Source of the DNA: a virus
IMG/VR virus record: IMGVR_UViG_3300047320_000285
Location: 1 to 64,000 of that record
Strand: one strand, 5' to 3'
Length of the DNA: 64,000 nucleotides
Shown: positions 1 to 64,000 of the stretch, piece after piece
Position numbering within the stretch: position 1 is the first letter of the stretch
Layout: each line of letters begins with the position of its first letter
The notes under the pieces: model-generated
The model's input: only the letters and a program-made list of their open reading frames with translations
Told to the model about the DNA's origin: nothing
Databases searched by the model: none
Position numbers and translations under genes: made by a program

Positions 1-321
1 CGATTCAATACCAAACCGCTCCACACCACTCGCCAACCGGTACAAGCCTTCTTCGATCCATTCGATCTTGGAGGGCAAGCGCCAGTGACGCTTGGTCGGC
101 AGACAAATGATCTTGCGACCATCCGTCTCAAAGATAAACAACCCGTCTCGCTTGAATACAGCCGCTTTACAGGCTCGCTGGTATGCGGCGAGTAGGCCAG
201 GGTAGGTATTGGCAAACGCCAACGCCAGACCCTTACCCATCACGCCCACCGTGTTGACGGGACACACCAGTGATTGCGCGCCACTCTGAAGAATGTCGCC
301 CTCTGTTTCTAACACAATCAT
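1..321 (-). CDS. Macro domain protein, DarG/TARG1-like (3' end beyond window)
   Basis: Partial gene; ATG at 321, reading leftward off the window edge after 107 codons without a stop. The translation begins MIVLETEGDILQ and contains a CPVNTVGVMGKGLALAF motif at about residues 20-36, followed by PTKRHWRLPS at about 75-84 and an IEEGLYRLAS helix. These are hallmarks of the DarG/TARG1 branch of macro domains, which bind ADP-ribose and remove ADP-ribose from DNA or protein. By family knowledge it may reverse host ADP-ribosylation, for example DarT-type DNA modification used in anti-phage defence; that role is inference. Its ATG overlaps the TGA of the upstream frame as ATGA, so it is probably translationally coupled to the virion-type gene before it. 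The length and any C-terminal DarT-binding part cannot be seen. Confidence 0.8.
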   Translation of the reverse strand, partial: MIVLETEGDILQSGAQSLVCPVNTVGVMGKGLALAFANTYPGLLAAYQRACKAAVFKRDGLFIFETDGRKIICLPTKRHWRLPSKIEWIEEGLYRLASGVERFGIES

Positions 322-785
322 GGCTGCTCTCCTGCCAGTTGTCGCATCTGACGCAGACCTTCTTCCCCGACCTTGTTGTTTTCCTTCTGGCGTTTGATGG
401 CCAGTTCTTCGACATACTCGCAAATCTCGCGAGGCAGCGATAGGAAGTCAATCAGGTTAAGGCCGAACTTCTGGTAGACTTGACGCTCTTCAAACCGTTC
501 GATTCGCTCAAACAAAGGCCCGTTAGTTCTTTCCGCGTCTCGCATCAGCACCAAAGCCAAGGGATGTTCTCGGTCGTTACCATGATCGTGATCGAAGATC
601 CCGAACTTGGTTTCGTAATGGTGCCGCATCAAGAGCTGCGCGTCGGTAGAGCAGATCTTGGGGACGTAGCGCAACAGGGTATCGAACATCCCTTGCACGT
701 CGGCGTCATCCCCAAAATCGGCTTGTCGTACGTGTTTGTACGTTACCGGGTCAGAATCTGCGGGAGCTTTTGTCTGAGCAGGGTA
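318..785 (-). CDS. -1 frame extension of the 743-2353 gene (or separate small protein from GTG 698)
   Basis: This open frame lies one base back from the preceding gene. It is open from a TGA just upstream of a T TTT TTT heptamer (plus-strand A run 785-791) to its own TGA at 318-320. After a -1 slip, translation would add 155 residues starting YPAQTKAPADSD and ending MRQLAGEQP. The residues between the slip and the first usable starts (GTG 698, ATG 689) read like normal protein (DPVTYKHVRQADFGDD), which argues that the frame is entered by frameshifting. The segment ends in a helical FGLNLIDFLSLP-type stretch, loosely like small T4 baseplate-hub proteins. Alternatives are an independent gene starting at 698, or a one-base sequencing error in the T run. 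Function unknown. Confidence 0.65.
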   Translation of the reverse strand, partial: YPAQTKAPADSDPVTYKHVRQADFGDDADVQGMFDTLLRYVPKICSTDAQLLMRHHYETKFGIFDHDHGNDREHPLALVLMRDAERTNGPLFERIERFEERQVYQKFGLNLIDFLSLPREICEYVEELAIKRQKENNKVGEEGLRQMRQLAGEQP

Positions 786-2353
786 AAAAAAGTCGTCAGT
801 GCGTCAATCGGCAGCAAGTGCGGCATGCGCGGGAACTTCTCTTCCTCGCGCTCGTCGACCGTCGGCACGGCGATAAAGGCCACCGTCGTGTCTTCCGCGT
901 ACTTGATCACTTCATTCATGATCAAATCGCGCGCTTTGTCGTCCGAGCTAAACAGGTTGAGCTGGTCTTCGATGGTTTCCAGATCGGTCACCACCGAGGT
1001 ACCCAGTTCCACCGACTTCACCCAGTGGCCGTATTGACGCAACAGCGTCGCCTTGCCCTGATTGGTGATGTAGGTGTTGCGCTCTGCGTCGTCCTGATCC
1101 ATGCCAAACACGCGGTTGGTCATGGTGACGATGTTGTTGACCCACTTCTGACCGCTGATCAGATGCTCGTCGACCGAGGGCACCGCCAGATTGACATGCA
1201 CGTTGTCGTTGAGCGAGATCCGGCGCTCACCGCGAATCGTGAAGTCTTTCTGATAACGATCGAGGTCATCGTTCGTCATCGAGCCAATCGTGATATTGGC
1301 CATGTGCTTGATCTGCCAGTCGGTCATGCTGGCCACGTCGATCCATTGCAGCTTGGAGACGTTGATCTTGCCTTCCACCACGCGGTTCTTCTCCGGCGTT
1401 TCGCCGAGGACCGCGCGCGCATACTGGAAGCCATTGGGCCAGATCGAACAGGCCGAACCCCACGCCATGTGCTGAATGTCGTGGATCGAGATGCGCTTGG
1501 CGATGTTCTCGCGGCTCGAGTCCTTGAGCGTGGTCGAGACCATATGCGCCAGAATAAACTGCATCACGTGGTCGACGATAAACACCGACGCATTGGAGAA
1601 CAGCAGGCCGGCGGTCGCGCGTCCCAGTGCGATCTTTTCTTCGGCGAGCTTGCGATCCAGTTCGAGAATCGCGGCTTCGTCCGGTGTCTTGATGGTGATC
1701 CAGAAACCCGAGTTCCACAGCGGAATCCGATACTGACCACCCAGACCCATGTAGGCACGGGTGCGCATCAGCGCCTTCTCGCCCGACAGAATGGCGTTGT
1801 CGTCGTCGCCCAGCTTCGGCTTGGTAATGCCCAGCGCGCGGCCGTTATGCTCCACCACCTGCCGCCACTTCGCGCCGTCCCGTGCGCCGAGCGTGTCGTT
1901 CATGTCCAGCCGCGGCTGGTGCGCGATACCGAGGCCTGCCGCGGTAATCCACTTCTCGTCCTTGACGAGGCTTTCCTGATCGCCCTTGCTGTAGGCTTCG
2001 AGCGTATCTTCCAGCAAGCCCGCCTGCTCATCGGGCACGACCAGCGTAATGGCGTCATCGTTCCACGGATCATCGAGCTTCTGGAACACCGGGAACTGCT
2101 GCAGCACGGTGGTGCTCGGTGCCCGCACCGGACGCGTTTGCCGTTCATCGGCTTCGGGTTCAGCCGCTTGTTCAGCCGGGACTTCAGCCACCGGGTCGCT
2201 TTCTTCCGCACCCGCCATCGGATCGAGGTTCGACGCCAGCGCCGTGGTAGCCGGGTCGATCATCGCGGGGTGCTGCACGAGCGCTTCGCTACTGGCTGCG
2301 CCCGGTGCCACATTTCCGCTGGAAGCTTGTTCTTGATTGGTAGGGTCGCTCAT
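743..2353 (-). CDS. Virion or assembly-type protein, 536 aa, ends at a frameshift site
   Basis: ATG at 2353, four bases after the TAA of the upstream gene, so co-transcribed and probably coupled. The first ~75 residues are low-complexity, acidic and Ala/Glu/Pro-rich; the remainder is a folded, mostly helical protein with a WNSGFWITIKTP segment near residue 215 and a GSACSIWPNGF segment near 300. I do not recognise the family. The zero frame ends only 13 codons after a perfect T TTT TTT slippery heptamer, and the -1 frame is open for a further 155 codons, giving a possible 678-aa product. Such short/long product pairs are typical of phage tail-assembly proteins, but these are larger than the usual chaperones. 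Role in tail or baseplate assembly is inference. Confidence 0.75.
   Translation of the reverse strand: MSDPTNQEQASSGNVAPGAASSEALVQHPAMIDPATTALASNLDPMAGAEESDPVAEVPAEQAAEPEADERQTRPVRAPSTTVLQQFPVFQKLDDPWNDDAITLVVPDEQAGLLEDTLEAYSKGDQESLVKDEKWITAAGLGIAHQPRLDMNDTLGARDGAKWRQVVEHNGRALGITKPKLGDDDNAILSGEKALMRTRAYMGLGGQYRIPLWNSGFWITIKTPDEAAILELDRKLAEEKIALGRATAGLLFSNASVFIVDHVMQFILAHMVSTTLKDSSRENIAKRISIHDIQHMAWGSACSIWPNGFQYARAVLGETPEKNRVVEGKINVSKLQWIDVASMTDWQIKHMANITIGSMTNDDLDRYQKDFTIRGERRISLNDNVHVNLAVPSVDEHLISGQKWVNNIVTMTNRVFGMDQDDAERNTYITNQGKATLLRQYGHWVKSVELGTSVVTDLETIEDQLNLFSSDDKARDLIMNEVIKYAEDTTVAFIAVPTVDEREEEKFPRMPHLLPIDALTTFFTLLRQKLPQILTR
785..791 (-). other. Candidate programmed -1 ribosomal frameshift site
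   Basis: Seven A on the plus strand read as T TTT TTT on the coding strand, in the exact X XXY YYZ register with the zero-frame codons ACT TTT TTT ACC. The zero frame stops 13 codons later; the -1 frame opens only six codons before the slip and continues to 318. A short CGTAC/GTACG hairpin lies about 40 nt downstream; I see no strong pseudoknot. Confidence 0.55.
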
Positions 2354-2356
2354 GGC

Positions 2357-2929
2357 TTAGGCCACCTTTGCTTCAGTGCTCGGGACGTCCTTGACCTCGA
2401 CGTCGATCACGTCGTGGTTGTTCGGGTCCTGATGCTTGTTCTTCTCGGCTTCTTCCGCCTGAATCTGCGCTTCGACGTTAGCGAGCTTGGCTTCGGCTTC
2501 CGCGGTCTGCTCGAGCAGATGGTTGAGCACCGGCTGGCAGGTCCGACGGTACGCTTCCATGAACTGGATGTACTGTTCGTAGACCGACAGCGACAGCGCA
2601 AAGTCATCCGGCGTTTTCGAGCTACCGGTCTTGTGTTTGTGCTGGTCGTAAATCTTCGACAGCGCGCCCGACAACTCGGCGGTGTCTTTGGCCAGCAAAC
2701 GGATGTTCTCGTTGAGCATGGCTTTGTCGGTCACAGCCGGATACACGCCCGGTTGTTTGAGCACGAGATCGATCGCGGCGGCTTGCTGGAGCAAGTCCAC
2801 ACACTGACCGTTCAGCGCATGGCAGTCGTCCCAGCTGTTGTTGCCCTTGATCGCCCCCGACGCCTCGCGTTGCTTCTGACGACGCGCGACTTCTGCCGGG
2901 CTCGGACCCTTCTTACCTTTCTTAGCCAT
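2357..2929 (-). CDS. Hypothetical 190-aa helical protein
   Basis: ATG at 2929 opens the minus-strand operon. The N-terminus is strongly basic (MAKKGKKG then an arginine/lysine-rich stretch to residue 22), the middle is helical with a few Cys residues, and the tail from about 145 is a charged Glu/Lys/Ala helix followed by an acidic end, suggesting a coiled coil. Family not recognised. It is immediately upstream of the 536-aa frameshift gene and shares its operon, so a tail- or baseplate-assembly role is a reasonable guess only. Confidence 0.7.
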   Translation of the reverse strand: MAKKGKKGPSPAEVARRQKQREASGAIKGNNSWDDCHALNGQCVDLLQQAAAIDLVLKQPGVYPAVTDKAMLNENIRLLAKDTAELSGALSKIYDQHKHKTGSSKTPDDFALSLSVYEQYIQFMEAYRRTCQPVLNHLLEQTAEAEAKLANVEAQIQAEEAEKNKHQDPNNHDVIDVEVKDVPSTEAKVA

Positions 2930-3097
2930 TATGATAACCCCACGGTGTTGTTAGTTCAGGAATTCGATAGGACGCCCTGCTCAATACTCTGAATGAATCA
3001 CGGCGTCTGTCCCACTATATTAGGGGAATATACAAGCTTTTACGTACACGCTCCATTGTGCGACTGTGCGCCAACGCACTTATCTAAGAGACCAACT
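2930..3097. promoter_or_regulatory. Divergent intergenic region
   Basis: 168 bp between a minus-strand operon (start 2929) and a plus-strand one (start 3098). It is AT-richer than its surroundings and holds a CTATATTAGGGGAATATA stretch around 3014-3031 that resembles, but does not match, the (A)CATATTAC motif found elsewhere. It must contain promoters for both directions; none can be defined with confidence. Confidence 0.4.
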
Positions 3098-3940
3098 ATG
3101 CTCGACATTCTTCAGCAGTACCTGAATGAGTGCGCCAGCCCCGAAGATGGCGCCGCGATCGGCGCTGCGCAAGAGATCTTCGACAAGCTGGGGCTTCAGA
3201 CACAGGACATGGGTTTTGAACAGCTCATTATCTTAGCCGATGACTCGGACCCCGGTCAGACCCTGACCGACATGTATAACCTCACCCGTCAGCTGCAAGA
3301 CAGCCTGCTGCATCAGCATGGCATCCGTCTGAGCGACATGTGTCCGATCGGCATCCAGACCGATATCCTCAATGCGTTGTTGGAGATTCCGGAACTGGAA
3401 GACAAGCACGATGTGATCTCGATCGCCAAGCAACCCCTGAATGCCTTGGAAGTGTTGGCCGAGCTGGTGGAGAAAGTCACCCACCACAGCGCTGAAACCA
3501 TCCTCGAGCATCTGCTGTTTGTGAGCCAGTCGCTCATCGCCCAAGTGGCCAGCTTAGCCGATCAGGATCAGGTCAAGGAAGACGATGAAGCCGAGCGGCT
3601 GAGTCGCAAGGGCCGGATCGAGAAGTTCACCCTGTGGATGGACTTCTGCAAGCAGACCCAGTCCGAGATTCAGCTACTGGTCAAGCAAGGCATCGACGCG
3701 GGCTTTCCGTTTGCGATGTACGTCAGCCTGATTGGCCGGGACTTCGAAGCGATGCCGGAAGCTGATGCTGCTATCAATCTGGTGGGGATGGCGTTTCTCT
3801 CGGAAGATGGCGCGGGCAATCCGCAAGCCCTGATCGCTGAGCGGCTGGAAACGCTGATTGCTGACCCCGAGAAGCTCACCCGGGTGAGTATGTCGATTCG
3901 TGAAATGCTCCTGAGGTTCGCCCATTATGAACAAAGCTGA
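3098..3940 (+). CDS. Hypothetical protein upstream of RNAP subunit
   Basis: 280 aa from ATG 3098 (MLDILQQYLNECASPEDG). An in-frame ATG at 2993 would add 35 Cys-rich, unlikely residues, so 3098 is preferred. The protein is acidic and almost entirely helical, with no signal peptide or membrane segment and no motif I recognise. Its stop lies 14 nt inside the RNA polymerase gene that follows, so the two are co-translated and the product may accompany that polymerase, for instance as a virion partner; this is inference from position. Confidence 0.75.
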   Translation: MLDILQQYLNECASPEDGAAIGAAQEIFDKLGLQTQDMGFEQLIILADDSDPGQTLTDMYNLTRQLQDSLLHQHGIRLSDMCPIGIQTDILNALLEIPELEDKHDVISIAKQPLNALEVLAELVEKVTHHSAETILEHLLFVSQSLIAQVASLADQDQVKEDDEAERLSRKGRIEKFTLWMDFCKQTQSEIQLLVKQGIDAGFPFAMYVSLIGRDFEAMPEADAAINLVGMAFLSEDGAGNPQALIAERLETLIADPEKLTRVSMSIREMLLRFAHYEQS

Positions 3941-5279
3941 TTTCTTCAAAGCCGCCTGCAAGGCCCATTGCTTTCGCCGCAAGCAATGGGTGATCAGTGC
4001 GTTCTCGCTGGTTGCGGAAGGCCCGGAAGACTGGAAGCGTGACCCGTACCCGTACCGGATTGTGTCGACCCCGATGGGCTACTTCTGTGTGGATCCGGAT
4101 GATCATACGCAGCTCCTGCCGATTGAAGCGGAGCCGGATCTGAAACTCATGCGCGTACCGCTCTTTACAGCCACTGAGCAGTTCGTGATGATCCCGGGCG
4201 ACCTCCCTAACTACGGTACCATGCCGGGTGAAGACAAGCCCGTCAAGACCACCTACGGTAACTTCCTGTGGAACTGGATGGTGTTGTGCTGGGCACTGGG
4301 TAACAAGGTCGCGTACGTCAACGATCGGATTGCCCCGGGGGACTTGGAAGAGCTGATCCTCAAACGCCTGCAAGACGACCCCCAAGCCGGGGACCCCGTG
4401 CCCAAGGCGATTGACCGGGTGGCACCGATCTGGACCTCGGAGTATCTGCAGGTGGTGGAAGCGGCGTTCTATAGCACCGGCTTTACCCAGTTGTTCGTAC
4501 CGGCCGACACCCGCAAGTCGATGACGGCCCCGCCGGGGCTGGCTGAATACAAGGCCAAGCTGATCGAGGAGAACAAGGACCGGCTGCATGATCCGGCCGT
4601 GATTGCTGAGATGGATGCCAAGCTGATCAAGTTTGACAGCGAGTATCTGAAAGGGGACGAGTCCGAAGGCTTCCTGATCTCCGGCAAGTCGCGCACCACG
4701 GTGCGCCGTAAGCTGTTCCTGTCGCTCGGCGGTGAACCCGGCCTCGATGAAGAATCGGGGAACGTGGAGTTTATCCCCAACTCGCTCACCGAAGGCTGGG
4801 ATATCAGCAAGTTCCCGGTGATGAACAACACCCAACGGGCCGGTTCGTTTAACCGTTCGGCGCAAACCATGCTGGGCGGGGAGTCGGTCAAGTGGTTGCT
4901 GCGCGCGTCCTCCAACATGCAGGTGACGATGGACGACTGCGGTACCCAGCTGGGCGTGCCGACGGAGTTCACCGAGAAGTCGATCCAGAAGTATCTCGGC
5001 TTTCATGTGGTGGCTGCCGGCGGGCCGAAAGAGATTACCGAGGCTGACGCTGGCACCTACGTCGGCAAGAAGTTCATGCTGCGCTCACCGTTGTTCTGTA
5101 AGCTGGAGAAGACCGACTACTGCAAGATTTGTGTGGGTCCACGGTTGGCGTTGAACCCGACCGCGCTCTCCTCGGCGGTGACCGAAGTGGGCTCGACCAT
5201 CATGCTGATCTTCATGAAGGCCGCGCACGCGCGAAATCTGGCGGTGGCTCACATGGACTACCTTAGTGAGATCCAGTAA
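3927..5279 (+). CDS. Phage multisubunit RNA polymerase, beta' C-terminal subunit
   Basis: 450 aa. Several landmarks of the C-terminal half of bacterial beta' are visible in order: TTYGNFLWN (108-116, compare ETTxGR...), a trigger-loop/bridge-helix-like SLTEGWDISKFPVMNNTQRA then GSFNRSAQTMLGGESVKWLL (286-325), DDCGT (336-340), and RSPLFC...DYCKICVGP (386-404), which aligns with RSxLTCET..GVCxxCYG, followed by SAVTEVGSTIMLIFMKAAH, the counterpart of VGxIAAQSIGEPGTQLTMRTFH. The catalytic NADFDGD motif is absent, as expected for a split beta' whose N-terminal half is a separate gene outside this window. phiKZ-like phages encode two such enzymes, a virion RNAP for early genes and a non-virion RNAP for late genes. 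The location beside virion genes recalls the virion subunit (gp80 of phiKZ), but the sequence alone does not decide. Confidence 0.88.
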   Translation: MNKADFFKAACKAHCFRRKQWVISAFSLVAEGPEDWKRDPYPYRIVSTPMGYFCVDPDDHTQLLPIEAEPDLKLMRVPLFTATEQFVMIPGDLPNYGTMPGEDKPVKTTYGNFLWNWMVLCWALGNKVAYVNDRIAPGDLEELILKRLQDDPQAGDPVPKAIDRVAPIWTSEYLQVVEAAFYSTGFTQLFVPADTRKSMTAPPGLAEYKAKLIEENKDRLHDPAVIAEMDAKLIKFDSEYLKGDESEGFLISGKSRTTVRRKLFLSLGGEPGLDEESGNVEFIPNSLTEGWDISKFPVMNNTQRAGSFNRSAQTMLGGESVKWLLRASSNMQVTMDDCGTQLGVPTEFTEKSIQKYLGFHVVAAGGPKEITEADAGTYVGKKFMLRSPLFCKLEKTDYCKICVGPRLALNPTALSSAVTEVGSTIMLIFMKAAHARNLAVAHMDYLSEIQ

Positions 5280-5308
5280 TTTTTCTGTCACTGAAGTCAT
5301 GGTGTGAC

Positions 5309-5331
5309 TGGGGCGCTCCCAGTTCGCCCCA
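5309..5331 (+). terminator. Hairpin after RNAP gene
   Basis: Perfect 7-bp stem TGGGGCG / CGCCCCA with a 9-nt loop, between the RNAP gene and the next gene. There is no U-run, so it could be a processing or mRNA-stability element in the leader of the following gene instead of a terminator. Confidence 0.45.
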
Positions 5332-5352
5332 ACCAACCTTAAAGGAAAACAA

Positions 5353-6513
5353 ATGGGTATCAACGCAAAACCGTCGAGCATCGATGCACAGGGTGGCGGT
5401 CTGGCCTTGTGGCTGGGTAACAACAACGTCCCGTTCACGTCGACCCCCACGACCCTCGACCCCACGGGTTTCCCGCTGTACATCGAACAAGCCGACTACG
5501 ATCGTCTGCTGAAGACCGATCCGTGGCTCGAAGCGTTGCTCGAAGCCGGCATCGTTACCACGGCAACCATTCCCGACACGGTTCTGGAAGCACTGACGGG
5601 GGGAAACGGCAGCTCGGATTCCTCGAACTCCTCGAATTCCAACTCCGCTGGGGCACAAGACCAGACGGGTGCCGGATCGGCTGCCGGTGCAGAAGGCACT
5701 GGTGAAGTGGGAAACGGTGGAACCGAACCCGCTGCGAATGGGAACTCGCAAGACGCGACGGGTTCGGGCGAGCAGTCGCCGAGCACGGTCGTCGTCAAGC
5801 AAAACGATTCTTCGCCGCAAGGTTCGGGCTCTTCGTCGGATGCCTCGCAATCGTCGAATGGTGCCTCGGTCGTCACGGGTGATGCGACGGGAAACGGCGC
5901 TGCATCTGTCGTCGCTGGAACGACCGGATCGGATGCTGCTGGTTCCGCTGACCAACCGGCTCCGACCCCGGCCCCCTCGCCGGCACCGGTGGTGATCCCG
6001 CCGCAACCGACTCCGGACCCTGCGGTGATTACGGATCCGGTCTCGGAAACGTCGACAGCGGTGGCTTGGCTGGAAGAATTCGCCAAGACCGCTTCGGTCG
6101 ATGCGAAGGCGATCATCAACTCGATCCTGACCTACGTGCGCGACATGGCGCCGGGCAAGAGCCAGACCCCGGAAGCAATGCAGCGCCAGCAGATGAACCT
6201 GCACGTGGCGTTGACGGGCGCGATCAACCGTCTGGACGGCGAATTCAAGCACGTTTGGGGTGGTGTGCTGCGTCTGTTCCATGAACACCGTGACGGCGTG
6301 TTCAGCGAGCGCTACGTGTATCGTCAGTTGCAAAACGCGCCGATGAACCCGCAGCAACGCGCGGCATTCCAGAACGTCGTCAACATGATCAAGCTCACGG
6401 CTGATCCGCAAGGTCGCAAGGTGGGCCTGCGCCAGTTCGACAAGACCCGCACCATGCAACACGGTCTGACCGAGCAAGGTCGCAACAAGCTGCTGGCGTT
6501 CTACAAGCTCTGA
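5353..6513 (+). CDS. Virion-type protein with a long Ser/Gly/Asn linker
   Basis: 386 aa, ATG 5353 behind AAAGGA. Three parts are visible: an N-terminal ~85-residue segment (MGINAKPSSIDAQGGG, with FPLYIEQADYDRLLKTDPWL); a low-complexity Ser/Gly/Asn/Ala linker from about 85 to 205 ending in a Pro-rich run; and a helical C-terminal domain from about 235 (TAVAWLEEFAKT) to the end. The linker reads strongly Ser/Thr/Asp/Ala-rich in shadow frames too, which only reflects its repeats. Two folded ends joined by a flexible tether suggest a structural or spike-type virion protein. The family is not recognised. Confidence 0.75.
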   Translation: MGINAKPSSIDAQGGGLALWLGNNNVPFTSTPTTLDPTGFPLYIEQADYDRLLKTDPWLEALLEAGIVTTATIPDTVLEALTGGNGSSDSSNSSNSNSAGAQDQTGAGSAAGAEGTGEVGNGGTEPAANGNSQDATGSGEQSPSTVVVKQNDSSPQGSGSSSDASQSSNGASVVTGDATGNGAASVVAGTTGSDAAGSADQPAPTPAPSPAPVVIPPQPTPDPAVITDPVSETSTAVAWLEEFAKTASVDAKAIINSILTYVRDMAPGKSQTPEAMQRQQMNLHVALTGAINRLDGEFKHVWGGVLRLFHEHRDGVFSERYVYRQLQNAPMNPQQRAAFQNVVNMIKLTADPQGRKVGLRQFDKTRTMQHGLTEQGRNKLLAFYKL

Positions 6514-6528
6514 TCATTAATCAGTGAT

Positions 6529-6562
6529 CATAAGGCCTCGGGGGAAACCTCGGGGTTTTATG
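6529..6562. terminator. Hairpin terminator with CATAA/TTATG flanks
   Basis: AAACC TCGG GGTTT stem-loop (6545-6558) within outer CATAA (6529-6533) and TTATG (6558-6562) arms. A TGATCA...TGATCA inverted repeat (6511-6530) overlaps the stop codon just before it. It separates the plus gene from the convergent homing endonuclease gene. Confidence 0.5.
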
Positions 6563-6564
6563 AC

Positions 6565-7257
6565 CTATTCAAGTTCGTGGAAATAGGCAGAAAAGATGGG
6601 TTCTTCTGGTACATAGTGACCAGTCCAGCCTTTATGATGGGGTCGCTTTCCTCTGAAAACTGCCGACATATTTGCCTGTTCAAGGTTATTTGCCTGACAG
6701 AACTCAGTAAGATTCCTACCCTCGTGAACTCGACCATCTAGTCCAGTGGCGACAAAATCTTTCGCAAGCTTGTCTGTTCGAACCGCCACACCCTCATGAT
6801 TCCCTTTAGTTCGCCCCGTGACCAGTTCGGCCCGTTTGGCAATGTATTCGTGTGTTTCTTTAGTTCGCCCTTTCTGAGCCTCAGAAATGCGCCGATAGTA
6901 GTCAGATGTTTCCTTGGTCTGACCCCTCAGTGCGTCGACCCAGTTGTTTCTTCCATTTTCCCATGCCTCTTGTCGGTTTTGTAGACCCGTCACAAAACGA
7001 CAATTGTCATTGGTATAGTGACCTTGGTCTCCATGGCGTGCCAGTACGAACTGGTCGTTGCGTTGCCCAATCTGGTCGGAGCTTTGGACGCCAGCCTCCC
7101 TGACTTTCTGAAGATAATTCTCGAAAGTTAAATCAGTCTGAAGTCCTCTCCGAGGGGCACCATGGTGGTGATAAGAGAACTTGGCGAAGAGCGATTTTGT
7201 CTCTTCCATCTTAAAACCAAGCCGTTCAACAACCGCTATTTTTTCTTCGCTTTTCAT
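6565..7257 (-). CDS. Homing endonuclease, HNH/NUMOD type
   Basis: 230 aa from ATG 7257 (MKSEEKIAVVERLGF); upstream in-frame codons run into the oppositely oriented endolysin gene and are excluded. Residues 66-90 carry an HNH-like NDQFVLARHGDQGHYTNDNC signature. Three NUMOD3-type repeats follow (GQTKETSDY 112-120, GRTKETHEY 130-138, GRTKGNHEG 148-156), then a helix-turn-helix of the IENR1/NUMOD1 type (RNLTEFCQANNLEQANMSAV, 181-200). This is the standard layout of phage homing endonucleases, which cut an unoccupied allele and spread by repair. The coding strand is visibly AT-richer than its neighbours, and it sits 12 bp from the endolysin start, as expected of a recent free-standing insertion. 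No intron splice structure was found. Confidence 0.85.
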   Translation of the reverse strand: MKSEEKIAVVERLGFKMEETKSLFAKFSYHHHGAPRRGLQTDLTFENYLQKVREAGVQSSDQIGQRNDQFVLARHGDQGHYTNDNCRFVTGLQNRQEAWENGRNNWVDALRGQTKETSDYYRRISEAQKGRTKETHEYIAKRAELVTGRTKGNHEGVAVRTDKLAKDFVATGLDGRVHEGRNLTEFCQANNLEQANMSAVFRGKRPHHKGWTGHYVPEEPIFSAYFHELE

Positions 7258-7269
7258 GAGAGGCACCAA

Positions 7270-8136
7270 ATGCTTACGGGATATTATGAAGTTGGTGGTA
7301 CTAAGTATAACATAGATCAAGATTACACAAAAGGTATTCAGAAGACACTCGCCCAGAAACTGGTGCAAGATATTACCATCGACGGGAACTTCGGTCCGGC
7401 CTCCATCGCGGCGCTGACCAAGTTCCAGTTGCAAAGCGGCGTACCGACCACCGGGGTGTATGACCCGGCGACCCAAGCCGTGGTCGAGCCGTTCCTGCTG
7501 AGCCACTTCGTGACGCGGGCTGACTTCCAGAATGCGGCCAATGAACTGGGTGTACCAATTGCAGCGGTGAAAGCCGTGCAAGAAACCGAAACTTCGGGCT
7601 CAGGCTTTGCTTACACAGGTCGGGTACGGATTCTGTTTGAGCGCCACTGGATGGCCCGGTTTCTGTCAGCCAAGCTGCCGTCGGCGCAGTACCAGAAACT
7701 CGCGCTTGCGAACTCGGACATCATCAATACGACGCCCGGCGGTTACGCTACCGGTCCGACCGCGGATGCGCGTTCGATTGCCGAGTACACGCGTTTCTCG
7801 CGCGCGTTTGCCATCGATGCGGACTGTGCCATGAAATCGGCCAGCTGGGGCCTGTTTCAAATCATGGGTTTCAATGCCAACTTCGCGGGCTTCAAGAACG
7901 CCGATGGCACCCCCAGCACCGGTCCGTTTGTGGATGCGATGAAGAGCAACGAACAAGCCCAGCTGCTGGGCTTCGTGAGCTTTATCAAGACCTACAACGG
8001 TGGTGCGTTGTGGATGGCGATGAAGAACAAAGACTGGGTGACGTTCGCGCGGATCTATAACGGCTCGGCGAACGTGGCACATTACTCACAAGTCATCGGG
8101 ACGAACTTCAGCAACTTCAGCGCGATGTACGCGTAA
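7270..8136 (+). CDS. Endolysin: N-acetylmuramidase with N-terminal peptidoglycan-binding domain
   Basis: 288 aa from ATG 7270 behind GAGAGG; the longer in-frame start at 7162 lies inside the opposite homing endonuclease gene and is rejected. Residues 20-75 form a PG_binding_1 domain (TIDGNFGPASIAALTKFQ, then GVPTTGVYDPATQAVVEPF). Residues 85-288 match the N-acetylmuramidase family (PF11860): AVKAVQETETSGSGF with the likely catalytic Glu at 107, ILFERHWMARF at 121-131, SASWGLFQIMG, and a C-terminal FARIYNGSAN. It should cleave the glycan strand of host peptidoglycan at lysis, or act in the virion at entry. There is no signal peptide, so release would need a holin not identified here. Confidence 0.92.
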   Translation: MLTGYYEVGGTKYNIDQDYTKGIQKTLAQKLVQDITIDGNFGPASIAALTKFQLQSGVPTTGVYDPATQAVVEPFLLSHFVTRADFQNAANELGVPIAAVKAVQETETSGSGFAYTGRVRILFERHWMARFLSAKLPSAQYQKLALANSDIINTTPGGYATGPTADARSIAEYTRFSRAFAIDADCAMKSASWGLFQIMGFNANFAGFKNADGTPSTGPFVDAMKSNEQAQLLGFVSFIKTYNGGALWMAMKNKDWVTFARIYNGSANVAHYSQVIGTNFSNFSAMYA

Positions 8137-8150
8137 GGGAAGAACGTAAG

Positions 8151-8178
8151 GGCAGGCCTACGGGCTTGCCTTTATGCC
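8151..8178 (+). terminator. Endolysin terminator, ending TTTATGCC
   Basis: GGCAGGCC / GGGCTTGCC stem with a short loop (8151-8170) followed by TTTATGCC (8171-8178), 14 nt after the endolysin stop. Confidence 0.6.
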
Positions 8179-8206
8179 GGACCTGTGTTCTAATTAGTTT
8201 CAGACC

Positions 8207-8214
8207 CATATTAC
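8207..8214 (+). promoter_or_regulatory. phiKZ-type early promoter candidate
   Basis: CATATTAC in an AT-rich stretch directly after the endolysin terminator, 65 nt before the next start codon. It matches the TATATTAC core of phiKZ early promoters, which are read by the injected virion RNAP, and three other sites in this window (47954, 51777, 63053). Confidence 0.6.
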
Positions 8215-8244
8215 ACACTTGAACCTACAACCGTAATCGGGTTC

Positions 8245-8261
8245 TAACACTTCCTTATACT
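8245..8261 (+). promoter_or_regulatory. ACACTTCCTTATACT leader element
   Basis: TAACACTTCCTTATACT occurs 19 nt before the start of the next gene. Nearly the same string precedes the genes at 48027 and 48868. It could be a start-proximal promoter part or a conserved mRNA leader. Confidence 0.5.
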
Positions 8262-8279
8262 ACGTCCTAGGAGGACACC

Positions 8280-8684
8280 ATGTCGCAAGCCATCAACAAC
8301 ACCAAGACCGAAATCGAATTCAACGTTGGTGATTATACGACCTGTCAATTCGGCAACCCGTTCGATACTGATTGGACGGAAGCCACGCATGCTGACCAGT
8401 CGGTGATGATTATCGCCAAGGAACGTTGCGAGATCACTCGCAAGATGTTCTATCTGGTCAAACAAGACGGTAAGGAGTTCCTCGCGCGTGCGTACGTACC
8501 GTACACCTGTGAAGGCGCTGAGCCGCCCAAGGGTGCGCTGTATAGCACCAATGGTCGCAGCTACGGTACCCGTGGCCAGCAACGTACGGGTCGTTGCGAC
8601 GGCATCTACAACGCCGCCCACTCGCTGGGCTTCGATCCGGAATCGATCGTTGGCGTGGTCGACGCAGTAGCCAACCCGGCCTAA
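8280..8684 (+). CDS. Hypothetical 134-aa early-type protein
   Basis: ATG 8280 behind TAGGAGG, a very strong ribosome binding site. The protein is soluble, beta-rich, with three Cys residues and a YVPYTCEGAEPPKGALYSTNG segment in the middle; no known family. It is a single-gene unit bracketed by the endolysin terminator and a strong bidirectional terminator, and it carries its own early-type promoter although it sits among late genes. That arrangement suggests a small host-takeover protein inserted into the structural region. Confidence 0.75.
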   Translation: MSQAINNTKTEIEFNVGDYTTCQFGNPFDTDWTEATHADQSVMIIAKERCEITRKMFYLVKQDGKEFLARAYVPYTCEGAEPPKGALYSTNGRSYGTRGQQRTGRCDGIYNAAHSLGFDPESIVGVVDAVANPA

Positions 8685-8685
8685 C

Positions 8686-8742
8686 GGCATAAGCCCAGAC
8701 ACCTTCGGGTGTCTGGGCAGTATGACTGCTGCTTTTTTTTTT
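8686..8742. terminator. Strong bidirectional terminator
   Basis: 11-bp perfect stem GCCCAGACACC / GGTGTCTGGGC with a TTCG tetraloop (8693-8718), followed 14 nt later by ten T (8733-8742). On the other side it carries GGCATAA (8686-8692), i.e. TTATGCC for minus-strand transcription. It separates the convergent gene 8280 and the DNA polymerase gene. Confidence 0.85.
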
Positions 8743-8746
8743 CGTC

Positions 8747-10573
8747 CTAGGCTGCTTGCTGGACGGCTTGAGAAGCCCCCAGTTGGGCTTTGAACGCATC
8801 GAGCATCGTAGGCATGTCCGGCGTACCGAAAAGCCCACAGCAGATCTCTACGGCGTTCACATGACCACTGCTGAGGTTAATCCCCTGCATCCGCTGCTGG
8901 ATCTCTGGCACGCCTTCAATCTTGCACAATTCCCGGAACGTCGTCTGCTTGGAAATGTTGAACACCGAGCCGCCATTCGGGTAGGAAGCCGAGACGTCCA
9001 AGTCAGCCACGTGCACGCGAATGTTGGTGCGCAGGTTGGGATCTTCCTCGATACAGCGCAGACCGTTATGCGCCACCAGATGCGCGGGCAAGGTGACGAT
9101 CCAGCCGTCCGGTCCCAAGGTCTTCTCATCCAGTTCAGAGGACATCTGATCCGAGGTACTACCAAAGACCTTCTGGTTCACCAGCGAGAAGTAGTGCAGC
9201 GCATCGGCCGTACGACGCGGTTGGGATTTGAAGGTCTCGAAGTCCGAACACCCACAGGCCAACGGCATGGCAAAGCGCAAGTCAGTGGTCTTCTCATCCA
9301 GCTCTTCCATCGAGATACAGTCCACCACGTTGTAGATGATGTACTCGATCTTGTAGTTGGATTGCATGAAGATGTGCCAGTCGAGCTTGACTAGGCCTTC
9401 GGCCTCCTCGAACTTGAGCTTACGGATACACTCTTCCTTGCCGAGCACATAATCCAGACCGTAGGACGGTAACTCCCCTTGCGCCACCCGGAGCTTGCGA
9501 TACACGCACATGGCGTCGATGAAATAGAACGATGCCGGACAGTAGACGGTATGCCACTGATCGGCAGGCTTGATCGGCATTTCCTTGCCCGAGGCCATCT
9601 TCTTTTTCTTCGGTCCCTGTTTGTAACGGAAGTATCGGTACTCTTTGGGCACCGACGGATCCGAGAACACCTCAGCCGGATCCATCCCCGCCCGCTCGAC
9701 CGCGCCGACAATAAACGGGATGTCGAAGTCGATGTTCCAGATTGCCACGAAGTCAGGCTTCCATGCGTGCGCACGCTTCATGCACTCGAGCACCACATCG
9801 ATTTCTCGGTCGACGATCAATAACTCCCACTCGATGCCGCGCTTCTCGATCAGGTTGACGATTTCCGTCTTGCCGTCCTTGTCCGTGACCTCCATCTTGC
9901 TCAGGTACTTGTAGAGCGCTTCGTGGCCGCGCCGCTCCGCATCCGCTGTACCTTCCAGATAATCCTTCTGTACCGCGGTGAAGACTTTCTTACCCATCGA
10001 CAAGGTGGCCATGATCACTTGGTTGGTGCCACGGACCACATCTTTTTCCGTATCGAACACTGCCACCGAATAGGGGGACTTCAGGCTCGGAAACTTGTCG
10101 AGGTAGGACTTCTTGATCACCGCGGTCGAGAGAATGTCCGAGCCGTACAGATACGGACTGCGCGCGATCTTGCGATACTCCTTACCGGCTTCCCACGGTG
10201 TGCCGAGGGCGCGCGCAATCGACTGGTTCTGATCGTGGCGGGTCGTCATGTATTTCTCGACCTTCTCGATGTCTTCCCATTCCTTCTTCTGCTGGTGATT
10301 GCGGTTGGCTTTCTTGGTCACCCAGAACGGCATACGGAAGTTCTTCAGCATGTGCAGCTGGCTTTCGGTGCGACCATCCGGGTAGTGGGCGATCTGCTTG
10401 ATCACGTGCAAATCCACGTTGCTACCTTGCGGGGCCGGGCAGTAGGTAGCAAAACGACATTCATAACCAATCGGCTTATTCGGGTCGATAACGGGTTCTG
10501 CTTTGACTTCGACCTGCGGTTCGACAATAGCGACGGGGCCAGACGGTTGTGTAATAACGGCGCTGACGATCAT
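8747..10573 (-). CDS. Family B DNA polymerase, N-terminal exonuclease part with palm motif A only
   Basis: 608 aa from ATG 10573 behind AAGGA; a TTG further out is not needed. The 3'-5' exonuclease motifs are all present: Exo I FDTEKD (173-178), Exo II AIWNIDFDIPF (277-287) and Exo III YNVVDC (414-419). Palm motif A follows as DLDVSASYPN (524-533), after a GWIVTLP segment typical of the region just before it. The chain then ends 75 residues later, without motif B (KxxxNxxYG) and without motif C (DTDS). It therefore cannot polymerise alone: either the C-terminal palm and thumb are a separate gene elsewhere, as happens with split phage polymerases, or this is an exonuclease-only relic. No adjacent minus-strand gene supplies the missing part. 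Expected to act in viral genome replication inside the infected cell. Confidence 0.85.
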   Translation of the reverse strand: MIVSAVITQPSGPVAIVEPQVEVKAEPVIDPNKPIGYECRFATYCPAPQGSNVDLHVIKQIAHYPDGRTESQLHMLKNFRMPFWVTKKANRNHQQKKEWEDIEKVEKYMTTRHDQNQSIARALGTPWEAGKEYRKIARSPYLYGSDILSTAVIKKSYLDKFPSLKSPYSVAVFDTEKDVVRGTNQVIMATLSMGKKVFTAVQKDYLEGTADAERRGHEALYKYLSKMEVTDKDGKTEIVNLIEKRGIEWELLIVDREIDVVLECMKRAHAWKPDFVAIWNIDFDIPFIVGAVERAGMDPAEVFSDPSVPKEYRYFRYKQGPKKKKMASGKEMPIKPADQWHTVYCPASFYFIDAMCVYRKLRVAQGELPSYGLDYVLGKEECIRKLKFEEAEGLVKLDWHIFMQSNYKIEYIIYNVVDCISMEELDEKTTDLRFAMPLACGCSDFETFKSQPRRTADALHYFSLVNQKVFGSTSDQMSSELDEKTLGPDGWIVTLPAHLVAHNGLRCIEEDPNLRTNIRVHVADLDVSASYPNGGSVFNISKQTTFRELCKIEGVPEIQQRMQGINLSSGHVNAVEICCGLFGTPDMPTMLDAFKAQLGASQAVQQAA

Positions 10574-10674
10574 GGGCTTTTTCCTTATCAATCAGTATGA
10601 CTTTGACTCAAACGATGTCCCAACGGGATATTTTTCAACGGACACTTTCCTCATGAGGCCAACGGGATCGAACC

Positions 10675-11967
10675 ATGAATAAGATTCTTGCAGCAGCGAT
10701 GGAGTCGATCGACTTCCAGAGCGGCGCTTTCTATGCCGAACTCACCGCAGCCTTCGAAGCGCTGTCGAAGATGAGCGAGGACCAGCTGCGCTATGAAGGG
10801 GACGATCCTGATGCCGCCAATGTGCTGCTTTCGTCGATCGTCAAGAACCACACCGGCCTGAACGTCAAGTTCATGCTGGGCGACACCTACCCCTGCGTGA
10901 TGATCCCCGAGATCAATCGCAACAACCCGTTGATCAACGACTTCGTCAAGAACTTCTTGGACAACAAGGACGGCGTCAAGTTTATCAAGGAAGCCAAGGG
11001 CTTTGCGCGCGGCACGGTGAACCTGAAGACCGGCCGGGTAACGGGGGTGTTTGCCGAAGTCGCGTCGACCATCTACCTGCCTACCAAGATGATTCGGGGT
11101 AGCAAGTACACCCCGGAAGAAAACGCCGCCGTGACGCTGCACGAAGTCGGTCACCTGTTCACCTACTACGAGTTTATCTCGCGCACGGTGCGCACCAACC
11201 AAGTGCTCGCCGGCGTGACGCGGGGTCTGGACCAGTCCGATACCCAAGCGCAGCGTGAAGTCGTGCTGATGACGGCCAAGCAAGCGCTGGATCTGCAGGA
11301 CATGGATGTCGCCGAAGTCGCCAAGATCACCAACTCGAAGGTGGTGGAAGTGGTGATCATCACGTCGGTGATCAAGCAGACCCGTTCGGAGATCGGCACC
11401 AACATCTACGACAGCAACAACTTCGAGTTCCTCGCCGACCAGTATGCGTCGCGCCAAGGTGCGTCTCGTGCACTGGTGACGGGTCTGGACAAGTTGCATC
11501 GTCAGTTCGGTTCGATGTCGATGCGCAGCAACGGCATGTACCTGTTCATGGAAGGCGTAAAGCTCGTGCTGCTGGCGCTGACGGTGTTCGCCGTGACCAT
11601 GGGCCCGCACGCCTTCCTCGGCATCTTCATGCTGACGACGACCTTGCTGGCGAATGATGCGGCCGGTGACCCGACCTACGATCGGCCGGAAGTCCGCCTG
11701 AAGCGGGTGCGTAACGATCTGATCGAGCGCAGCAAGCAGAAGGATCTCGCGCCGGGCGAAGCCAAGCAGATCGCGGAAGACATCGTGGCCATCGAGAAGA
11801 TCCTCGAAGGGGTCAAGGATCGCTTCCAGTTGATCGGGCTGGTGACGCGTTACGTGTTCGGACTGGGCAAGGCCCGCTTCGAGGCGGAAGCCCTGCAACA
11901 AGAACTCGAAAGCCTCGTGGCCAACAACCTCTTCGGTCGGGCCAACGACCTGAAGGCCGTGGCTTAA
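10675..11967 (+). CDS. Membrane-anchored metalloprotease-like structural-region protein
   Basis: 430 aa. A zincin HEVGH motif (156-160) is followed by EFLAD (251-255), giving the HExxH...ExxxD arrangement of M48-type peptidases, where both His and the later Glu bind zinc. Residues 286-316 are a hydrophobic hairpin (LVLLALTVFAVTMG, then FLGIFMLTTTLLA) likely to be membrane-embedded, and the C-terminal third is a charged helical region. It starts the plus-strand run that leads into the inner-body-like gene, so it may be a virion component or act on the host membrane during entry or assembly. Prohead maturation in phiKZ-like phages uses a different, serine-type protease, so that role is unlikely. 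Catalytic activity is inferred from motifs only. Confidence 0.72.
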   Translation: MNKILAAAMESIDFQSGAFYAELTAAFEALSKMSEDQLRYEGDDPDAANVLLSSIVKNHTGLNVKFMLGDTYPCVMIPEINRNNPLINDFVKNFLDNKDGVKFIKEAKGFARGTVNLKTGRVTGVFAEVASTIYLPTKMIRGSKYTPEENAAVTLHEVGHLFTYYEFISRTVRTNQVLAGVTRGLDQSDTQAQREVVLMTAKQALDLQDMDVAEVAKITNSKVVEVVIITSVIKQTRSEIGTNIYDSNNFEFLADQYASRQGASRALVTGLDKLHRQFGSMSMRSNGMYLFMEGVKLVLLALTVFAVTMGPHAFLGIFMLTTTLLANDAAGDPTYDRPEVRLKRVRNDLIERSKQKDLAPGEAKQIAEDIVAIEKILEGVKDRFQLIGLVTRYVFGLGKARFEAEALQQELESLVANNLFGRANDLKAVA

Positions 11968-11991
11968 CTCTTACCCGCAACAGGATCCAAC

Positions 11992-12462
11992 ATGAATCTC
12001 AAGTTCAACGAACTCAACCGACTGGCGCAGTCGTTGCCGGTCGACACCACGATCCGCTCCAAGGTGATCGCCTGTGGCGTGGCGCTGGCGCTGGCTTACA
12101 AGCTGCCGTTGCCCACCGGCCCGGTCACGGACCCGGACAACTTTTACAACATGCAGGTCTCGACGCTGGTGAACGATCCGTTCTCCGAGATCAACGAATC
12201 GGTGGTGCTCGATTTGCGCGCAGCCGTGGAATACTGCCGGGTGTTCTGGCTGCAACGCAATGCGGCCGCCCACGGGGGGCCGCAATTCGCCTTCGCCGAG
12301 AATAGCCCGTACGGCTTTGTCGACACGGTGGCCGCCGCTGGCGTCTATATGGGTGACGCGATGCACTGCTTCGTCAATGAGCAGAAGATCGGCATCTATC
12401 GCGTGCGTAACCTCGTGTGGAACCTGCTGGGTGATTACTGCAATGAGGTGATCAATGGCTGA
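11992..12462 (+). CDS. Hypothetical 156-aa protein
   Basis: ATG 11992 after ACAGGA, 24 nt behind the metalloprotease-like gene and overlapping the next gene by 8 nt. Compact helical protein with several aromatic residues and four Cys; a hydrophobic VIACGVALALAYKL stretch near residue 25 is probably a buried helix. No family recognised. The tight coupling on both sides places it in the same structural operon. Confidence 0.7.
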   Translation: MNLKFNELNRLAQSLPVDTTIRSKVIACGVALALAYKLPLPTGPVTDPDNFYNMQVSTLVNDPFSEINESVVLDLRAAVEYCRVFWLQRNAAAHGGPQFAFAENSPYGFVDTVAAAGVYMGDAMHCFVNEQKIGIYRVRNLVWNLLGDYCNEVING

Positions 12463-13942
12463 TCCGACCGCCGGCAATGAGGCGGCGCTCAACGAACCGG
12501 ACGAGTCCAGCCTGAATAGCGGGCTGGGTGACGACGATCAGGTTGAGCAGTCGCCTGTCGATCAAGCGCTGCAGTTCGAAAAGACCTATCGGGGCTTGCA
12601 AAACGACGACATCTTCCAAGCCCCGATCGTGCCGGGTGAAGTGCCTGACCTGAAAGACGACGTCAAGCTGATCGCCTCGGATGAGAATGCGCTGGAAGAC
12701 CTGCAGTTCCTGATGGCTGACATGAAGCGCGTCGGTGGTATGTGTCAAGCCTTTGCGCTGGAAGCCGAGCGGGTGGCGCCCGGTGTGATGGGTGTGCCGG
12801 CCGGCTACTTCACCAAGGCACCGACTTCGACCCGTTACAAGATCGCTACCGAAAACCTCTTCGCCAAGGTGTGGGAGTTTATCAAGCAGGCGATCCAGAA
12901 GCTGCGCGATGGTCTGAAGAAGATCATCTACTGGCTGATCGGCAAGAAGGACGACAAGGGTGACCCGGAAGCCCTGAAGCGCGAGAACGCGGAAGCCACC
13001 AAGAAGGCCGACGACGTCGCCAAGGAAGGCGAGAAGGCGACCGACGACGTGGCTGCAGCGGCGATCAATGTCTCGAACGCCGTCAAGCATGGTGTTGAGT
13101 TCAAAGAGAACGGCGGCACCCAGCAGTACTCCAGCATGGACCGCATCATCGGCGAAGCGCTCGGTGGCCAGAACGACCATGTGCGCAAGTTCATGGCCGG
13201 GCAAGACTCGATCTTCAGTGATCTGGTGAATCAGGGCAGCTACTTCAAGTTCCTGATGGAGACCAACAAGGTGGTGATGCCCGCTGCTACGGCGTTGCAA
13301 ACCAAGATTGGGGAGTCGGCCAATCTGATCAAGACCTTGATCGCCTCCGAAGGCCAGACTGCCAGTGTGGTGCAGGGCGACACGTTGCGTAAGCTGGCGG
13401 AACCGATTAGCTTCAAGGTCGGGGCGCAGTCGATGAATCTGTCGCAGTATCTGGAGCATCTGCGCACGCAACAATCGGAAGCGGAGAAGACCCAGCAACA
13501 GATGCGCGAGTTCGATGAAGTCTTCACGGCGTTGTCGCAGGCGTTCCGGCAACGGCTGGTGTACGAACTGAACCGCTTTGTTGAAGCGGGCACGTCGACC
13601 CTGATCGATGCCGAGGAAGTGCTGCGGGAAGTTGAGGAACAGCTGACCAAGGCCTCGGCGCAGGAACACACGGCGGAGTCCAATGTCGACTGGCACAAGA
13701 CCATCCATGCGTTGCGCACCGACATCACCGATCTGTCGGCGATCCTGATGCACGTCAAGACCTACCGCACGCAAGTCACCGTGATGCTGGTAGATCTGAT
13801 GGAGTTTGCCTACGATGTTGCCGAAGCCATCATGAAGCGACTGACGGGTGAATCGAACCATCAGGTCACGGAGACCGTGCAGATGCTGGCGAAGGAAGCC
13901 AAGCATTACCGCGATAACCTCGCCAAGATGGGACGCATCTAA
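12455..13942 (+). CDS. Inner-body-like head protein, paralogue 1
   Basis: 495 aa, ATG 12455 behind GAGGTG. The first ~100 residues are acidic and unstructured-looking, then comes a FALE|AERVAP site (100-106) that fits the (S/A/G)-x-Glu cleavage rule of phiKZ-type prohead proteases. It is followed by the segment LFAKVWEFIKQAIQKLRDGL (about 134-153), which is shared in pattern with the genes at 20881 and 22371 (VW-x-x-I-x-x-A-I). The remainder is long charged helix. By analogy with the abundant inner-body proteins of phiKZ, this is probably packaged with the DNA, trimmed during head maturation and perhaps ejected. Ends at a bidirectional terminator. Confidence 0.65.
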   Translation: MADPTAGNEAALNEPDESSLNSGLGDDDQVEQSPVDQALQFEKTYRGLQNDDIFQAPIVPGEVPDLKDDVKLIASDENALEDLQFLMADMKRVGGMCQAFALEAERVAPGVMGVPAGYFTKAPTSTRYKIATENLFAKVWEFIKQAIQKLRDGLKKIIYWLIGKKDDKGDPEALKRENAEATKKADDVAKEGEKATDDVAAAAINVSNAVKHGVEFKENGGTQQYSSMDRIIGEALGGQNDHVRKFMAGQDSIFSDLVNQGSYFKFLMETNKVVMPAATALQTKIGESANLIKTLIASEGQTASVVQGDTLRKLAEPISFKVGAQSMNLSQYLEHLRTQQSEAEKTQQQMREFDEVFTALSQAFRQRLVYELNRFVEAGTSTLIDAEEVLREVEEQLTKASAQEHTAESNVDWHKTIHALRTDITDLSAILMHVKTYRTQVTVMLVDLMEFAYDVAEAIMKRLTGESNHQVTETVQMLAKEAKHYRDNLAKMGRI

Positions 13943-13948
13943 CGGTGC

Positions 13949-13988
13949 GGCATAGGGAGAGGCCTCACGGCCTCTCCCGTCTTATGCC
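13949..13988. terminator. Bidirectional terminator with GGCATA/TTATGCC arms
   Basis: 10-bp perfect stem GGGAGAGGCC / GGCCTCTCCC (13955-13978) with a 4-nt loop, flanked by GGCATA on the left and TTATGCC on the right, so each strand sees the same tail. T-rich DNA follows on the plus strand. It sits exactly between convergent genes. Confidence 0.8.
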
Positions 13989-14001
13989 GGTTCTTTTTCT
14001 T

Positions 14002-16926
14002 TTAATTACCCGACGGGTTCGGATCGTACGGCACGAACACCACCGTCACCGCTTCGGCGACGATCAGCGAGTTATCGCCTTGCGCCACCAGCACCTTCTT
14101 CAACCCACAGCGCGTCGAGTCATCCACCACCGTGAACACCGGCATGTTGACCGCCCCGGTGACGATCGCCAACTGCTGGGCAATCACGTCGCTGCCGAAC
14201 ACCGACTTCAGTGCGTCGAGTGCCACGTCAATCGCAAAGGTCGGATTCTGCAACTGCGCCTGCAGCGTGTTGATCGCCGCCGTGGTGAGCTGGGTAGTCA
14301 GGTCGGTGTTTTGCGTGGTCTGCGGGCTGACGTAGAGTGTGAGCTGGAACGACTGCCCAGCCGGCACGCCCACCTTCAGACCATTCTGATTGATGACGTA
14401 GATGTCACCCATCGTGGCTTGCGGATAGAAGAAGATCTCGGTCTGCTCCAACAGGATCTGCTGCAACGGCACCAGATCGTTGAGCAACCACGACAGCACC
14501 GTATTCACCAGCTCCTGACGATAACCGGTGGCCGCCGAGTCCGTCGCAAAGAAGTACGCCCCCTCGATCAACATCAGATCGAGTTGCCGCTCCAGATCGC
14601 GCTGACCGCCGGGCACCGGGATACCGGAGGCATCCGTTACCACGTCCCCGGCATGATGATCAATGATCGGCTGACCATTGGCATCGAGCTGCGGATCGCC
14701 CTTGTGGTGGAGAATCGTCATGGTCGGTTGACCATCCACAAAGGTGATGTACGACCCGTTGGCATCCGTTTGGTAGATGTCTTCGGTGTACAGGCGCGGT
14801 ACATCGGTGGCATACGTCTGGTACGGAATCGCTCCAATCACCGAGCGCGCCCGCGCCCACAGTGTCGTCAGGGAACTCCCAAACTGCAGACGGATCTTCT
14901 CCCACTGAATCCCCACCGAGGTGGTTGGAATCAGGAACAACCCCAGCATCTGATCGAACGGCTTGGACTTGTAGGTCGCCGGGTCCATCGGCGCGGAGGT
15001 CGAGTAGAGCAGATTGAACTGCGTCGTCAGGGCGGCTTTGACGATCCGCGCATCCGTGGTGAACATGAAGAACTTGCTCAGCTCCATGTCGTCATTGCTG
15101 TCGATGTTAAACGTGGTCGACAGGTCAAACGTGAACACCCGCTCGCCTGAGGTCGGGTCCAGCCCTTGCAGCACGCCGTTGACGTAGGCTGGATCCTGCT
15201 CCCCTACCGGCACGAAGGCCAGCTGCACCGCCACCTGATTATCCGCCAGTGCTTTGTAGGCAGCCGAGGACGCCGTCTTGACCACCAGCTGATAGCCGGT
15301 GCTGGTGCGCTGCAGCTGGTAAGCCCCGGTCGACACCTGCAAGCCGGTGGTGTCGTTGTCGTCCTGAAAGATCGTGGTGATCGCACTGGGCGCGTCGAGG
15401 TAGTACGGCCGCAGGGCAAACTCGACACCCGTTGTGTCCAGCACGTAATGCCACGGTGTGTAGAAGAAGTCGTACGAGTTCACCCCCAAGGCCCGTTGGC
15501 TGGGGGCCAGTGCCAACAACGCCGCGACTTCCGAAGCCGGCGCGACCTGAATCACTCCATTCACGTTCTTGTAGATCGTGTCGGGGGTAATCGTCATACT
15601 CGCGCCGTTATCCACCACGGTGGTGAGGGCGGCGAGCTGCGACATCGAGGTGGTGATCGTCTCGATACTGGCTGCCGCTGCCGTGATTAGTTCCGGGTTG
15701 GTCGGCGTTGGCATCGGCTTGGTGGCCAGATACGTCCGGTTGGTGATATTGTCAACGTTCTTGACAATCGAGTAGCCGTTCTCGTTTAACTTCGCCTGAA
15801 TCTGCGCCGGGGTAATCGGGAGATTGATCGGCCCGGTGGCGTTGTTAATCACTCGCTCGCGCAGGGTCGCAAAGTCCAAGGCCGCGGCCCCACCCAGCGT
15901 GACGGCGTCGCCCATGATCTGGACGATCTGCAAGGAGTTCATCGGTGCCGTGAAGGCCGTCAGATCGTTGCTGTCCACGGCTGTCCACTTGGCGGTGAAG
16001 GCACTCGACGGATACGCGCCCATATCCACCGAGATGTCACCCTGCGTCTCGTAGAAGTCGCAACGGATCTTGGTCGACCCCAGCTGCCCGCTGGTCATGT
16101 AGATGTTCGGGATGGTCACGGTCACCACCTGACCCGTGACCGCAATTACCGCCGTTGGCTTGGTGACATCGAACACTTCCGGCGTCATGGTCGTCAGCAT
16201 CTCGGTCCACGTGCCATCGCTATTCTGAAACCACACCCGGGTGAAGTAATAGCTGAAGGTCAACTGGAAGACCATCTTGAACGTCTGCGCGACGGTGGCC
16301 GGTGCCGTCTGCGAGGTCAAGGTCATTTGGTACAGCGGGATCTCGAAATACAGCATGTCGATTCCCGACACCCGACGGATTTCCCAGTTAATCACGTTGG
16401 TCGTCAGTGCCTGCAGGGGCGTGACTTCGGTGGCATCGTACATCACCTGCAAACCACCGTGCTGCAACTGACGGATCTGGATCGGGTACTGTAGCGTGAA
16501 TACAATGCCGGCCACTGTGACCGTCGAGTTACGCGGGATCACCAGCATCGAAATGCCAGTCGTCGGATCCACCACCATCTTGCCGACCAGCTCATCTTTC
16601 GAGAACGCAAAGCCCAGCGTAGTGGTGGAGGGTTTGGCGAAGATGTCGATGTAATCCCAGTCGCTCATGTGCGGATACAGATCGGTGGGCGTTTGCGCCA
16701 CACTCGGATACTGCAAGCGGGTCCGCGTCTGGTCTTTGGCCATCGCCCCACTGGTCATCACCGCTGCCATCTCCATCGAGAAGACAAACGGATTGGATGC
16801 ATCGACCACATCGACCTGACCATTGAGCAGCACGTTCAGGTAGTCCAGCGCGTCCTTCTGGATCAGCGCAGGTTGATACTGATAACCCGCCATGTTGTCG
16901 AGAAATGCGGAAAGAGAGTCTGCCAT
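14002..16926 (-). CDS. Large virion protein, probable baseplate or tail component
   Basis: 974 aa from ATG 16926 (MADSLSAFLDNMAGYQYQPAL), 14 nt after the upstream gene; 35 extra in-frame codons before it overlap that gene and are not used. The protein is rich in Thr, Val, Asn and Gln and poor in charge, the composition of beta-rich virion proteins. Repeated beta-type segments are visible but I cannot name a domain. The C-terminal part (QRDLERQLDLMLIEGAYFF onward) with long helices is the kind of end seen in large baseplate wedge proteins, which is a guess. Paired with the 375-aa gene before it in a two-gene minus-strand operon. Confidence 0.72.
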   Translation of the reverse strand: MADSLSAFLDNMAGYQYQPALIQKDALDYLNVLLNGQVDVVDASNPFVFSMEMAAVMTSGAMAKDQTRTRLQYPSVAQTPTDLYPHMSDWDYIDIFAKPSTTTLGFAFSKDELVGKMVVDPTTGISMLVIPRNSTVTVAGIVFTLQYPIQIRQLQHGGLQVMYDATEVTPLQALTTNVINWEIRRVSGIDMLYFEIPLYQMTLTSQTAPATVAQTFKMVFQLTFSYYFTRVWFQNSDGTWTEMLTTMTPEVFDVTKPTAVIAVTGQVVTVTIPNIYMTSGQLGSTKIRCDFYETQGDISVDMGAYPSSAFTAKWTAVDSNDLTAFTAPMNSLQIVQIMGDAVTLGGAAALDFATLRERVINNATGPINLPITPAQIQAKLNENGYSIVKNVDNITNRTYLATKPMPTPTNPELITAAAASIETITTSMSQLAALTTVVDNGASMTITPDTIYKNVNGVIQVAPASEVAALLALAPSQRALGVNSYDFFYTPWHYVLDTTGVEFALRPYYLDAPSAITTIFQDDNDTTGLQVSTGAYQLQRTSTGYQLVVKTASSAAYKALADNQVAVQLAFVPVGEQDPAYVNGVLQGLDPTSGERVFTFDLSTTFNIDSNDDMELSKFFMFTTDARIVKAALTTQFNLLYSTSAPMDPATYKSKPFDQMLGLFLIPTTSVGIQWEKIRLQFGSSLTTLWARARSVIGAIPYQTYATDVPRLYTEDIYQTDANGSYITFVDGQPTMTILHHKGDPQLDANGQPIIDHHAGDVVTDASGIPVPGGQRDLERQLDLMLIEGAYFFATDSAATGYRQELVNTVLSWLLNDLVPLQQILLEQTEIFFYPQATMGDIYVINQNGLKVGVPAGQSFQLTLYVSPQTTQNTDLTTQLTTAAINTLQAQLQNPTFAIDVALDALKSVFGSDVIAQQLAIVTGAVNMPVFTVVDDSTRCGLKKVLVAQGDNSLIVAEAVTVVFVPYDPNPSGN

Positions 16927-16940
16927 GTCTGTCGTCCGTG

Positions 16941-18068
16941 TTAGCTTGCGGCCTGTACTTGTACCGTTTGTGCCTGTTGCTGCTGCACGAGGGGCAAGCG
17001 GGTGTTGAAGTCCTGCGTATCCACCCACCACTCCAGTTCGTAGGTGATCGGGTTAATGCGCGGATAGCCTCGGTTATTGAAAATAGGCAGTGCCGCCAGT
17101 GGCACTTTGGTGTAATACGGGTTGGTCTGGTTGGGCGGCTTGCCGGTGAACTTGCCCGCCTGCATACCGTCGTTAAACAGTCCCGTGGTGCGGTTAAACT
17201 CATCGACCAGAATGTCGTCCATGTACATCACCCCATTACTGTGGAAGGTAATGGCGATCTGCGAGTTGTTCTGGTTGATCGGATGGTCGGCGTCGTGGTT
17301 AATCGCCGCCCCATACGGCGCGTTGGTCGGGTAGCTCGCACCGGTCGCGGCAATCTTGGTGACAAAGCGTCGCGAGGGATCGAGCACCAGCCGGTAGATC
17401 CGGCTCATGTAGTCGATTTCATTGGCCAGCAGTGCGTCCGGATAGGGGATAATCATGCCACGATAGACCAGTGACGAGTACCACAGCCACGTCATCATCA
17501 TCAGGAGAATCGGGTCACCCGGGATGTTGCGGAAAGTGGCTGTAATATCGTATGTCCCGTATTGCTCGACGACACTGTCGACGAAACTATATGACTCTTT
17601 GGCGACCCCTTCATGAGACGTAAAAGATTGCACCTCCACATCCGGCCAACCGGTGCAGGACAGGAGCGTGTTAGTCAGCAACGGAATGAAGGCTTGCTGG
17701 GGATCCACAAAGTCGCTCGAGACGCCTTGGCTTTGCGCCAACGTTGGATCCAGCAGACACCGGACGATACGCTGGTAGCTGTTGGGAATAATGGACAGCA
17801 GTGGTCCGAATTGACGAACCGTGCGGATATTATCCGGCGACAAGTTCATTCGTGGCCGGGTGAAAAACGTGAGACCGTAGTAATCACGATTGATCCCGAT
17901 CGACCCGGGCGTCTGACGGTGGTTGATACCGTAGATGTTATCCCCGATAGCACTCTGAATCGAGCCGACCGAGGTTTGTTGCCAGACCTGTTCAACAGCC
18001 GGAGCCAACAACTTGCCGTTGGCTTGGTAGAAGGCCTCAGCTGTATCGATGAGGTACGGATCAGCCAT
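16941..18068 (-). CDS. Virion structural protein, 375 aa
   Basis: ATG 18068. Aromatic-rich, beta-type protein with RPRMNLSPDNIRTVRQFG near residue 75, a conserved-looking CTGWPDVEVQSFTSHEG segment near 140, and a Gln-rich, low-complexity C-terminus (about 360-375). No signal peptide, no membrane helix. The gene starts 37 bp from the divergent gene 18106 and runs into the 974-aa protein, so both are probably made and assembled together. Tail-tube, collar or baseplate roles are all possible; no family is recognised. Confidence 0.7.
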   Translation of the reverse strand: MADPYLIDTAEAFYQANGKLLAPAVEQVWQQTSVGSIQSAIGDNIYGINHRQTPGSIGINRDYYGLTFFTRPRMNLSPDNIRTVRQFGPLLSIIPNSYQRIVRCLLDPTLAQSQGVSSDFVDPQQAFIPLLTNTLLSCTGWPDVEVQSFTSHEGVAKESYSFVDSVVEQYGTYDITATFRNIPGDPILLMMMTWLWYSSLVYRGMIIPYPDALLANEIDYMSRIYRLVLDPSRRFVTKIAATGASYPTNAPYGAAINHDADHPINQNNSQIAITFHSNGVMYMDDILVDEFNRTTGLFNDGMQAGKFTGKPPNQTNPYYTKVPLAALPIFNNRGYPRINPITYELEWWVDTQDFNTRLPLVQQQQAQTVQVQAAS

Positions 18069-18105
18069 TTTGTATCCCTTTTTTCAATTTCATTAGGAAG
18101 CGCTC

Positions 18106-19200
18106 ATGTCCAACAATTTCCAAAGCCTGCAGGACGCCGTGCGGACTTGCGTCGACGCGTGGAAGGCGGGTCGTACCGACAGCTTGATCGATTTTACCAA
18201 GCCCACCCGGGTCGAGCCCGTGGCACTGGTCGATGCGGCGGTGCTGCACAACGACATGTTGCCCGAAGTCATGCAGTCGTTGCTGTCGATTTTCACCGGT
18301 TACTACTTGCAAGCCATCTCGGTGATGGCCACGGTCGGCAACGTCCAGGTGCTGCGCCAGCTCGATCGCCTGAACCCCGAGCGCGATCTGCTCGAGAACG
18401 TCGCCTCGAGCAACTACTTCGTGATGGCGAAGGAGAACTACGTCGACCGCCTGCCGATGCCGCTGCGTTCCACGGCCCTCGAAGCCGATGACGTGCAGGC
18501 AGAAAAAGACGTCGCTGCCCTCGGCGTCACCAAGGACGCGATTGCGTCGGCTAAGGAGTTGTCGAACCTCTCCGTGGGTAAGCTCCTGAATGTGGAAATT
18601 CAGGATGGCGGGCAGAAACAAAGCATCACCGTGAACGTGCGGGTGATTGCGTCCAGCGTACCCACAAAGGCGCTGATTCATATCTTGACGCTCGACGGCG
18701 AAGACAAAGGCTGGAAGGACCGCATGCGCGGCTTTTTCAGTGGTCGTCTGAAGGGCATCCGCGACATGGTGTTCTGCCAAGACCTGATCGATGCGCACCG
18801 CAAGAACCTGATCGCGGATAAGGACGGGGCTTATACGACCATCAGCAAGCGCGCCAGTGGCAATGCGTTGTCGACGATCGTCTCGGGCGGCGGTAACTCG
18901 TCCGTGGCGACGGCGTCGAACATGGTGGTGATGAGCGAGGCCTCGGCACAAGAACTCGAACTGTCGATGGCCGGCCGTCTGTCGGAGTTCCATGCGCGTG
19001 AAAAGATGCTGCGTGAAACGACCATCATGCTGATGGCAGTGATCGATCCGATGTTTGACCGTGTCACGATCTACCATCGCGGGATTGCCCAGCCGACCGA
19101 AGTGGGTCTGCGTGATCTGAAGGTGGCCAACAAGGGTAGCGGCCCCGACGTGGGCGACATCCTGAAAGCTTATCAAGTCGGCGCGGCTCCTGCGCTGTAA
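18106..19200 (+). CDS. Virion structural protein with candidate prohead-protease site
   Basis: 364 aa, ATG 18106 behind AGGAAG. It begins with a helical 120-residue segment and then has RSTALE|ADDVQAEKD (121-135), the same ALE-acidic pattern seen in the inner-body paralogues, suggesting maturation cleavage. The rest is mixed, with a GGGNSSVATASNMVVMS linker near 270. It heads a run of four co-directional genes (18106, 19229, 20130, 20881) that recalls the phiKZ block leading to its inner-body genes. Exact role unknown. Confidence 0.68.
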   Translation: MSNNFQSLQDAVRTCVDAWKAGRTDSLIDFTKPTRVEPVALVDAAVLHNDMLPEVMQSLLSIFTGYYLQAISVMATVGNVQVLRQLDRLNPERDLLENVASSNYFVMAKENYVDRLPMPLRSTALEADDVQAEKDVAALGVTKDAIASAKELSNLSVGKLLNVEIQDGGQKQSITVNVRVIASSVPTKALIHILTLDGEDKGWKDRMRGFFSGRLKGIRDMVFCQDLIDAHRKNLIADKDGAYTTISKRASGNALSTIVSGGGNSSVATASNMVVMSEASAQELELSMAGRLSEFHAREKMLRETTIMLMAVIDPMFDRVTIYHRGIAQPTEVGLRDLKVANKGSGPDVGDILKAYQVGAAPAL

Positions 19201-19228
19201 CTGCTACCAACAAGACCAAGGTCGTGCA

Positions 19229-20137
19229 ATGAAAATCGATCAGTTTTTCAAGTCCCTGCTGCCGTCGTTCTCCAAGGACACGGTGCTGGAAGACTGCCGC
19301 ATCACCGCTGGCGAGATCAAGGAAACGGTCAAGCCCGCGTACGATGAAGGCGCCAAGCTTCTGAAGAACTGGAAGTTCAAGTCGCCAGAAGTCGAGTCGC
19401 TCGGCAAGACGTTCAGTTCGCTGGTGCAAAAGACCCATGGCAACATGGTGGTCACCATCGAGCAGAAGATCCCGGCCGTGCTGGAGAACCTCGCCCAAGT
19501 CGAGGAACTTATCAAGGCCAACTACAACGAAGACGTCGCCGCCGGCGGCCTCACCTACCTGAAGGCGCAGCTGCTGCAGTTCGTCGAAGGCGCGAGCTTC
19601 TTCGCCAAGTACAGCCGGGCCCTGTTGAACTACATCTACGTGCACGAGTCGGCCCCGTTTGTCAAGGAAACCGACGAGCAGTTCGATGCGGTGCAGGAGT
19701 CGTTGATCCCGGCCGAAGTCGCTTACATCCAGAACAACTTCCAGTCGTTCTGCGTGGTGCTTAACGCGCTGTCAGGCGCGAATGGCGACATCAAGAAACA
19801 GCTCGCCGAAGTGCCGGACATCGCCATCACTGACGACAACGTGCAGACGCTGCCTGCGTCAGTGGGCGCCGCCAAGCTCGACCCGCTGAAGTTTGGTTTC
19901 GTGCCGGTGTTTCTGAACCCGATCTACCACATCCGCATGTCGATCGCCGAGTGGCAAATCGAGCAGTACAAGCTCGCCCAGCGCGAGTTGCAGATGCTGC
20001 AGATGCGCAAGCTCAACCTCGAGAAGCTCAAAGAGGGTCAACCCAACCCGGTGCTGCAACAGAAGCTGGGTGAGACCGAGCGGGCGATCCACGGCCTGAA
20101 AGCGAAGATCGCCAAGATGGAGCGTGACTATGCCTGA
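19229..20137 (+). CDS. Hypothetical virion-region protein with C-terminal coiled coil
   Basis: 302 aa, ATG 19229. Helical throughout, with a long charged C-terminal helix from about 240 (EWQIEQYKLAQRELQMLQMR onward) that should form a coiled coil. No signal peptide or enzymatic motif. Overlaps the next gene's start by 8 nt, which indicates coupled translation. Assigned to the head/structural operon by position only. Confidence 0.7.
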   Translation: MKIDQFFKSLLPSFSKDTVLEDCRITAGEIKETVKPAYDEGAKLLKNWKFKSPEVESLGKTFSSLVQKTHGNMVVTIEQKIPAVLENLAQVEELIKANYNEDVAAGGLTYLKAQLLQFVEGASFFAKYSRALLNYIYVHESAPFVKETDEQFDAVQESLIPAEVAYIQNNFQSFCVVLNALSGANGDIKKQLAEVPDIAITDDNVQTLPASVGAAKLDPLKFGFVPVFLNPIYHIRMSIAEWQIEQYKLAQRELQMLQMRKLNLEKLKEGQPNPVLQQKLGETERAIHGLKAKIAKMERDYA

Positions 20138-20750
20138 ACTCGCGCAGAGCGCGGGCTTCATCCTCTACCCCCGGGGTTTCTTCGGGGCGGAGCTGAAGCC
20201 TTCGATCAAGAAGCACATCAACCCGTTCTCCTCGGAAGTCAAGCGGCTGCAACCGAGCGTGAGCCTGTTCCACAACAACCGCTCGGGTGACCCGGTCAAG
20301 GTCAACGAAGACGTCGAAGCGCTGTACGCGCAGCTGATCTCGCGCGAAGAGACTATCGATGACTTCGTGTTCCGCGAAGCGATCCTCAACTGTGCGCTGT
20401 CGGCGTTTGGCACCCAGCAGTTTGATTTCTGGTACAGCCAGCAGCAGTACATTCCGTCGGCCGGTAATCTGCATCGGGAGTTCCTCGAGGACATCCTGCA
20501 GTTTATCTCCACCGGCACGCGCTGCATGCATCTACAAACGTGGAATGATCTGATCAATTCCAACGACACCGGCCATCGTCAGACCGTGCTGTCCGAGAAG
20601 GCCATGGCGTTCTTTGGCGTCTCGAGCAATGGCCTTCGTCGCGAGTCGCGTAACAGCCGCTTGGTGGATGTGCTGATTGCGTGGACCAGCCAACCCGGCG
20701 GGTTCATGGATCTGTTGTTCACGCTGCACATTCTGTTCGGCGTGCGTTAA
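20130..20750 (+). CDS. Hypothetical virion-region protein, 206 aa
   Basis: Start taken at ATG 20130 (MPELAQSAGFILYPRGFFG); a GTG two codons earlier is possible. It begins inside the end of the preceding coding region, so the pair is coupled. Mixed alpha/beta, with an FDFWYSQQQYIPSAGNLHRE aromatic segment near 105 and a hydrophobic C-terminal helix (GGFMDLLFTLHILFG) that could contact a membrane or a partner protein. Family not recognised. Confidence 0.7.
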   Translation: MPELAQSAGFILYPRGFFGAELKPSIKKHINPFSSEVKRLQPSVSLFHNNRSGDPVKVNEDVEALYAQLISREETIDDFVFREAILNCALSAFGTQQFDFWYSQQQYIPSAGNLHREFLEDILQFISTGTRCMHLQTWNDLINSNDTGHRQTVLSEKAMAFFGVSSNGLRRESRNSRLVDVLIAWTSQPGGFMDLLFTLHILFGVR

Positions 20751-20880
20751 ACCGGAGCGTGCTCCTAGCCCCAGCCCGCCCAACAAGTATTGTATAGTGG
20801 CGTCGCGCCTGAGCGTGCGATGCCTTCAGAGTACCGCGCGGGTACGTAGTTCCCTTATTATCCTTCGAAGGAGCATCACA
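20751..20880 (+). promoter_or_regulatory. Leader region of the inner-body genes
   Basis: 130 bp without a gene. It contains a TATTGTATAG stretch near 20787-20798, a GTACC/GGTAC hairpin near 20839-20853, and ends in AAGGAG before the next ATG. The following products are probably abundant, so a strong late promoter is expected here; the exact element cannot be defined. Confidence 0.35.
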
Positions 20881-22296
20881 ATGCGTAGCAGCCGTTCGAA
20901 CTTTGGCGCCACTCGTGGCGTCGTCGCAATGGAAGAAGAAGAAATCCGTCAACGCGAAGTCGAAGAAACCCGTCGCCGCGAAGAAGGCGGTGGTGAGCGC
21001 GACGTCACGGACGAAGTGCCGGACAACGCTGACGGCCTCGAAACCGGCCTGCTCGAAGTCGCCGATGAAACCGCCGAAGGCGAAGACATCAGCGAAGACG
21101 TCGATGAAGGCGTGGAAACGGCCGAAGCGCTCGAAAGCCTGCGCATCGTCGTGAAGAACGCAGCAGCCAACGGCGGTTTCGATCGTCACGGTGCCGCCAC
21201 TGCCAAGGTCGCACTCGAAGGCCTGTACAAGCGCGCTGGCTTCAACCTGAAGAAGATCCAGGCGGTTCCCGCACTGGAATCGTTCGGCGGCGTCTCGGAT
21301 CGCGTGCGTTCGACGCTCGCGCTCGAAGCCGACATCAAGCAAAAGCTGTCGAACGTCTGGGAAGCCATCAAGAAGGCGATCCAGACCGCGATCGACTTCG
21401 TCATCGGCCTGTACAACAAGCTGTTCGACAAGGCCACCAAGCTCGAAGCGCGCGCCAAGAAGGTCGCTGAAGTGGCTGGCAAGCTGTCGGGTACGCCGAA
21501 GAACAAGGTGTTCGAGAGCAAGGAACTGGGCCAAGCCCTCGTGCTGGGTTCGGCTGTGCCGGGCGACTCCGCAGGCGCCAAGCGCGTGCTGGAAGTGCTG
21601 AACACGGTGTTCAAGGACTACCCGAGCTTCGTCGACACGCTCGACAAGGCAGCTGGCTACGTCGCCGACCAGAAGGCCGACGCCGTGATGGAAGTGCTGG
21701 AAAAGGGTCAGATCAGCCTCGGCCTCGAGAAGATCTCGAACCCGAGTTCGGCGGGTTTCCAAGTGGCAGACGGTGCAGCCGTCGAACGCTCGGCTGAAAT
21801 GCCCGGCGGCAAGGCGCTCGTGCTCGTGCTGGATGCGTCGGATCCCTCGAAGTCGACCGGCGCGATCGGTGACTTCAATCCGAAGTCGCCGGCTCAGGCT
21901 CCGAACGGTGGCAAGATTCCGGTGCTCGACACCAAGGAAAAGATCATCGACATGGCTAACGTCATTGCCGAGATCGCTGCCCACGTGAAGAACGCCAAGG
22001 GTCTGGTCGGCAAGGCTACCAGCGCGAAGAAGAAGTTGCAATCGTACTGCGACAAGGCTGCGGCCAAGGCAGGCAAGGGCGGCGCAGACGACGCAGAAGG
22101 CAAGGAAAACGGCGCAGCTGTCGGTGGTGCCGCTTCGGCCCTGCGTGGCGTGCTGGCACTGATCGACAAGCCGTTCGCGGCGATCAACACGTACTCGCTC
22201 GAAACGGGTATGCGTCTGCTGCATCAAGCTGAAGCGTCGGTGAAGGAATTCGGCGGCAAGGCTGAAGCCGCTCCGGCCGAAGGCGCGACTGCCTAA
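20881..22296 (+). CDS. Inner-body-like head protein, paralogue 2
   Basis: 471 aa from ATG 20881 behind AAGGAG; the upstream open frame overlaps the previous gene and is ignored. Residues 17-95 are extremely acidic with Glu/Arg-rich helix, then come two candidate maturation sites, VPALE|SFGG (129-137) and TLALE|ADIK (145-153). Immediately after is VWEAIKKAIQTAIDFVIGLY (159-178), the shared VW-x-x-I-x-x-A-I helix of the paralogue family, and a long Lys/Ala/Glu-rich domain. This layout (acidic propeptide, ALE site, amphipathic helix) matches inner-body proteins of phiKZ-type heads. Clear codon bias suggests high expression. Confidence 0.72.
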   Translation: MRSSRSNFGATRGVVAMEEEEIRQREVEETRRREEGGGERDVTDEVPDNADGLETGLLEVADETAEGEDISEDVDEGVETAEALESLRIVVKNAAANGGFDRHGAATAKVALEGLYKRAGFNLKKIQAVPALESFGGVSDRVRSTLALEADIKQKLSNVWEAIKKAIQTAIDFVIGLYNKLFDKATKLEARAKKVAEVAGKLSGTPKNKVFESKELGQALVLGSAVPGDSAGAKRVLEVLNTVFKDYPSFVDTLDKAAGYVADQKADAVMEVLEKGQISLGLEKISNPSSAGFQVADGAAVERSAEMPGGKALVLVLDASDPSKSTGAIGDFNPKSPAQAPNGGKIPVLDTKEKIIDMANVIAEIAAHVKNAKGLVGKATSAKKKLQSYCDKAAAKAGKGGADDAEGKENGAAVGGAASALRGVLALIDKPFAAINTYSLETGMRLLHQAEASVKEFGGKAEAAPAEGATA

Positions 22297-22312
22297 GTCA
22301 GCGTAGCCATGG

Positions 22313-22332
22313 GCCAGCCCTGCGGGGCTGGC
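22313..22332 (+). terminator. Hairpin between inner-body paralogues
   Basis: Perfect 8-bp stem GCCAGCCC / GGGCTGGC with loop TGCG, 17 nt after the stop. No U-run follows (TTGTGACTG), so it may be partial or a stabilising element. Confidence 0.55.
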
Positions 22333-22370
22333 TTGTGACTGTCAACAAATAAACTGCAAAGGCAAAGAAA

Positions 22371-23702
22371 ATGCGCAGACAATTTTTCGCTCTGGAATCG
22401 GGCACGCCGAACGTGGCCCCGGTCCGGATGCTGTCCCTCGAAGAAGAGATGTTGATGGTCGACGAAGCGGCTCAGGACGAGTCGCAAGTCGAACGGGACC
22501 TCTCCGAATCGGAACGTGTCATCGAAGTCTCGGACGCCCTCGAAGACGTGGCGGTCGTCGCCGACGGCATCGAAGCAGCGACGCCGGGCGAAGTGGCGCT
22601 GATCGACACGGCCTCGCAAATGGCCGTGGCAGGTACGGACATCGAACCGGAACAAGTCGTGCCGGCGATGGAATCGTACATGGGCAAGCGTATCGCCACG
22701 GAAACCATCCGTGAAACCGCGCGTACCATCTGGGAAAACATCCAAGCCTTCCTCACGAAGGTCTGGAACCAGATCGTGGCCTACTTCCGTGTCGGCGCCG
22801 TGGTGCCGATGGTCGAGAAGCGCATCGCGTCGCTCGAGAAGAAGGTCGGCGAACTCGGCAAGCTGAAAGAAGGCTCGGGCAACATCAAGCTCAAGTCGAG
22901 CTTCCTCGCCGTCAAGGGCAAGACGGTGTCGACTGTTGGCGAGCTGGGCAAGGCGTTCACGGAAGTCGAGAAGACCGCCGAGTTCGTGTTCGGTGCCAAC
23001 GCCGAAGAAGTGGCCAAGCACGGTGAAGCGCTGGCGGCTGTGATCGGCAAGTTCACGCCCGAGAACCACGCTGAAGTCATGAAGGAACTGCTCGAGACGT
23101 TCGACGGTTTCAAGGCTGCGGTCGTGCCGAGCGGCAAGAGCGGTAAGGATGGCGACTACGAGATCAGCTCCGGTCCGGAACTGCTCGGTGGTGGTCAGCT
23201 CGTCGGCCGGACGTATTCGCCGACTGCGGGTGCTTCACCGCTGGGTTCGCTCGAGCGCTTCCGCAAGAGCGGTATCACCTACGAAGCGGGCTCGAGCCCG
23301 ACGCCGGCTGAAGGCGAATTCCAGACGCTGAGCGTCGCTGAGATGCAAAGCATGCTCGCCGATGCGAAGAAGCTCCTGAAGACGCTGAAGGACTTCCACG
23401 CGGGTGCCCGTCTGGACAAGCTGAAGAAGGCCGGCGATGCGCTGAAGGCAGCGTCGAAGAAGGCGTCGGGCGAGATCGGCAAGATCAAGCAAGACGACAA
23501 GGGCCAGTCGGCGGTGATCAACGATTACCGTGCAGCACTGAACCTGAACGTCGCGTTCACCCGCTGGGTGCAGTCGCCGGCGCTGCCGTTCTACGGCAAG
23601 TGTCTGTCGGCAGTGAAGGCGCTCACGCACGTCGTCGCTTCCTCGGCTGCGCAGTACGAGTCGAAAGACGCGAAACCGGCTGCTGAAGGCGATAAGAAGT
23701 AA
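22371..23702 (+). CDS. Inner-body-like head protein, paralogue 3
   Basis: 443 aa, ATG 22371 after AAAGGCAAAG. FFALE|SGTP stands right at the N-terminus (5-13), and VPAME|SYMGKR (97-106) marks the end of an acidic propeptide-like stretch. It is followed by TIWENIQAFLTKVWNQIVAY (119-138), aligned with the shared helix in the two other paralogues, and a Lys/Glu-rich helical body. The VPA(L/M)ES(F/Y) motif is conserved with the 20881 gene, showing recent common ancestry. Likely packaged inside the head and cleaved by the prohead protease. Confidence 0.72.
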   Translation: MRRQFFALESGTPNVAPVRMLSLEEEMLMVDEAAQDESQVERDLSESERVIEVSDALEDVAVVADGIEAATPGEVALIDTASQMAVAGTDIEPEQVVPAMESYMGKRIATETIRETARTIWENIQAFLTKVWNQIVAYFRVGAVVPMVEKRIASLEKKVGELGKLKEGSGNIKLKSSFLAVKGKTVSTVGELGKAFTEVEKTAEFVFGANAEEVAKHGEALAAVIGKFTPENHAEVMKELLETFDGFKAAVVPSGKSGKDGDYEISSGPELLGGGQLVGRTYSPTAGASPLGSLERFRKSGITYEAGSSPTPAEGEFQTLSVAEMQSMLADAKKLLKTLKDFHAGARLDKLKKAGDALKAASKKASGEIGKIKQDDKGQSAVINDYRAALNLNVAFTRWVQSPALPFYGKCLSAVKALTHVVASSAAQYESKDAKPAAEGDKK

Positions 23703-23718
23703 ATCGCTGAATGCGCCA

Positions 23719-23757
23719 GCATAAAGCCCGGGGGTTCGCCTCCGGGCTTTATGCCGT
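23719..23757. terminator. Long hairpin terminator with GCATAA/TTATGC arms
   Basis: 13-bp perfect arms GCATAAAGCCCGG (23719-23731) / CCGGGCTTTATGC (23742-23754) around a GGG-TTCG-CCT type loop. The CATAA/TTATG arms extend the stem itself, so the TATGCC tail here is structural. Ends the inner-body operon. Confidence 0.75.
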
Positions 23758-23807
23758 CAGGCATTTTAGTAGATCGTATGATAAGTTCTTTGATACGGGA
23801 TTCTACC

Positions 23808-25391
23808 ATGCCAAAAATTCTAGTCGAGGTACCCGACACCGTCGAAGGTATCTTGCGTCCAGTATCACTGGACATTGCACGTACCTTGTTTGGTAACACG
23901 CAGGTGGTGAAAGATATCCAGATCCTGTTTCCGGGTGACATTGAACGGGCCCAGCAAAAGGGCGGCTCGATCGACGAGCTGAGCGAGCAGAACCCGGATA
24001 GCGTGAAGTTCCCCTACACTAGCCAGATGTCGATGGAAGTGCAGGAGGAGTATGTGGAAGACCGCATGCTCACCTCGGCGATCTTCCGGCCGGAGGAACT
24101 GTTTGTGTTTCGGGATGATGCGATCGAGACGGGTATTCGTCCGGTGTACTCGATGACCCAGACCACGATCAACTTCAAGTACCGCGCCAAGGACAAAACG
24201 GAAGCGATTCGCTGGCGCGATGATATCCGTAACCGCACGGCCGCCAATCGGGATGTATTTGTGCATGACGTCAAGTATCACTACCTCGTCCCGAAAGAGA
24301 TGATCGTGATCCTGAAAGAACTGCATCGCATGCGTGAAGCCGTGGCGCCGTACGGCGACGACTGGGAAACCTACTGGCGGGAGAATGTCTCCTCGCGCGT
24401 GTCGTGGCTCACCAACCAGTCAGGCCAGCAAGGGGCATGGGGTGTGGCGGAGTCGCAGCTGCGGGTACAGGGCTGGTTTGACTTTACCGGGGTACCGGAA
24501 CAGGGCAACAAGGATAACGATGGCTCGACATGGACCATTTCGTTTGCCTATCACTTCCAGTACGAGAAGCCGATTGCCTGCTCGATGTATTACCCGCTGA
24601 TGATCCACAACCAAGTGGTGGCGCAGAAGTACCGCCCGGGACCCGACGAGCAACCGCCCTACCAGATCGAAGCCCAAGCCCGCTCCTACAGCCTCACCGG
24701 CCGGCAGCTGCGCCACTTCGAAACCGGCACGCCGCTCTACCACCTGACCAAGCGGCCCGGTCACCAGATCCCATCGTTTGACGAGTTCTTGCCCGAGCAG
24801 GTGATTCCGCAGACCCTGCGGGTCTTTACCCTGATGATCCAACTGGATCCGGCGAATCCCCGGGCACTGTTTAACCTGAAGACTGATCTCGGTGACATCG
24901 CGCTCAATGACGACATGTGGTGCTGTATTGACAAAGAAATCCCCTTCATGACCCAACCCGGTCAGTCGGTGTTTAATCTGAGTCTGTATCGCAGCACTCA
25001 CTTGATGACGCCGAACTGGATTAGCATTGACGCGAACTACAACATCACGGCGACTGCCGATTTGGATCTGCGCCAGTATTACCATGTGCGGTTTTCGATC
25101 GCACGGGATCTGCGTCAGGTCAACCCCAATGCCCTGAAGCGTCTGCAGAGCTGCCCGGATTGTTTCAATGAGATTCTGGCCGCGATTGACCCGACCTTGC
25201 CGGGCAAGGGCCTGCTGCCGTGCGTGGTCGGGGGTACGTGGGTGCCCAGCCAGTGTCTGGATCAAGCGATCGATGAGATTGACCGGGGCACGCTCAGCCA
25301 AGGCAACCATCAGGTCTACTCGATGAATACGGTCGAGACTTTCTTTATCAAGACCGCATCCGCGAACCTGCCTAACAAACGTTACGATTGA
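23808..25391 (+). CDS. Probable tail/baseplate structural protein, 527 aa
   Basis: ATG 23808 (MPKILVEVPDTVEGILRPVS); an in-frame ATG at 23751 belongs to the terminator and is rejected. The protein is aromatic and Gln/Pro-rich with many beta segments, no signal peptide, and a CPDCFNEILAAIDP stretch near 445. It shares the composition, and possibly origin, of the next gene: both have long acidic-aromatic segments and similar length. First of four tightly packed genes (gaps of 7-15 nt or overlap), a typical baseplate module. No specific family recognised. Confidence 0.7.
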   Translation: MPKILVEVPDTVEGILRPVSLDIARTLFGNTQVVKDIQILFPGDIERAQQKGGSIDELSEQNPDSVKFPYTSQMSMEVQEEYVEDRMLTSAIFRPEELFVFRDDAIETGIRPVYSMTQTTINFKYRAKDKTEAIRWRDDIRNRTAANRDVFVHDVKYHYLVPKEMIVILKELHRMREAVAPYGDDWETYWRENVSSRVSWLTNQSGQQGAWGVAESQLRVQGWFDFTGVPEQGNKDNDGSTWTISFAYHFQYEKPIACSMYYPLMIHNQVVAQKYRPGPDEQPPYQIEAQARSYSLTGRQLRHFETGTPLYHLTKRPGHQIPSFDEFLPEQVIPQTLRVFTLMIQLDPANPRALFNLKTDLGDIALNDDMWCCIDKEIPFMTQPGQSVFNLSLYRSTHLMTPNWISIDANYNITATADLDLRQYYHVRFSIARDLRQVNPNALKRLQSCPDCFNEILAAIDPTLPGKGLLPCVVGGTWVPSQCLDQAIDEIDRGTLSQGNHQVYSMNTVETFFIKTASANLPNKRYD

Positions 25392-25398
25392 GGATACG

Positions 25399-26757
25399 AT
25401 GCCTGTCGTTCACGATACGCCGGCCGCAGAGCCGGAAAAGAAACCCAACACCGTGCAGATTGCCAAGCCCCAGTATCGGGGCGTGGTGGTCGATACCCGT
25501 TACGTGCCGCAATCGGCGCTGCTGACCAACATCGAAGGCAGCTCGTGGACGGTGAACTATTACTCGCAAGTGCTGGGCGCCGATAACGATCTGTCCGGTC
25601 AGCAGATGAACCGCGATGCGATCGACCAGCAGTACAAGCTGATTCACAAGCTCGAACTGAAAGTGCAGACGCCGCTGACTTCCCAGCAGGATCAGGAGTC
25701 TAAGCAGATGCACGTGACGGGCACCGCGGTGACCTATCCGTTCCTCGTCCCCCAAGAAGGCGACATGTTCTTGGCGGATGTGGGCGACGGTCGGGAAGGC
25801 GTGTTCGAAATCACCAATACCGAACGGCGCACCTACTTCAAGGAAAGCTGTTTTGAAATCCAGTACGTGCTGGTGAGTTACGGCAATCCCCAACGCACGG
25901 GGGACCTGAATCGCAAGGTGGTGCAGGAGCTGTACTTCGAACGGGATTTCCTGATCCATGGTCAGAACCCGTTGCTGATGCCGCAGGACTACGAAGACGT
26001 GCAGGTCTTGTCGCGTAAGTACTTCGACATCATGAACATCTACTTCAAGATGTTTCACAGCAACGAGTACATGACGATGTTGTTGCCGGGTCAGGCCCAA
26101 CCGACCTACGACCACTTCCTGATGAAAGCGCTGAACGCTTTCTTCAATACGTGGGACACACCGTTGATCCGGGAGAACCGCATCTTCAACGTCGACGACG
26201 CGGATGCGATGAAGTGCTTTACCCTCTGGGATGCACTGATGCGTAACGAGAAGGACTTGCTGCCGTTTATCAACAAGAAAGCGGCGCTGCAGACCACCTT
26301 CGCGTTCACCGAGCAGCCGATGTTCGAAGGTATCCGGTACAGTGGCTTGCAGTACGTGGTGTACCCGGGCGATCTGGAAGTGTGTGTTGATTACGAGGTG
26401 CGCAAACGCGCACCGTGTGCAATGGGTGTCAAGCTCTGTAACCCACCCAGTCGTCCCGGTATCCTCGACGAGCTGTTGGGCCAGAAGGTGATGAGCGGGC
26501 TGCCGTACACCGGTGCCCCTCTGATTACTCCGGTCCTGCAGGATGACTACTATATCTTCTCCGAGGCGTTCTACCACGACCTACCCGGTCAGTCGATGCT
26601 GGAGCTGGCAGTTCGCGATTATCTGAATGGTCGGGCGCTCAATCGGCGTCTGCTGGTGATCTTCACCGAGACCTATCAGGCGTGGGGCGGACTCGAGCGC
26701 TTCTATTACATTCCGATCGTCTTGATGCTGATCCGCGCCAGCATTCGATCGCTTTAA
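25399..26757 (+). CDS. Probable tail/baseplate structural protein, 452 aa
   Basis: ATG 25399, 7 nt after the previous stop, with GAGGA as binding site. N-terminal 25 residues are Pro/Lys-rich and flexible; then a beta-rich domain (VDTRYVPQSALLTNIEGSSW) followed by a helical half with FDIMNIYFKMFHSNEYMTML near 215. No catalytic motif. Belongs to the four-gene module 23808-28754. Confidence 0.7.
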   Translation: MPVVHDTPAAEPEKKPNTVQIAKPQYRGVVVDTRYVPQSALLTNIEGSSWTVNYYSQVLGADNDLSGQQMNRDAIDQQYKLIHKLELKVQTPLTSQQDQESKQMHVTGTAVTYPFLVPQEGDMFLADVGDGREGVFEITNTERRTYFKESCFEIQYVLVSYGNPQRTGDLNRKVVQELYFERDFLIHGQNPLLMPQDYEDVQVLSRKYFDIMNIYFKMFHSNEYMTMLLPGQAQPTYDHFLMKALNAFFNTWDTPLIRENRIFNVDDADAMKCFTLWDALMRNEKDLLPFINKKAALQTTFAFTEQPMFEGIRYSGLQYVVYPGDLEVCVDYEVRKRAPCAMGVKLCNPPSRPGILDELLGQKVMSGLPYTGAPLITPVLQDDYYIFSEAFYHDLPGQSMLELAVRDYLNGRALNRRLLVIFTETYQAWGGLERFYYIPIVLMLIRASIRSL

Positions 26758-26772
26758 ACGAAGGAGGCTCTC

Positions 26773-27405
26773 GTGGCCTACCAAGAATACAAAGTCCTGC
26801 CGACGTCCACGTGGGTCGCACCGAAAGACCGTGACTCCGCGTGGTACATCACCCGCAAGTTGTACAAGTGTCGCATCCCGCATTTCCAGACCCTGTCACC
26901 GGACTATATCAAGTTCATGGGCATGCCGGATTCGGGCGACGATCACACCAACGTGCAAATGCGGAACGAGCTGATCGATGTGCAGATCACCATCGGTCGC
27001 ATGGCGGAGTACTACGCCGAAGACGTGCAGATTCATATCCCGGATCCGCGCGTCACCAAGGAGATCTACGAACGGGTCCATGAACACCTGCAGGCATGGA
27101 AGCGCGATATGGAAGAGTCGGTCAACCCGGGGCAAGTACCGATTGACGACCTGCTCAAGCTCGACCAGTTTGCCAGCGCGTTGTACCCGCATGCCAAGCG
27201 TTTCTTCGACAAGGCCTTTATCGAGTCGAAGTTCGCCCGGCGGCTGGGGGGCTTGGTCTCGATCTCCCGCCAGTCGTTTATGGAGAAGCTCCAGCCCAAA
27301 ACCCCCACGGTCGACAATCAAGAGCCGGATGTGCGCAAGCACGAAAGCTTCGCCGACATCTTCCTCGAACGCAAGAACTTTACGGCGGGTAGACGATGGA
27401 AATAG
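26773..27405 (+). CDS. Probable tail/baseplate structural protein, 210 aa, GTG start
   Basis: Start GTG 26773 is set by a very strong AAGGAGG seven bases ahead; no ATG fits as well. Compact, charged, mixed alpha/beta protein with a Pro-rich C-terminal tail (EKLQPKTPTVDNQEP). The stop overlaps the next gene by 10 nt, so it is translated together with it. Family unknown; module membership is the only clue to role. Confidence 0.7.
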   Translation: MAYQEYKVLPTSTWVAPKDRDSAWYITRKLYKCRIPHFQTLSPDYIKFMGMPDSGDDHTNVQMRNELIDVQITIGRMAEYYAEDVQIHIPDPRVTKEIYERVHEHLQAWKRDMEESVNPGQVPIDDLLKLDQFASALYPHAKRFFDKAFIESKFARRLGGLVSISRQSFMEKLQPKTPTVDNQEPDVRKHESFADIFLERKNFTAGRRWK

Positions 27406-28754
27406 AACAGTCTTCCCTCTATCCGGTTATCCGCTCGATCATGAATGGGCCGGCCCTGCCGGTGCATTACGTGTGGTCGGCGGTGATCCATGTGAACCAG
27501 CGGGGTTTGGATCTGCCGGCGATGAAAGTGCTCTCGGTAGACTGGGTGTCGGACTTTGAGGCGAACTACACGGACGAGATTACGCTCACCTGCGTGATTC
27601 CCGGCGGCACGTTTGCCAATCAGATCTATCCGTTTCAGAACGATCTGGACATCACCATCATCAAGTCACCGGTGGGTGAAGTCGGCTCCGCGCCCAACCA
27701 GAATCAGGCGGTGCAGGGTCAGCGCTTTCAGGCGACCTTGCTCGATCAGGGCGACCCGCAGATTGAAGGCAATACGCTGGGTGCGTTGGGGCAGGAAGCG
27801 CTCGACATCTCCAACCTGTTGCCGGTCAAGTTCCAGCTGATTGACAAGTCACTGGAGCAGATCCGCATGGCGGGGATTGGCGGCATCTGGCGGCAAACCA
27901 CGATGGATGATTTCATCAAGGGGGTGATGACCAAATGCTCGCAGGATGTGCAGGTCGACCAGAACGCCAAGGTGAAGGGCGTGGACATGGTGCCCGCCTC
28001 CAACCAGAACGTGATGGAACACGTGATTATCCCGCATGGCACGCGGCTGGTGGATGTGCCGAATTACGTGCAGGACAAGTGCGGCGGGATTTACAGTGCA
28101 GGGCTGGGTTGTTATCTGCGTAATGGTTACTGGTACGTGTATCCGTGCTACGACACCACGCGGATGAATACCGCGAAAGCCACCGCGACAGTGATCCTGC
28201 TGCCACCGAACCGCTACACCAATATCGAGCGCACCTTTGAAGTCGCGGGGCGGGACGGCTTGGTGATTCTGGCGACCGGTCAGGTAAAGTTTCGGGGCGA
28301 TTCGACGCCGCAGCAACTGAACCATGGTAACGGCGTCCGCTTTACCGATGCGTCCAAACTGATGGATCAGTTTGCGGTCGTGGATAAGAACGTGGCGCTC
28401 GCCGCGCGGGGTAACATCAACAACGAGTATCTGTCCACGCAACGGCCGAACGGTAACAACAACGTCACGATGGGTCGGAACCGGATCACCGCCAATCCGT
28501 TTGTGGCTGCGTCCGATCTGTCGCGTCGTAACGGTTCAGTGATTGCGGCAGTGTGGGAACACTCCGCCGACAGCCTGATTGCGCCTTCCACCATGGTCAA
28601 CGTGATGTGGTTGGAGGACGATCAGGTGCAGTCCTTGCAGGGGGTGATGTTAAAAGTCGCCACCTACACGGAAATGAATCAGCCGGGCATGTTGAGTAGC
28701 CGGCACGTCAGCCGGACCGCGTTGTCGATCTTTGTCCAGAATCCGAAACATTAA
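27396..28754 (+). CDS. Probable baseplate hub-type protein, 452 aa
   Basis: ATG 27396 overlapping the previous stop. It opens with an Ig/beta-barrel-like segment (YVWSAVIHVNQRGLDLPAMK then VLSVDWVSDFEANYTDEITL), reminiscent of the tube-like domain of phage hub proteins (T4 gp27 type), and has an internal IIPHGTRLVDVPNYVQDKCG segment resembling the hub insert that binds a LysM-like loop. The rest is beta-rich. Last gene of the baseplate-type module; followed by a strong hairpin. The hub assignment rests on fold-like pattern and position and should be treated as tentative. Confidence 0.55.
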   Translation: MEIEQSSLYPVIRSIMNGPALPVHYVWSAVIHVNQRGLDLPAMKVLSVDWVSDFEANYTDEITLTCVIPGGTFANQIYPFQNDLDITIIKSPVGEVGSAPNQNQAVQGQRFQATLLDQGDPQIEGNTLGALGQEALDISNLLPVKFQLIDKSLEQIRMAGIGGIWRQTTMDDFIKGVMTKCSQDVQVDQNAKVKGVDMVPASNQNVMEHVIIPHGTRLVDVPNYVQDKCGGIYSAGLGCYLRNGYWYVYPCYDTTRMNTAKATATVILLPPNRYTNIERTFEVAGRDGLVILATGQVKFRGDSTPQQLNHGNGVRFTDASKLMDQFAVVDKNVALAARGNINNEYLSTQRPNGNNNVTMGRNRITANPFVAASDLSRRNGSVIAAVWEHSADSLIAPSTMVNVMWLEDDQVQSLQGVMLKVATYTEMNQPGMLSSRHVSRTALSIFVQNPKH

Positions 28755-28766
28755 AATGGCCAAGCG

Positions 28767-28806
28767 TAGCGCTAAGTCTCAACACAGCGAGACTTAGCGC
28801 TATGCC
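28767..28806 (+). terminator. 14-bp perfect hairpin ending TATGCC
   Basis: TAGCGCTAAGTCTC (28767-28780) / GAGACTTAGCGCTA (28789-28802), 8-nt loop, followed by TGCCCTTT. The stem is perfect over 14 bp. Confidence 0.75.
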
Positions 28807-28824
28807 CTTTGAGGGGTTGCAAAG

Positions 28825-29112
28825 ATGAGTCAAGCACTGTTGCGTATGCGCAAGCTGGGTCTGGGAGCGTTGTATGCTTACTGGACCGTAGCTGGCGTGG
28901 TGGGGACGCTGACGATCACCAGCGCTGTCACGCATCACTTTGCGCATAACGAGCGAAGTGAATTTGCGCGGCAGATGCTCGAGGCGTTTCGGTTGGGCCA
29001 GCGGGTTGAACTCTGCTCGCACGCATGTTTTACGCAAGACCATCAGACGTACATGGGTATTCAGATCTTACCAGACAAACAAGAAGGAGTGAGAGATGAT
29101 CTTGCAAAGTAA
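28825..29112 (+). CDS. Small membrane protein, 95 aa
   Basis: ATG 28825. One membrane segment is evident at about residues 14-36 (GALYAYWTVAGVVGTLTITS), preceded by positive charges (N-in orientation). The rest is short and soluble with two Cys close together (CSHAC). It sits just after a terminator and overlaps the next gene by 17 nt. Could be a holin- or spanin-like protein, but a single helix is not enough to say. Confidence 0.55.
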   Translation: MSQALLRMRKLGLGALYAYWTVAGVVGTLTITSAVTHHFAHNERSEFARQMLEAFRLGQRVELCSHACFTQDHQTYMGIQILPDKQEGVRDDLAK

Positions 29113-29968
29113 GATGGATGAGCTGCATGCGTTCCTCAGCAAGCAGGACGAGGAACGCAGCGCTTTTCTGAAGAAGTGGGAAGAAGGCATGCGCGAGGAG
29201 CTGGGCTTACCCCGTTCCCCCATGTCGCGGTTGGGCCTGTCGTTTGACCCGTCCACCACCTTCACCAAGCTGCCCCCGGTGCAAGACGTGTCGGCGGGGA
29301 TCTACCACAATCGTGAAGGCCTGACGGTTGAAGTCACCTCACAGGATCCGGAATCCAAGCTGCTGGTGCTGGAGATGCCCGCGTACGTCCCGGCCCGTGA
29401 TCGCTTGCAAACCATGAGCGTGGGGATCTTCAACGAGTTGTTTGTCCCGGCTGAACCGATGGCGGTGGTAAAGTCCGTCGAGCTGGTGAATCAGGAGTTT
29501 GAATACCAGACCGATCCGGGTAAGCGCGAGCACCTGATGGCATGGAAGGAAAACTTTGACTGGACCGCTATTACCACCCAGTACGAGGCCCTGTGCGACA
29601 AGTTCGTCAAGCTCGACCGGGCACTAGCGGCCAAGGACAAAGACAGCACCCAGATGTATTTCTTGGAGGTGGTGTTTCTGTTCTACGTGCTGGGTAATCG
29701 TTTGGGTTACTCCGCTGCGTTTCATTTCCGCGCCCTGCATGAGAGTATCTTCTCGCTGGTGGATCACAACCCGGAAGCCGCGCTCCGAACCCAGAACTAC
29801 TACCTGAGTCAGGCCATCGAAACGGAGTACCGGGAAGTCCAGCTGTATAATCCGCTGGATGTGATGAAACTGCCGGAGAAATACTACCTCACCTACTCGG
29901 CCAAGGATCAGGGTAGTCCCGATGGCGGGGCGCTGCCCAAGGGATGTTTTCTTCGCTCCAGAGCGTAA
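29096..29968 (+). CDS. Hypothetical 290-aa protein
   Basis: ATG 29096 behind AAGGAG. Starts with a charged helix (residues 1-45), then a beta-rich middle containing EMPAYVPARDRLQTMSVGIF and a C-terminal helical half with aromatic residues. No known family. It precedes the fibre array and may be a connector between baseplate and fibres; this is positional inference only. Confidence 0.65.
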   Translation: MILQSKMDELHAFLSKQDEERSAFLKKWEEGMREELGLPRSPMSRLGLSFDPSTTFTKLPPVQDVSAGIYHNREGLTVEVTSQDPESKLLVLEMPAYVPARDRLQTMSVGIFNELFVPAEPMAVVKSVELVNQEFEYQTDPGKREHLMAWKENFDWTAITTQYEALCDKFVKLDRALAAKDKDSTQMYFLEVVFLFYVLGNRLGYSAAFHFRALHESIFSLVDHNPEAALRTQNYYLSQAIETEYREVQLYNPLDVMKLPEKYYLTYSAKDQGSPDGGALPKGCFLRSRA

Positions 29969-30016
29969 AGTCTATTTTTATGACTATTTTGCTATCTGCC
30001 GCGAAGGAGTGATGCG

Positions 30017-30556
30017 ATGCCATCCTTGACCCCCTACATCGGCCTGAGCAATCTGCGTCTGACGGCGATGGTGAACAAGGATAATAACAAGACGCTGACA
30101 GAGGGAGTGGACTTCACCTACGGGGAGATCGTCGCCATCATCGGTCGCGATGGTCGCAATGCAATGGTGAGGTTGACTCCGGTGGCGGGTTCAGGCTATC
30201 CGAGCGCACAAGAGATTCAGTACTGGCGATTGGGCATTGACGCCTTAGGTCGATTGCCGGCGGGGTCCACCGACTCCGTCCCCGTACCTAGGCTGCCGTT
30301 TAACATCCACGGGATTCTCCCGGTGATTAATACGGCACTCGGTCTGAACCTCAGGCCAGCTGAGGTAGAAGATTCGATTTATACTGAGGAAGCGCCGTCG
30401 TACGCCTTAAAAATCGTCGATGGTTCGCTGGCATGGTTTCCCTCGACGTACAACTTTCCGGCCACCAATACCGGGGTTGATACGCCTCTGTCGAGCATCA
30501 TTGTTAACCCGGTGCTCAGCGGTTTGGTGTATGTCGAACAGCCTGTTACAGGCTAA
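30017..30556 (+). CDS. Fibre-array protein, domain A only (divergent copy)
   Basis: 179 aa. First of 14 array genes. It contains one copy of the recurring ~150-aa domain A: an N-terminal 'LSNLRLTAMV' helix/strand, a GSGYPSAQEIQYWRLGI strand pair (the usual GxGYxGSxTVxYxRxNL motif), then INTALGLNLRPAEVEDS (usual INxxYGLNLTxxDxxD) and a final 'VNPVLSGLVYVE' strand. No domain B. The most divergent copy, so it may have a specialised capping role. Domain A is inferred to be a fibre or adhesin module; I know no characterised homologue. Confidence 0.65.
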   Translation: MPSLTPYIGLSNLRLTAMVNKDNNKTLTEGVDFTYGEIVAIIGRDGRNAMVRLTPVAGSGYPSAQEIQYWRLGIDALGRLPAGSTDSVPVPRLPFNIHGILPVINTALGLNLRPAEVEDSIYTEEAPSYALKIVDGSLAWFPSTYNFPATNTGVDTPLSSIIVNPVLSGLVYVEQPVTG

Positions 30557-30590
30557 TTTCTTCTAGCATCTTATGCTAGATCGTTCTTTT
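30541..30590 (+). terminator. Twin hairpin after first array gene
   Basis: GCCTGTTACAGGC hairpin at the stop codon and TCTAGCAT / ATGCTAGA (30562-30580) stem, then TTCTTTT. Confidence 0.5.
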
Positions 30591-30625
30591 CCGCTCGATA
30601 TTCACTCACTTGCTGAGGCTCAAAC

Positions 30626-31153
30626 ATGGCTTTCCAACTCGACTTCACCAAGGCTCCGGAACAGATCCTTCTGGACCAGATCAACAATGACAACACCAGC
30701 GCGCTCACGCTCGCCCAAGTGAGTTTCGGCTTGCCGACCACCACCACCGGCGGCTCCCCGGCGCGTGACACGCAAGTGACGGTCTCCTCCATCACGGGCG
30801 AAGGCTACAGCGGCTCGGTGGTGGTGGAGTACAACCGCGTCAATATCTCGACGGTGCCAGGGGTTCGCTCCACGATCTTCCCGAAGGGCTCGGCGGTCAA
30901 CATCAGTGACCTGATTCCGCAGATCAACGCGGCCTATCAGATCAACCTGACGACGGCCGACTACACGGATGCGCCGTTGCCGACCTTCACGGGCACACCG
31001 AACGAAGAACACGATTTCCAGCTGGTGATCAGTTCGGACTCGCTGCCGTTCGAAAACAGCCTGACGCTGACCGTGAAGTCCAACGACATTCCGCTGTCGT
31101 CGGTGATCACGAGCGCCACGCTGAACGGTCTGGTCTACACGCAGCCTGCTTAA
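30626..31153 (+). CDS. Fibre-array protein, domain A only
   Basis: 175 aa, ATG 30626. A single domain A: QINNDNTSALTLAQVSFGLP at the start, GEGYSGSVVVEYNRVNI near 60, INAAYQINLTTADYTDAP near 100, and the closing TSATLNGLVYTQPA. Lacks domain B. Separated from its neighbours by hairpins on both sides, so it can be expressed apart from the longer array genes. Codon use is that of well-expressed structural genes. Confidence 0.7.
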   Translation: MAFQLDFTKAPEQILLDQINNDNTSALTLAQVSFGLPTTTTGGSPARDTQVTVSSITGEGYSGSVVVEYNRVNISTVPGVRSTIFPKGSAVNISDLIPQINAAYQINLTTADYTDAPLPTFTGTPNEEHDFQLVISSDSLPFENSLTLTVKSNDIPLSSVITSATLNGLVYTQPA

Positions 31154-31185
31154 GTCGCCCTTTCTGCAGTAGTCCAATCCTGACC

Positions 31186-31214
31186 AAAGGGGGAGGCTTC
31201 GGCTTCCCCCTTTT
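31186..31214 (+). terminator. Strong terminator with U-run
   Basis: AAAGGGGGAGGC / GCTTCCCCCTTTT stem (one G.T pair) with TTCG tetraloop, ending in TTTTATAT. Confidence 0.8.
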
Positions 31215-31234
31215 ATATTTGCAGAGAGGTGAAT

Positions 31235-32035
31235 ATGGCACTTTTAGCAGCGGCCCCGCAAGACGATTTGCTGGCGCTGATTAACGCCGCCAACCCGAAT
31301 CTGCCCGTACCCGTCAGTGCTGATAACCTGTACTTTGGCAACGCCCGCCTCGATTCCGACGGTGTCACCGCCGTACTGCCGACCACAGCGATGCTGGGCC
31401 GGGAGTACCGTGGCTATGTCGATTTTCGCTATAAGCGGATTAACCTGAGTAAGGTGTACGATACCCGACCGCAGCTCACAGCTGTAGGGGGCAAGACACT
31501 GTACGACATGCTGGATGTGGTCAATCGTTTTCTGGGTCTGAATCTCACGACCCAAGACGTATTGAACACCTCGGTAGCAGACGTGGGCTCGGGCGAGCAG
31601 GTGAACATCAACGTGCAGACCGTGCCGGGTTCGTACGGTTACGAAGGCGCGATGGTGATCCAGTTTTTCCGGATCCGGCCATTCATGAACCACGTGGTGG
31701 TGAATGCGGAATTGTCGGTGCTGAACCACTTGGTCGATGCGACGATCGCCAAGAAGGATCTCGACATGCAGATGTGGAATGTGGATTTTTCCAATTCCGT
31801 CTCGGTACTGGCTGTGCAGAACAACTTCTGGAAAAGCGTGGCTGCCGTACAGGCACTGATGGCCGAGGAGTTCGGTTACGCGGACTGGCCGGCACCGGCT
31901 GTGCATGGCGTGACCGATTATGCGACCAAAGACTATCCGGGCGCAAATCTGAACTTCCAGCGCGTGGCCGTGCAGAAGAACGTCGTGGGGTCGACCTACC
32001 AAGGTAACGCCCTCTTCCATTACAACCTCATTTAG
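31235..32035 (+). CDS. Fibre-array protein, domains A + B
   Basis: 266 aa from ATG 31235 (GAGAGG site); a GTG two codons earlier is less likely. Domain A: LLALINAANPNLPVPVSADN, REYRGYVDFRYKRINLSKVY, VNRFLGLNLTTQDVLNTS, GSYGYEGAMVIQF. Domain B starts near 175 (LDMQMWNVDFSNSVSV) and ends with LFHYNLI, matching the G-x-L-x-x-HYN end seen in the next four genes. Five A+B genes follow one another here with gaps of 8-11 nt, which points to tandem duplication and divergence. Likely a distal tail-fibre or decoration protein. Confidence 0.75.
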   Translation: MALLAAAPQDDLLALINAANPNLPVPVSADNLYFGNARLDSDGVTAVLPTTAMLGREYRGYVDFRYKRINLSKVYDTRPQLTAVGGKTLYDMLDVVNRFLGLNLTTQDVLNTSVADVGSGEQVNINVQTVPGSYGYEGAMVIQFFRIRPFMNHVVVNAELSVLNHLVDATIAKKDLDMQMWNVDFSNSVSVLAVQNNFWKSVAAVQALMAEEFGYADWPAPAVHGVTDYATKDYPGANLNFQRVAVQKNVVGSTYQGNALFHYNLI

Positions 32036-32043
32036 GACTCCCT

Positions 32044-32916
32044 ATGTCGCTTTATCCACGTCCCATGGATGCGATTCTGGGTGCGATCGCGACGCAAAAC
32101 GGCGGCGTGACGTTGGTGGAGGATGAGTACACCTTTGGTGCGCCGACTCCGTGGACCGATCCGTCGGGCCTCACCAACACCCAGCTGAGCATCACGGCCA
32201 TCCAGCCCGATAGTCCTTATCAGGGTACGGTGACCGTCAACTACAAGCGGTTGAATCTGGCCGACTTGACGCAACTGTTGCCGTTACCGATTCAGGGCAA
32301 TGGCTGGCTCACCGTCGCCGATTTCTGGGCGGTGCTCAACAGTAACTTCGGCCTGAACTTTGTCGCGGGCGATCTGAACGACGCCACCGCCTTGGTGATT
32401 GCGGGAGACGGTTCCGGTAGCGTGACCCTGACTGCCCAAGCCAACTCGATGGGCTGGGTCGGTAGCGTGACGCTGCCGTTTATCAAGGGTAACTTTGATC
32501 TGGCGACCACGGTGACCGTGACCACGTTGCCGGGTCTGGTGTTTCCGAATCGGGACGAAACCAAGCCGTATGGTGAGATGTACTCGTACTGGCGTGACAT
32601 GACCGCCTACGAGGCGGACTTCACGCCGATCACGACAGCGACGACCGATCTCACGCAAGTCGCCACGGACCTCACCGCACAGTCGGGTAACACGTGGCTC
32701 ACCGGCGCCTCAGGCCGTTACAGCCTGCAAAACGCAACGGTGGCCTATAACGGTACAGTGGCGGACTTCACGCCGATTGTCAACAGCAGCACCACTCCGA
32801 ACCCGAGCTATCAGAATGTCTTGGTGATCGCGCTCGATCCGACCGCCTCACTGGGCTACTCCGGTTGGCTTTTCCTGCACTATGGTCGGCTTGACGACGG
32901 CTTCGGCACAACCTAA
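32044..32916 (+). CDS. Fibre-array protein, domains A + B
   Basis: 290 aa, ATG 32044, 8 nt after the previous stop. Domain A (1-175): PYQGTVTVNYKRLNLADLTQ, LNSNFGLNFVAGDLNDAT, SMGWVGSVTLPFIKGNF, LPGLVFPNRDETKPYG. Domain B (180-290): YEADFTPITTATTDLTQVAT, a central LTGASGRYSLQNATVAYNG and the LFLHYGRLDD ending. Closely follows the pattern of the genes at 34739 and 35696, with which it shares the LPGL-FP junction. Virion surface role inferred from array context. Confidence 0.75.
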   Translation: MSLYPRPMDAILGAIATQNGGVTLVEDEYTFGAPTPWTDPSGLTNTQLSITAIQPDSPYQGTVTVNYKRLNLADLTQLLPLPIQGNGWLTVADFWAVLNSNFGLNFVAGDLNDATALVIAGDGSGSVTLTAQANSMGWVGSVTLPFIKGNFDLATTVTVTTLPGLVFPNRDETKPYGEMYSYWRDMTAYEADFTPITTATTDLTQVATDLTAQSGNTWLTGASGRYSLQNATVAYNGTVADFTPIVNSSTTPNPSYQNVLVIALDPTASLGYSGWLFLHYGRLDDGFGTT

Positions 32917-32927
32917 CGGGAGGCAGT

Positions 32928-33761
32928 ATGAGCACATTGACTCCCAGTGGTGAGAAGCTGGTTATCCTGCTTAACGAGACGTTCGTCCCGCCGACCATCT
33001 TCGACGATACGCGCATTTCGTTTGGGGTGCCAACCGATGCACCGGGAGATGCTACGGATTACGATACGGTCGTGATCGGTAGCGCGATTCCCGGGATGGG
33101 GTACTTTGGTGACGCAGAGATTCACTATACGCGGGTGCCGCTGATTAACCTCGGTACCGTGACCTTGGCGTCGTTGTCGGTATTCACGCCTGCGACCTTG
33201 ATTGCCGCGCTTAATGCGCAGTGCGAGGCGTTTCTGGATGTGACGGACTTTGTGAGCTTCACGATTCCGACCATCCCGAATGGCGGCTCGGCCCCGTTGA
33301 CCTTGACGGCGGACCCGAGTTCGTTGGGCTGGAAGGGGGCGATTACCCTCACGCTCCTGCACGACAAGCCCCAGCTGTCGGCGGTCGTCGGCGCTAAAAC
33401 GCTGAACGCGATGGTCAGTCCGGACGCGGCCGGGAATGCGGTGAATGGCCGCGCGTTGCTGTTTAACGTGGACTTCACGTCATTTCGCGATGCGATTAAG
33501 CCGATGGCACTGCCGATCCAGCCGGGTTGGAACTACATGGGCTTTACGGATTACGCGGCGCTGGCTGACGTCTGTGCACGGATTGGTATTCCGGGCTTCC
33601 CCGCGCCGTGGGTGGCTTCGCAGGTGGCGGACTATGCGACGTCGCAGATCGCAGACAGTAACCAGAATTTCGATCGGGTAGTGGTCATGGGTTACGTACC
33701 CAGCGGGCCGATGTATCCGGGCCCGCTGTACTTCCACTACAACCTTCTTGACAATCGGTAG
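32928..33761 (+). CDS. Fibre-array protein, domains A + B
   Basis: 277 aa, ATG 32928 behind GGGAGG. Domain A here has GMGYFGDAEIHYTRVPLINL and LNAQCEAFLDVTDFV at the usual places, and SLGWKGAITLTLLHDK. Domain B starts near 170 (ALLFNVDFTSFRDAI) and finishes LYFHYNLLDNR, with the SQVADYATSQIADSNQNFDR segment clearly akin to VHGVTDYATKDYPGANLNFQ in the 31235 gene. Thus 31235 and 32928 form one B subtype, and 32044, 33770, 34739 another. Confidence 0.75.
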   Translation: MSTLTPSGEKLVILLNETFVPPTIFDDTRISFGVPTDAPGDATDYDTVVIGSAIPGMGYFGDAEIHYTRVPLINLGTVTLASLSVFTPATLIAALNAQCEAFLDVTDFVSFTIPTIPNGGSAPLTLTADPSSLGWKGAITLTLLHDKPQLSAVVGAKTLNAMVSPDAAGNAVNGRALLFNVDFTSFRDAIKPMALPIQPGWNYMGFTDYAALADVCARIGIPGFPAPWVASQVADYATSQIADSNQNFDRVVVMGYVPSGPMYPGPLYFHYNLLDNR

Positions 33762-33769
33762 GGCCTGAC

Positions 33770-34729
33770 ATGCCACTTTATTCCAAGCAATCCCAGCAGC
33801 TTCTGGTGGACCTGATCAATGCGTCCAATCCGAGCCTGCCGGTCGCCCTGACGACGACCAACGCGAAGTACGGGACCCCAGCGGTGATTACGCCGCAGGC
33901 GGGGACGATTCAAAACACCTCAATCAGGGTCACAGCCTTGGCGAGCGGCCAGTACATTGGCAATACCACGCTGAATTACCGGCGACTGGACTTTGCCAGC
34001 CTGTTGCGCTCGGTACCGGTACGGATCGACAAGTTCTCGCCAGCCAACATCGGCGCCAGTCCGTTTAAGATCAGTGACCTGATCTCGGTGATCAACTCGA
34101 AATACGGGTTGAACCTGCAGGCTACCGACTACGTGGACGGCAGCATGGCGGCGGGTAACACTAACGCGGTGCCGGCTATCGGACTGGTCGCGGGTACGCG
34201 CAACAGCTCGATCACCGTCAACGCCGCGGCGGGTAGTTACGGTTATGTCGGTTCGTTCACGCTGTACTGGGTGCAAGCACCGCAAGACCTCGCGACGATG
34301 ATTACCACGCCGTCGCTGGAAACAGCACGGGTCTTCCCGGGCAATCGTAACGTGGTGGACAGTTCGATCTACGTGGTCGATCTGGATACCTACAGCCAAG
34401 ACTTCACCGACTACTTCGGGACGGGCGGTACGCTCAGCCCGACGACCTTCGCTAGTCAGACGATTAACACCGTGGGTAGCTGGCCGGCGTTTATCACCAT
34501 GCTCAACACGCTGTCGGGCAAGACGTACACGAACACCGGCAACGGCTCGCAGGCGATGGATCTGGTTGGTTCCACGACCAGTGCCCAGCTCGACATGACG
34601 CTGCCCGCTAACCAAGCACTGTTCCCGGAGGCCAACTTCAAGTATTACAACCGTCTGATGGTCGTGACGTTGTCGGCGAACGCGGCGGCTTGGGGCGCAG
34701 GTAAGCTGTTTATCCACTACAACGTTTGA
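33770..34729 (+). CDS. Fibre-array protein, domains A + B
   Basis: 319 aa, ATG 33770, 8 nt after the previous gene. Begins MPLYSKQSQQLLVDLINASN, similar to the start of the 35696 gene (QVPYKQSQSQTDVFMALINQ). Domain A: GQYIGNTTLNYRRLDFASLL, INSKYGLNLQATDYVDGS, GSYGYVGSFTLYWVQAPQDL. Domain B from about 200 (YVVDLDTYSQDFTDYFG) to the end (GKLFIHYNV). Uncharged, Thr/Asn/Ser-rich, as for extended virion proteins. Confidence 0.75.
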   Translation: MPLYSKQSQQLLVDLINASNPSLPVALTTTNAKYGTPAVITPQAGTIQNTSIRVTALASGQYIGNTTLNYRRLDFASLLRSVPVRIDKFSPANIGASPFKISDLISVINSKYGLNLQATDYVDGSMAAGNTNAVPAIGLVAGTRNSSITVNAAAGSYGYVGSFTLYWVQAPQDLATMITTPSLETARVFPGNRNVVDSSIYVVDLDTYSQDFTDYFGTGGTLSPTTFASQTINTVGSWPAFITMLNTLSGKTYTNTGNGSQAMDLVGSTTSAQLDMTLPANQALFPEANFKYYNRLMVVTLSANAAAWGAGKLFIHYNV

Positions 34730-34738
34730 GGCTAAGCG

Positions 34739-35641
34739 ATGTCTTTTTTCCAATACGCATCACTGAACGATCTGGTTCGCGCGATCAATGCCGCGAACGG
34801 GACCTCGTTCTTGCTGACGGATTTGTCGTTCTCGAATCCGAAAGTCGTCGCTGGCACGTGGCAGGGTAATAATTCCGACCGCAACTCAGCGATCAAGGCA
34901 ACCGCGGCCGCCCCAGCTTTTCAGGGCTCGCAGGTTGTGCTGTATAACCGGCTTGATCTGGGCCAACTTATCGCGCTACCCGGTGCCCGGCTGAAGCTGC
35001 CGGGCACCGTCACCCACGTGTGGGACTGCTTGCCGATGCTCAAGTTTTACTTCGGCATCAGCTTCGTCCAAGGAGATCTGCAGAACACCGCGGTGACCGT
35101 GGGTGGCGATGGGACGGGCACGCTGAACATCACCGCCGATCCGAATTCGATCGGCTGGCAAGGTAGCGTGGCAATTCCGTTCACGGCCGGTGGTTCACCG
35201 ATCGATGTTGCGGTAGCAACCACGCAGCTGCCGGGTCTGAACTATCCGGTGGGTGATCCACCCTCGGTGCCGGGCACGTCGGTCTACGGTCCGGCTTATC
35301 TGTATCCGTACGACTTCACCACCTACACGCCGACCATCATCAACTACACGCCGGGTGTGCTCACCACTCCACAGGCGGACTTCTTGGTGGCGGCGTTGGC
35401 GGCGTTGGACATCGGTGCCGGTAAAGCACTCTGGAACGATACGACCTCGGGCGGCACGTTCACGACGTGGAACTTGACGGGTGCGACGATTGTCTCGAAC
35501 GGGTTGAATGACCCGATCAACAATCCGACCAATCCGGCCTACAAGTACGTGATGGTGCTCCAGTTGCGGGCGGATGTCACGATCCCGACTGGCTTGCTGT
35601 ATCTGCACTATAACGACCCGTTCGACCCGAACAACTTCTAA
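34739..35641 (+). CDS. Fibre-array protein, domains A + B
   Basis: 300 aa, ATG 34739, 9 nt after the previous stop. Domain A: LVRAINAANGTSFLLTDLSF, AFQGSQVVLYNRLDLGQLIA, LKFYFGISFVQGDLQNTA, SIGWQGSVAIPFTAGG and the LPGLNYPVGDPPSVPG junction. Domain B: YPYDFTTYTPTIINYTPGVL, ALWNDTTSGGTFTTWNLTGA and GLLYLHYNDPFDPNNF. Last of the five compact A+B genes and followed by a hairpin. Confidence 0.75.
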   Translation: MSFFQYASLNDLVRAINAANGTSFLLTDLSFSNPKVVAGTWQGNNSDRNSAIKATAAAPAFQGSQVVLYNRLDLGQLIALPGARLKLPGTVTHVWDCLPMLKFYFGISFVQGDLQNTAVTVGGDGTGTLNITADPNSIGWQGSVAIPFTAGGSPIDVAVATTQLPGLNYPVGDPPSVPGTSVYGPAYLYPYDFTTYTPTIINYTPGVLTTPQADFLVAALAALDIGAGKALWNDTTSGGTFTTWNLTGATIVSNGLNDPINNPTNPAYKYVMVLQLRADVTIPTGLLYLHYNDPFDPNNF

Positions 35642-35651
35642 CCCAAGTTGT

Positions 35652-35677
35652 CGAGCGGGGTTTTCGAATCCCGCTCG
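35652..35677 (+). terminator. Hairpin in the fibre array
   Basis: CGAGCGGG (35652-35659) / CCCGCTCG (35670-35677), 10-nt loop GTTTTCGAAT. The loop looks like a tRNA T-arm but there is no room for a tRNA. No U-run. Confidence 0.55.
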
Positions 35678-35695
35678 TTCTGAATGAGGTCACGT

Positions 35696-37174
35696 ATGCA
35701 AGTACCGTATAAACAAAGTCAAAGCCAGACTGACGTGTTCATGGCTTTGATCAATCAGTCCAATCCGGGCTTAAGCGTGCATCCGTTGCAGCTCACGGAT
35801 CTGCGCAGCCTCGCACCGACGGTGATTGCGTCACCGGTCGGTATTCAGGACACGAGTATTCGTTTGTTGGTGAAGCCTAGCAACGCGAATTACTACGGTT
35901 CACAAACCGTCACGTACCGTCGCATCAAGCTGTCGCAAGTCTACAAGGGTCTACCGACCAATGGCGGTGTACCCACCCTAGCGTTACTGCAGTATTCATC
36001 CAGTAGCCTGACGGTCGCCCAGATTATCGCTGAAGTGAACCAGCGTTTGGGTACCGCGTTTGTGCTGGCTGACATTGCCAATGCAGGACCGCTAGTGAGT
36101 GGCAGCACCATGACACTCGTGATGAACGCGACGTCGCTGTGTTATCAGGCCGAGGGCGCGGGCTCGATCAACGTCACGTGGACCCGCCCCAAGCAACCGC
36201 TGCAGGCCAGTCCGGGCGGAGCGATCACCACGATTCCGACGGTACTGAATGGCCGGAGTTACCCGGGCGGTAACACGTTTCCGCGTACCACGCCGCAAGG
36301 GGACTTCTTTACCTACGGGGCCGACTTCAGTCAAGTATCGACGCAGCTCAATGCGCTGGCGGCGACGGGCACGATCACCGCTGCGATGTTGCAAACGGGT
36401 GGCTCGTGGAATACCATCGTCGGTTTGATGCAGGCGCGCCGTCCGAGTCTGAACTTCAACGCCAGTGATGCAGGCTCAGTGTCAGGCGGTTTGCTCAACT
36501 GTACGTGGGCCCGCTTTACGATTCCGTCCGCGTCGGTACCCGGGGCGAACGCGGTCAAGTTCACCAGTGTGGTGGTGGTTCGCCCCCCTGTGTCGGGGAC
36601 ACCGTGGTTCCAAGGACAGATCTATCTGCACTACACGCCGGGTTCGGGTACGTCGACGGTCGAAGGGTTCTATCTGAACTCCAACGACGAACTGCAGCAG
36701 TTGATGATTGCGGCTGGCGCCACCAACATCGGGCAGAATACCGCCACCACCGGTTGGACGGTTACGGGGATCCGGGCGACCAAGACCGCGGATAATCAGC
36801 CGAACCAGAATACCAAGCTGCGGGTCACCCCGCAACCGGGCAACACGTTTTATTCCAGCTTTGCGGATCTGTTTTACAACCGCATGGACTTGCAGTTTCT
36901 GGCCAGCTTTAATCCGTACGTGTTGTCGATGGCGCCGGGCATTTCGGTATTGACGGTACTGAACACGATTCGTGATCAGTTTGGTATCCAGCTGACTACG
37001 GACGACATCAACGACGCGACCACGGTGGATAAGTTTGGGGATGGCTCTGCTACGTCTGTTACACTGGTGGCCAAGAGCACGTCGCTCAGCTGGTTCGGTA
37101 CCGTGACCCTGACGTTCGGTGGACTGCCGGATATTTCGACTGCGTTCGTCTCGCCGGTCCTGACTGGCTTCTAA
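35696..37174 (+). CDS. Fibre-array protein, domains A + B + A
   Basis: 492 aa from ATG 35696, placed by AGGT just before it; an ATG at 35684 is possible. It carries one A domain (to about 190), a B domain ending QIYLHYTPGSG near 325, and a second A domain (DELQQLMIAAGATNIGQNTA ... VSPVLTGF). The next gene then encodes a lone B domain, so the two genes together make a full A-B-A-B. This looks like a fused duplicate whose last quarter was split off. Same inferred virion-surface role as its neighbours. Confidence 0.72.
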   Translation: MQVPYKQSQSQTDVFMALINQSNPGLSVHPLQLTDLRSLAPTVIASPVGIQDTSIRLLVKPSNANYYGSQTVTYRRIKLSQVYKGLPTNGGVPTLALLQYSSSSLTVAQIIAEVNQRLGTAFVLADIANAGPLVSGSTMTLVMNATSLCYQAEGAGSINVTWTRPKQPLQASPGGAITTIPTVLNGRSYPGGNTFPRTTPQGDFFTYGADFSQVSTQLNALAATGTITAAMLQTGGSWNTIVGLMQARRPSLNFNASDAGSVSGGLLNCTWARFTIPSASVPGANAVKFTSVVVVRPPVSGTPWFQGQIYLHYTPGSGTSTVEGFYLNSNDELQQLMIAAGATNIGQNTATTGWTVTGIRATKTADNQPNQNTKLRVTPQPGNTFYSSFADLFYNRMDLQFLASFNPYVLSMAPGISVLTVLNTIRDQFGIQLTTDDINDATTVDKFGDGSATSVTLVAKSTSLSWFGTVTLTFGGLPDISTAFVSPVLTGF

Positions 37175-37187
37175 TAAAGGACTTATG

Positions 37188-37610
37188 ATGAGTAAGATTT
37201 TTTGGCCGAACTATCTGTTCCATGCTGACTTCAGTGCGGATCAGGCCGAGCTGGCAGAGATCCCGCTGGGGGCAGTCAGTGCGGATACGGCGACCTTGCT
37301 GGCGGCGACGCTCTCGACCCATGACACCGGTGAAGGCCGGGCGTTGTGGACCGATCAAGCAGCTAACGCGTGGTCGCTCGAAGGGGTGGAAGTGACGTAC
37401 AACGGTCAGAACAGTTCGCTGTTCCCGACCAAGTATATCCACAACACCGTACTGGGGATTAAGTTCCCGGCGGATTCTGTCACGCCGCCTGCAGGTACGT
37501 TGCTGTATCTGCAGTACGACACGTCGGCTAACCCCCCGACCATTGCGGATCCGGCACCCGAGGAGCCTGCTCCCACGGAACCGACCGACGACTCAACCCC
37601 GCCGGCATAA
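37188..37610 (+). CDS. Fibre-array protein, domain B with Pro/Glu tail
   Basis: 140 aa. ATG 37188 has better spacing from AAAGGA than the adjacent ATG 37185. The whole folded part is a single domain B: YLFHADFSADQAELAEIPLG, LWTDQAANAWSLEGVEVTYN, GTLLYLQYDTS. It ends in an acidic Pro/Thr/Glu-rich tail (about 115-140) unlike other copies. It completes the A-B-A of the gene just upstream and is followed by a hairpin. Confidence 0.7.
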   Translation: MSKIFWPNYLFHADFSADQAELAEIPLGAVSADTATLLAATLSTHDTGEGRALWTDQAANAWSLEGVEVTYNGQNSSLFPTKYIHNTVLGIKFPADSVTPPAGTLLYLQYDTSANPPTIADPAPEEPAPTEPTDDSTPPA

Positions 37611-37620
37611 GTCGATTCTG

Positions 37621-37644
37621 GGTCACCTTCTCACGAGGGTGACC
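37621..37644 (+). terminator. Hairpin before first lectin-fibre gene
   Basis: GGTCACC / GGTGACC with an inner CTC/GAG pairing (37621-37644). Followed by TGGTATCATCTTTCCCG; weak U-content. Confidence 0.55.
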
Positions 37645-37686
37645 TGGTATCATCTTTCCCGTGTTTGTTTTTCATTCGAGGTAATC

Positions 37687-40041
37687 ATGGCGATTCACGA
37701 CATGTGGACGTTTGACCACGCGCCGCAGGGTTCGACTGATGTGTCGACCGGTTCAGGTAGTCCGGTATATGCGACCAATACGGGGACGTATTTTCAGTAC
37801 ACGGGCAATCCCGGGTACGTGTATGCCAACGGGATTGCTGGCGCTGCGCAGCTGACCAGTGACGGCTATCTGACCATGAATTCGAGCAGTTCGGCCAACC
37901 CGGGGATGGCGATCAAGGCCAATGAAGTCCAAGACTGGAGCGTGGCCACGCAGTATTGGGTAGGGTTTCGCACCAAGACTTCCAAACAGAATGTCGCGAC
38001 CGCTAACCTCTTTGCGATGTCGGACACCATCGGGATGGCGAATCCGACGGCTATGGTCCAAGAATCGGACATGACCGCTGCCAGCGCCAATACGCTCAAT
38101 ACCGAATATCAGGTCGAAATCTTTATCGACCGAGTGAACCGGACCTTTCAGGTATGGGTGGCCGGGGTCAATGTAAGGAACGGGGTCATTGCAGCCGCCA
38201 GTATTGTGGCCAACGGCAATGGCTTCTATTGGTTTGGTCCGTGGAATAGTGGCACCGCGCCAGGCAGTGCAACGCGTGCGTTCCGGGACTTTTACTGGCT
38301 GGATGTCGATGGTGTCGATACGACCCGCTTGGGTTCGGTCCGCTCGTCGCTGGCGCCGCTGAGCGCGCTGAATGCACCGAACTACACGCTCAATGCTCCG
38401 AGCAACACCGCGCCGGTCTTAAGCGGCAGCGCGACCATTGCGGCGACCCAGACGAAGTTTGGTGCTAATGCCTTGAATAACGGCGCTGGCGGCGCCACTA
38501 ACGGTATCTCGATTCCGAGCATTCCTGCGCTGCAGTTCACCACGGACTTCACGATCGAAATGTGGGCGTATCCAACCACCAACTCGGTCAACATGATTTT
38601 GGCGGGTAAGGGTGCCAAGGCCTTGTTGTGGTATGCCTCGGGGCCGCGTTTGCAGCTGACAATCGATGGTGCCGGCGGTGCGCAGATCAATGCCGCACCC
38701 ACCATCGCGTTGAACACATGGCACCACATCGCGCTGACGCGCCAAGGTAATACGTGGAACATCTGGCTCGACGGGGTCTCGGTCGGTACGTACAGCGGCA
38801 CAGCTGCTGACAGTTGGGGTAACAATACTAACATCCTGTATCTGGCCAACGCACTCGATCAGTCTGGCTGGGGCGTGACTAATCCGGGCTTTGCAGGGTT
38901 CATCGACGAAGTCCGGATTAGTAACATCGCCCGTTATACGACCACTTTTACGCCCGCATCAGCCGCGTTCAGCCCGGACACCAATACGGTGGCGTTGTTG
39001 CATCTGGACTCGAACAGTGGTAGCAATCTAGTGGATTCGAGCGTCAGCGTGGCCACGCCGTTGGCGGCCTTGCAGGCGGCGTATCCGGTGCCGCCGGTAG
39101 TCACCCCGAATGTGATCAGTGCGGTTACCAATGATCCGCTCACCTCGAGCTTCGCCAGTGGCTTGGCCGCGAGCGCGAAGATCATCGCCGTTGATTATCG
39201 GGTCGCTGAGCAAGCATCAATCCCGGGCTCGCTGCTGAATCCCGTACTGAGTGATGGGACGAACAACGTCGCGCTGGCTCAGGTCTTCTCGCCGGTGAGT
39301 GCGATGCAATTCGGTCAACGGTTGGGCTTGCGGCGTGCTGCGCCGGACGGTGGCATTTGGACCCCAGCGAAAGTCTCGGCCGCGTCGTTGGCGTTGACGC
39401 CCGTCCAAGTCAAGACCTTGCTGTTGCTGCACTTCGATGGCACCAACGGCGCGACCACCACCACCGATGCTGCGGGTCTCAATGCGAGTTTGACGATGGC
39501 AGGCGGCAGCACCATCAATACGGCCCAGTCGAAGTTCGGTACCGCGGCGATGTTGAATGGCGGCTCAGCCAATGCTGGGGTCTCGATCCCCGATGGCCCG
39601 ACAGTGCGCTTCACGGCCGGTCTCAGTCTGACCATTGAATGCTGGTGCCGCTCGACCAATAACGGTCAGATCGGGGTACTGTTCGGTAAAGATGCGGGTT
39701 CGCCCTATTCGCACCTGACGTATAACGCCGGTCAGTGGCAGTTCTGGACGGGCGCGACCGGGTCGGCCTCGATCAGCGCGAACTCAGGCGTAGCCGTCAA
39801 TACGTGGATGCATATTGCGCTGGTGTTTAATGGCTCGACATTCTCGCTGTATCAGAACGGCGTGTTGTTGGGTTCAGCCGCAGGCGTGCAATTCGGCTCG
39901 GATAACACCTTGCCGTTTATGGTGGGTAACTACGGCGCGAATGCACCTTGGCAAGGTAATATCGATGAGTTCCGGATCAGTGCCTTGGCGCGCTACACGT
40001 CAGCCTTCACGCCCCCGACTCAGGCATTCGTGCTGGATTAA
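37687..40041 (+). CDS. Lectin tail-fibre protein with two LamG domains
   Basis: 784 aa from ATG 37687 (MAIHDMWTFDHAPQGSTDVS) behind GAGGTAATC; upstream in-frame ATGs lie in the previous gene. Head domain 1-~220 (VQDWSVATQYWVGFRTKT, FIDRVNRTFQVWVAGVNVRN) is shared with the genes at 40056 and 42398. LamG/concanavalin-like jelly rolls lie at about 235-435 and 575-784: each has FTTDFTIEMW-type, NTWHHIAL, LDGV-V and a closing GFIDEVRISNIARYTTTFTP. Between them is a collar segment (VISAVTNDPLTSS ... APDGGIWTPAKV) also shared. LamG domains usually bind carbohydrates, so a role in host surface recognition is likely. Ends immediately with a lectin domain. Confidence 0.85.
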   Translation: MAIHDMWTFDHAPQGSTDVSTGSGSPVYATNTGTYFQYTGNPGYVYANGIAGAAQLTSDGYLTMNSSSSANPGMAIKANEVQDWSVATQYWVGFRTKTSKQNVATANLFAMSDTIGMANPTAMVQESDMTAASANTLNTEYQVEIFIDRVNRTFQVWVAGVNVRNGVIAAASIVANGNGFYWFGPWNSGTAPGSATRAFRDFYWLDVDGVDTTRLGSVRSSLAPLSALNAPNYTLNAPSNTAPVLSGSATIAATQTKFGANALNNGAGGATNGISIPSIPALQFTTDFTIEMWAYPTTNSVNMILAGKGAKALLWYASGPRLQLTIDGAGGAQINAAPTIALNTWHHIALTRQGNTWNIWLDGVSVGTYSGTAADSWGNNTNILYLANALDQSGWGVTNPGFAGFIDEVRISNIARYTTTFTPASAAFSPDTNTVALLHLDSNSGSNLVDSSVSVATPLAALQAAYPVPPVVTPNVISAVTNDPLTSSFASGLAASAKIIAVDYRVAEQASIPGSLLNPVLSDGTNNVALAQVFSPVSAMQFGQRLGLRRAAPDGGIWTPAKVSAASLALTPVQVKTLLLLHFDGTNGATTTTDAAGLNASLTMAGGSTINTAQSKFGTAAMLNGGSANAGVSIPDGPTVRFTAGLSLTIECWCRSTNNGQIGVLFGKDAGSPYSHLTYNAGQWQFWTGATGSASISANSGVAVNTWMHIALVFNGSTFSLYQNGVLLGSAAGVQFGSDNTLPFMVGNYGANAPWQGNIDEFRISALARYTSAFTPPTQAFVLD

Positions 40042-40055
40042 TTAAAGGATGGATC

Positions 40056-42386
40056 ATGCCTATTCACGACATGTGGTCGTACGACGCGGCAGTGCAGGGG
40101 GCCACCGACGTGTCCACTGGTACCAGCCTCGCAGCGTATGTTGAAAACGGCCTGTATAACCAGTACAGCGGTTTGCCGGGCATGTTGTATAAGAACACCA
40201 GCGCTACGGCGGCGCTCGGCGTAGACGGCTTCCTGACGCTGACGGCGGCCGGTACGCTGAACGCCTGCTTGCTGGTGCAAGCCAAGGAGGTGCAGGACTG
40301 GTCGGTCGCTACGCAATACTGGCTGGGGTTCCGCACCAAGACCACCAGTCAGAACGTGGCCACTGCCCACGTGTTCAAGCTGGTTGACGTACCGGGCATG
40401 ACCAACGCGTCGGTGTTTCTGTTGGAGTCGGATTTGACGGCCGCAGGCGCTAACGTTTCCGGGACCGAGTATTACGTCGAGGTCTTTGTCGATCGCGTGA
40501 ATCTCGTCTATCAGGTCTGGGTCAATGGTATCCAGATCAAGAATGGCGCGATCAGCGCGGCCTCGGTGATCGCCAATGGCGGGAGCTACTACGTCTACGG
40601 CGCGACCGGCAGTCCGGCCAACCCGGTCAATGGTAATAACCGGTCGTTTCGGGATTACTATTTCGTCGATGTCGATGCAATCAAGACGCCGGGTCGACTT
40701 GGTTCGGTCCGGTCTTCGCCCCAGATCACTCCGCTCCCGAGTGCGCCGAACAACGGCTCGCTGTATCAGTCCACGATCTCCGCCACGCAGTCGAAGTTCG
40801 GTGGCTCGTCGCTGTCGGTGGGTGCTGCAGCCGCTTCGGTGGTGACGGTACCGGATAGCCCGGCGCTGCGCTTGGGGGTGACGGGAGACTGTACGGTCGA
40901 GTGCTGGGTCTATTACACGGGGGGTGGTACGACACCGGTGGTGTTCGGCAAACAGATCAACAACCTGCCGAACTACGCTCACCTCACGATGAGTAGCGGT
41001 AACTGGGTGTTCTATACGGACAGCGGCGCAGCCGTGATGACGGTAGCCTCCGGCGCGATCACCAATACGTGGGTGCATATCGCTGCGGTCAAACAAGGTA
41101 CGACGTGGACCCTGTATCAGAATGGGGTGGCGCTCGGCTCAGTGAACAATAACGGCACGTTCGGCAATAACAGCGCACCGTTCTTGATTGGTAACTGGGG
41201 TGGTCTCAACTCGCAATGGCTCGGGTTCATCGACGAGTTCCGTATCAGTAACATCGCCCGTTACACCGCAGCCTTTACACCGCCCACGCAGGTCTTTACA
41301 CCGGACGCAAACACACTTGCGCTGTGGCACATGGAGAGCAGTGTTCTGGGGCAGATTCTGGATTCGGTCCCAGCCTTTACACCAACCACTCTGCCCACCT
41401 CGCCCAATGCAGTAGGCTATAGCGCGCAGCTGCTGGGTTCGGCTGGTTTGTCGACTACGCAGGCCAAGTTCGGCACTAGCTCGTTTGTGACCAACGGCGT
41501 GGCGGGCTCGTGCGCGCAGATCCCGGACGCACCGCAGTTGCGCTTGATCAACGACTGGACGATCGAGTTCTTTACGTACAACCCGTCGCCGGCTACGGTA
41601 ATGATGTACCTGAATAAGGGCACCAACGCGTATTTGTTTAACAATGCTGGCACGCTCGGTCTGTCGCTCGATCCGGCGAACTCATTGGTGATCAACGTGG
41701 CGGGTCTTCTGAAAGCTAATCAGTGGCAGCATATCGCGGTCACCAAGCTCGGTCTGAATGTGCAGTTGTGGGTTGACGGAGTATTGGCGGGTTCACTGGT
41801 GGCGGCACTCCCCAACGGCACGTTCGGTAATGTGGCCAGCCCGTATCAGATCGGCATGTGGACCAACAACACCGACGAGATGGTGGGTTTCATGGATGAG
41901 TTGCGCATCAGTAACATCGCCCGTTACATCGCACCGTTCACCCCGCCGACTCAGCAGTTTGTGGTCGACGCCAATACACTGGTACTGATGCACTTTGAGT
42001 CGGTGTTCAATGGCATGCTGGCTGATGATGCCTGCAACGTTGCAGACTTGCTGCAAACGCCTTATCTGGCACCCCCCGGTGTGTTGCCAATGCTGGTAAC
42101 CTCGCCGACTAACGATCCGGTGACTGTGCCGTTGGGTGCACCGACCCCCGGTAAGTTGTTGGCCGTCGATTTCCGGCTGGGGATCAAAGCCAATAATGGG
42201 CCGGCCAGCATGTCGGGACAACTGAATCAAGGCAGCAACAATCAGGCTACCCCTACCCTACAATTGACCGATAACAGTCTGGGCTACGCGCGACGTCTCG
42301 CACTGACGACTGCGGCGCCGGATGGCGGGGCTTGGACACAGGCCAAGATTGGCACCACGTCTTTGGTGCTGACGCCTAATACCTAA
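40056..42386 (+). CDS. Lectin tail-fibre protein with two LamG domains
   Basis: 776 aa, ATG 40056 behind AAAGGATGG, 14 nt after the previous gene. The order differs from its paralogue: head domain (MPIHDMWSYDAAVQGATDVS, 1-~225), then two LamG domains in tandem (about 240-425 and 430-650, closing SNIARYTAAFTPPTQVFTPD and SNIARYIAPFTPPTQQFVVD), and only then the collar segment (LVTSPTNDPVTVPLGAP ... APDGGAWTQAKIGTTSLVL) at the C-terminus. The shuffled order of conserved parts shows recombination between fibre genes. Probable glycan-binding fibre. Confidence 0.85.
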   Translation: MPIHDMWSYDAAVQGATDVSTGTSLAAYVENGLYNQYSGLPGMLYKNTSATAALGVDGFLTLTAAGTLNACLLVQAKEVQDWSVATQYWLGFRTKTTSQNVATAHVFKLVDVPGMTNASVFLLESDLTAAGANVSGTEYYVEVFVDRVNLVYQVWVNGIQIKNGAISAASVIANGGSYYVYGATGSPANPVNGNNRSFRDYYFVDVDAIKTPGRLGSVRSSPQITPLPSAPNNGSLYQSTISATQSKFGGSSLSVGAAAASVVTVPDSPALRLGVTGDCTVECWVYYTGGGTTPVVFGKQINNLPNYAHLTMSSGNWVFYTDSGAAVMTVASGAITNTWVHIAAVKQGTTWTLYQNGVALGSVNNNGTFGNNSAPFLIGNWGGLNSQWLGFIDEFRISNIARYTAAFTPPTQVFTPDANTLALWHMESSVLGQILDSVPAFTPTTLPTSPNAVGYSAQLLGSAGLSTTQAKFGTSSFVTNGVAGSCAQIPDAPQLRLINDWTIEFFTYNPSPATVMMYLNKGTNAYLFNNAGTLGLSLDPANSLVINVAGLLKANQWQHIAVTKLGLNVQLWVDGVLAGSLVAALPNGTFGNVASPYQIGMWTNNTDEMVGFMDELRISNIARYIAPFTPPTQQFVVDANTLVLMHFESVFNGMLADDACNVADLLQTPYLAPPGVLPMLVTSPTNDPVTVPLGAPTPGKLLAVDFRLGIKANNGPASMSGQLNQGSNNQATPTLQLTDNSLGYARRLALTTAAPDGGAWTQAKIGTTSLVLTPNT

Positions 42387-42397
42387 GTGAGTGAGCT

Positions 42398-43456
42398 ATG
42401 TCGAAAGCAAAAAACATGTATGCGTTTGACCATATCCCGGTCGGTTCTTCCGCCACCGGCGGGAATGTGCCAACGTATAGCGATTTCCCGTTTGCCTACT
42501 TTAACTCGACGGTCGCTGGCGCGTTAAGTGGTGGTACGGCGGTGGATGCAGGTGGGACGTGGTTGGTCTCCGGCGCCGCTGGCGCAGCCAGTAACTTCTA
42601 CGCGGGCTTCTGGTACTACCCGATGGCGCAGTTCGACCTGAGCAAAGCACGCAGCTGGATTGGTTTTCGTCTGAAGATGATGAGTGCGAATCGCGTCAAT
42701 CCGCCGCTCGCAGTCTGGACGGCGGCTTTCGCCACGCAACCAGCGAACTTGGTGTTGGGTAACGATTACCCATTCGTGACGGGTCAGGAGCACTATGTTG
42801 AGGTGTTGATCGACCGCGTCAATAAGACGCGTACGGTCTGGGTGGACAGTCAGCTGGCGGTGCCAGCCGTGTCGTATGGTTCGTACACGATCCTGAGCAC
42901 GGACCTGTTGAGTTTCGGTACTAACGGTCCGACTGGCGGCTCGACCGCGCAAGCCTACCAGATCAAGGATGTGTACACCGTTGACGATCCGAACGATGGC
43001 TCAGTGACGCGCATGGGGCCGATTATCGCCCGACCGATTACGGAGGCTTCAGCTACCGGAGCCGGTTGGAATGCGTCAACCGGCACGCCTTTGTCAGCAC
43101 TGAATACGCCGGTCAATACCACTACCCCGAGTACGCCGAACGTGGCGTTCGCAGGTGACGGCACGCCGCTGATCGCGACGCTGCAAACGACCGCCGATCC
43201 GGGTGCGGTAGTGCAAGGTGTGCTGTTGATCGGCTCGGGTCAACGTAATCAGGGTACGGGCACGGTGTTTCGTACGACCATCACAGATCAAGCCACCCCC
43301 ACGCCGAATCAACAACAGATCGCCACGTTGTTTCCGGCCGGGTCGTATCAGTACGGTAAGAGCTTGGCGTTCTTGCCCAATGCGTTGGATGGCAGTAACT
43401 GGAGTGCAGCCAAGATTGCGCAGCTGACACTGTCCAATGTAGCCAGCGCGACTTAA
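42398..43456 (+). CDS. Fibre protein: head and collar domains without a lectin
   Basis: 352 aa, ATG 42398. Head domain (KNMYAFDHIPVGSSATGGNV; LIDRVNKTRTVWVDSQLAVP) to about 215 and collar segment from about 240 (TTADPGAVVQGVLLIGSG ... NALDGSNWSAAKIAQLTL), corresponding to the first and last parts of the 40056 protein with both LamG domains missing. It may be a shortened fibre, a hub that the lectin fibres attach to, or a decoy version. Located between two lectin genes, with the same spacing. Confidence 0.75.
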   Translation: MSKAKNMYAFDHIPVGSSATGGNVPTYSDFPFAYFNSTVAGALSGGTAVDAGGTWLVSGAAGAASNFYAGFWYYPMAQFDLSKARSWIGFRLKMMSANRVNPPLAVWTAAFATQPANLVLGNDYPFVTGQEHYVEVLIDRVNKTRTVWVDSQLAVPAVSYGSYTILSTDLLSFGTNGPTGGSTAQAYQIKDVYTVDDPNDGSVTRMGPIIARPITEASATGAGWNASTGTPLSALNTPVNTTTPSTPNVAFAGDGTPLIATLQTTADPGAVVQGVLLIGSGQRNQGTGTVFRTTITDQATPTPNQQQIATLFPAGSYQYGKSLAFLPNALDGSNWSAAKIAQLTLSNVASAT

Positions 43457-43470
43457 CAAGGGGTCGGTAG

Positions 43471-46353
43471 ATGTCTACAACTTTTCGCAAGACCGCCGCC
43501 GTCACATGGACGAAGGACCCGACTTCCGTTTCCTTGCGAAATGCGAAAGCGGTGGCCTTCGCCAGTGATGTCGGCGGTAACTTGCGTAACTTGCAGGGGT
43601 ATGCGTTCCAGAGTCCGCTACCCGGCGGGAATCTGCGCACTATCCGCGGTTACGCCTTTCAGTCAGTGAAACCGGCCTTGCCCCTCAATGTCACGGGGGA
43701 CTTGGCGCTGTACGCACTGATCAACACCAACAACATCGCACTGAGCCCGTGGTCGGCCAGTAACTCGACGCTGGGTGTACCGAGCGCGTTAGGTACACCG
43801 CTGGCGAGTGGTCAGAATACGCAGGTCAGTCTGACGGCCAAGCAGAGTTCGGGTTACAGTGGGGCGATGACGTTTCAGTACGCCCGTCGTAATCTCGCGG
43901 ATGCTTTTCCGACACCGGTGGCGATTACCGTACCGGGCAGTGCGACGACGATCTACGCGCAGCTGGCGATGATCAACACGAAGTACGCGATGAACCTGAC
44001 GCAGGCGGACGTGGTGGATGGTCCGATTGCAGCAGGTGCCGCCAGCGTAGTACTGACTGCCAAGTCGACCAGCTGGTTGTTTCTGCCGGGCACCACCGCA
44101 ATTGCTGGTAGCCCGCCGACACTGGCCTCAGTGCTCACGGAGCCGAACCTGCCGGGCTTTACCAATGTCGCTGGGGTGGGTCCGGGTTATCCGTACGCGC
44201 AGTCAGTCTTGCAGATGCACTTTGAAGGCTCTGGTGCTGCTCTGGCGGCCGATAGCTTCGGGCATCCGATGACGACTGTGGGTAACGTGGGGGTGAACTC
44301 GACTTTCACGTCCAAGTTTGGCACGGGCTGTAGTGGTTCAACCGGCGTGGGGATTTACTACACGACGGTGGATCGCGGTGATCTGCGTCTGGGCGCAGAC
44401 TTCACGATTGAGTTCTGGATGTATTGTTCCAACGTCACCACGGCCACCGGTACGTTGCTGGCGAAGGGTGCTTCGTTGACCCAAGCGTCGATGCAGTTGG
44501 TGAACGCCAACTTGGTGATCAACTCGGATCAAACTCCCGGTTTGATTAACGTCGCGCACGGCGTTGCCGCTAACACTTTCACGCATATTGCGTTAGTGAA
44601 GGCTGCGGGTGTATGGACGTTGTATGTGGGTGGAGTGGCAAAAGCAACGATTACCAAGACCGATACGTTTGGTGTGAACGCTTCGCCGTTGGTGATTGCC
44701 AACAGCTTCAATGGCGCAGCACCGCCACCGACGTTTATGGACGAACTGCGGATCAGCAATGGTATCGCTCGGTACACGGCTGCCTTCACGCCGTTGACCT
44801 ATGCATTCGGTGACGTATCGACGACGACCTTCGATGGTTTGCCGACGGGTAACGCCCAGTTATTGATGCACTTTGACGGGGCCGATACCAGCACGGTGTT
44901 CAAGGAAGAGAATGGTCGACCGGTGACGAACACGGGTGGTCAGTTGACGACGGCGTTGGCTCAGTTTGGTCCGAGTTCGCTGGCACCGTTGCCGGTCAGC
45001 AGCAACGTCGTGACCCTGCCGTCTGACCACAGTCTCCAGTTGTCGGATAACTGGACGATGGAAGCGTGGGTCAACAACCTCAGTGCAGGTCAGACAGGGG
45101 TGGTGTTCTCGAAGGATAACGGTGCGTCACCGTTCGCCCACCTGACGTATGCGGCGGGTTTCTGGCAGCTGTTCCTCGATGGCGCGGCGGTCGCGATGTC
45201 GGTGGCCGCCAGCACGGTGTTGAACACGTGGATCCATATCGCGGTGGTTAAGCGGCGCGGTACCGTGGCGATTTACCAGAACGGTGTCTCGCTGGGCTCA
45301 CTTGCCGCCGCCAGTACGTTTGGTAACAACAATTCGCCGTTCCAGATTGGTAACTGGGGTGGTCTGGCCAATCCGTTCCAAGGTTACATCGACGAGGTCC
45401 GCGTGAGCAAGGTGGCGCGTTACTTTGGTAACTTCACCCCGCCTACCGCACCGTTTGCATTGGGTGCGGCTGACCGGATGACGCTCACACAAGCCTTCCA
45501 GAATAACGGTATTTTCTGGGTTGCACCGACTAGCGCCACCACGATTCTGGCCCAGCTGGCGACATGGAACACGATGTCTGGTGTACCTTTGAGTGCGACC
45601 GATTTGGCGGATGGTCCGATTGCTGCCAATGCTTCCAGTGTTACGCTGACGGCAGCAGCCACCAGTACCAGTCTGGTGCCGGGTAGTCAGATTACCATCA
45701 CGGCCAAGAACACTGCGTTGCTCATGCATTTCGATGGTACCAGTGGTGCGCAGACGTGGACCGACGAACGCGGGCATGCAATGACGACGTCGGGTGGGAC
45801 AGTTGCCACGTTACAGCTTTCCAACGTGCAGGCGAAGTTTGGTGGTACGTCGTTCCTCAGTACGGGCGCAGGCGCAATCATCACCCCGTCAGCGCCGGAG
45901 CTTATGTTGGGGGTCACCACGGACTTCACCATTGAGTTCTTCTTTAACATGATCGGTGTCGTGGCTGGTCAGGTGATGTACGAGAAGGGCAACTCAGGCG
46001 CGCGGGTGCAGTACAACGCCGGTAAGCTGTATGTGTATTCCGACCAGTCAGCGAATACGGACGGGGGTCAGTTGCTGACCGTGGCAGCGAGCTTTATCAA
46101 GACGGCTCAATGGCAGCACATCGCCATCGTCAAGTTCAACGGTACGTGGACTGCGTATGTGGATGGGGTGGCGCAAGTCAGTGTCAGTGCACCGACGCAG
46201 ACCTTCGGCAATAACACCAACAACGTGATTATTGGTAACTACTTCAACGGTGCAAACCCGCAGAACGGTTACATGGACGAACTGCGGGTGAGTAACGTCG
46301 CACGTTATACGGCTGGCTTTACGCCGCCCACGGCGCCATTCGTGCTGGATTAA
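43471..46353 (+). CDS. Largest fibre protein: domain A, two LamG, half domain A, third LamG
   Basis: 960 aa, ATG 43471. An unusual N-terminus with two GYAFQS repeats (near 45 and 65) is followed by a domain A (about 78-235; SSGYSGAMTFQYARRNLADA, INTKYAMNLTQADVVDGP). Then come LamG 1 (about 245-450) and LamG 2 (about 460-665), the second half only of another domain A (TILAQLATWNTMSGVPLSAT, about 675-740), and LamG 3 (about 745-960; closing SNVARYTAGFTPPTAPFVLD). It links the A/B family and the lectin family in one polypeptide. The half A domain is a recombination scar. Likely a main receptor-binding fibre. Confidence 0.82.
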   Translation: MSTTFRKTAAVTWTKDPTSVSLRNAKAVAFASDVGGNLRNLQGYAFQSPLPGGNLRTIRGYAFQSVKPALPLNVTGDLALYALINTNNIALSPWSASNSTLGVPSALGTPLASGQNTQVSLTAKQSSGYSGAMTFQYARRNLADAFPTPVAITVPGSATTIYAQLAMINTKYAMNLTQADVVDGPIAAGAASVVLTAKSTSWLFLPGTTAIAGSPPTLASVLTEPNLPGFTNVAGVGPGYPYAQSVLQMHFEGSGAALAADSFGHPMTTVGNVGVNSTFTSKFGTGCSGSTGVGIYYTTVDRGDLRLGADFTIEFWMYCSNVTTATGTLLAKGASLTQASMQLVNANLVINSDQTPGLINVAHGVAANTFTHIALVKAAGVWTLYVGGVAKATITKTDTFGVNASPLVIANSFNGAAPPPTFMDELRISNGIARYTAAFTPLTYAFGDVSTTTFDGLPTGNAQLLMHFDGADTSTVFKEENGRPVTNTGGQLTTALAQFGPSSLAPLPVSSNVVTLPSDHSLQLSDNWTMEAWVNNLSAGQTGVVFSKDNGASPFAHLTYAAGFWQLFLDGAAVAMSVAASTVLNTWIHIAVVKRRGTVAIYQNGVSLGSLAAASTFGNNNSPFQIGNWGGLANPFQGYIDEVRVSKVARYFGNFTPPTAPFALGAADRMTLTQAFQNNGIFWVAPTSATTILAQLATWNTMSGVPLSATDLADGPIAANASSVTLTAAATSTSLVPGSQITITAKNTALLMHFDGTSGAQTWTDERGHAMTTSGGTVATLQLSNVQAKFGGTSFLSTGAGAIITPSAPELMLGVTTDFTIEFFFNMIGVVAGQVMYEKGNSGARVQYNAGKLYVYSDQSANTDGGQLLTVAASFIKTAQWQHIAIVKFNGTWTAYVDGVAQVSVSAPTQTFGNNTNNVIIGNYFNGANPQNGYMDELRVSNVARYTAGFTPPTAPFVLD

Positions 46354-46402
46354 CAATTGTAAGAGCGCTGTAAGCAGGATTAAGTTCCTACGGCAATCTT
46401 AT

Positions 46403-46431
46403 GTGGGCTCTCTCGTTGTGAGAGAGCCCAC
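46403..46431 (+). terminator. 12-bp perfect hairpin
   Basis: GTGGGCTCTCTC (46403-46414) / GAGAGAGCCCAC (46420-46431) with a 5-nt loop, preceded by CTTAT and followed by GTCTTCC. Ends the long fibre genes. Confidence 0.7.
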
Positions 46432-46449
46432 GTCTTCCTCGAGGGAATC

Positions 46450-46992
46450 ATGGCAAAAATCGATGCAAGCAAGTCCGCATTGGACAACTTGCTTGTTCTG
46501 GTGAATACGGCCAACACTGGCCAAACCATCACGAACGCGCAAGTGACCGCGGCAGCTGCGACGGTGAAAACCGATACCGGCGACGGTCGCAACACCTCCG
46601 TGGTGTTGTCGGCAGTGGGCGGCCAAGGTTATAGCGGTTCGCAGACGGTCAACTACACCCGGCGCGCGCTGAACGACAGTGTCACGTCGCCGAACTTCGC
46701 AGCCACACAAACCATCGGTGACACGGCCTCGGCAATCATCGCTGCGCTCGCCACCACCAACGGCCTCGTGGCGTCGGAACTTCACCTCGAAGATCCGGGC
46801 GCACCCGGTACGCCGGTCACGGGTGCGATCAACAACAGCCCCGCTACGTTGAACCTCGTGTCGGCCAACGGCTCGCTGTTGTACATCGACGGTTCGTCGC
46901 AAGCGATCACGTTCACGTGGAACGCACCGTCGGTGCCTCTGACGACGGCGATCGCCACGGTTGACCTCGCCGGCTTCGACGCGGCTTCCTAA
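46450..46992 (+). CDS. Fibre-array protein, domain A only
   Basis: 180 aa, ATG 46450 behind GAGGGA. Starts MAKIDASKSALDNLLVLVNT, nearly the same as the next gene (PNIQIDPSKSGLENLLAMVD), so the two are a duplicate pair. Domain A motifs: GQGYSGSQTVNYTRRALNDS, ATTNGLVASELHLEDPG, SQAITFTWNAPSVPL. Soluble and Thr/Val/Asn-rich. Flanked by terminators on both sides, so separately expressed. Confidence 0.72.
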   Translation: MAKIDASKSALDNLLVLVNTANTGQTITNAQVTAAAATVKTDTGDGRNTSVVLSAVGGQGYSGSQTVNYTRRALNDSVTSPNFAATQTIGDTASAIIAALATTNGLVASELHLEDPGAPGTPVTGAINNSPATLNLVSANGSLLYIDGSSQAITFTWNAPSVPLTTAIATVDLAGFDAAS

Positions 46993-47010
46993 GCGCGGTG
47001 GTAGGACAGA

Positions 47011-47045
47011 AGCAGGGGCCTTCGGGCTCCTGCTTTTTTATGCCG
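47011..47045 (+). terminator. Strong terminator, U-run into TTATGCC
   Basis: AGCAGGGGCC / GGCTCCTGCT stem with a short TTCG loop (47011-47034), then TTTTTTATGCC. Confidence 0.85.
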
Positions 47046-47076
47046 AATGCTATGCCTTCCCCTCTTGTGAGTAATC

Positions 47077-47544
47077 ATGCCGAATATTCAAATCGATCCA
47101 AGCAAGTCTGGCTTGGAAAACCTGCTGGCTATGGTCGATGCGTTCAATACGAACGGCCCTGCCACGCCTGACGAAGTGAGCGTGAGTAACCTGCAGGCGA
47201 TCACGCCTAACGGGGTGCTTAACACCTCGGTCACCCTCACGGGTACTAACACCGGCGCTACTCACTATACGGGTAGTGTCACGGTCGAATACGGGCGACT
47301 GGTGCTGGCAGATGAAGCTACCAACCCGTCGACACCGGTGGAGATCCCCAACGGTACAACCGACCCGGTTGTCATCCTCGGCTTGGTCGCCACACATTAC
47401 GGGTTTGTGCTGGCGGACATTAGCTGGCAAGCTAACCCGACGGTACCCGGTGCGTTTCCGGCCGACACCAGCGAGACGGTCCAGTGTTCGGGTTCACTCG
47501 TGTATCAGGACGGCACGGCAAGCGTCAATCTGCACTGGGATTAA
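47077..47544 (+). CDS. Fibre-array protein, domain A only
   Basis: 155 aa, ATG 47077. Last gene of the array and the shortest A copy: SKSGLENLLAMVDAFNTNGP, THYTGSVTVEYGRLVLADEA, VATHYGFVLADISWQA, ending SVNLHWD. Compared with the others it lacks the last strand of domain A. The close likeness to the 46450 gene's first 15 residues supports recent duplication. Confidence 0.72.
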   Translation: MPNIQIDPSKSGLENLLAMVDAFNTNGPATPDEVSVSNLQAITPNGVLNTSVTLTGTNTGATHYTGSVTVEYGRLVLADEATNPSTPVEIPNGTTDPVVILGLVATHYGFVLADISWQANPTVPGAFPADTSETVQCSGSLVYQDGTASVNLHWD

Positions 47545-47554
47545 GCCTGCCTTT

Positions 47555-47584
47555 GAGCCCCGCCCGCAGGCGGGGCTCTATGCC
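47555..47584 (+). terminator. End-of-array terminator with TATGCC
   Basis: Perfect 10-bp stem GAGCCCCGCC / GGCGGGGCTC with CGCA loop (47555-47578), then TATGCC. It marks the boundary between the late fibre array and the early-type region. Confidence 0.75.
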
Positions 47585-47650
47585 AGTTCTATTTTATCTC
47601 GGACCTATATCACGTGAATGTACTGGATACCTAATCGAAGGAGCAACATC

Positions 47651-47860
47651 ATGTTGAAAGATCATTGTCACGATGTCACCGACGTCAAGTTTCATGAAGT
47701 TGTGCAAGGCATGCCGGAGGTTCGCAATGTGTGGTTCTATCAAGACCGCACCTGTCCGTTCATGACCTACGCGCATCTGGCACCGCAACACACGCAGGCT
47801 CGGCAAGACCCCACGATCGGCACAGCAATGGGTCTCTCAGCCCTGCAAGCGTGTCACTGA
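47651..47860 (+). CDS. Small hypothetical protein, 69 aa
   Basis: ATG 47651 behind GAAGGAG; the longer open frame from 47618 has no binding site. His/Cys-containing (MLKDHCHDVTDVKFHEV), soluble, no recognised family. First gene after the array terminator. Followed by the long stem-loop at 47878-47927. Confidence 0.6.
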   Translation: MLKDHCHDVTDVKFHEVVQGMPEVRNVWFYQDRTCPFMTYAHLAPQHTQARQDPTIGTAMGLSALQACH

Positions 47861-47877
47861 GGGCGAGGTAGCATGAC

Positions 47878-47927
47878 GGCATACACAGCCTGCCAGACGC
47901 CTCTTAAGGCGCTGGCAGGCCTATGCC
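47878..47927 (+). terminator. Compound hairpin with GGCATA/TATGCC arms
   Basis: Outer stem GCCTGCCAG / CTGGCAGGC (47888-47920), inner stem CGCCT / AGGCG, and outermost GGCATA (47878) / TATGCC (47922). One of the most complete examples of the palindromic arm pattern. Confidence 0.75.
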
Positions 47928-47953
47928 CGACTGTGTTGGAAAACGCTTCAATC

Positions 47954-47962
47954 ACATATTAC
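47954..47962 (+). promoter_or_regulatory. phiKZ-type early promoter candidate
   Basis: ACATATTAC, followed by TACACTG, in AT-rich DNA after a terminator and 65 nt before the next gene. Matches the sites at 8207, 51777 and 63053. Confidence 0.65.
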
Positions 47963-47989
47963 TACACTGTACTTGATCCCGTTATCAAG

Positions 47990-48011
47990 TCATTTACACT
48001 TCCTTTATACT
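47990..48011 (+). promoter_or_regulatory. TCATTTACACT...TATACT leader element
   Basis: TCATTTACACT then TCCTTTATACT, 16 nt before the start codon at 48027. TCA(T/C)TTACACT recurs at 57790 and 63127. Confidence 0.55.
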
Positions 48012-48026
48012 CGTAGGAGCATGACC

Positions 48027-48356
48027 ATGAATACCCAACGTATCGCAGCTTGCCTGAACACCATTCCGAGCACGCTGCCGGAGCTGAAAGCCACTCACGC
48101 CACGCTGCGTGAACTGATTGGCGAAATCGCGCAGCAGTACGCTGACCTGCGCAAGATGCCCGAAGGCTTGATACCGATGTTCGCTGAGGCACTGCAGTTT
48201 CTTGCGACCACCACGGTGTCGCTGGAATCCATCGGCGAGAAGCCGTCCATGCCGACTGGCATCGCATGGTTCGAAGACCTGCTCAATGAGCGCCGCCGGG
48301 TGCTCGCCCTGATTGAAGTTGCTGAGCTGCGCTCGCAAGGCGTCCTTTTCCACTAA
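48027..48356 (+). CDS. Hypothetical early protein, 109 aa
   Basis: ATG 48027 is favoured over ATG 48021 by its spacing from TAGGAG. All-helical, soluble, moderately charged; no family recognised. First gene behind the early promoter at 47954, so likely expressed right after infection. Followed by the exported protein gene after 12 nt. Confidence 0.68.
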   Translation: MNTQRIAACLNTIPSTLPELKATHATLRELIGEIAQQYADLRKMPEGLIPMFAEALQFLATTTVSLESIGEKPSMPTGIAWFEDLLNERRRVLALIEVAELRSQGVLFH

Positions 48357-48368
48357 GAGAACAAGAAC

Positions 48369-48728
48369 ATGAAAAGCCGTTTCAAACAAATTCTGCAAGA
48401 CCTCGCGGGCGCACTGGCGATTTGTGTGACCCTGCTTGCCGGCACCGCCGTCAAAGCGCATGCGAACGAAGTCACGGTACTGCCCAAGATGATTGGTTGT
48501 ACCGCCGATGGTTACTACCGGGTGTTTGGCGTGCAAGGCCAGCCCGGCGATGTACTGTATCAGCAACAGATTCGCGGCCAGTGGTACCAGTGGACCGACA
48601 TCGACCTCTATAACAACCTGCCGCATGTGCGCAAGGAAGACGTCGATGGGACCACGTATCGCTGCGACCAGTCGGTGTGTTTCACGGCAGACGGTTATGT
48701 GATTGGCGCTGCCCCGCTGGAGCATTGA
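48369..48728 (+). CDS. Exported early protein, 119 aa
   Basis: ATG 48369. Residues 1-32 are a clear Sec signal peptide: basic start (MKSRFKQ), hydrophobic core (GALAICVTLLAGTAV) and AHA cleavage site, giving a mature ~87-residue periplasmic protein. Four Cys in the mature part (CTADGYYR..., YRCDQSVCFTADGY) could form two disulfides, and CTADGYYRV and CFTADGYVI look like an internal repeat. Early-expressed periplasmic phage proteins are often superinfection-exclusion factors or cell-envelope modulators; that role is inference. Confidence 0.75.
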   Translation: MKSRFKQILQDLAGALAICVTLLAGTAVKAHANEVTVLPKMIGCTADGYYRVFGVQGQPGDVLYQQQIRGQWYQWTDIDLYNNLPHVRKEDVDGTTYRCDQSVCFTADGYVIGAAPLEH

Positions 48729-48759
48729 GTTTTTGTAGGTGTTGGTAAATGCGACTTAG

Positions 48760-48789
48760 CCCGCCGGGGCAACTCGGCGGGTTCTTTTT
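48760..48789 (+). terminator. Terminator with U-run
   Basis: CCCGCCG / CGGCGGG (48760-48781), 8-nt loop, then TTCTTTTTG. Confidence 0.8.
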
Positions 48790-48841
48790 GGCGCAGTAAA
48801 ATCTCACGCGCTTGCTTCACTTTGTGTGATAGCAAGCCGCC

Positions 48842-48858
48842 TTACACTTCCTTATACT
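48842..48858 (+). promoter_or_regulatory. TTACACTTCCTTATACT leader element
   Basis: Same element as at 8245 and 47990, 9 nt before the GAGGTTATC-ATG start of the next gene. Confidence 0.5.
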
Positions 48859-48867
48859 GAGGTTATC

Positions 48868-49008
48868 ATGTCCAAGCAACTGAAGAAGAAGATTCGTGAT
48901 TTCGTGATCGTGACCGTGGTGTTGGTTGGTGGCGGTCTGTCGTTGGTGGCAGTCGGTACGTACGGCGATTACGCCCGTCACGATCGTGCTGCTCACCATC
49001 AAGAGTAA
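48868..49008 (+). CDS. Single-pass membrane microprotein, 46 aa
   Basis: ATG 48868 with GAGG ahead. Basic N-terminus (MSKQLKKKIRD), one membrane helix (FVIVTVVLVGGGLSLVAV, residues 12-29) and a short His-rich, outside-facing tail (HDRAAHHQE). No family. Typical of small early phage membrane proteins. Confidence 0.6.
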   Translation: MSKQLKKKIRDFVIVTVVLVGGGLSLVAVGTYGDYARHDRAAHHQE

Positions 49009-49072
49009 GTGTGGTAGAGTTGTATCCGTCGCAAGCAGTTCTTCTTAACAGCAACTACAAGGAGTCATTCAA

Positions 49073-49450
49073 ATGACCCAAGCCGTCGCAAGCAACACCC
49101 GCGTTACCGTTGAAGCTGCAGGTGCCGCCTATATGGACCTGTTCAGCAACCCGTTCCTGCAAGCCTTTCGGGGCAAGGATAACTACGTTGATCTGCCGCT
49201 GATCTACGATCAGAAGGACATCCTCGAGAAGCTGGTTAAGCCCGAGCTGATGGCCACCATCAAACACGCGCTCGAGACGTTGAACAACTTCCTGTTCGAC
49301 AACGAGCACGCGAACTTCAACCCGAAGGCCGCAGAAGAACTCAAACTACGCTACGGTGTGATGGGTGAGCTGGTCAAGGACCTGCGCTACTATCACGGTA
49401 GCGAGATGTACGTTATCACGACCGCCAATGGCAAGTACGTGATCGGTTAA
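49073..49450 (+). CDS. Hypothetical early protein, 125 aa
   Basis: ATG 49073 behind AAGGAG. Soluble, helical middle (NNFLFDNEHANFNPKAAEEL), and a C-terminal beta hairpin (EMYVITTANGKYVIG). Family not recognised. Followed by a small GGGGGCC-TTCG-GGTCCC hairpin (about 49457-49475). Confidence 0.65.
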   Translation: MTQAVASNTRVTVEAAGAAYMDLFSNPFLQAFRGKDNYVDLPLIYDQKDILEKLVKPELMATIKHALETLNNFLFDNEHANFNPKAAEELKLRYGVMGELVKDLRYYHGSEMYVITTANGKYVIG

Positions 49451-49487
49451 ACCTACAGGGGGCCTTCGGGTCCCTTAGGAGTACGCC

Positions 49488-49622
49488 ATGAAAGGCATGC
49501 TTCTCATTTTCGCTCTGGTGGCCACCTACTGTTTGCCGATGATCGGCATTCCGTTGTGGATCATCTGGGCACTGGTGAAGTTTCGTAAGCCCATAGCGAA
49601 ACTGATCCAAGTGCTGGCGTAA
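49488..49622 (+). CDS. Membrane microprotein, 44 aa
   Basis: ATG 49488 behind TTAGGAG. The sequence MKGMLLIFALVATYCLPMIG, then IPLWIIWALVKF, is nearly all membrane-spanning, with a basic C-terminal end (RKPIAKL), so it is likely a small inner-membrane protein, one long or two short helices. Resembles Pmp3/YqaE-type hydrophobic peptides in composition only. Confidence 0.6.
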   Translation: MKGMLLIFALVATYCLPMIGIPLWIIWALVKFRKPIAKLIQVLA

Positions 49623-49648
49623 GCGTCAGCTTTCATACTGCAGTATTG

Positions 49649-49660
49649 TCACACTACTTA
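49649..49660 (+). promoter_or_regulatory. ACACT leader element
   Basis: TCACACTACTTA followed by AACAAGGAAG, 23 nt before the start at 49678. Shares ACACT plus AACAAGG with the leaders at 54046 and 57790. Confidence 0.35.
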
Positions 49661-49677
49661 AACAAGGAAGAAAAATC

Positions 49678-50157
49678 ATGTTCGGTCGCAAACAAGCTAA
49701 AATCGATGGTCTGAAGATGGCGTTCTACACGGACGCCGCCGCAGATGGTTCGCATGGCAAGATCCTCGTGACGAGTCGGCGTCGCGGTCTGGAGCGTGAA
49801 GTCGTGAACTTCGTGTTCGTCGGCATGACGGCCCCGCCCGCGCTCACGCCGGCCCTGATGGAACACATCTGGACGGAAGCGAAAGCGCAAGGCTTCGTGC
49901 CGTTCGAAATCGTCGGGGCATTGGAAGTCAACGCTGCGCCCTCAAAGGAAAACGCTCAGACCGTGATTCTGGCCGGCGCACCATTACCGGCCGTGCTCGC
50001 GCCTGCAGCCACGTCGGAGGCGCTTAACCTGCAGGAACTCGGTCGTACCCCGGTGCAGTACAGCGACCCGTCGCATCCGTTGGATCCGGCACGCTTCGAG
50101 CGCACCGAAGTCCCGGCCTTCCTGCGCAAGGAAGCCGGTCAACTGGCTACCGCGTAA
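49678..50157 (+). CDS. Hypothetical early protein, 159 aa
   Basis: ATG 49678 behind AAGGAAG. N-terminal ~80 residues are compact alpha/beta (GKILVTSRRRGLEREVVNFV), followed by an Ala/Pro-rich linker (about 83-115) and a short C-terminal region. No recognised domain. Opens a tight cluster of five genes (49678-51661). Confidence 0.65.
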   Translation: MFGRKQAKIDGLKMAFYTDAAADGSHGKILVTSRRRGLEREVVNFVFVGMTAPPALTPALMEHIWTEAKAQGFVPFEIVGALEVNAAPSKENAQTVILAGAPLPAVLAPAATSEALNLQELGRTPVQYSDPSHPLDPARFERTEVPAFLRKEAGQLATA

Positions 50158-50166
50158 GGGGTGGTG

Positions 50167-50388
50167 ATGAAACACGTCAGCCTGTTGCTGGCGGCTCTCG
50201 TGGTCAACGCTCCGGCGCTGGCTTACGTGAATGTCGGCAAAGCCAAGATTGACCGTCAGATTAGCAGTCAGGATCTGAATGTGGATCTTATCGAACTGAG
50301 CGATGGTTCGAAATGCGTGCTCGTCCGTGATCCGATCGAGCGTACCATGCAACTGTCATGCGCGGTCAATCCCACCCCGATGAAATAA
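50167..50388 (+). CDS. Small exported early protein, 73 aa
   Basis: ATG 50167 (GTG 50161 possible), 9 nt after the previous stop. Residues 1-19 are a signal peptide (MKHVSLLLAALVVNAPALA), leaving a ~54-residue mature periplasmic protein with two Cys that could form one disulfide. Second exported product of the early region, besides the gene at 48369. Function unknown. Confidence 0.68.
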   Translation: MKHVSLLLAALVVNAPALAYVNVGKAKIDRQISSQDLNVDLIELSDGSKCVLVRDPIERTMQLSCAVNPTPMK

Positions 50389-50398
50389 GGAGGCAGCG

Positions 50399-50902
50399 AT
50401 GCTGAGTATAGCAACCAAGCAACGCATCGCTCGCAACCGCAAGTTGCGAGCTAACCCGAAGTGGGTGCAAAAGGTGGAGATGTATATCCATCACCTGAAG
50501 ACCACCTCCATCAGTAGCTCGGCGGTGTTGTCGACCAAGCATCTACTGGATCCGGCCCAACAAGCTGCGGCTGAGGCTGATCTGAACGCCCGCTGGGCTA
50601 AGCTCAATGCGCAGGTCGCATCACTGGCGTTGATTTCGCGGGCCGAGTGGTACGAACTCGAGCAGACCTTGCCGATCGAACACCGCTGGACCCCGCACCA
50701 GATGAAACGCACCATCAAGGCCTGCGGCGGGTATCGGGCGGTCATCGAAGCGCATGGTGGCTACCGCAACAAGATCGCGCCCAAGTCGGTGTTCGCTAAC
50801 CAAGCGAGCGTGCCGATGGGGAATTGGGATAATCCAGCCACGCTTGACGACTGGATGAACAAGGGCGACGAGTGGGAAGCCGAACACGGAGATCCGCAAT
50901 GA
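50399..50902 (+). CDS. Hypothetical early protein, 167 aa
   Basis: ATG 50399 behind AAGGAGG. Very basic first 25 residues (KQRIARNRKLRANPKWVQK) suggest nucleic-acid contact; then helical with Trp-rich C-terminus (NWDNPATLDDWMNKGDEWEA). Its TGA overlaps the next ATG (ATGA), so translation is coupled. Confidence 0.65.
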   Translation: MLSIATKQRIARNRKLRANPKWVQKVEMYIHHLKTTSISSSAVLSTKHLLDPAQQAAAEADLNARWAKLNAQVASLALISRAEWYELEQTLPIEHRWTPHQMKRTIKACGGYRAVIEAHGGYRNKIAPKSVFANQASVPMGNWDNPATLDDWMNKGDEWEAEHGDPQ

Positions 50903-51243
50903 GCCAATCCCTGTTGGGTGAACTCGCCGACAACCTGATCGACGCGTTGTTTCTCGGCATGCGGGACCACACGGTGCAGATCGGTCACGTGCCCGGTATG
51001 CGCCCGGAGCATTCACATGGCGTGATCCATGCAATGAATGCGCAGGGCCGCACCGAGCATATCGGCTTCGTGGCGCAGAACCCGAAGAAGCTCACGCGCC
51101 CGCATCCGGAGTCCATCGCCAGCCTGTTCAAGCAGGCCCGGGTGCTGGGCTTCGACCCCAAACAGATCGAGCTGCGGGTCGGTAAGTACCGCCGTGTGTA
51201 TGAAGAACACAAGCTCGAGCCCGTCTACGTACAACCGCTGTAA
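50899..51243 (+). CDS. Hypothetical early protein, 114 aa
   Basis: ATG 50899 overlapping the previous TGA. Small alpha/beta protein with several His (IGHVPGMRPEHSHGVIHAM) and a basic C-terminal half. No known family. A metal-binding function is conceivable from the His cluster but unproven. Confidence 0.65.
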   Translation: MSQSLLGELADNLIDALFLGMRDHTVQIGHVPGMRPEHSHGVIHAMNAQGRTEHIGFVAQNPKKLTRPHPESIASLFKQARVLGFDPKQIELRVGKYRRVYEEHKLEPVYVQPL

Positions 51244-51268
51244 TACTTCCCTACAAGGAGTAGTAACC

Positions 51269-51661
51269 ATGCCGCAGAATCTCGAAGTCAAGGGTATCTT
51301 CAAGGACCCGATCATCCAGCAGAACGTCGCGATGCTCACGCTGGCGATCAAGAACCTCGCCCTCGCGGGGATCAAGGTCGAAGGCACGGCTGATGATGGC
51401 TGGCACAAATTCGAACTGATGCACATCGGCGAGCAGCTGATCAACGGCAAGTGCAACTCGTTCGTTGACGGCACTGTCAATGACGAAGACGCCGCTGCTG
51501 ACCTCGAACTCGAAATCTACGCGAGCGAGCGCATCGAAGTCGCCCCGCCCGATTACATCACCGAAGAAGTCGATCCGAATTTCAACAAGCTGCGCCCGAC
51601 GGTCGCCGAACTCGAGCAGCGTGGTGTGCTCGTCAACGTCGCGGGCTTCGGCCAGATCTAA
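51269..51661 (+). CDS. Hypothetical early protein, 130 aa
   Basis: ATG 51269 behind AAGGAG; the earlier open frame overlaps the previous gene. Acidic, alpha/beta, with a strongly acidic middle (NDEDAAADLELEIYASERIE). Followed by a strong terminator, closing the cluster. Family unknown. Confidence 0.68.
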   Translation: MPQNLEVKGIFKDPIIQQNVAMLTLAIKNLALAGIKVEGTADDGWHKFELMHIGEQLINGKCNSFVDGTVNDEDAAADLELEIYASERIEVAPPDYITEEVDPNFNKLRPTVAELEQRGVLVNVAGFGQI

Positions 51662-51682
51662 GTTTTTGTTGTGACACGGCTT

Positions 51683-51729
51683 GGCGCGTTTTGCGCCGGG
51701 GGCTTCCTAGTGGAGCCTCTTTTTTTTTT
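51683..51729 (+). terminator. Double hairpin with ten-U run
   Basis: GGCGC / GCGCC (51683-51697), then GGGGCTTCC..TGGAGCCTC (51699-51718), followed by ten T. Ends the 49678-51661 cluster. Confidence 0.85.
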
Positions 51730-51776
51730 GTACGTACTGTGCCATCTGGTGTAGGCTGGTCTAATTGATTTCAACA

Positions 51777-51785
51777 ACATATTAC
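51777..51785 (+). promoter_or_regulatory. phiKZ-type early promoter candidate
   Basis: ACATATTAC just after a terminator, 84 nt before the next start codon. Identical nine bases to the site at 47954. Confidence 0.65.
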
Positions 51786-51868
51786 CTACTTGGATGCGCA
51801 TTCGCAAGTCCGTAGGTAGGGAGGTCCTTGACTCCTGTTTCCAATCGTTCTTATACGCAGAGAACATC

Positions 51869-52699
51869 ATGCAAGCAGATCAACTAACAACCTACCTTCC
51901 GTTCATTGAACTGATGGATGAGGTTGAAACCACCAAGGTACTGTGGGCGCTGACGATTCTTTTGATCGGGGCGCTCATTCGTATCTACTTTCTGAATACT
52001 CGCGTCAGAAAGCTTGAGGGGAGCGAGCCGGAACCTACGGCCACGGGGTGGGTCCGTCCGACCCGCCGGGTGATCCTCGACGTGCCCAACCGTACCATGC
52101 GCGCGGCTATTCATGGCAAGCGCAGTTATCCGAATCAGGCGTTGTGCGAAATCTGTCCGTGGAGTACGGAGAACCTCGCCGCGCTGAGCATGTACATGCG
52201 CCAGTCGGTGAGCATCGGAGAGATTGCTTTACAACGCCGGATTGCCACCGTCTCGGCGATTGTCCACGACTTTGCTATCCCGGCCGAGATGATGTTGCTC
52301 GACGAGGAAGCGTTGACGATGTATCTGGATTACCGTAATCGCGTCAGCCCGGCATTAGGCAGTCTCGAGCTGATGCAGTATGCGCACGTCGGGTGTGACG
52401 AAGACGTGGATGAAGCGCATCTGACTCAGCTGTTGCGGCTCACCGTGCCGGTGACGGGGTGGCTGCTGAAATTTGCTGAGAAAGAAGCCTGGCCGGTGTT
52501 TGACATGTTCTACCGGGACCTGCGTTCGGCCGGGGTGATTACCACGCTTGACCGGGCAGATCTTAAAAGCATCATCACGGCGTACAGTGCGTATTCGAAA
52601 ATGCTCGTGCCAAGCGAGTACATTCTGAATAACGCCACCGCATTTTACATCTATCGTCGCATCAGCACGATGGAGTTGTTTGAGCCAATCGAGCAATAA
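51869..52699 (+). CDS. Membrane-anchored hypothetical protein, 276 aa
   Basis: ATG 51869 (AGAG just ahead), preferred over an ATG 25 codons earlier with no site. One N-terminal membrane helix (WALTILLIGALIRIYFL, about 28-44), then a basic stretch and a ~220-residue cytoplasmic helical domain including CPWSTENLAALSMYMRQSVS near 100. No family recognised. Directly upstream of, and likely co-transcribed with, thymidylate kinase. Confidence 0.65.
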   Translation: MQADQLTTYLPFIELMDEVETTKVLWALTILLIGALIRIYFLNTRVRKLEGSEPEPTATGWVRPTRRVILDVPNRTMRAAIHGKRSYPNQALCEICPWSTENLAALSMYMRQSVSIGEIALQRRIATVSAIVHDFAIPAEMMLLDEEALTMYLDYRNRVSPALGSLELMQYAHVGCDEDVDEAHLTQLLRLTVPVTGWLLKFAEKEAWPVFDMFYRDLRSAGVITTLDRADLKSIITAYSAYSKMLVPSEYILNNATAFYIYRRISTMELFEPIEQ

Positions 52700-52713
52700 A
52701 ACCAGAGGCAACT

Positions 52714-53436
52714 ATGAATAAGCAAAAAGGAATGTTCGTCGTGCTCGAAGGAGTCGACGCTGCCGGGAAGACCACCAATTTTCCCTACGTCAAGCAGTGC
52801 CTCGAAGAAAAGGGGCTGCAGGTTATCACCACCCGGGAGCCGGGTGGTACACGACTGGGCGAAGAGATTCGCAACCTGATTCTCTCGGGACCGATGATGT
52901 GTCCCAAAGCCGAGTTGCTGCTCTTTGCCGCCGCGCGCGCTCAGCACATCGAAGAGAAGGTCAAGCCTGCGGTAGACGCCGGGTACGTGGTGCTGTGTGA
53001 TCGCTACCTGATGTCGACCTACGCGTATCAGGGCTACGGACGGGGCTTTAAGAATCTGTTGCACACGGTGGAACTCATCGCGCACAACAACTTCTATGCT
53101 GACCACACGCTGTTCTTTAACGTCGAGTTTGCAGAATCCCGGCGTCGTGTACGGTCGCGCACCGACAACAACCGCATCGACGTCGAGGCCGATGCCTTCT
53201 TCAAGAAGGTGTATGCGGGTTATCAGGATGCCATCGCGATGAAGCTCGTGCCGAACCTGCACGAGATCGATTCCAACCCCGGGCTCGATCAGGTCCGTGC
53301 CCAAATCAAGGAGTGGGTTGACAATGTCTTCTATCCGAGCTATCTGAAAAAGCAAGAACCCGAGGCTCCCGCGTTCGGTAGAGACACGTACAGCAACAAG
53401 TACATGACGCTCGAGGAGGCACGGGGAAATGGATGA
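52714..53436 (+). CDS. tmk: Thymidylate kinase
   Basis: 240 aa, ATG 52714. Phosphorylates dTMP to dTDP with ATP, supplying dTTP for phage replication. Walker A GVDAAGKTT (13-21), the REPGG (41-45) typical of dTMP kinases, and CDRYLMSTYAYQG (95-107), the Mg/dTMP-binding DR(Y/F)xxSxxAYQ motif, are all present. LID region arginines are seen in ESRRRVRSR. About 30 residues longer than bacterial Tmk because of a C-terminal tail (EPEAPAFGRDTYSNKYMTLE). phiKZ-type phages are known to carry their own tmk. Overlaps the following membrane-protein gene by 8 nt. ThyA lies 6.6 kb downstream in the same direction. Confidence 0.96.
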   Translation: MNKQKGMFVVLEGVDAAGKTTNFPYVKQCLEEKGLQVITTREPGGTRLGEEIRNLILSGPMMCPKAELLLFAAARAQHIEEKVKPAVDAGYVVLCDRYLMSTYAYQGYGRGFKNLLHTVELIAHNNFYADHTLFFNVEFAESRRRVRSRTDNNRIDVEADAFFKKVYAGYQDAIAMKLVPNLHEIDSNPGLDQVRAQIKEWVDNVFYPSYLKKQEPEAPAFGRDTYSNKYMTLEEARGNG

Positions 53437-53659
53437 GTTTGTCGGATTGATGTTTCGCTTTGCATTGATCTGCCTGACGCTGAGCTGCTTTGTCGCGTAT
53501 CGCTCTCGGGCGAACTACGAGTGGTGGCTCACGCATCGCCGCACCGTGTATCTGACCACGGCCCAGACGATGCATTCGTTGTCACAGACTGCGTTTATCG
53601 TGGGACGATGGGCGCTGTTTTTCGCTGTCGTCTCGTTCCTGTTGTTTATCAACCAGTAG
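53429..53659 (+). CDS. Two-helix membrane protein, 76 aa
   Basis: ATG 53429 within the end of tmk. Two hydrophobic helices (FVGLMFRFALICLTLSCFVA, 4-23, and WALFFAVVSFLLFI, 60-74) joined by a basic, Trp/Arg-containing loop; both ends then face the same side. No known family. A holin is conceivable but unlikely in an early gene cluster. Confidence 0.62.
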   Translation: MDEFVGLMFRFALICLTLSCFVAYRSRANYEWWLTHRRTVYLTTAQTMHSLSQTAFIVGRWALFFAVVSFLLFINQ

Positions 53660-53666
53660 GTGCAAC

Positions 53667-53804
53667 ATGAAGTACATTGAGATTGCCGCGTTCTTGGCGT
53701 TTCTGGCATGGCTGACGTACATGCTGGATCCGTACCACGGTAAGCCGCGCCCGTTGTCTCACGCGCTGCACCGCACCGATCTCGGTGGCTTTGACGCCGC
53801 CTAA
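53667..53804 (+). CDS. Membrane microprotein, 45 aa
   Basis: ATG 53667 with GTAGGTG ahead. One N-terminal helix (IEIAAFLAFLAWLTYML, 4-20), then a short polar tail (YHGKPRPLSHALHRTD). Good binding site and correct spacing support it although it is short. Function unknown. Confidence 0.55.
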   Translation: MKYIEIAAFLAFLAWLTYMLDPYHGKPRPLSHALHRTDLGGFDAA

Positions 53805-53818
53805 CCCAAGGAGTTCTG

Positions 53819-54010
53819 ATGCTGTTTGCTGCCCCACCTGCCCCGCCACCCATCGAGCCCACCACGCTTACCCAAGTCGCTCCGCTCCCGGCGGGGTATC
53901 ACAATCAACGCCTGACCGGTGCACCGGCTATCTGGTCGCTCAAGGGTAACCCCAAAGCCCTGCTGGACGACCAGTCGTTCCGTTTTCCGCCGGATCAGAA
54001 ACAACCGTAA
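53819..54010 (+). CDS. Small proline-rich protein, 63 aa
   Basis: ATG 53819 behind a perfect AAGGAG. Pro/Ala-rich N-terminus (FAAPPAPPPIEPTTL), likely unstructured, followed by a short folded-looking region. No family. Third tiny gene after tmk in the same run. Confidence 0.55.
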   Translation: MLFAAPPAPPPIEPTTLTQVAPLPAGYHNQRLTGAPAIWSLKGNPKALLDDQSFRFPPDQKQP

Positions 54011-54045
54011 TTTTTACGGATCCGCATCATGAAGTGGTCGTACTA

Positions 54046-54056
54046 ACACTTACTAA
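54046..54056 (+). promoter_or_regulatory. ACACT leader element
   Basis: AACACTTACTA followed by ATCAACAAGGAAG, 17 nt before the GTG start at 54073. Resembles the leader at 57790 (ACACTGATCAACAAGGA). Confidence 0.4.
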
Positions 54057-54072
54057 TCAACAAGGAAGAACA

Positions 54073-55425
54073 GTGCCTCATCACCAACACATCCTCGCGC
54101 TCGATGCGCGTTTTCTGAACTACAAGCGCTTCTTCGTCAATCGCTTCAAGGACGAAAAGAAGACTGACGCCGAGTTGTCGGGCATGGGTCTTGTGCAGGG
54201 CTTCAACGAAGCGACCGCCGATTACTTCGACATCTGGTACGACAAAGCTCGCGAGCATCTGGTGATTGCCCAGCGTGACGGCCTCGAACACGCACCGCAG
54301 TTCCGCCAGATCCTGCCGTACACGGTGATTGCGCAGAACCCGGTACGCGGTACGGATTTCTCGCAGGATGTCTTCACCGTCTATCAGCGCACCAAGCAAG
54401 TCGGCGAGTCGCGACTGGCTGGGAACTTCTCGATTGGTGGAGGTGGCCACATCGACATCGCGGATCTGATCTTCGACACGACGACGAGCATCGTCGATCT
54501 GAAGCAAACGATCCTGCGGGCGTTGTTCCGGGAACTGATCGAAGAATTTATCTTCATCGACGAACACGGTGTGGAAGTCACCCCGGAGCGGCTGGTGGGC
54601 GCGATCACGTTCGTACCGGCGGGCTTCATTCGTGACGACGCGAATACCGTCGGTCAGGTCCACCTCGGTGTGGTCAACGTGGTGTACGTGCCGCACACGT
54701 GGACGGTCAAAGTGCGCCCGCCCAAGGAAGGCGAAGAAGCCGAGCATCTGGATGCCCCGTCGGGTACGGCTGCAGAAATCCTCTCGCGGGGTGCGAAGTT
54801 CGAGAACTGGTCGCAGATCCTGCTGGAAGAATTCGCTCAAGTGGGCCGCATGGTCTCAGCGACGGCCAAGCCGGCGAATCCGAACACGGTCATCGCGCTG
54901 ACGGATGCCAACGATACGCTCGATTCGTTGGTCGCGCAATTCGGTGTTAGCAAGGAAGAACTGCTGCGACTGAACCCAGTGCTGCAACAAGCGGTGGCCA
55001 ATGGCGGCCAGTGCGAGAACGGCTGGCGCCTGTGGATCACCGATCCGGATGCGACGTTCGAACCCGAGGTGAAGGACGCCACGCCAGTCGAACGGGTGAT
55101 AGCAGTGCCAACCGCGGTGACAGTCCAGCCCGGTGAAACTTTCGGTCAGATCTGTGCCCGCTTCGGACTGGATCGTTCGCTGGTAGCCCGCTTGAATGAT
55201 CTGTCGACCTTTGATGACATCATCGACGTGCGGGTCGGTCAGCGTCTGTATCTGACGGTACCCAAGCAGATCCAGTTGCGGCCGGGTGATACGCTCGAGA
55301 AGATCTGCGAACGCTTTGGCCTCGCGATCAATGTGATTCGGGTGATCAACCGTTTCGCGCCCAACGAAACGATGATACCGGGTCGCATGGTCACGTTGCA
55401 GGCAGACGAGTCGGCGATTTCCTAA
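54073..55425 (+). CDS. Nudix-like hydrolase fused to three LysM-type domains
   Basis: 450 aa from GTG 54073, fixed by AAGGAAG. Residues 1-~235 look like a Nudix domain: GGGGH (122-126) and RELIEE (153-158) give the Nudix box, with a longer than usual gap between the glycine and REUxEE parts. Nudix enzymes hydrolyse nucleoside diphosphate derivatives such as oxidised dNTPs, ADP-ribose, NADH, caps. Residues ~263-313, ~339-385 and ~390-435 are LysM-type repeats: VQPGETFGQICARFGL and LRPGDTLEKICERFGL are clear, the first is diverged. LysM normally binds peptidoglycan, but there is no signal peptide, so here it may bind another glycan or a protein, or localise the enzyme. I know no characterised example of this fusion. 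Confidence 0.8.
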   Translation: MPHHQHILALDARFLNYKRFFVNRFKDEKKTDAELSGMGLVQGFNEATADYFDIWYDKAREHLVIAQRDGLEHAPQFRQILPYTVIAQNPVRGTDFSQDVFTVYQRTKQVGESRLAGNFSIGGGGHIDIADLIFDTTTSIVDLKQTILRALFRELIEEFIFIDEHGVEVTPERLVGAITFVPAGFIRDDANTVGQVHLGVVNVVYVPHTWTVKVRPPKEGEEAEHLDAPSGTAAEILSRGAKFENWSQILLEEFAQVGRMVSATAKPANPNTVIALTDANDTLDSLVAQFGVSKEELLRLNPVLQQAVANGGQCENGWRLWITDPDATFEPEVKDATPVERVIAVPTAVTVQPGETFGQICARFGLDRSLVARLNDLSTFDDIIDVRVGQRLYLTVPKQIQLRPGDTLEKICERFGLAINVIRVINRFAPNETMIPGRMVTLQADESAIS

Positions 55426-55445
55426 GCAATCACAACAAACCACCA

Positions 55446-55474
55446 GCAGACGGGTCAAACCGTCTGCCCTTTAT
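55446..55474 (+). terminator. Hairpin with CCTTTATG
   Basis: Perfect 8-bp stem GCAGACGG / CCGTCTGC (55446-55467) followed by CCTTTATG. Confidence 0.6.
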
Positions 55475-55490
55475 GTTGCAAGGAGAAAAA

Positions 55491-55997
55491 ATGAATACAC
55501 CGTTTGACCGCGAAGCCATCCGCATGGCGAAAGTAGCTCTCCCAGAGCTGCACAGCATGATCATGGCGCGGACCAATCGCCAATACATGCCGCTCACGCA
55601 TCAGGACGCCCAGCTCGAAGCCGGTCGGCCGTCGTTTAACTCCAAGCCTGAATACATCGGTTACGGTCCCGGCTTGGGGCAACTGACCTTCGAGCGGTTT
55701 CGCGACGCAGTCGGTTCGTGGGGCTCGAGTGGCTACTACGCGCGCAGCGATATGGGGCCAGACGAGAAAACCATCTACGCTGTTATCGAGTTGCGGCAGC
55801 AAAAATTAGTGCTGTTTGTCAATCTGATCTCGCTCGAAACTTACGTTGGTGAGTGGCAAGAAGATGACCCGAAACTGTACCCGCGCCCAGCGGGTGCGCG
55901 TGGCACCCCTCACATCCTGAAATGGTTTCCGTGGCCACGTTTGCAGCATCTGGCGATTGATCGAGTCGAACTCGCCACACAAATTGATCAGCTTTAA
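55491..55997 (+). CDS. Hypothetical early protein, 168 aa
   Basis: ATG 55491 behind AAGGAG. Alpha/beta, with a beta-rich middle (YAVIELRQQKLVLFVNLISL) and a Trp/Pro-rich C-terminal end (ILKWFPWPRLQHL). No recognised family. Located between the Nudix fusion and the 388-aa gene. Confidence 0.66.
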   Translation: MNTPFDREAIRMAKVALPELHSMIMARTNRQYMPLTHQDAQLEAGRPSFNSKPEYIGYGPGLGQLTFERFRDAVGSWGSSGYYARSDMGPDEKTIYAVIELRQQKLVLFVNLISLETYVGEWQEDDPKLYPRPAGARGTPHILKWFPWPRLQHLAIDRVELATQIDQL

Positions 55998-56023
55998 ACG
56001 AACAACACAAGGAGAGTAGCAAC

Positions 56024-57190
56024 ATGGATTACATTCGCAAGCACATTTCGGTCAAGGCCATCCAATTCACGGGGGATAATATCCGTGCAATTCAGACCTT
56101 CATCAACGGACGTGATCCGGTGACGCACGGTAACTATGCCGCCGATAAGTGGGAACAGTATTGCACGAAAGTGTCGAAAGATGGGTTTATCGAGATCCCT
56201 TCGTCGTTGGGTTACGATCCGATCTATTCGAAGTGTCTGCCGAGCGATTACGTGGTGTCGCCGTCCCCGGGCGTCTACAGCGTGATGGGTAAGGAAAGCT
56301 TCGAAGACCAGTACGCGCAATGGGAGATCGGCGTCGATCTGAAGGGCCAGACCACAGCTGAGTACCTAGCTACCGTCCGGCAATCAGACGAAGCGTTGCG
56401 TACCGGTTACGGACCATTGTCGACCGAGCTGTTGGCACCGGATCGCGTAGAGAATCTACAGGTGGCGCTCCAAGAGTCCATGACGGGCGGGGGCTTCGCA
56501 GCAGGTGAACTGGTCAAACGACGCGCAGCAGTCAAGGCGTTCTTGCCGCAGTCAGATGTCGATAACCTGCTTAAAGATCTGACGATCGAAACCGAACGGG
56601 CAATCTATCAGCGTGATAAGTTCCAGCAAACCGGCGTGTCGACGGCCAGCCACGGAGGTTCGCACGATACCTGCTTTGGCTTTATTCTGGCGAAGTACAT
56701 CGAGTCGGATGTGCCCAGCAAGTTCGGGTTGGGTGTCGAGCAGTTCCTCAGTCTCGACGAAGACACGCGTCGAGCGTTGTTGTGGGTGGCTGAGCGCATG
56801 ATCATTCGGCTCAAGGTACCGGAAGGCGAGATCCCTTCAGAAATCATCGAAGGGGCGCTCGAGCGCATCCAAACGCGGCAGAGTTCCTCACCGGTCCAGA
56901 TTACCCGACCGATTGAAACGCTCGACGATGCTGCTGCATTGATCCAGTCGTACTTGCGCGGTGAGTATGGTCCGCTCACCAGAGATGAAGCTGAAGCACT
57001 GGCGACGCATCGGCATTACAAGGGCGGCCTGTATTACAAGCTCTTCGATGCTTTGCACACCGAAACTCAAGAAGGCATGACGGTGTATCTGCATCTGTTC
57101 CCACACGAACCGGGTGCATACGCGCGCCCGAAGCTGATGTTCGATAGCCCGAACGAAGCCGGCGAAACGCGTTTCACGCCGCTGCGTTAA
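56024..57190 (+). CDS. Hypothetical protein with common phage N-terminal module
   Basis: 388 aa, ATG 56024 behind AAGGAGAG. The N-terminal ~105 residues (VKAIQFTGDNIRAIQTF ... PSDYVVSPSPGVYSVM ... FEDQY) follow the pattern of a widespread small phage protein of unknown function (VKAxQFTGDN...GDYIIxxxxGExY...F...Y). Residues ~120-388 are a separate, mostly helical region with a HGGSHDTCFGFILAKY stretch near 210 and no recognised motif. Fusion of this module to a large C-terminal part is unusual. Ends at a strong terminator. Confidence 0.66.
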   Translation: MDYIRKHISVKAIQFTGDNIRAIQTFINGRDPVTHGNYAADKWEQYCTKVSKDGFIEIPSSLGYDPIYSKCLPSDYVVSPSPGVYSVMGKESFEDQYAQWEIGVDLKGQTTAEYLATVRQSDEALRTGYGPLSTELLAPDRVENLQVALQESMTGGGFAAGELVKRRAAVKAFLPQSDVDNLLKDLTIETERAIYQRDKFQQTGVSTASHGGSHDTCFGFILAKYIESDVPSKFGLGVEQFLSLDEDTRRALLWVAERMIIRLKVPEGEIPSEIIEGALERIQTRQSSSPVQITRPIETLDDAAALIQSYLRGEYGPLTRDEAEALATHRHYKGGLYYKLFDALHTETQEGMTVYLHLFPHEPGAYARPKLMFDSPNEAGETRFTPLR

Positions 57191-57202
57191 AGGTTGATGC
57201 TC

Positions 57203-57258
57203 CGGGGGGAGCAGACGGGAGGGAGTGGTGCGAGAGCGCTGCCTCCTCTTTTTTTTTG
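57203..57258 (+). terminator. Terminator with U-run
   Basis: GGGGGGAGCAG arm (57204-57214) pairing with CTGCCTCCTC (57239-57248), then nine to ten T. Imperfect but with a strong U-run. Confidence 0.7.
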
Positions 57259-57285
57259 TCCAGTATAACACGAGAAGGACCTATC

Positions 57286-57387
57286 ATGGAATCTGAGAGA
57301 CAGCAGCAACCAAAACCACCTGTGTTCACGCCACCCCCTGTGGCACGACCGTGGTGGTGGATACTAATAGATAAACTCAGGAGATAG
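57286..57387 (+). CDS. Proline/tryptophan-rich microprotein, 33 aa
   Basis: ATG 57286 behind GAAGGA, TAG at 57385, one base before the next ATG. The peptide is Gln/Pro-rich (KPPVFTPPPVARP) followed by WWWILIDKLRR, a short amphipathic or membrane-surface helix. The good binding site and coupling to the next gene support it as real; function unknown. Confidence 0.5.
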   Translation: MESERQQQPKPPVFTPPPVARPWWWILIDKLRR

Positions 57388-57388
57388 C

Positions 57389-57739
57389 ATGACCGTAGTG
57401 ACCGTTTCAATGAAGCGTCAACCAAAGGGAAACATCTTCAGTTTCTTGGAAGAAGGCGCTTCTCGGAGACTTAAAGCGTTAGTATTTCACGGGCTAGTAA
57501 ATCGGCCCGATGCTCCACTCGAAGACGGTCAGGGTTCGATCTGCGTGTACACGTTGTCTCGTACGCTGCATTGTCGAACTTACCATGCACGTTTGCATGA
57601 CAAAAACAAAGACAAGGTGGCAGAACTTCTCTACACACTGCCGACTGGTGAATACGAGTTTTTCCTTACCCCCGGTTTTAAAGACGAGAACATCTTCATT
57701 CGGTTCGGCGCCCAGCTCCATGAACCTGAAGAAGACTAA
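57389..57739 (+). CDS. Hypothetical early protein, 116 aa
   Basis: ATG 57389 behind AGGAG, one base after the microprotein stop. Basic alpha/beta protein (SLSRTLHCRTYHARLHDKNK in the middle) with a C-terminal beta segment. Base composition is a little AT-richer than its neighbours. Family unknown. Confidence 0.62.
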   Translation: MTVVTVSMKRQPKGNIFSFLEEGASRRLKALVFHGLVNRPDAPLEDGQGSICVYTLSRTLHCRTYHARLHDKNKDKVAELLYTLPTGEYEFFLTPGFKDENIFIRFGAQLHEPEED

Positions 57740-57764
57740 GGCCGCGCCGTAAAAATGAATTCGG

Positions 57765-57789
57765 GTGAGTCATTGTCATGATGACTCAC
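57765..57789. other. 9-bp perfect inverted repeat
   Basis: GTGAGTCAT (57765-57773) / ATGACTCAC (57781-57789) with a 7-nt spacer, directly followed by TCATTTACACT. No U-run; could be a terminator or a protein-binding site in front of the next gene's leader element. Confidence 0.45.
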
Positions 57790-57800
57790 TCATTTACACT
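57790..57800 (+). promoter_or_regulatory. TCATTTACACT leader element
   Basis: Same eleven bases as at 47990-48000, 20 nt before the start at 57821 and followed by GATCAACAAGGA. Confidence 0.55.
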
Positions 57801-57820
57801 GATCAACAAGGACGAGCATA

Positions 57821-58321
57821 ATGGGCATGGAAGCGATTGCCGCCTTAAATGGCGCACTGCGAGAAACCGTGGAGTTGGCGAATAACAAGTCGTGGGCTGC
57901 GCAGTTTCCCGAACACATCAAGAAGGCTTACAAGCTGGCGATCCTGAGCTTTAAACGGCCGCAAGACGGCCAGCAGGTCGACTGCTTCGGCATCATCCGC
58001 CGCGAGGCACTGGCGCCGTTTGGGATGGACAAAGATTTCGGTAACCGGGCCAGTGGCGACATGCAGGTCTCCGGCATGTATCTGATTACCAGCATGGAAC
58101 GTGCCGCGATTATCCTGCACGCGAAAGATCCGGCCTTGTTGCTCACCGGCGGGCAACGGGAAGTGGATCTGGTGGACTTCCAGAAACTCGCCACGATGAT
58201 GGGTGACCAGAGCGCCATCCATAAGACGATCGTCGACATGCGCGACATCCAGAAGTTCGGCGATATGCTGGTGGGTTTCCTGACCGACGGGCGCAAGCCA
58301 TTGATTCTCTCGGGGGTGTGA
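57821..58321 (+). CDS. Hypothetical early protein, 166 aa
   Basis: ATG 57821 (ATG 57827 also possible) behind AAGGA. Helical, with KRPQDGQQVDCFGIIRREAL near 45 and KDPALLLTGGQREVDLVDFQ near 105. No catalytic motif recognised. Heads a tightly packed run of small genes continuing to thyA. Confidence 0.65.
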   Translation: MGMEAIAALNGALRETVELANNKSWAAQFPEHIKKAYKLAILSFKRPQDGQQVDCFGIIRREALAPFGMDKDFGNRASGDMQVSGMYLITSMERAAIILHAKDPALLLTGGQREVDLVDFQKLATMMGDQSAIHKTIVDMRDIQKFGDMLVGFLTDGRKPLILSGV

Positions 58322-58322
58322 C

Positions 58323-58562
58323 GTGAGTCTGCCGGCGAACTGGTCGCATGTGCAGGGTCCGTTTTACCTCGTGCGCACCCAAGCCGGTCTTAAACATGCG
58401 CTCAGGCATTGGGGGCGGGAGAGTCACGAAACGGATGTGCGTGGGTATCCGAAACGTTACCCGGCACTGATCTGCCTGTCGTGGGGCTATAGTGGCGACA
58501 CGTGGATTCGCATTGATACGGTTCACGTGAATCGGCTGCGTGAGAAACTCGAAGGTCAATAA
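58323..58562 (+). CDS. Hypothetical early protein, 79 aa, GTG start
   Basis: GTG 58323, one base after the previous stop, so probably translated by reinitiation. Small, basic, Trp- and His-containing protein; no family. Confidence 0.58.
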   Translation: MSLPANWSHVQGPFYLVRTQAGLKHALRHWGRESHETDVRGYPKRYPALICLSWGYSGDTWIRIDTVHVNRLREKLEGQ

Positions 58563-58571
58563 GGAGCAGTG

Positions 58572-58823
58572 ATGAGAATTCGTCAGCACCGCGGGGGTCT
58601 CGCGGAGTCGATGGAGACGATGGCAGAGATCGAGCCGACGTTAGCGGGCGTACGACAGTACTTCAGGGAGCGTAAACCGTACGGCTATACCAGCCGTTCT
58701 ACGCTGGAAGTCAAACCCTACGGGTCCGGACCCGACACGCGTATTGGTTGGGACAGCGTCTACATTGTACTGGTCAACGGTTTGCCGTACGGTTTTACGG
58801 ATGGACCTATTAAGGAAGAATAA
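58572..58823 (+). CDS. Hypothetical early protein, 83 aa
   Basis: ATG 58572 behind AAGGAG (GTG 58569 less likely). Contains paired tyrosine-rich strands (FRERKPYGYTSRSTLEVKPY, then WDSVYIVLVNGLPYGFTDG) with the PYG triplet three times. Short, soluble, unknown. Confidence 0.58.
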   Translation: MRIRQHRGGLAESMETMAEIEPTLAGVRQYFRERKPYGYTSRSTLEVKPYGSGPDTRIGWDSVYIVLVNGLPYGFTDGPIKEE

Positions 58824-58825
58824 CA

Positions 58826-59299
58826 ATGGAAGCCAAGAAGAATACCGACGGCTCGTTTGAAGTTGTCCTCGGGAACTCGGGTGTTCGAAACAAGAACGGT
58901 CTGGTCTTCCCGACCGAGCAACTGCGCAACGAAATCGTCAAGCTCAATGTGCGAGCCAAACAAGGTACCGCATTGGCTGAGGTGGGTTTTCCGCAACGCC
59001 GACCAGGCGAGGATCCCGATAACTTCCGACGTCGCTTTACCACGGTCGATCTGGAGCGTGTCTGTGCGCGCTTTACGGATTTCCGGGTGGAGAATGACAA
59101 CCCTGCAGATCCGCGCATTGTGGCAATCGTGCAGCCAGCGGGTCCGTTTGCTAACGTGGCGCGTGATCATCTCGAAGCAGGCGGCGAGGGCGTGTACTTC
59201 GGTGCACGCTTTTACGCAGACGGCCAGATGGAAGATAACAAACCCAAGCTGGCACTGAGAAACTTCATTACGTTTGACCTCGTCGCGGAGCAACCATGA
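58826..59299 (+). CDS. Protein with prohead-protease-like (S80) pattern lacking catalytic residues
   Basis: 157 aa, ATG 58826. The order NKNGLVFP (23-30) - LAEVGFPQRRPGEDPDNF - VDLERVCARFTDFRV - VAIVQPAGPFANVARDHL - GEGVYFGARFY resembles the T4 gp21-type protease layout (Y/F start motif, GELDHP with catalytic His, VSHxI strand, GVSSR with catalytic Ser). Here the His position is Phe (EVGFP) and the Ser position is Gly-Ala (FGARF), so it would be inactive. It may be a re-purposed scaffold fold in the early region. The similarity is by eye and weak; the call may be wrong. Confidence 0.4.
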   Translation: MEAKKNTDGSFEVVLGNSGVRNKNGLVFPTEQLRNEIVKLNVRAKQGTALAEVGFPQRRPGEDPDNFRRRFTTVDLERVCARFTDFRVENDNPADPRIVAIVQPAGPFANVARDHLEAGGEGVYFGARFYADGQMEDNKPKLALRNFITFDLVAEQP

Positions 59300-59700
59300 A
59301 AGGCGTGAAAATCAAAATCGAATGCGACGACGTATTGTTGGCTTCCGCCATTGCGTCATCGATCAGCGAAGGTCTGCGCTTGGATGACTTTGACAACGTG
59401 CAGGTCAAGACGGTGATGGTCTATAACGAAGTCGTGCGTAATGCCGAGGGACGGCCGACCAACTTCGCCCGCACCAACATCGTCAAGTCCGTGATCGACG
59501 AAGACATCATGTCGCGTCCGCCGCTGCACGATACGATACTGGTGCCTGCTGACGCAGCACTGGGTTATCCGATTTGCAACGAGACACTGCGTGAGCGCGA
59601 GCCTAGTAAACTGCACACCCCGATCGTGATCGATATGGGGATCGAAGTCGGCGATTACGCCAAGCAAGAGCGTGCGTTCCTGCAAGGGGAAACGGAATGA
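59296..59700 (+). CDS. Hypothetical early protein, 134 aa
   Basis: ATG 59296 overlapping the previous TGA; ends with ATGA overlap into the next gene. Alpha/beta protein with a basic start and mixed charge (VKIKIECDDVLLASAIAS). Family unknown. Coupled on both sides. Confidence 0.64.
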   Translation: MKGVKIKIECDDVLLASAIASSISEGLRLDDFDNVQVKTVMVYNEVVRNAEGRPTNFARTNIVKSVIDEDIMSRPPLHDTILVPADAALGYPICNETLREREPSKLHTPIVIDMGIEVGDYAKQERAFLQGETE

Positions 59701-60002
59701 TCAACATCGGCTTACATCCCACCCTTAGCTTTGTCTGCGGGATTCCGTTTATCGCGCTTTACTGCTGGATGCTCACGGACCGTATCTCGTCGCGCATTCG
59801 CAGGAGTCGTTATTGGCCGGTGGGTTGGCTGGGTGCGCTGATGATCCTGTCGACCGGTGGCAAGTTGATGTTGCCGGTGCTCAACGGTCTACCCATTGAC
59901 GACAACGTGGCAGTGCCGGTGTTGTTTGGTCTCGTCATGCTCGCCATCCTCGTGCTTTCTGTGAATAACATTTACCAGCTCCGTAAGCTGCGACAAGGAT
60001 AA
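59697..60002 (+). CDS. Three-helix membrane protein, 101 aa
   Basis: ATG 59697 in an ATGA overlap. Three hydrophobic helices (about 9-26, 42-60 and 68-90: VAVPVLFGLVMLAILVL) joined by short loops with an Arg-rich segment (RISSRIRRSRYW) after the first. Sits directly before thyA (2-nt gap). No family recognised. Confidence 0.65.
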   Translation: MINIGLHPTLSFVCGIPFIALYCWMLTDRISSRIRRSRYWPVGWLGALMILSTGGKLMLPVLNGLPIDDNVAVPVLFGLVMLAILVLSVNNIYQLRKLRQG

Positions 60003-60004
60003 CC

Positions 60005-61018
60005 ATGAAACAGTTTCACGACAATCTGCAATTCATTCTCGATAACGGTTCGTGGAAGACCAACCGCACCCAGTACGCGTCGCTGATGGTGCCGGGTCTG
60101 ACCATGCGCTTCGATTTGCGCCAAGGCTTTCCGGCCGTCACCACCAAGAAGCTGGCGTTCAAGTCGGCGCTCGGTGAACTGTGTGGTTTCCTGAAGCCGG
60201 TCCGCAGCGCGGTTGACATGCGGGCACTCGGCAGCAAGGTGTGGGATCAGAACGCCAATGAGAACGCGCAGTGGTTGGCGAACCCGTTCCGTAAGGGCGA
60301 AGACGATCTGGGCGATGTGTACGGGGCGATGTGGCGGGAATGGCCGGGCTTCAAGCTGGTCCGGACCGAGGACTGGACCCACGAGATCGACAATAAGCTG
60401 AAAGCTGACGGATGGCACTGCGAAGAAGTCTTCGAAGGTGCGCTCTACAGCAAATCAATCGACATGCTCGGCGACTGCGTGCGTACCATCATCCTGAACC
60501 CGGACGATCGGCGCATTCTGTTCCATGCGTGGAACCCAGCCAAGCTCGACGAGATGGCACTGCCGCCGTGTCATCTGCTGTATCACTTCCTGCCCAACAA
60601 GGACACCAAGGAACTGGCGCTGTGCATGACGCAGCGCTCAGCCGATTACTTCTTGGGCATTCCGTTTAACATCGCGTCGTCTGCTTTGCTGCTGCACATC
60701 GTTGCACGCCTGACGGGCTACACGCCGACGTGGCTGACGATTACCACCAACGACAGCCACATTTACGAAAACGCGATTGACGCGACCAAGGAGTTGCTCA
60801 CGCGCGAACCGTACCCGCTGCCGCGTCTGGAGATCAACCCAGAGATGCCGACTTTCGAGCGTTTCCATGAGTGGAATGCCGAGATGAAGCTGATGGGGCT
60901 TAATCAGCATGATGTCGGCGAACACGCCGTCAGTTGGCTGGCGAAGCTGGATCCGACGTGGTTCACGCTGGAAGACTACCAGTGCCACGACAGCATCAAA
61001 GTCGACATGGCGGTTTGA
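60005..61018 (+). CDS. thyA: Thymidylate synthase (ThyA type)
   Basis: 337 aa, ATG 60005 two bases after the previous stop. Converts dUMP to dTMP with methylenetetrahydrofolate; with Tmk it raises phage dTTP. The catalytic Cys is C189 in LPPCHLLYHF, after RRILFHAWNP (dUMP phosphate-binding Arg and Trp-Asn); QRSADYFLGIPFNIAS (210-225) carries the other substrate-binding residues, and NDSHIYENAI matches the DxHLYxNH loop, although its final His is Ala. It is about 70 residues longer than E. coli ThyA, mostly an insertion near 115-150 (FKLVRTEDWTHEIDNKLKAD) and extra C-terminal residues. phiKZ-type phages are known to encode ThyA. Confidence 0.95.
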   Translation: MKQFHDNLQFILDNGSWKTNRTQYASLMVPGLTMRFDLRQGFPAVTTKKLAFKSALGELCGFLKPVRSAVDMRALGSKVWDQNANENAQWLANPFRKGEDDLGDVYGAMWREWPGFKLVRTEDWTHEIDNKLKADGWHCEEVFEGALYSKSIDMLGDCVRTIILNPDDRRILFHAWNPAKLDEMALPPCHLLYHFLPNKDTKELALCMTQRSADYFLGIPFNIASSALLLHIVARLTGYTPTWLTITTNDSHIYENAIDATKELLTREPYPLPRLEINPEMPTFERFHEWNAEMKLMGLNQHDVGEHAVSWLAKLDPTWFTLEDYQCHDSIKVDMAV

Positions 61019-61019
61019 T

Positions 61020-61244
61020 ATGAGCGTCGTTTGTGTGAAGGCGGTTCCGGGCGGTGATACACTCCCGCCCGAGGAAGAACTCATGTTGCGCGAATTTGCT
61101 AACTCGGCCCTTCAGGGTTTGATGGCAGTTCCGCGCGATGCTCGTTTCAGTCGACAAGAAAACATCGCCGCTCAAGCATGGACTCAAGTATGGGAGATGC
61201 TAGTGTGGCATCGCAAGATGCGCAGCGGCGTTTGGCCCGATTAA
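61020..61244 (+). CDS. Small paralogue pair, member 1 (74 aa)
   Basis: ATG 61020, two bases after the thyA stop, so translation is coupled. Helical protein; residues 17-69 (LPPEEELMLREFANSALQGL ... QVWEMLVWHRKM) align with the gene at 61526 (LTPFEDTLAQSFANAALVGI ... QALDMVEMRRKL). The shared FANxALxGxM and end helix indicate an ancient duplication. Function unknown. Confidence 0.62.
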   Translation: MSVVCVKAVPGGDTLPPEEELMLREFANSALQGLMAVPRDARFSRQENIAAQAWTQVWEMLVWHRKMRSGVWPD

Positions 61245-61254
61245 GGAGAAGAAG

Positions 61255-61533
61255 ATGGCGACGATAACCCAAGAAGAATTTACCGAGCAGGCGCGAAAGG
61301 CGACTGAGCCGCTGCGCGAAGTGCTGCTGCCGCTCATGAAGGCAGGGGTGGACGTGAGCGTCGAACGTGATCCCAAAGATCAGTTCTATCTCGCGAAGTT
61401 GACGGTACCCGAACAACCGGATCTGCATTACGAGATCCTGATCGGTATCCCGATCTTCGAAGGTCAGTGGTGCGGTCGACTGCCGATCGAGCGCCAGATC
61501 GATGTACCGGGACTGGAGACAGACCATGCCTGA
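61255..61533 (+). CDS. Hypothetical early protein, 92 aa
   Basis: ATG 61255 behind AAGGAGAAG. Acidic alpha/beta protein (EEFTEQARKATEPLREVLLP; then VSVERDPKDQFYLAKLTV). It lies between the two paralogous small genes and overlaps the second by 8 nt. Family unknown. Confidence 0.62.
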   Translation: MATITQEEFTEQARKATEPLREVLLPLMKAGVDVSVERDPKDQFYLAKLTVPEQPDLHYEILIGIPIFEGQWCGRLPIERQIDVPGLETDHA

Positions 61534-61759
61534 AATGACGATTTACGATCCGGTCACCAAACGACGGCTCACGCCGTTTGAAGACACGCTCGCACAGTCG
61601 TTTGCTAACGCGGCGCTGGTTGGCATCATGTCGCGCAGTCCGTCGGAGTTGGAAACATTGACGCCGGAGGCCATCACCAAGCAGATCTGGCGACAGGCAT
61701 TGGACATGGTGGAGATGCGGCGCAAGCTCACGAACATGAACAACGTGTTCCGGGACTGA
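61526..61759 (+). CDS. Small paralogue pair, member 2 (77 aa)
   Basis: ATG 61526 inside the end of the previous gene. Starts MPEMTIYDPVTKRRLTPFED, then the same FANxALxGxM core and C-terminal helix as member 1. Coupled to the 92-aa gene. Function unknown. Confidence 0.62.
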   Translation: MPEMTIYDPVTKRRLTPFEDTLAQSFANAALVGIMSRSPSELETLTPEAITKQIWRQALDMVEMRRKLTNMNNVFRD

Positions 61760-61804
61760 GTGTCTGGTGACCCATGGTGTGATTACCACACCTAAAGGTT
61801 AGCC

Positions 61805-62224
61805 ATGTCACGCATCGTTGATGTCTTGCACGTACCGGAGTTGGGCACTGACCCTGCTTCGGCCCTGTATCCGTCGTTCCAGAACATCATCAAGTTCTTT
61901 GAGTCGGAGGTGATGTTCGTCCAGCATGACAAGCTGCGTGGGACTGTCACGATCTGGTTTGGTCCGACCTACGCCGACCAGATCAATTACGCGATTACCC
62001 AGTGGGCGCAAACGCTGGAGAATCCGTATCCGACCTGCCCGTGCGGCGGACGGGGTCAGACTGACGAGATGCGCAAGAACACTGCGACCTTCCGGTATGA
62101 GTCCCAGTTTTACGCGGGGTGTTTCCCCATCATGCCAAAGCTCATCGGTGACGATGGTTGGACCGGCTTTGCATTTAACTACCAATTCGTCGGTGGCATT
62201 AACAATCTGGCGTTTGGTCTCTAG
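61805..62224 (+). CDS. Hypothetical protein, 139 aa, CPCGGRG motif
   Basis: ATG 61805. Alpha/beta, with a short CPCGGRGQ motif near 79 that might bind a metal or form a redox pair, and a Phe/Gly-rich end (GFAFNYQFVGGINNLAFGL). Not recognised. Preceded by a small TGGTGTGATTACCACACC hairpin (61774-61791). Confidence 0.62.
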   Translation: MSRIVDVLHVPELGTDPASALYPSFQNIIKFFESEVMFVQHDKLRGTVTIWFGPTYADQINYAITQWAQTLENPYPTCPCGGRGQTDEMRKNTATFRYESQFYAGCFPIMPKLIGDDGWTGFAFNYQFVGGINNLAFGL

Positions 62225-62236
62225 GAAAATAACAAG

Positions 62237-63004
62237 ATGAATATCGGCGATGTCCCGACTCTCGATGAGTCGGATGTATTCAAGTGGGTGGCCAACCAAG
62301 CGTACTGCCCGCGCAACCTGCTGGCGTTCGTGATCCGTAACGGCATCCCAGAAGCAGTCGCCGACGAGACGATCGTGGCGGATACGGTGCGCTGTTTGCT
62401 GGAGTTGCACGCACAAGAAATCTCCGGCCTGAACACGGGCTTCTCTCATGCCTCGCCGCGCGAGAAGCAGGTGAAGTTCAAGTTCATCGAAAAGTACGGC
62501 CGGCCCATTGATTCGTTCCTCACGTGGTGGTACGACAAATATCAAACCGCGTGGAATCGCGGCGATGTCGGTGACGACGGTACACTCGACGTGATGTTTC
62601 TCGAACCCGATCCGACCCACACCAAGGTCACGCACGCGATTTACATGTACCGTATGCGACCGATCGAATACTCAGGGATCGAATCGAAGCGTGATCTGTA
62701 CACCCCCCGGGCATTTCCGGTGCCGGAGAAACCGAAGCCGACGTTCTGGCAGCGGTTTGTGGCGTCTTTGAAAGGGGATCCGATCAAAGACGCCATCAAG
62801 AAGCTGCAGGAAGCACCGTCAGTCAAGCCGACGGTGTTGAATGTGACGTTCACGGGCGAGACCTCGACGGGACCCATGGTTATCAAGTTCGCCCAAGAGC
62901 TGCTCGATCAGGCCAACGTCGCGGCCACCAATCCGTACGTGAAGCCGGACCCCAAGGTGTTCGGGGTGTTGCGTCGTAAAGCGATCGACGTCTACCAGTT
63001 CTGA
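62237..63004 (+). CDS. Hypothetical protein, 255 aa
   Basis: ATG 62237, 12 nt after the previous stop. Helical N-terminal two-thirds (FKWVANQAYCPRNLLAFVIR; FLTWWYDKYQTAWNRGDVGD), a Pro/Lys linker (VPEKPKPTFWQRFVASLKGD) and a C-terminal region with mixed strands. No recognised family. Last gene before a strong hairpin and an early promoter. Confidence 0.64.
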   Translation: MNIGDVPTLDESDVFKWVANQAYCPRNLLAFVIRNGIPEAVADETIVADTVRCLLELHAQEISGLNTGFSHASPREKQVKFKFIEKYGRPIDSFLTWWYDKYQTAWNRGDVGDDGTLDVMFLEPDPTHTKVTHAIYMYRMRPIEYSGIESKRDLYTPRAFPVPEKPKPTFWQRFVASLKGDPIKDAIKKLQEAPSVKPTVLNVTFTGETSTGPMVIKFAQELLDQANVAATNPYVKPDPKVFGVLRRKAIDVYQF

Positions 63005-63008
63005 CGTG

Positions 63009-63036
63009 TGCCCCGGCTTCGGCTGGGGCATATGCC
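63009..63036 (+). terminator. Hairpin ending TATGCC
   Basis: TGCCCCGGC / GCTGGGGCA (63009-63030), one G.T pair and a short loop, then TATGCC at 63031. Confidence 0.7.
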
Positions 63037-63052
63037 CTAAACGATTTCAGCA

Positions 63053-63061
63053 ATATATTAC
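63053..63061 (+). promoter_or_regulatory. phiKZ-type early promoter candidate
   Basis: ATATATTAC, the closest of the four sites to the phiKZ TATATTAC core, after a terminator and 108 nt before the Ntn-hydrolase gene. Confidence 0.65.
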
Positions 63062-63126
63062 CGAAAAGAGCCTGTTAGAATTAATGAAACAGGTAGATGC
63101 TTTGAGGGGTGATGCCCAGTCATCTC

Positions 63127-63137
63127 TCACTTACACT
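63127..63137 (+). promoter_or_regulatory. TCACTTACACT leader element
   Basis: TCACTTACACTAATCAACA, 31 nt before the start at 63169 and ahead of CAAGGAG. Third copy of the TCA(T/C)TTACACT element. Confidence 0.5.
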
Positions 63138-63168
63138 AATCAACACTAAGATACAAGGAGTATGTGTC

Positions 63169-64000
63169 ATGACGACGATTGCATGGGACGGTAAGGTACT
63201 GGCAGTAGACAGCCGTAGTTCTTCCCCAGAGACTCGGCAAGAAGCTACCAGTGATCCCAAACGCACTCGCATCTGCTTTCATTGCGAACGTCCAGCATGG
63301 ACGGGTAGTGATGATTCGCAGAAGCTCGTGATTCTGCCTAAGGTCACATGGCGTGGTGAACGGATTCTCGCGGCAGCGGGCACCGGTATGGCACGCGACT
63401 GTGATCGGATCCGGCACGTAATGCAACGCCCGCCCGAAGGCCAGACGGAGTTCGAAAAGATCTGGGAAAGCTACAGTTCGTTGGCACCGCGTAAAATTGC
63501 TGGGATGCAACCATTTGGTGCCATCTCTGCACACTTCGTGGTGGTGACGGAAACACGTCTATGGGTGCTAGAGTTTGAAGGCAACTCGCTCAGTAGTTAT
63601 CTGGAACCGCGCGATGTCATGTTTGCCAAAGGCTCGGGTCGGGATGCTGCGATGTTGGCAATGACGATCATGGGGGCAACTGCCGCCAATGCGGTATGGG
63701 CAGCTCGGGCGATCGACCCGGCGACTGGGGGTCCAGTCAAGTGGGTCGATACCACCGAACAATTGGTGGAGGGCAAAATGACTCGGTCGCTGGAGCATGA
63801 AGAAGCACCGCTGAGTCGCGAAGAAGCGGCGGCGTATGTGCGCAGTGGTTTTACCGTTCGTCCGGAGAAACCTGAGCTGGTCGGCATCCACGAATCGGCG
63901 CCTTCGAAAGAAGAACCGCTGACCGCAGAGGTTGCGAGTCAGATTGCCGAACAGGCACGTAGTAATGGCAAACCGGCTGTCAAGAAAGTTGCCGTCAAGA
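63169..64000 (+). CDS. HslV/proteasome-like Ntn hydrolase (3' end beyond window)
   Basis: At least 277 aa, ATG 63169 behind CAAGGAG, still open at the window edge. Starts MTTIAWDGKVLAVDSR: after removal of Met, Thr would be the N-terminal nucleophile, and the Asp of AVDS sits where proteasome-type enzymes have Asp17. A Lys follows an inserted, Cys-containing region (RICFHCERPAW...SQKLVILPKV), then AAAGTGMARDCDRI and AKGSGRDAAMLAMTIMGATA, both normal for the HslV/beta-subunit fold (GF.G..AD and GSG...A). After ~205 the tail is Glu/Ala-rich and probably disordered. It may degrade host proteins or process phage ones; no ATPase partner is visible here. Assignment by motif order, not proven. Confidence 0.75.
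   Translation, partial: MTTIAWDGKVLAVDSRSSSPETRQEATSDPKRTRICFHCERPAWTGSDDSQKLVILPKVTWRGERILAAAGTGMARDCDRIRHVMQRPPEGQTEFEKIWESYSSLAPRKIAGMQPFGAISAHFVVVTETRLWVLEFEGNSLSSYLEPRDVMFAKGSGRDAAMLAMTIMGATAANAVWAARAIDPATGGPVKWVDTTEQLVEGKMTRSLEHEEAPLSREEAAAYVRSGFTVRPEKPELVGIHESAPSKEEPLTAEVASQIAEQARSNGKPAVKKVAVK

Follow-up and report, generated by a model that had tools for sequence, protein, structure and literature searches.

A conserved programmed -1 frameshift in phiKZ-like phages, probably yielding a pair of unusually large tail assembly chaperones

Main finding

We describe a gene of phiKZ-like phages in which a conserved programmed -1 frameshift would yield an unusually large pair of tail assembly chaperones (TAC-N and TAC-NC), a reading to which we give a probability of about 78%. 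The frameshift itself is near-certain, about as sure as comparative genomics allows. The tail-chaperone role of the predicted pair is suggested by a modest profile match to T4 gp26 and by a shared slip architecture. We hold more tentatively, at slightly under even odds, the fuller reading in which both forms have also become two to three times as large as usual in the phiKZ-like lineage. To our knowledge, the phiKZ-like pair would be the largest frameshifted tail chaperones known.

Two conserved families of "hypothetical" phiKZ-like proteins become halves of one frameshifted gene, and for that reason their annotations, those of phiKZ gp77 and gp76.4 included, should be merged. The pairs gp77/gp76.4, gp74/gp73 and gp136/gp135 are annotated as separate proteins wherever we looked them up, and a description of a phiKZ-like frameshift was not found in the literature searched or in the annotations read. 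The reading offers a testable role for genes without one, it would link the tails of jumbo phages to the T4 assembly pathway, and it adds a ribosomal slip that is deeply conserved and occurs in all the relatives we examined.

The locus and its slip site

The window analysed here is the first 64 kb (64,000 nucleotides) of a viral record of 253,740 bases. The record is of phiKZ-like type, with matches to an RNA polymerase beta subunit (phrog_2962) and a DNA polymerase (phrog_3011). The features of the locus are collected in Table 1.

Table 1. Features of the frameshifted locus, with positions in the window.
Feature	Position	Strand	Evidence
Zero-frame ORF, 536 aa, short product	743..2353	-	translation, tblastn, PHROG match E=7e-109 (phrog_4585 / phrog_8054)
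Slip heptamer T TTT TTT (zero-frame ACT TTT TTT)	785..791	-	sequence, register
-1 frame segment running 155 codons past the slip, predicted C-terminal domain of the 678-aa product	318..791	-	PHROG match E=3e-26 (phrog_12109)
Stop of the -1 frame	318-320	-	translation
Stretch read in two frames	743..784	-	alignments
Upstream gene of 190 aa, located where phiKZ has gp78	2357..2929	-	gene order kept in the relatives read
Macro-domain ORF downstream, cut off by the window edge	1..321	-	PF01661 E=2e-4, just under the cut-off; phrog_335 ("phosphatase") E=4e-18

The original prediction had placed a T TTT TTT heptamer in the zero-frame register, 13 codons short of the point where the 536-aa gene stops, and re-reading the run and its register agrees: there are exactly seven A on the + strand, and 13 sense codons separate the slip from the stop. 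The heptamer is a slippery X XXY YYZ in the zero-frame register and sits inside the overlap of both frames. Translating the ORF and the joined frame gives the same sizes as first proposed, 536 and 678 aa, for two predicted products of one gene with the N-terminal part common to both. The -1 frame is open, also as described, up to an ATGA at 321-318 that joins its end to the macro-domain ORF. One detail changes, as the -1 frame had been said to open six codons ahead of the heptamer, and it opens four codons ahead of the two Phe codons (RTDD/FF). Past the slip, the doubly read stretch encodes the 13 codons TLLRQKLPQILTR plus a stop in the zero frame, and YPAQTK... in the -1 frame. Both readings are recognisably conserved in the alignments, as FFTL.xQK in the zero frame and as FFYP... 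in the -1 frame.

Conservation among relatives

A tblastn search matches the 536-aa protein in 164 phage records; for the -1 segment the number is 25. The relatives that we read are 28 GenBank phiKZ-like phages (phiKZ, PhiPA3, 201phi2-1, Psa21, Noxifer, Phabio, Eowyn, Moabite, PCH45, SPLA10, Simmy50, STsAS, Wellington, marine and Vibrio phages, and others) and 98 distinct IMG/VR loci, 126 relatives with 115 distinct sites. The first ORF ends at a T-rich slip of the Phe-Phe type in 28/28 GenBank relatives (one is Leu-Phe and one Phe-Leu) and in 98/98 IMG/VR loci. The -1 frame stays open for 149-175 codons past the slip in 27/28 GenBank phages and for 150-203 codons in 98/98 distinct IMG/VR loci, where the +1 frame mostly closes much earlier. 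In RVTF4 (PQ015378, 4125-4304) the -1 frame is shut 58 codons after the slip, and it is open in the close relatives D6 and Psa21; the shortened extension reflects a genuine lesion or else an error in the sequence. The programmed frameshift originally proposed is supported by a site and a -1 extension in all 126 relatives, that of RVTF4 being short, and a single continuous ORF, which had been named as the outcome that would count against it, occurs in 0/126.

The commonest form of the slip across relatives is T TTT TT[T/C]. By class, the 115 distinct sites divide into T TTT TT[T/C/G/A] (91), G/A TTT TT[T/C] (18) and six other variants, T TTT ATT being among the rarer ones. The six-T form T TTT TTC is found at 29 sites and the five-T form G TTT TTC is also present, with an identical codon register.

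Homologs of the 536-aa ORF are phiKZ gp77, PhiPA3 gp74 and 201phi2-1 gp136, and those of the -1 segment are phiKZ gp76.4, PhiPA3 gp73 and 201phi2-1 gp135. The second half is annotated in nearly every genome as a separate hypothetical protein, usually cut to a downstream start codon. Because the site and the -1 frame are conserved and selected, we take each of these pairs to be the halves of one frameshifted gene. In the relatives, the short form measures 476-687 aa and the C-terminal part, RVTF4 aside, 149-203 codons.

A CxxC pair, a possible zinc site, occurs shortly before the slip in most relatives (L003, L004 and L008 are examples) and in T4 gp26 as well; the window protein and that of FLC9 have none there.

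Similarity to T4 gp26 and gp51

One annotated relative carries the name T4 gp26. Pfam and PDB sequence searches with both domains gave nothing convincing. A search of this genome with PF12322 had no match, and control genomes likewise gave none.

The signal appears in profile comparison. Using hhalign, we aligned the profile of the ORF1 family, that of the short form, with a profile of T4 gp26/gp51 plus marine gp26, and obtained a score of 44.0, a pairwise E of 3.5e-5 and an HHalign probability of 72%. The aligned region covers the final ~120 columns of the short-form profile, and both sides end at the FF slip. As controls, the best of 60 column shuffles scores 21.3, the reversed profile 15.9, and the neighbours gp78 and gp79 score 12.0 and 19.4. 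Restricting the comparison to the marine sequences gives a score of 32.1 and lowers the HHalign probability to 16%. The C-terminal domains match weakly (17.2 vs 15.9 for the best shuffle). A fusion profile compared with the marine long form scores 33.2, below the gp26 comparison; one hand-built row in it is mis-joined, and we do not rely on it.

In T4, gp26 and gp51 both match PF12322 and, judged by their sequences, are paralogs, gp51 resembling gp26 with one more domain added at the C-terminus. Both are listed as T4 hub assembly chaperones (PMC3004832). In marine T4-like phages, gp26 ends at T TTT TTC in S-RIM8 and in 73/73 distinct loci (L209:2971-3866, L210-L289). The -1 frame after the marine slip reads straight into the gp51 region. 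In S-RIM8 that region is annotated as "baseplate hub assembly catalyst", and its sequence can be aligned to the end of T4 gp51. The marine gp26/gp51 frameshift is probably already known at least in part, and we claim no novelty for it.

Comparison with known systems

The T4-type gp26/gp51 pair is among the closest known systems (PF12322; Vladimirov, Gautam and Davidson 2022, Virology 566:9-15, cited in PMC12846349). In both systems the short form ends at FF and the long form consists of a similar N-terminal part and a C-terminal domain, and the marine members have T TTT TTC at the slip and a continuing -1 frame. Unlike in the phiKZ-like phages, the two forms are separate paralogous genes in T4. 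The sizes also differ, with a short form of 208-242 aa and a C-terminal part of about 60 codons in the T4 type, both well below the phiKZ-like ranges, and so does the gene neighbourhood.

Lambda gpG/gpGT (PMC5009743) has in common with the proposed phiKZ-like pair that many short and few long products come from one gene by a -1 slip near its 3' end; the lambda products are absent from the virion (PMC5009743). In contrast, its slip sequence is different, its proteins are much smaller, and its gene adjoins the tape measure gene. The TAC of Pakpunavirus and Vandenendeviridae (PMC12846349) resembles the phiKZ-like locus in its T-rich slip, in a -1 frame open in all genomes, and in the annotation of that frame as a separate hypothetical gene. 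Its slip is an invariant GTTTTT (PMC12846349), and G TTT TTT occurs among the phiKZ-like phages too. It lies upstream of the tape measure gene, whereas none is recognised beside the phiKZ-like locus.

Function of the pair

By analogy with these systems, many copies of the short form (putative TAC-N) would attach to the tape measure or hub, the rarer long form (putative TAC-NC) would recruit tail tube subunits, and both would depart before the tail matures. Of the tail-assembly layout first suggested, the frameshift part stands, and the tail role is supported less strongly, by the gp26 profile, the marine architecture and the lack of annotation as virion proteins. In the 201phi2-1 and phiKZ records, neighbouring proteins are marked as MS-identified or structural, and gp135/136 and gp77/76.4 are not so marked.

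It is also conceivable, if unlikely, that the frameshift is real and the pair serves some other core phiKZ-like function, for example the loading of the virion RNA polymerase or head assembly. The neighbours in relatives would suit such a function, as they include gp78-like, RNA polymerase subunit, structural head protein and helicase genes, and none is a recognised tape measure gene; T4 gene 26 is likewise not directly beside gene 29. The size of the short form, far above that of known TAC-N proteins, and the assignment of both domains to PHROG families of unknown function would suit it as well. The profile similarity to T4 gp26, which ends at the same slip, and the identical slip architecture in the marine gp26/gp51 argue instead for the tail chaperones.

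Mechanism of the slip

In the proposed mechanism, the majority of ribosomes would terminate in the zero frame, giving the 536-aa short product, and a fraction, with two tRNA-Phe on T TTT TTT, would slip back one base and continue translation in the -1 frame. The long product of 678 aa would keep the first 523 residues in common, with a 155-residue C-terminal domain replacing the last 13. Both the slippage itself and its rate are inferred. That both products are made is argued by the conserved zero-frame end. The site classes would permit slippage in different ways: at T TTT TTY two tRNA-Phe can re-pair one base back, at G/A TTT TTT the A-site pairing would be kept after the slip, and at T TTT ATT a P-site slip would still be possible. 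Shine-Dalgarno-like stimulators show no enrichment (3/115 sites, vs 6.5 in the control), and downstream structure shows a slight tendency only (mean z of -0.49, vs -0.27 in the control). The T run itself is therefore probably the main signal.

T runs can also cause transcript slippage, and these phages encode RNA polymerases of their own, such that the polymerase and not the ribosome might join the two frames. We consider this very unlikely. Many relatives have only six T (the T TTT TTC sites) or five T with the register unchanged, variants such as T TTT ATT suit P-site slippage, and in the marine loci six T are followed by C in 73/73. Since the register and the Phe-Phe pair are conserved, also at the sites with five or six T, tRNA slippage is favoured over RNA polymerase slippage.

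Translation of the -1 frame

The first ATG, GTG or TTG in the -1 frame comes at a median of 33 codons past the slip and as late as 151; in phiKZ the earliest is codon 85. The original prediction held that the stretch between the slip and the first start reads like real protein, and the substitutions support it. Where the -1 frame has passed the ORF1 stop and not yet reached a start, 14 independent pairs of relatives differ by 35, 21 and 86 substitutions at the first, second and third codon positions. On this pattern, the -1 frame is selected at the protein level before any possible start codon, and since selection is seen without an available start, the ribosomes must come from upstream.

A separate gene, translated from an internal start through reinitiation or coupling, is what the annotations of nearly every genome would imply. 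We reject it as less probable still than transcript slippage, given the third-position bias ahead of any ATG, GTG or TTG and the late starts, as at codon 85 in phiKZ; in the window, the early -1 frame starts have no clear ribosome-binding site. Seven-base homopolymers are error-prone on some platforms, and a misread or misassembled T run, or a broken gene, is nevertheless rejected as having a negligible chance, as 126 independent relatives share the same frame relation.

How unusual the site is by chance

With the codon usage of the window (Phe TTT 245 and TTC 520; Thr ACT 103/1339), Thr-Phe-Phe is expected to be spelled ACT TTT TTT ~0.8% of the time. There is one other in-frame TTTTTT among about 50 crudely called window ORFs, a rough null in which a shadow ORF was chosen over the real gene at this locus. 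We reject the length of the -1 frame by itself as evidence: a long -1 frame is not unusual in the window, because the next gene of the operon often occupies that frame. The evidential weight comes from the conservation in relatives and the lack of a usable start.

The other in-frame TTTTTT belongs to a T TTT TTC in a gene encoding 300 aa (34739-35641, +), where it occupies codons 3-4 and no long -1 frame accompanies it. Elsewhere in the window, the C-terminal half of the ORF at 6565-7581 (-) resembles a phage endonuclease-type protein, as judged by eye from the translation alone.

Follow-up and report, generated by a model that had tools for sequence, protein, structure and literature searches.

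The window analysed here (64,000 nucleotides, positions 1 to 64,000 of IMG/VR virus record IMGVR_UViG_3300047320_000285) contains what we take, with a probability of roughly 0.6, to be a cluster of structural genes from a jumbo phage of the phiKZ/SPN3US kind, combining a fixed virion-surface platform of DUF7941 proteins with exchangeable ConA-like lectin cassettes of two sorts, LamG and H. The DUF7941 scaffold was already known; its lectin-bearing variant is new. In the mechanism we propose, ancient DUF7941 paralogues (domains A and B), each with one fixed position, would form the platform, lectin modules lie alongside and in part joined to it in the same genes, and co-infecting related phages would swap these modules by recombination, diversifying attachment without a dedicated mutator such as a reverse transcriptase, invertase or integrase. 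More tentatively, at slightly under even odds, the locus may serve as an adhesin exchange platform, on which cassettes (LamG here, Gp38-type in SPN3US) are traded at domain edges between related phages onto fixed DUF7941 anchors, yielding combinatorial attachment diversity.

The array occupies positions 30017-47544 and consists of consecutive plus-strand genes, all present, with their domain orders, where the initial annotation had placed them; that annotation counted fourteen, although it itself listed the fifteen found here. Domain order is A, A, AB x5, ABA, B, H-L-C-L, H-L-L-C, H-C, A-L-L-(half A)-L, A, A, where A and B are the two parts of DUF7941, H a 'head' domain, C a collar domain and L a LamG domain. 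The genes are as follows, percentages being identities to Burkholderia phage FLC9 (LC667451).

30017..30556, plus strand: DUF7941 A-only, slot a1 (PF25613 E 8e-17; gp326 50%)
30626..31153, plus strand: DUF7941 A-only, slot a2 (PF25613 E 2e-29; gp325 65%)
31229..32035, plus strand: DUF7941 A+B, slot ab3 (PF25613 full length E 3e-35; gp324 56%)
32044..32916, plus strand: DUF7941 A+B, slot ab4 (PF25613 E 5e-51; gp323 57% over AB)
32928..33761, plus strand: DUF7941 A+B, slot ab5 (PF25613 E 8e-30; gp322 56%)
33770..34729, plus strand: DUF7941 A+B, slot ab6 (PF25613 E 3e-43; gp321 51%)
34739..35641, plus strand: DUF7941 A+B, slot ab7 (PF25613 E 7e-45; gp320 64%)
35684..37174, plus strand: A+B+A, slots ab8 and a9 fused (gp319 43% and gp318 42%)
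37185..37610, plus strand: B-only, slot b10 (gp317 40%)
37687..40041, plus strand: H-LamG-C-LamG (PF13385 E 7e-42 and domain scan; LamG 38491-38934 and 39568-39984, C about 39079-39402)
40056..42386, plus strand: H-LamG-LamG-C (PF13385 E 2e-30 and domain scan; LamG 40839-41261 and 41514-41924, C about 42063-42383)
42398..43456, plus strand: H-C without LamG (domain scan; H modelled as a ConA-like lectin fold)
43471..46353, plus strand: A-LamG-LamG-(half A)-LamG (PF25613 and PF13385; A about 43687-44169, LamG 44359-44760, 45001-45417 and 45886-46305, half A about 45475-45720)
46450..46992, plus strand: DUF7941 A-only, slot a17 (PF25613 E 4e-16; gp309 66%)
47077..47544, plus strand: DUF7941 A-only, slot a18 (PF25613 E 2e-7; gp307 45%)

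The likeliest start of the H-LamG-C-LamG gene is ATG 37687 rather than TTG 37543. Slot ab7 is the most conserved (36% to SPN3US gp143; AlphaFold model with mean pLDDT 87.8), the B-only state of slot b10 is kept in relatives, and ab8 and a9, fused in the window, are two separate genes in every relative examined.

That these domains are truly repeated, as the initial annotation held, was borne out by a leave-one-out profile test in which each domain was scored against the other window domains only, with 200 shuffles of each as a control. E was at most 4e-15 for every full A, 2e-37 for LamG, 1e-9 for H and 7e-6 for C; the half A reached 1e-9, and the shuffles scored at most 14 bits. B is the weakest family, at E 3e-7 to 3e-4 in five cases and, on window data alone, at 0.05 in gene 31229 and 0.6 in gene 37185, both of which match FLC9 B domains by BLAST. 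Curated libraries concur independently (PF25613, PF13385, phrog_1037): A plus B is the known family DUF7941 (PF25613; PHROG 1037), found above the 27-bit cut-off at 13 places in the genome, 12 of them inside the array, and Laminin_G_3 (PF13385) exceeds its cut-off at seven places, all within the array, its matches in G000-G005 and FLC9 being likewise confined to this locus. Proteins related to the H-C gene at 42398 match phrog_2448. H is probably a lectin fold, since its structure model matches ConA-like lectins; its profile similarity to LamG is weak (probability 19%), the ConA-like fold being common to both. Where Foldseek matches H to proteins of the botulinum complex, at about 10% identity, the common element is the ConA-like jelly roll, and no toxin relationship follows from it. 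Whether B might be half of A is a weak lead only (hhalign pairwise E 0.002 over 27 columns, probability 14%). IMG/VR scans with the single proteins 30626 and 32044 found no relatives; these were recovered with an alignment query.

The A and B domains follow gene position closely. Among four related LamG-bearing phages, the best match lies in the same gene slot in 106 of 108 comparisons for A and in all 78 for B, and with lectin-free relatives added in 337/366 and 272/282, respectively. Across seven phages the slots are monophyletic: the trees need no more than the minimum of slot changes, 8 for A and 6 for B, a value as low being reached in 0/200 shuffles. By these comparisons A and B are old paralogues that, at about 40-55% identity between phages, have kept a constant order rather than being shuffled, and the trees indicate a backbone inherited vertically and in order.

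The lectin cassettes behave differently. Between the near-identical contigs G003 and G001, the A and B parts of gene 4 are 94% and 90% identical in nucleotides and the LamG 58%, identity falling at the LamG domain edge and being partly regained in the last codons; the value corresponding to this 58% is 92% between G002 and G003. In gene 14 the same type of comparison gives 65% for H and 92% for C, in gene 16 of G003 and G002 78% for A and 39% for LamG, and these LamG and H dips stand against flanks of about 92%. Cassettes also differ in placement: slot ab4 ends in a LamG in FLC9, G001, G002, G003 and G005 and lacks it in the window and G004, and slot a18 has a C-terminal LamG in FLC9 (gp307/gp308). 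Similar LamGs recur in different gene classes, with LamG of FLC9 gp314, an H-type gene, 70% identical to the last LamG of window gene 43471 and likewise 70% to LamG of G003 gene 16, and LamG of FLC9 gp315 75% identical to that of G002 gene 18. Thus the initial annotation's modular construction with recombinational exchange is supported for LamG and the lectin-like H and is not supported for A and B, and its proposed comparison with related phages found A/B order constant and LamG/H placement different. These patterns show that, among related phages, LamG/H cassettes come and go, give way to others and shift from one gene class to another. For a replaced LamG, a donor search outside the clade, covering cultured phages and viral contigs, gave no close match, the best reaching about 37% across most of the domain. 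The accessory region downstream also varies between near-identical contigs, so that variability is not unique to LamG.

It could be argued that a higher rate of evolution of LamG and H than of A/B, under relaxed or host-driven selection, is all that is needed, without any exchange of cassettes; the rank test of A/B against H/L identities gives just p about 0.01 on non-independent data, and the H/C block of G002 and G003 has parts that diverged throughout. We consider this quite unlikely, given that the identity step in gene 4 is sharp, sits at a domain edge and leaves a third phage unchanged, that LamGs are 70-75% identical across gene classes, and that the window's H domains are nearer G004 (55-71%, against 33-46% to others; 71% to gene 14 for gene 37687 and 62% to gene 15 for gene 40056), whereas its flanks and A/B are nearer FLC9/G003. 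The many repeated domains, the ABA fusion, the half A inside gene 43471 and H-L-C orders that differ between phages might instead suggest an active diversity-generating locus, reshuffling A, B and LamG units among its own repeats within one genome. This is hardly credible, as the A/B slots are monophyletic, near-identical DNA repeats are absent (few stretches exceed 75% identity, which indicates that the array repeats are old at the DNA level), and LamGs of the same genome reach at most about 55% identity, the best match lying in another phage in nearly all cases. We found no recent LamG copying within one genome, and 'recombination between repeats', proposed by the initial annotation, was therefore not upheld as a recent process.

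Its phrase 'without a reverse transcriptase' did hold, the 253,740-base record having no match to PF00078 (RVT_1). With that, and with no near-identical template/variable direct repeats in 29000-48500, a diversity-generating retroelement is not supported. An invertase, shufflon or integrase mechanism is likewise not supported, given the lack of any serine or tyrosine recombinase match (PF00239, PF00589) in G000, FLC9 and G001-G004 and of matching inverted sites, inverted repeats being short and imperfect (20-30 nt at 70-86%). Ordinary recombination between phages fits best.

Where these proteins sit on the particle bears on what the cassettes might do. Tandem DUF7941 arrays form the SPN3US 'paralog family B' (gp138-154 and others), reported, for SPN3US only, as head proteins after proteomic detection in DNA-filled tailless particles, gp141 and gp160 each numbering >300 copies per capsid and 'head ejection?' being suggested for abundant members (PMC5105663, PMC5694885); DUF7941 has been described as a paralogue family that may be larger than any other within one phage genome (PMC5105663). 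The window array might then encode internal or ejected head proteins, with LamG acting inside the host or capsid and not in adsorption, and family B, if internal, would speak against these proteins acting as exposed adhesins. We regard this as unlikely. The phiKZ homologue gp127, a profile match over its full length, lies in PDB 9xqd, 'outer peripheral region in the phage phiKZ baseplate complex', so that the published head assignment conflicts with this 2026 phiKZ baseplate model; a lone DUF7941 gene lies about 1-2.5 kb from gp131-type baseplate genes in 6/6 genomes checked; and in SPN3US the gene immediately following the array, gp155, joins DUF7941 to the adhesin domain of Gp38-type tail fibres (PF05268, E 7e-18), as the window joins it to multiple lectins. 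Such fusions would mark positions with host-binding parts and suggest that array proteins face outwards. We thus infer proteins exposed on the particle, a surface adhesin platform on either the head or the baseplate periphery, whose LamG and H domains would bind glycans, as the Laminin_G_3 fold suggests. With head proteins in the literature set against one solved homologue at the baseplate periphery, the 'fibre' label is unproven. Our literature search found no statement of the place of gp127, and for DUF7941 by name just unrelated work. The array is distinct from the SPN3US family C / phiKZ gp131 baseplate fibres, as gp131 matches map elsewhere in the record, at 155.9-158.5 kb.

Backbone order is constant across distant relatives while lectins are swapped, so this is probably the locus at which such phages diversify cell attachment. 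A fixed-slot backbone with exchangeable cassettes predicts which jumbo phage parts change when attachment changes, and the analysis tells the true exchange of LamG and H apart from the old paralogy of A and B, which mimics shuffling in a single genome. FLC9 gp307-gp326 form the same array in the same order, with A/B genes 40-66% identical to their positional orthologues; LamG placement differs (gp323 AB-LamG, gp307/308 A-LamG, gp314 H-C-LamG x3), H genes number six against three in the window, and the window's ABA is split into gp319 and gp318. A PF25613 search of SPN3US and BLAST between the arrays place the window array in family B, homologous to gp138-154: in both, virion genes with DUF7941 follow one another in a long tandem series, and the AB run is recognisable. 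Unlike the window, SPN3US has no Laminin_G_3 match, the Gp38-type fusion in gp155 standing in place of LamG, and in the middle of its array a block of three genes occurs three times in tandem (gp145-153), H-C genes being absent there. In phiKZ, gp127 and gp126 form a similar DUF7941 AB + A gene pair, but there are just two or three DUF7941 copies, no array and no lectin. The exchange of tail-fibre domains seen in phages such as the T-even group pairs a conserved anchoring part with a recombining receptor-binding part. The window shares this arrangement and differs in having many anchors side by side, at a virion location that may be the head or the baseplate periphery, and in exchanging a ConA-like lectin cassette.

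A domain scan of the window (bases 1–64000 of a 253,740-base IMG/VR virus record) confirmed the array and reproduced exactly the domain list of the initial annotation, although it contains 15 plus-strand proteins rather than the fourteen counted there. By profile matches, A and B belong to a single Pfam family, DUF7941 (PF25613; also PHROG 1037, 'virion structural protein'), and LamG to PF13385, and relatives of the head–collar (H–C) proteins match phrog_2448, whose function is unknown. Leave-one-out searches using the window domains only strongly supported A, LamG, H and C; support for B was weaker, and B was secured by matches in Burkholderia phage FLC9 (321,833 bases), the nearest cultured phage. 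Genes around the array have matches to structural families, internal head proteins of phages among them.

Features of the virus record
20677–23702, two adjacent genes matching internal head proteins (phrog_2497)
30017–47544, plus strand, array of 15 protein genes
52714–53436 and 60005–61018, genes downstream of the array for thymidylate kinase and thymidylate synthase, respectively
154060–154479, minus strand, lone DUF7941 gene, about 1.4 kb from two genes (155910–158487) matching phiKZ gp131

The DUF7941 scaffold is already known, with 17 matches in phage SPN3US and three in phiKZ, but a lectin-loaded form of it, in which slots are fixed and cassettes exchangeable, seems not to have been described in the papers searched. 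Among 18 IMG/VR loci found with an alignment query, the array includes LamG in contigs G001, G002 and G003 (310–315 kb), G005 (172 kb; ~99% identical to G003, with the same architecture) and G004 (244 kb); G006, G010 and G014 carry the same array with no LamG match. In SPN3US, a three-gene block occurs three times in tandem inside the DUF7941 array (gp145–gp153; 21519–31657 of its locus, L018), the copies being about 30–47% identical to each other.

The initial annotation had all domains shuffled, but the A and B domains keep to the same slots across phages. Every window A/B gene finds its best FLC9 match in its positional counterpart (40–66% amino-acid identity, versus about 25–40% to its own paralogues). 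With slot labels assigned by us from gene order, best matches fell in the same slot for 106 of 108 A and 78 of 78 B domains among the window, FLC9, G003 and G004, and for 337/366 and 272/282 once G006, G010 and G014 were added. Domain trees (62 A, 48 B), in which branch support is low for some slots (a9, ab5), required the least possible number of label changes (8 and 6), a figure that none of 200 shuffles matched; slots a1 (A tree) and ab8 (B tree) needed two changes each. The ABA gene is a fusion whose AB and A parts are encoded by separate genes in all relatives examined.

On lectin exchange the initial annotation was right: sequence comparisons show that LamG and H do move among phages and gene classes. 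The DNA of G003 and G001 is about 90% identical in the flanks and most A/B domains, yet within gene 4 (AB-LamG) identity is 58% for LamG against 94/90% for A/B, with a step at the LamG edge and a return to 83% in the last codons; the G002 LamG is of the G003 type (92%). Similar drops occur in gene 14 (H 65%, C 92%) and, between G003 and G002, in gene 16 (LamG 39%, A 78%) and gene 11 (H 56%, C 75%). Over both pairs, mean identity is 86% for A/B and 73% for H/LamG (Mann–Whitney p about 0.01, the values not being independent). LamG pairs with 70–75% identity occupy different gene classes: FLC9 gp314 (H–C type) pairs with both the A-type window gene at 43471 and G003 gene 16 (A type), and FLC9 gp315 (H–C) with G002 gene 18 (A type). 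The H block also has a different history, because window H domains are nearest G004 (55–71%, only 33–46% to the others), whereas the flanking genes (46–54% versus 40–47%) and A/B means (56% versus 53%) are on the whole closer to the FLC9 group than to G004.

As initially annotated, the array lacks a reverse transcriptase, there being no RVT_1 match in this genome; nor were resolvase or integrase matches found in it and five relatives, and inverted repeats are short and imperfect. LamGs of one genome share at most about 55% identity, and therefore recent intragenomic copying is not indicated; a search for a LamG donor beyond the clade found none. The simplest explanation for lectin exchange is recombination between related phages, homologous or illegitimate, which would proceed via conserved flanking and backbone DNA. 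An active diversity-generating process is unproven, as is the 'fibre' label.

Lines of evidence on placement conflict. SPN3US family B is present in DNA-filled tailless particles, hence a head assignment (PMC5105663, PMC5694885, PMC10052503). PhiKZ gp127, however, matches the DUF7941 profile full length (E 6e-68, being among its 18 sequences), is recovered by a window-only profile (E 4e-15), and is a partial chain in PDB 9xqd, 'The structure of outer peripheral region in the phage phiKZ baseplate complex'. Foldseek also ranks this chain first among the matches to the AB model (E 9e-6; TM 0.71 normalised to its 150 modelled residues). A single extra-array DUF7941 gene lies within about 1–2.5 kb of genes matching gp131, a peripheral baseplate protein of phiKZ (PMC5105663), in all six genomes checked (this virus, FLC9, G001–G004). 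Different paralogues could occupy different places, which would make both assignments correct.

The array proteins may act in adhesion through putative binding. SPN3US gp155, directly after its array, fuses DUF7941 to a Gp38 tail-fibre adhesin domain (PF05268, E 7e-18) and matches phrog_2056 ('tail fiber protein; host specificity'); the H model is a ConA-like jelly roll (mean pLDDT 76) that resembles, with an identity of about 10%, legume lectins and CBM40 domains; and an adhesion role has been proposed for LamG lectins in jumbo phage virions (PMC7824862). The A-LamG protein gp310 of FLC9 (5054–8284 of its locus, L009) has between LamG domains a glycine-rich stretch (about residues 565–835; phrog_4474) that recalls the glycine-rich Gp38-type adhesin. 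The gene immediately 5′ of the window array (29096–29968), with no Pfam or PHROG match, has a homologue among the relatives scanned in G004 only (35%), directly upstream of the G004 array.
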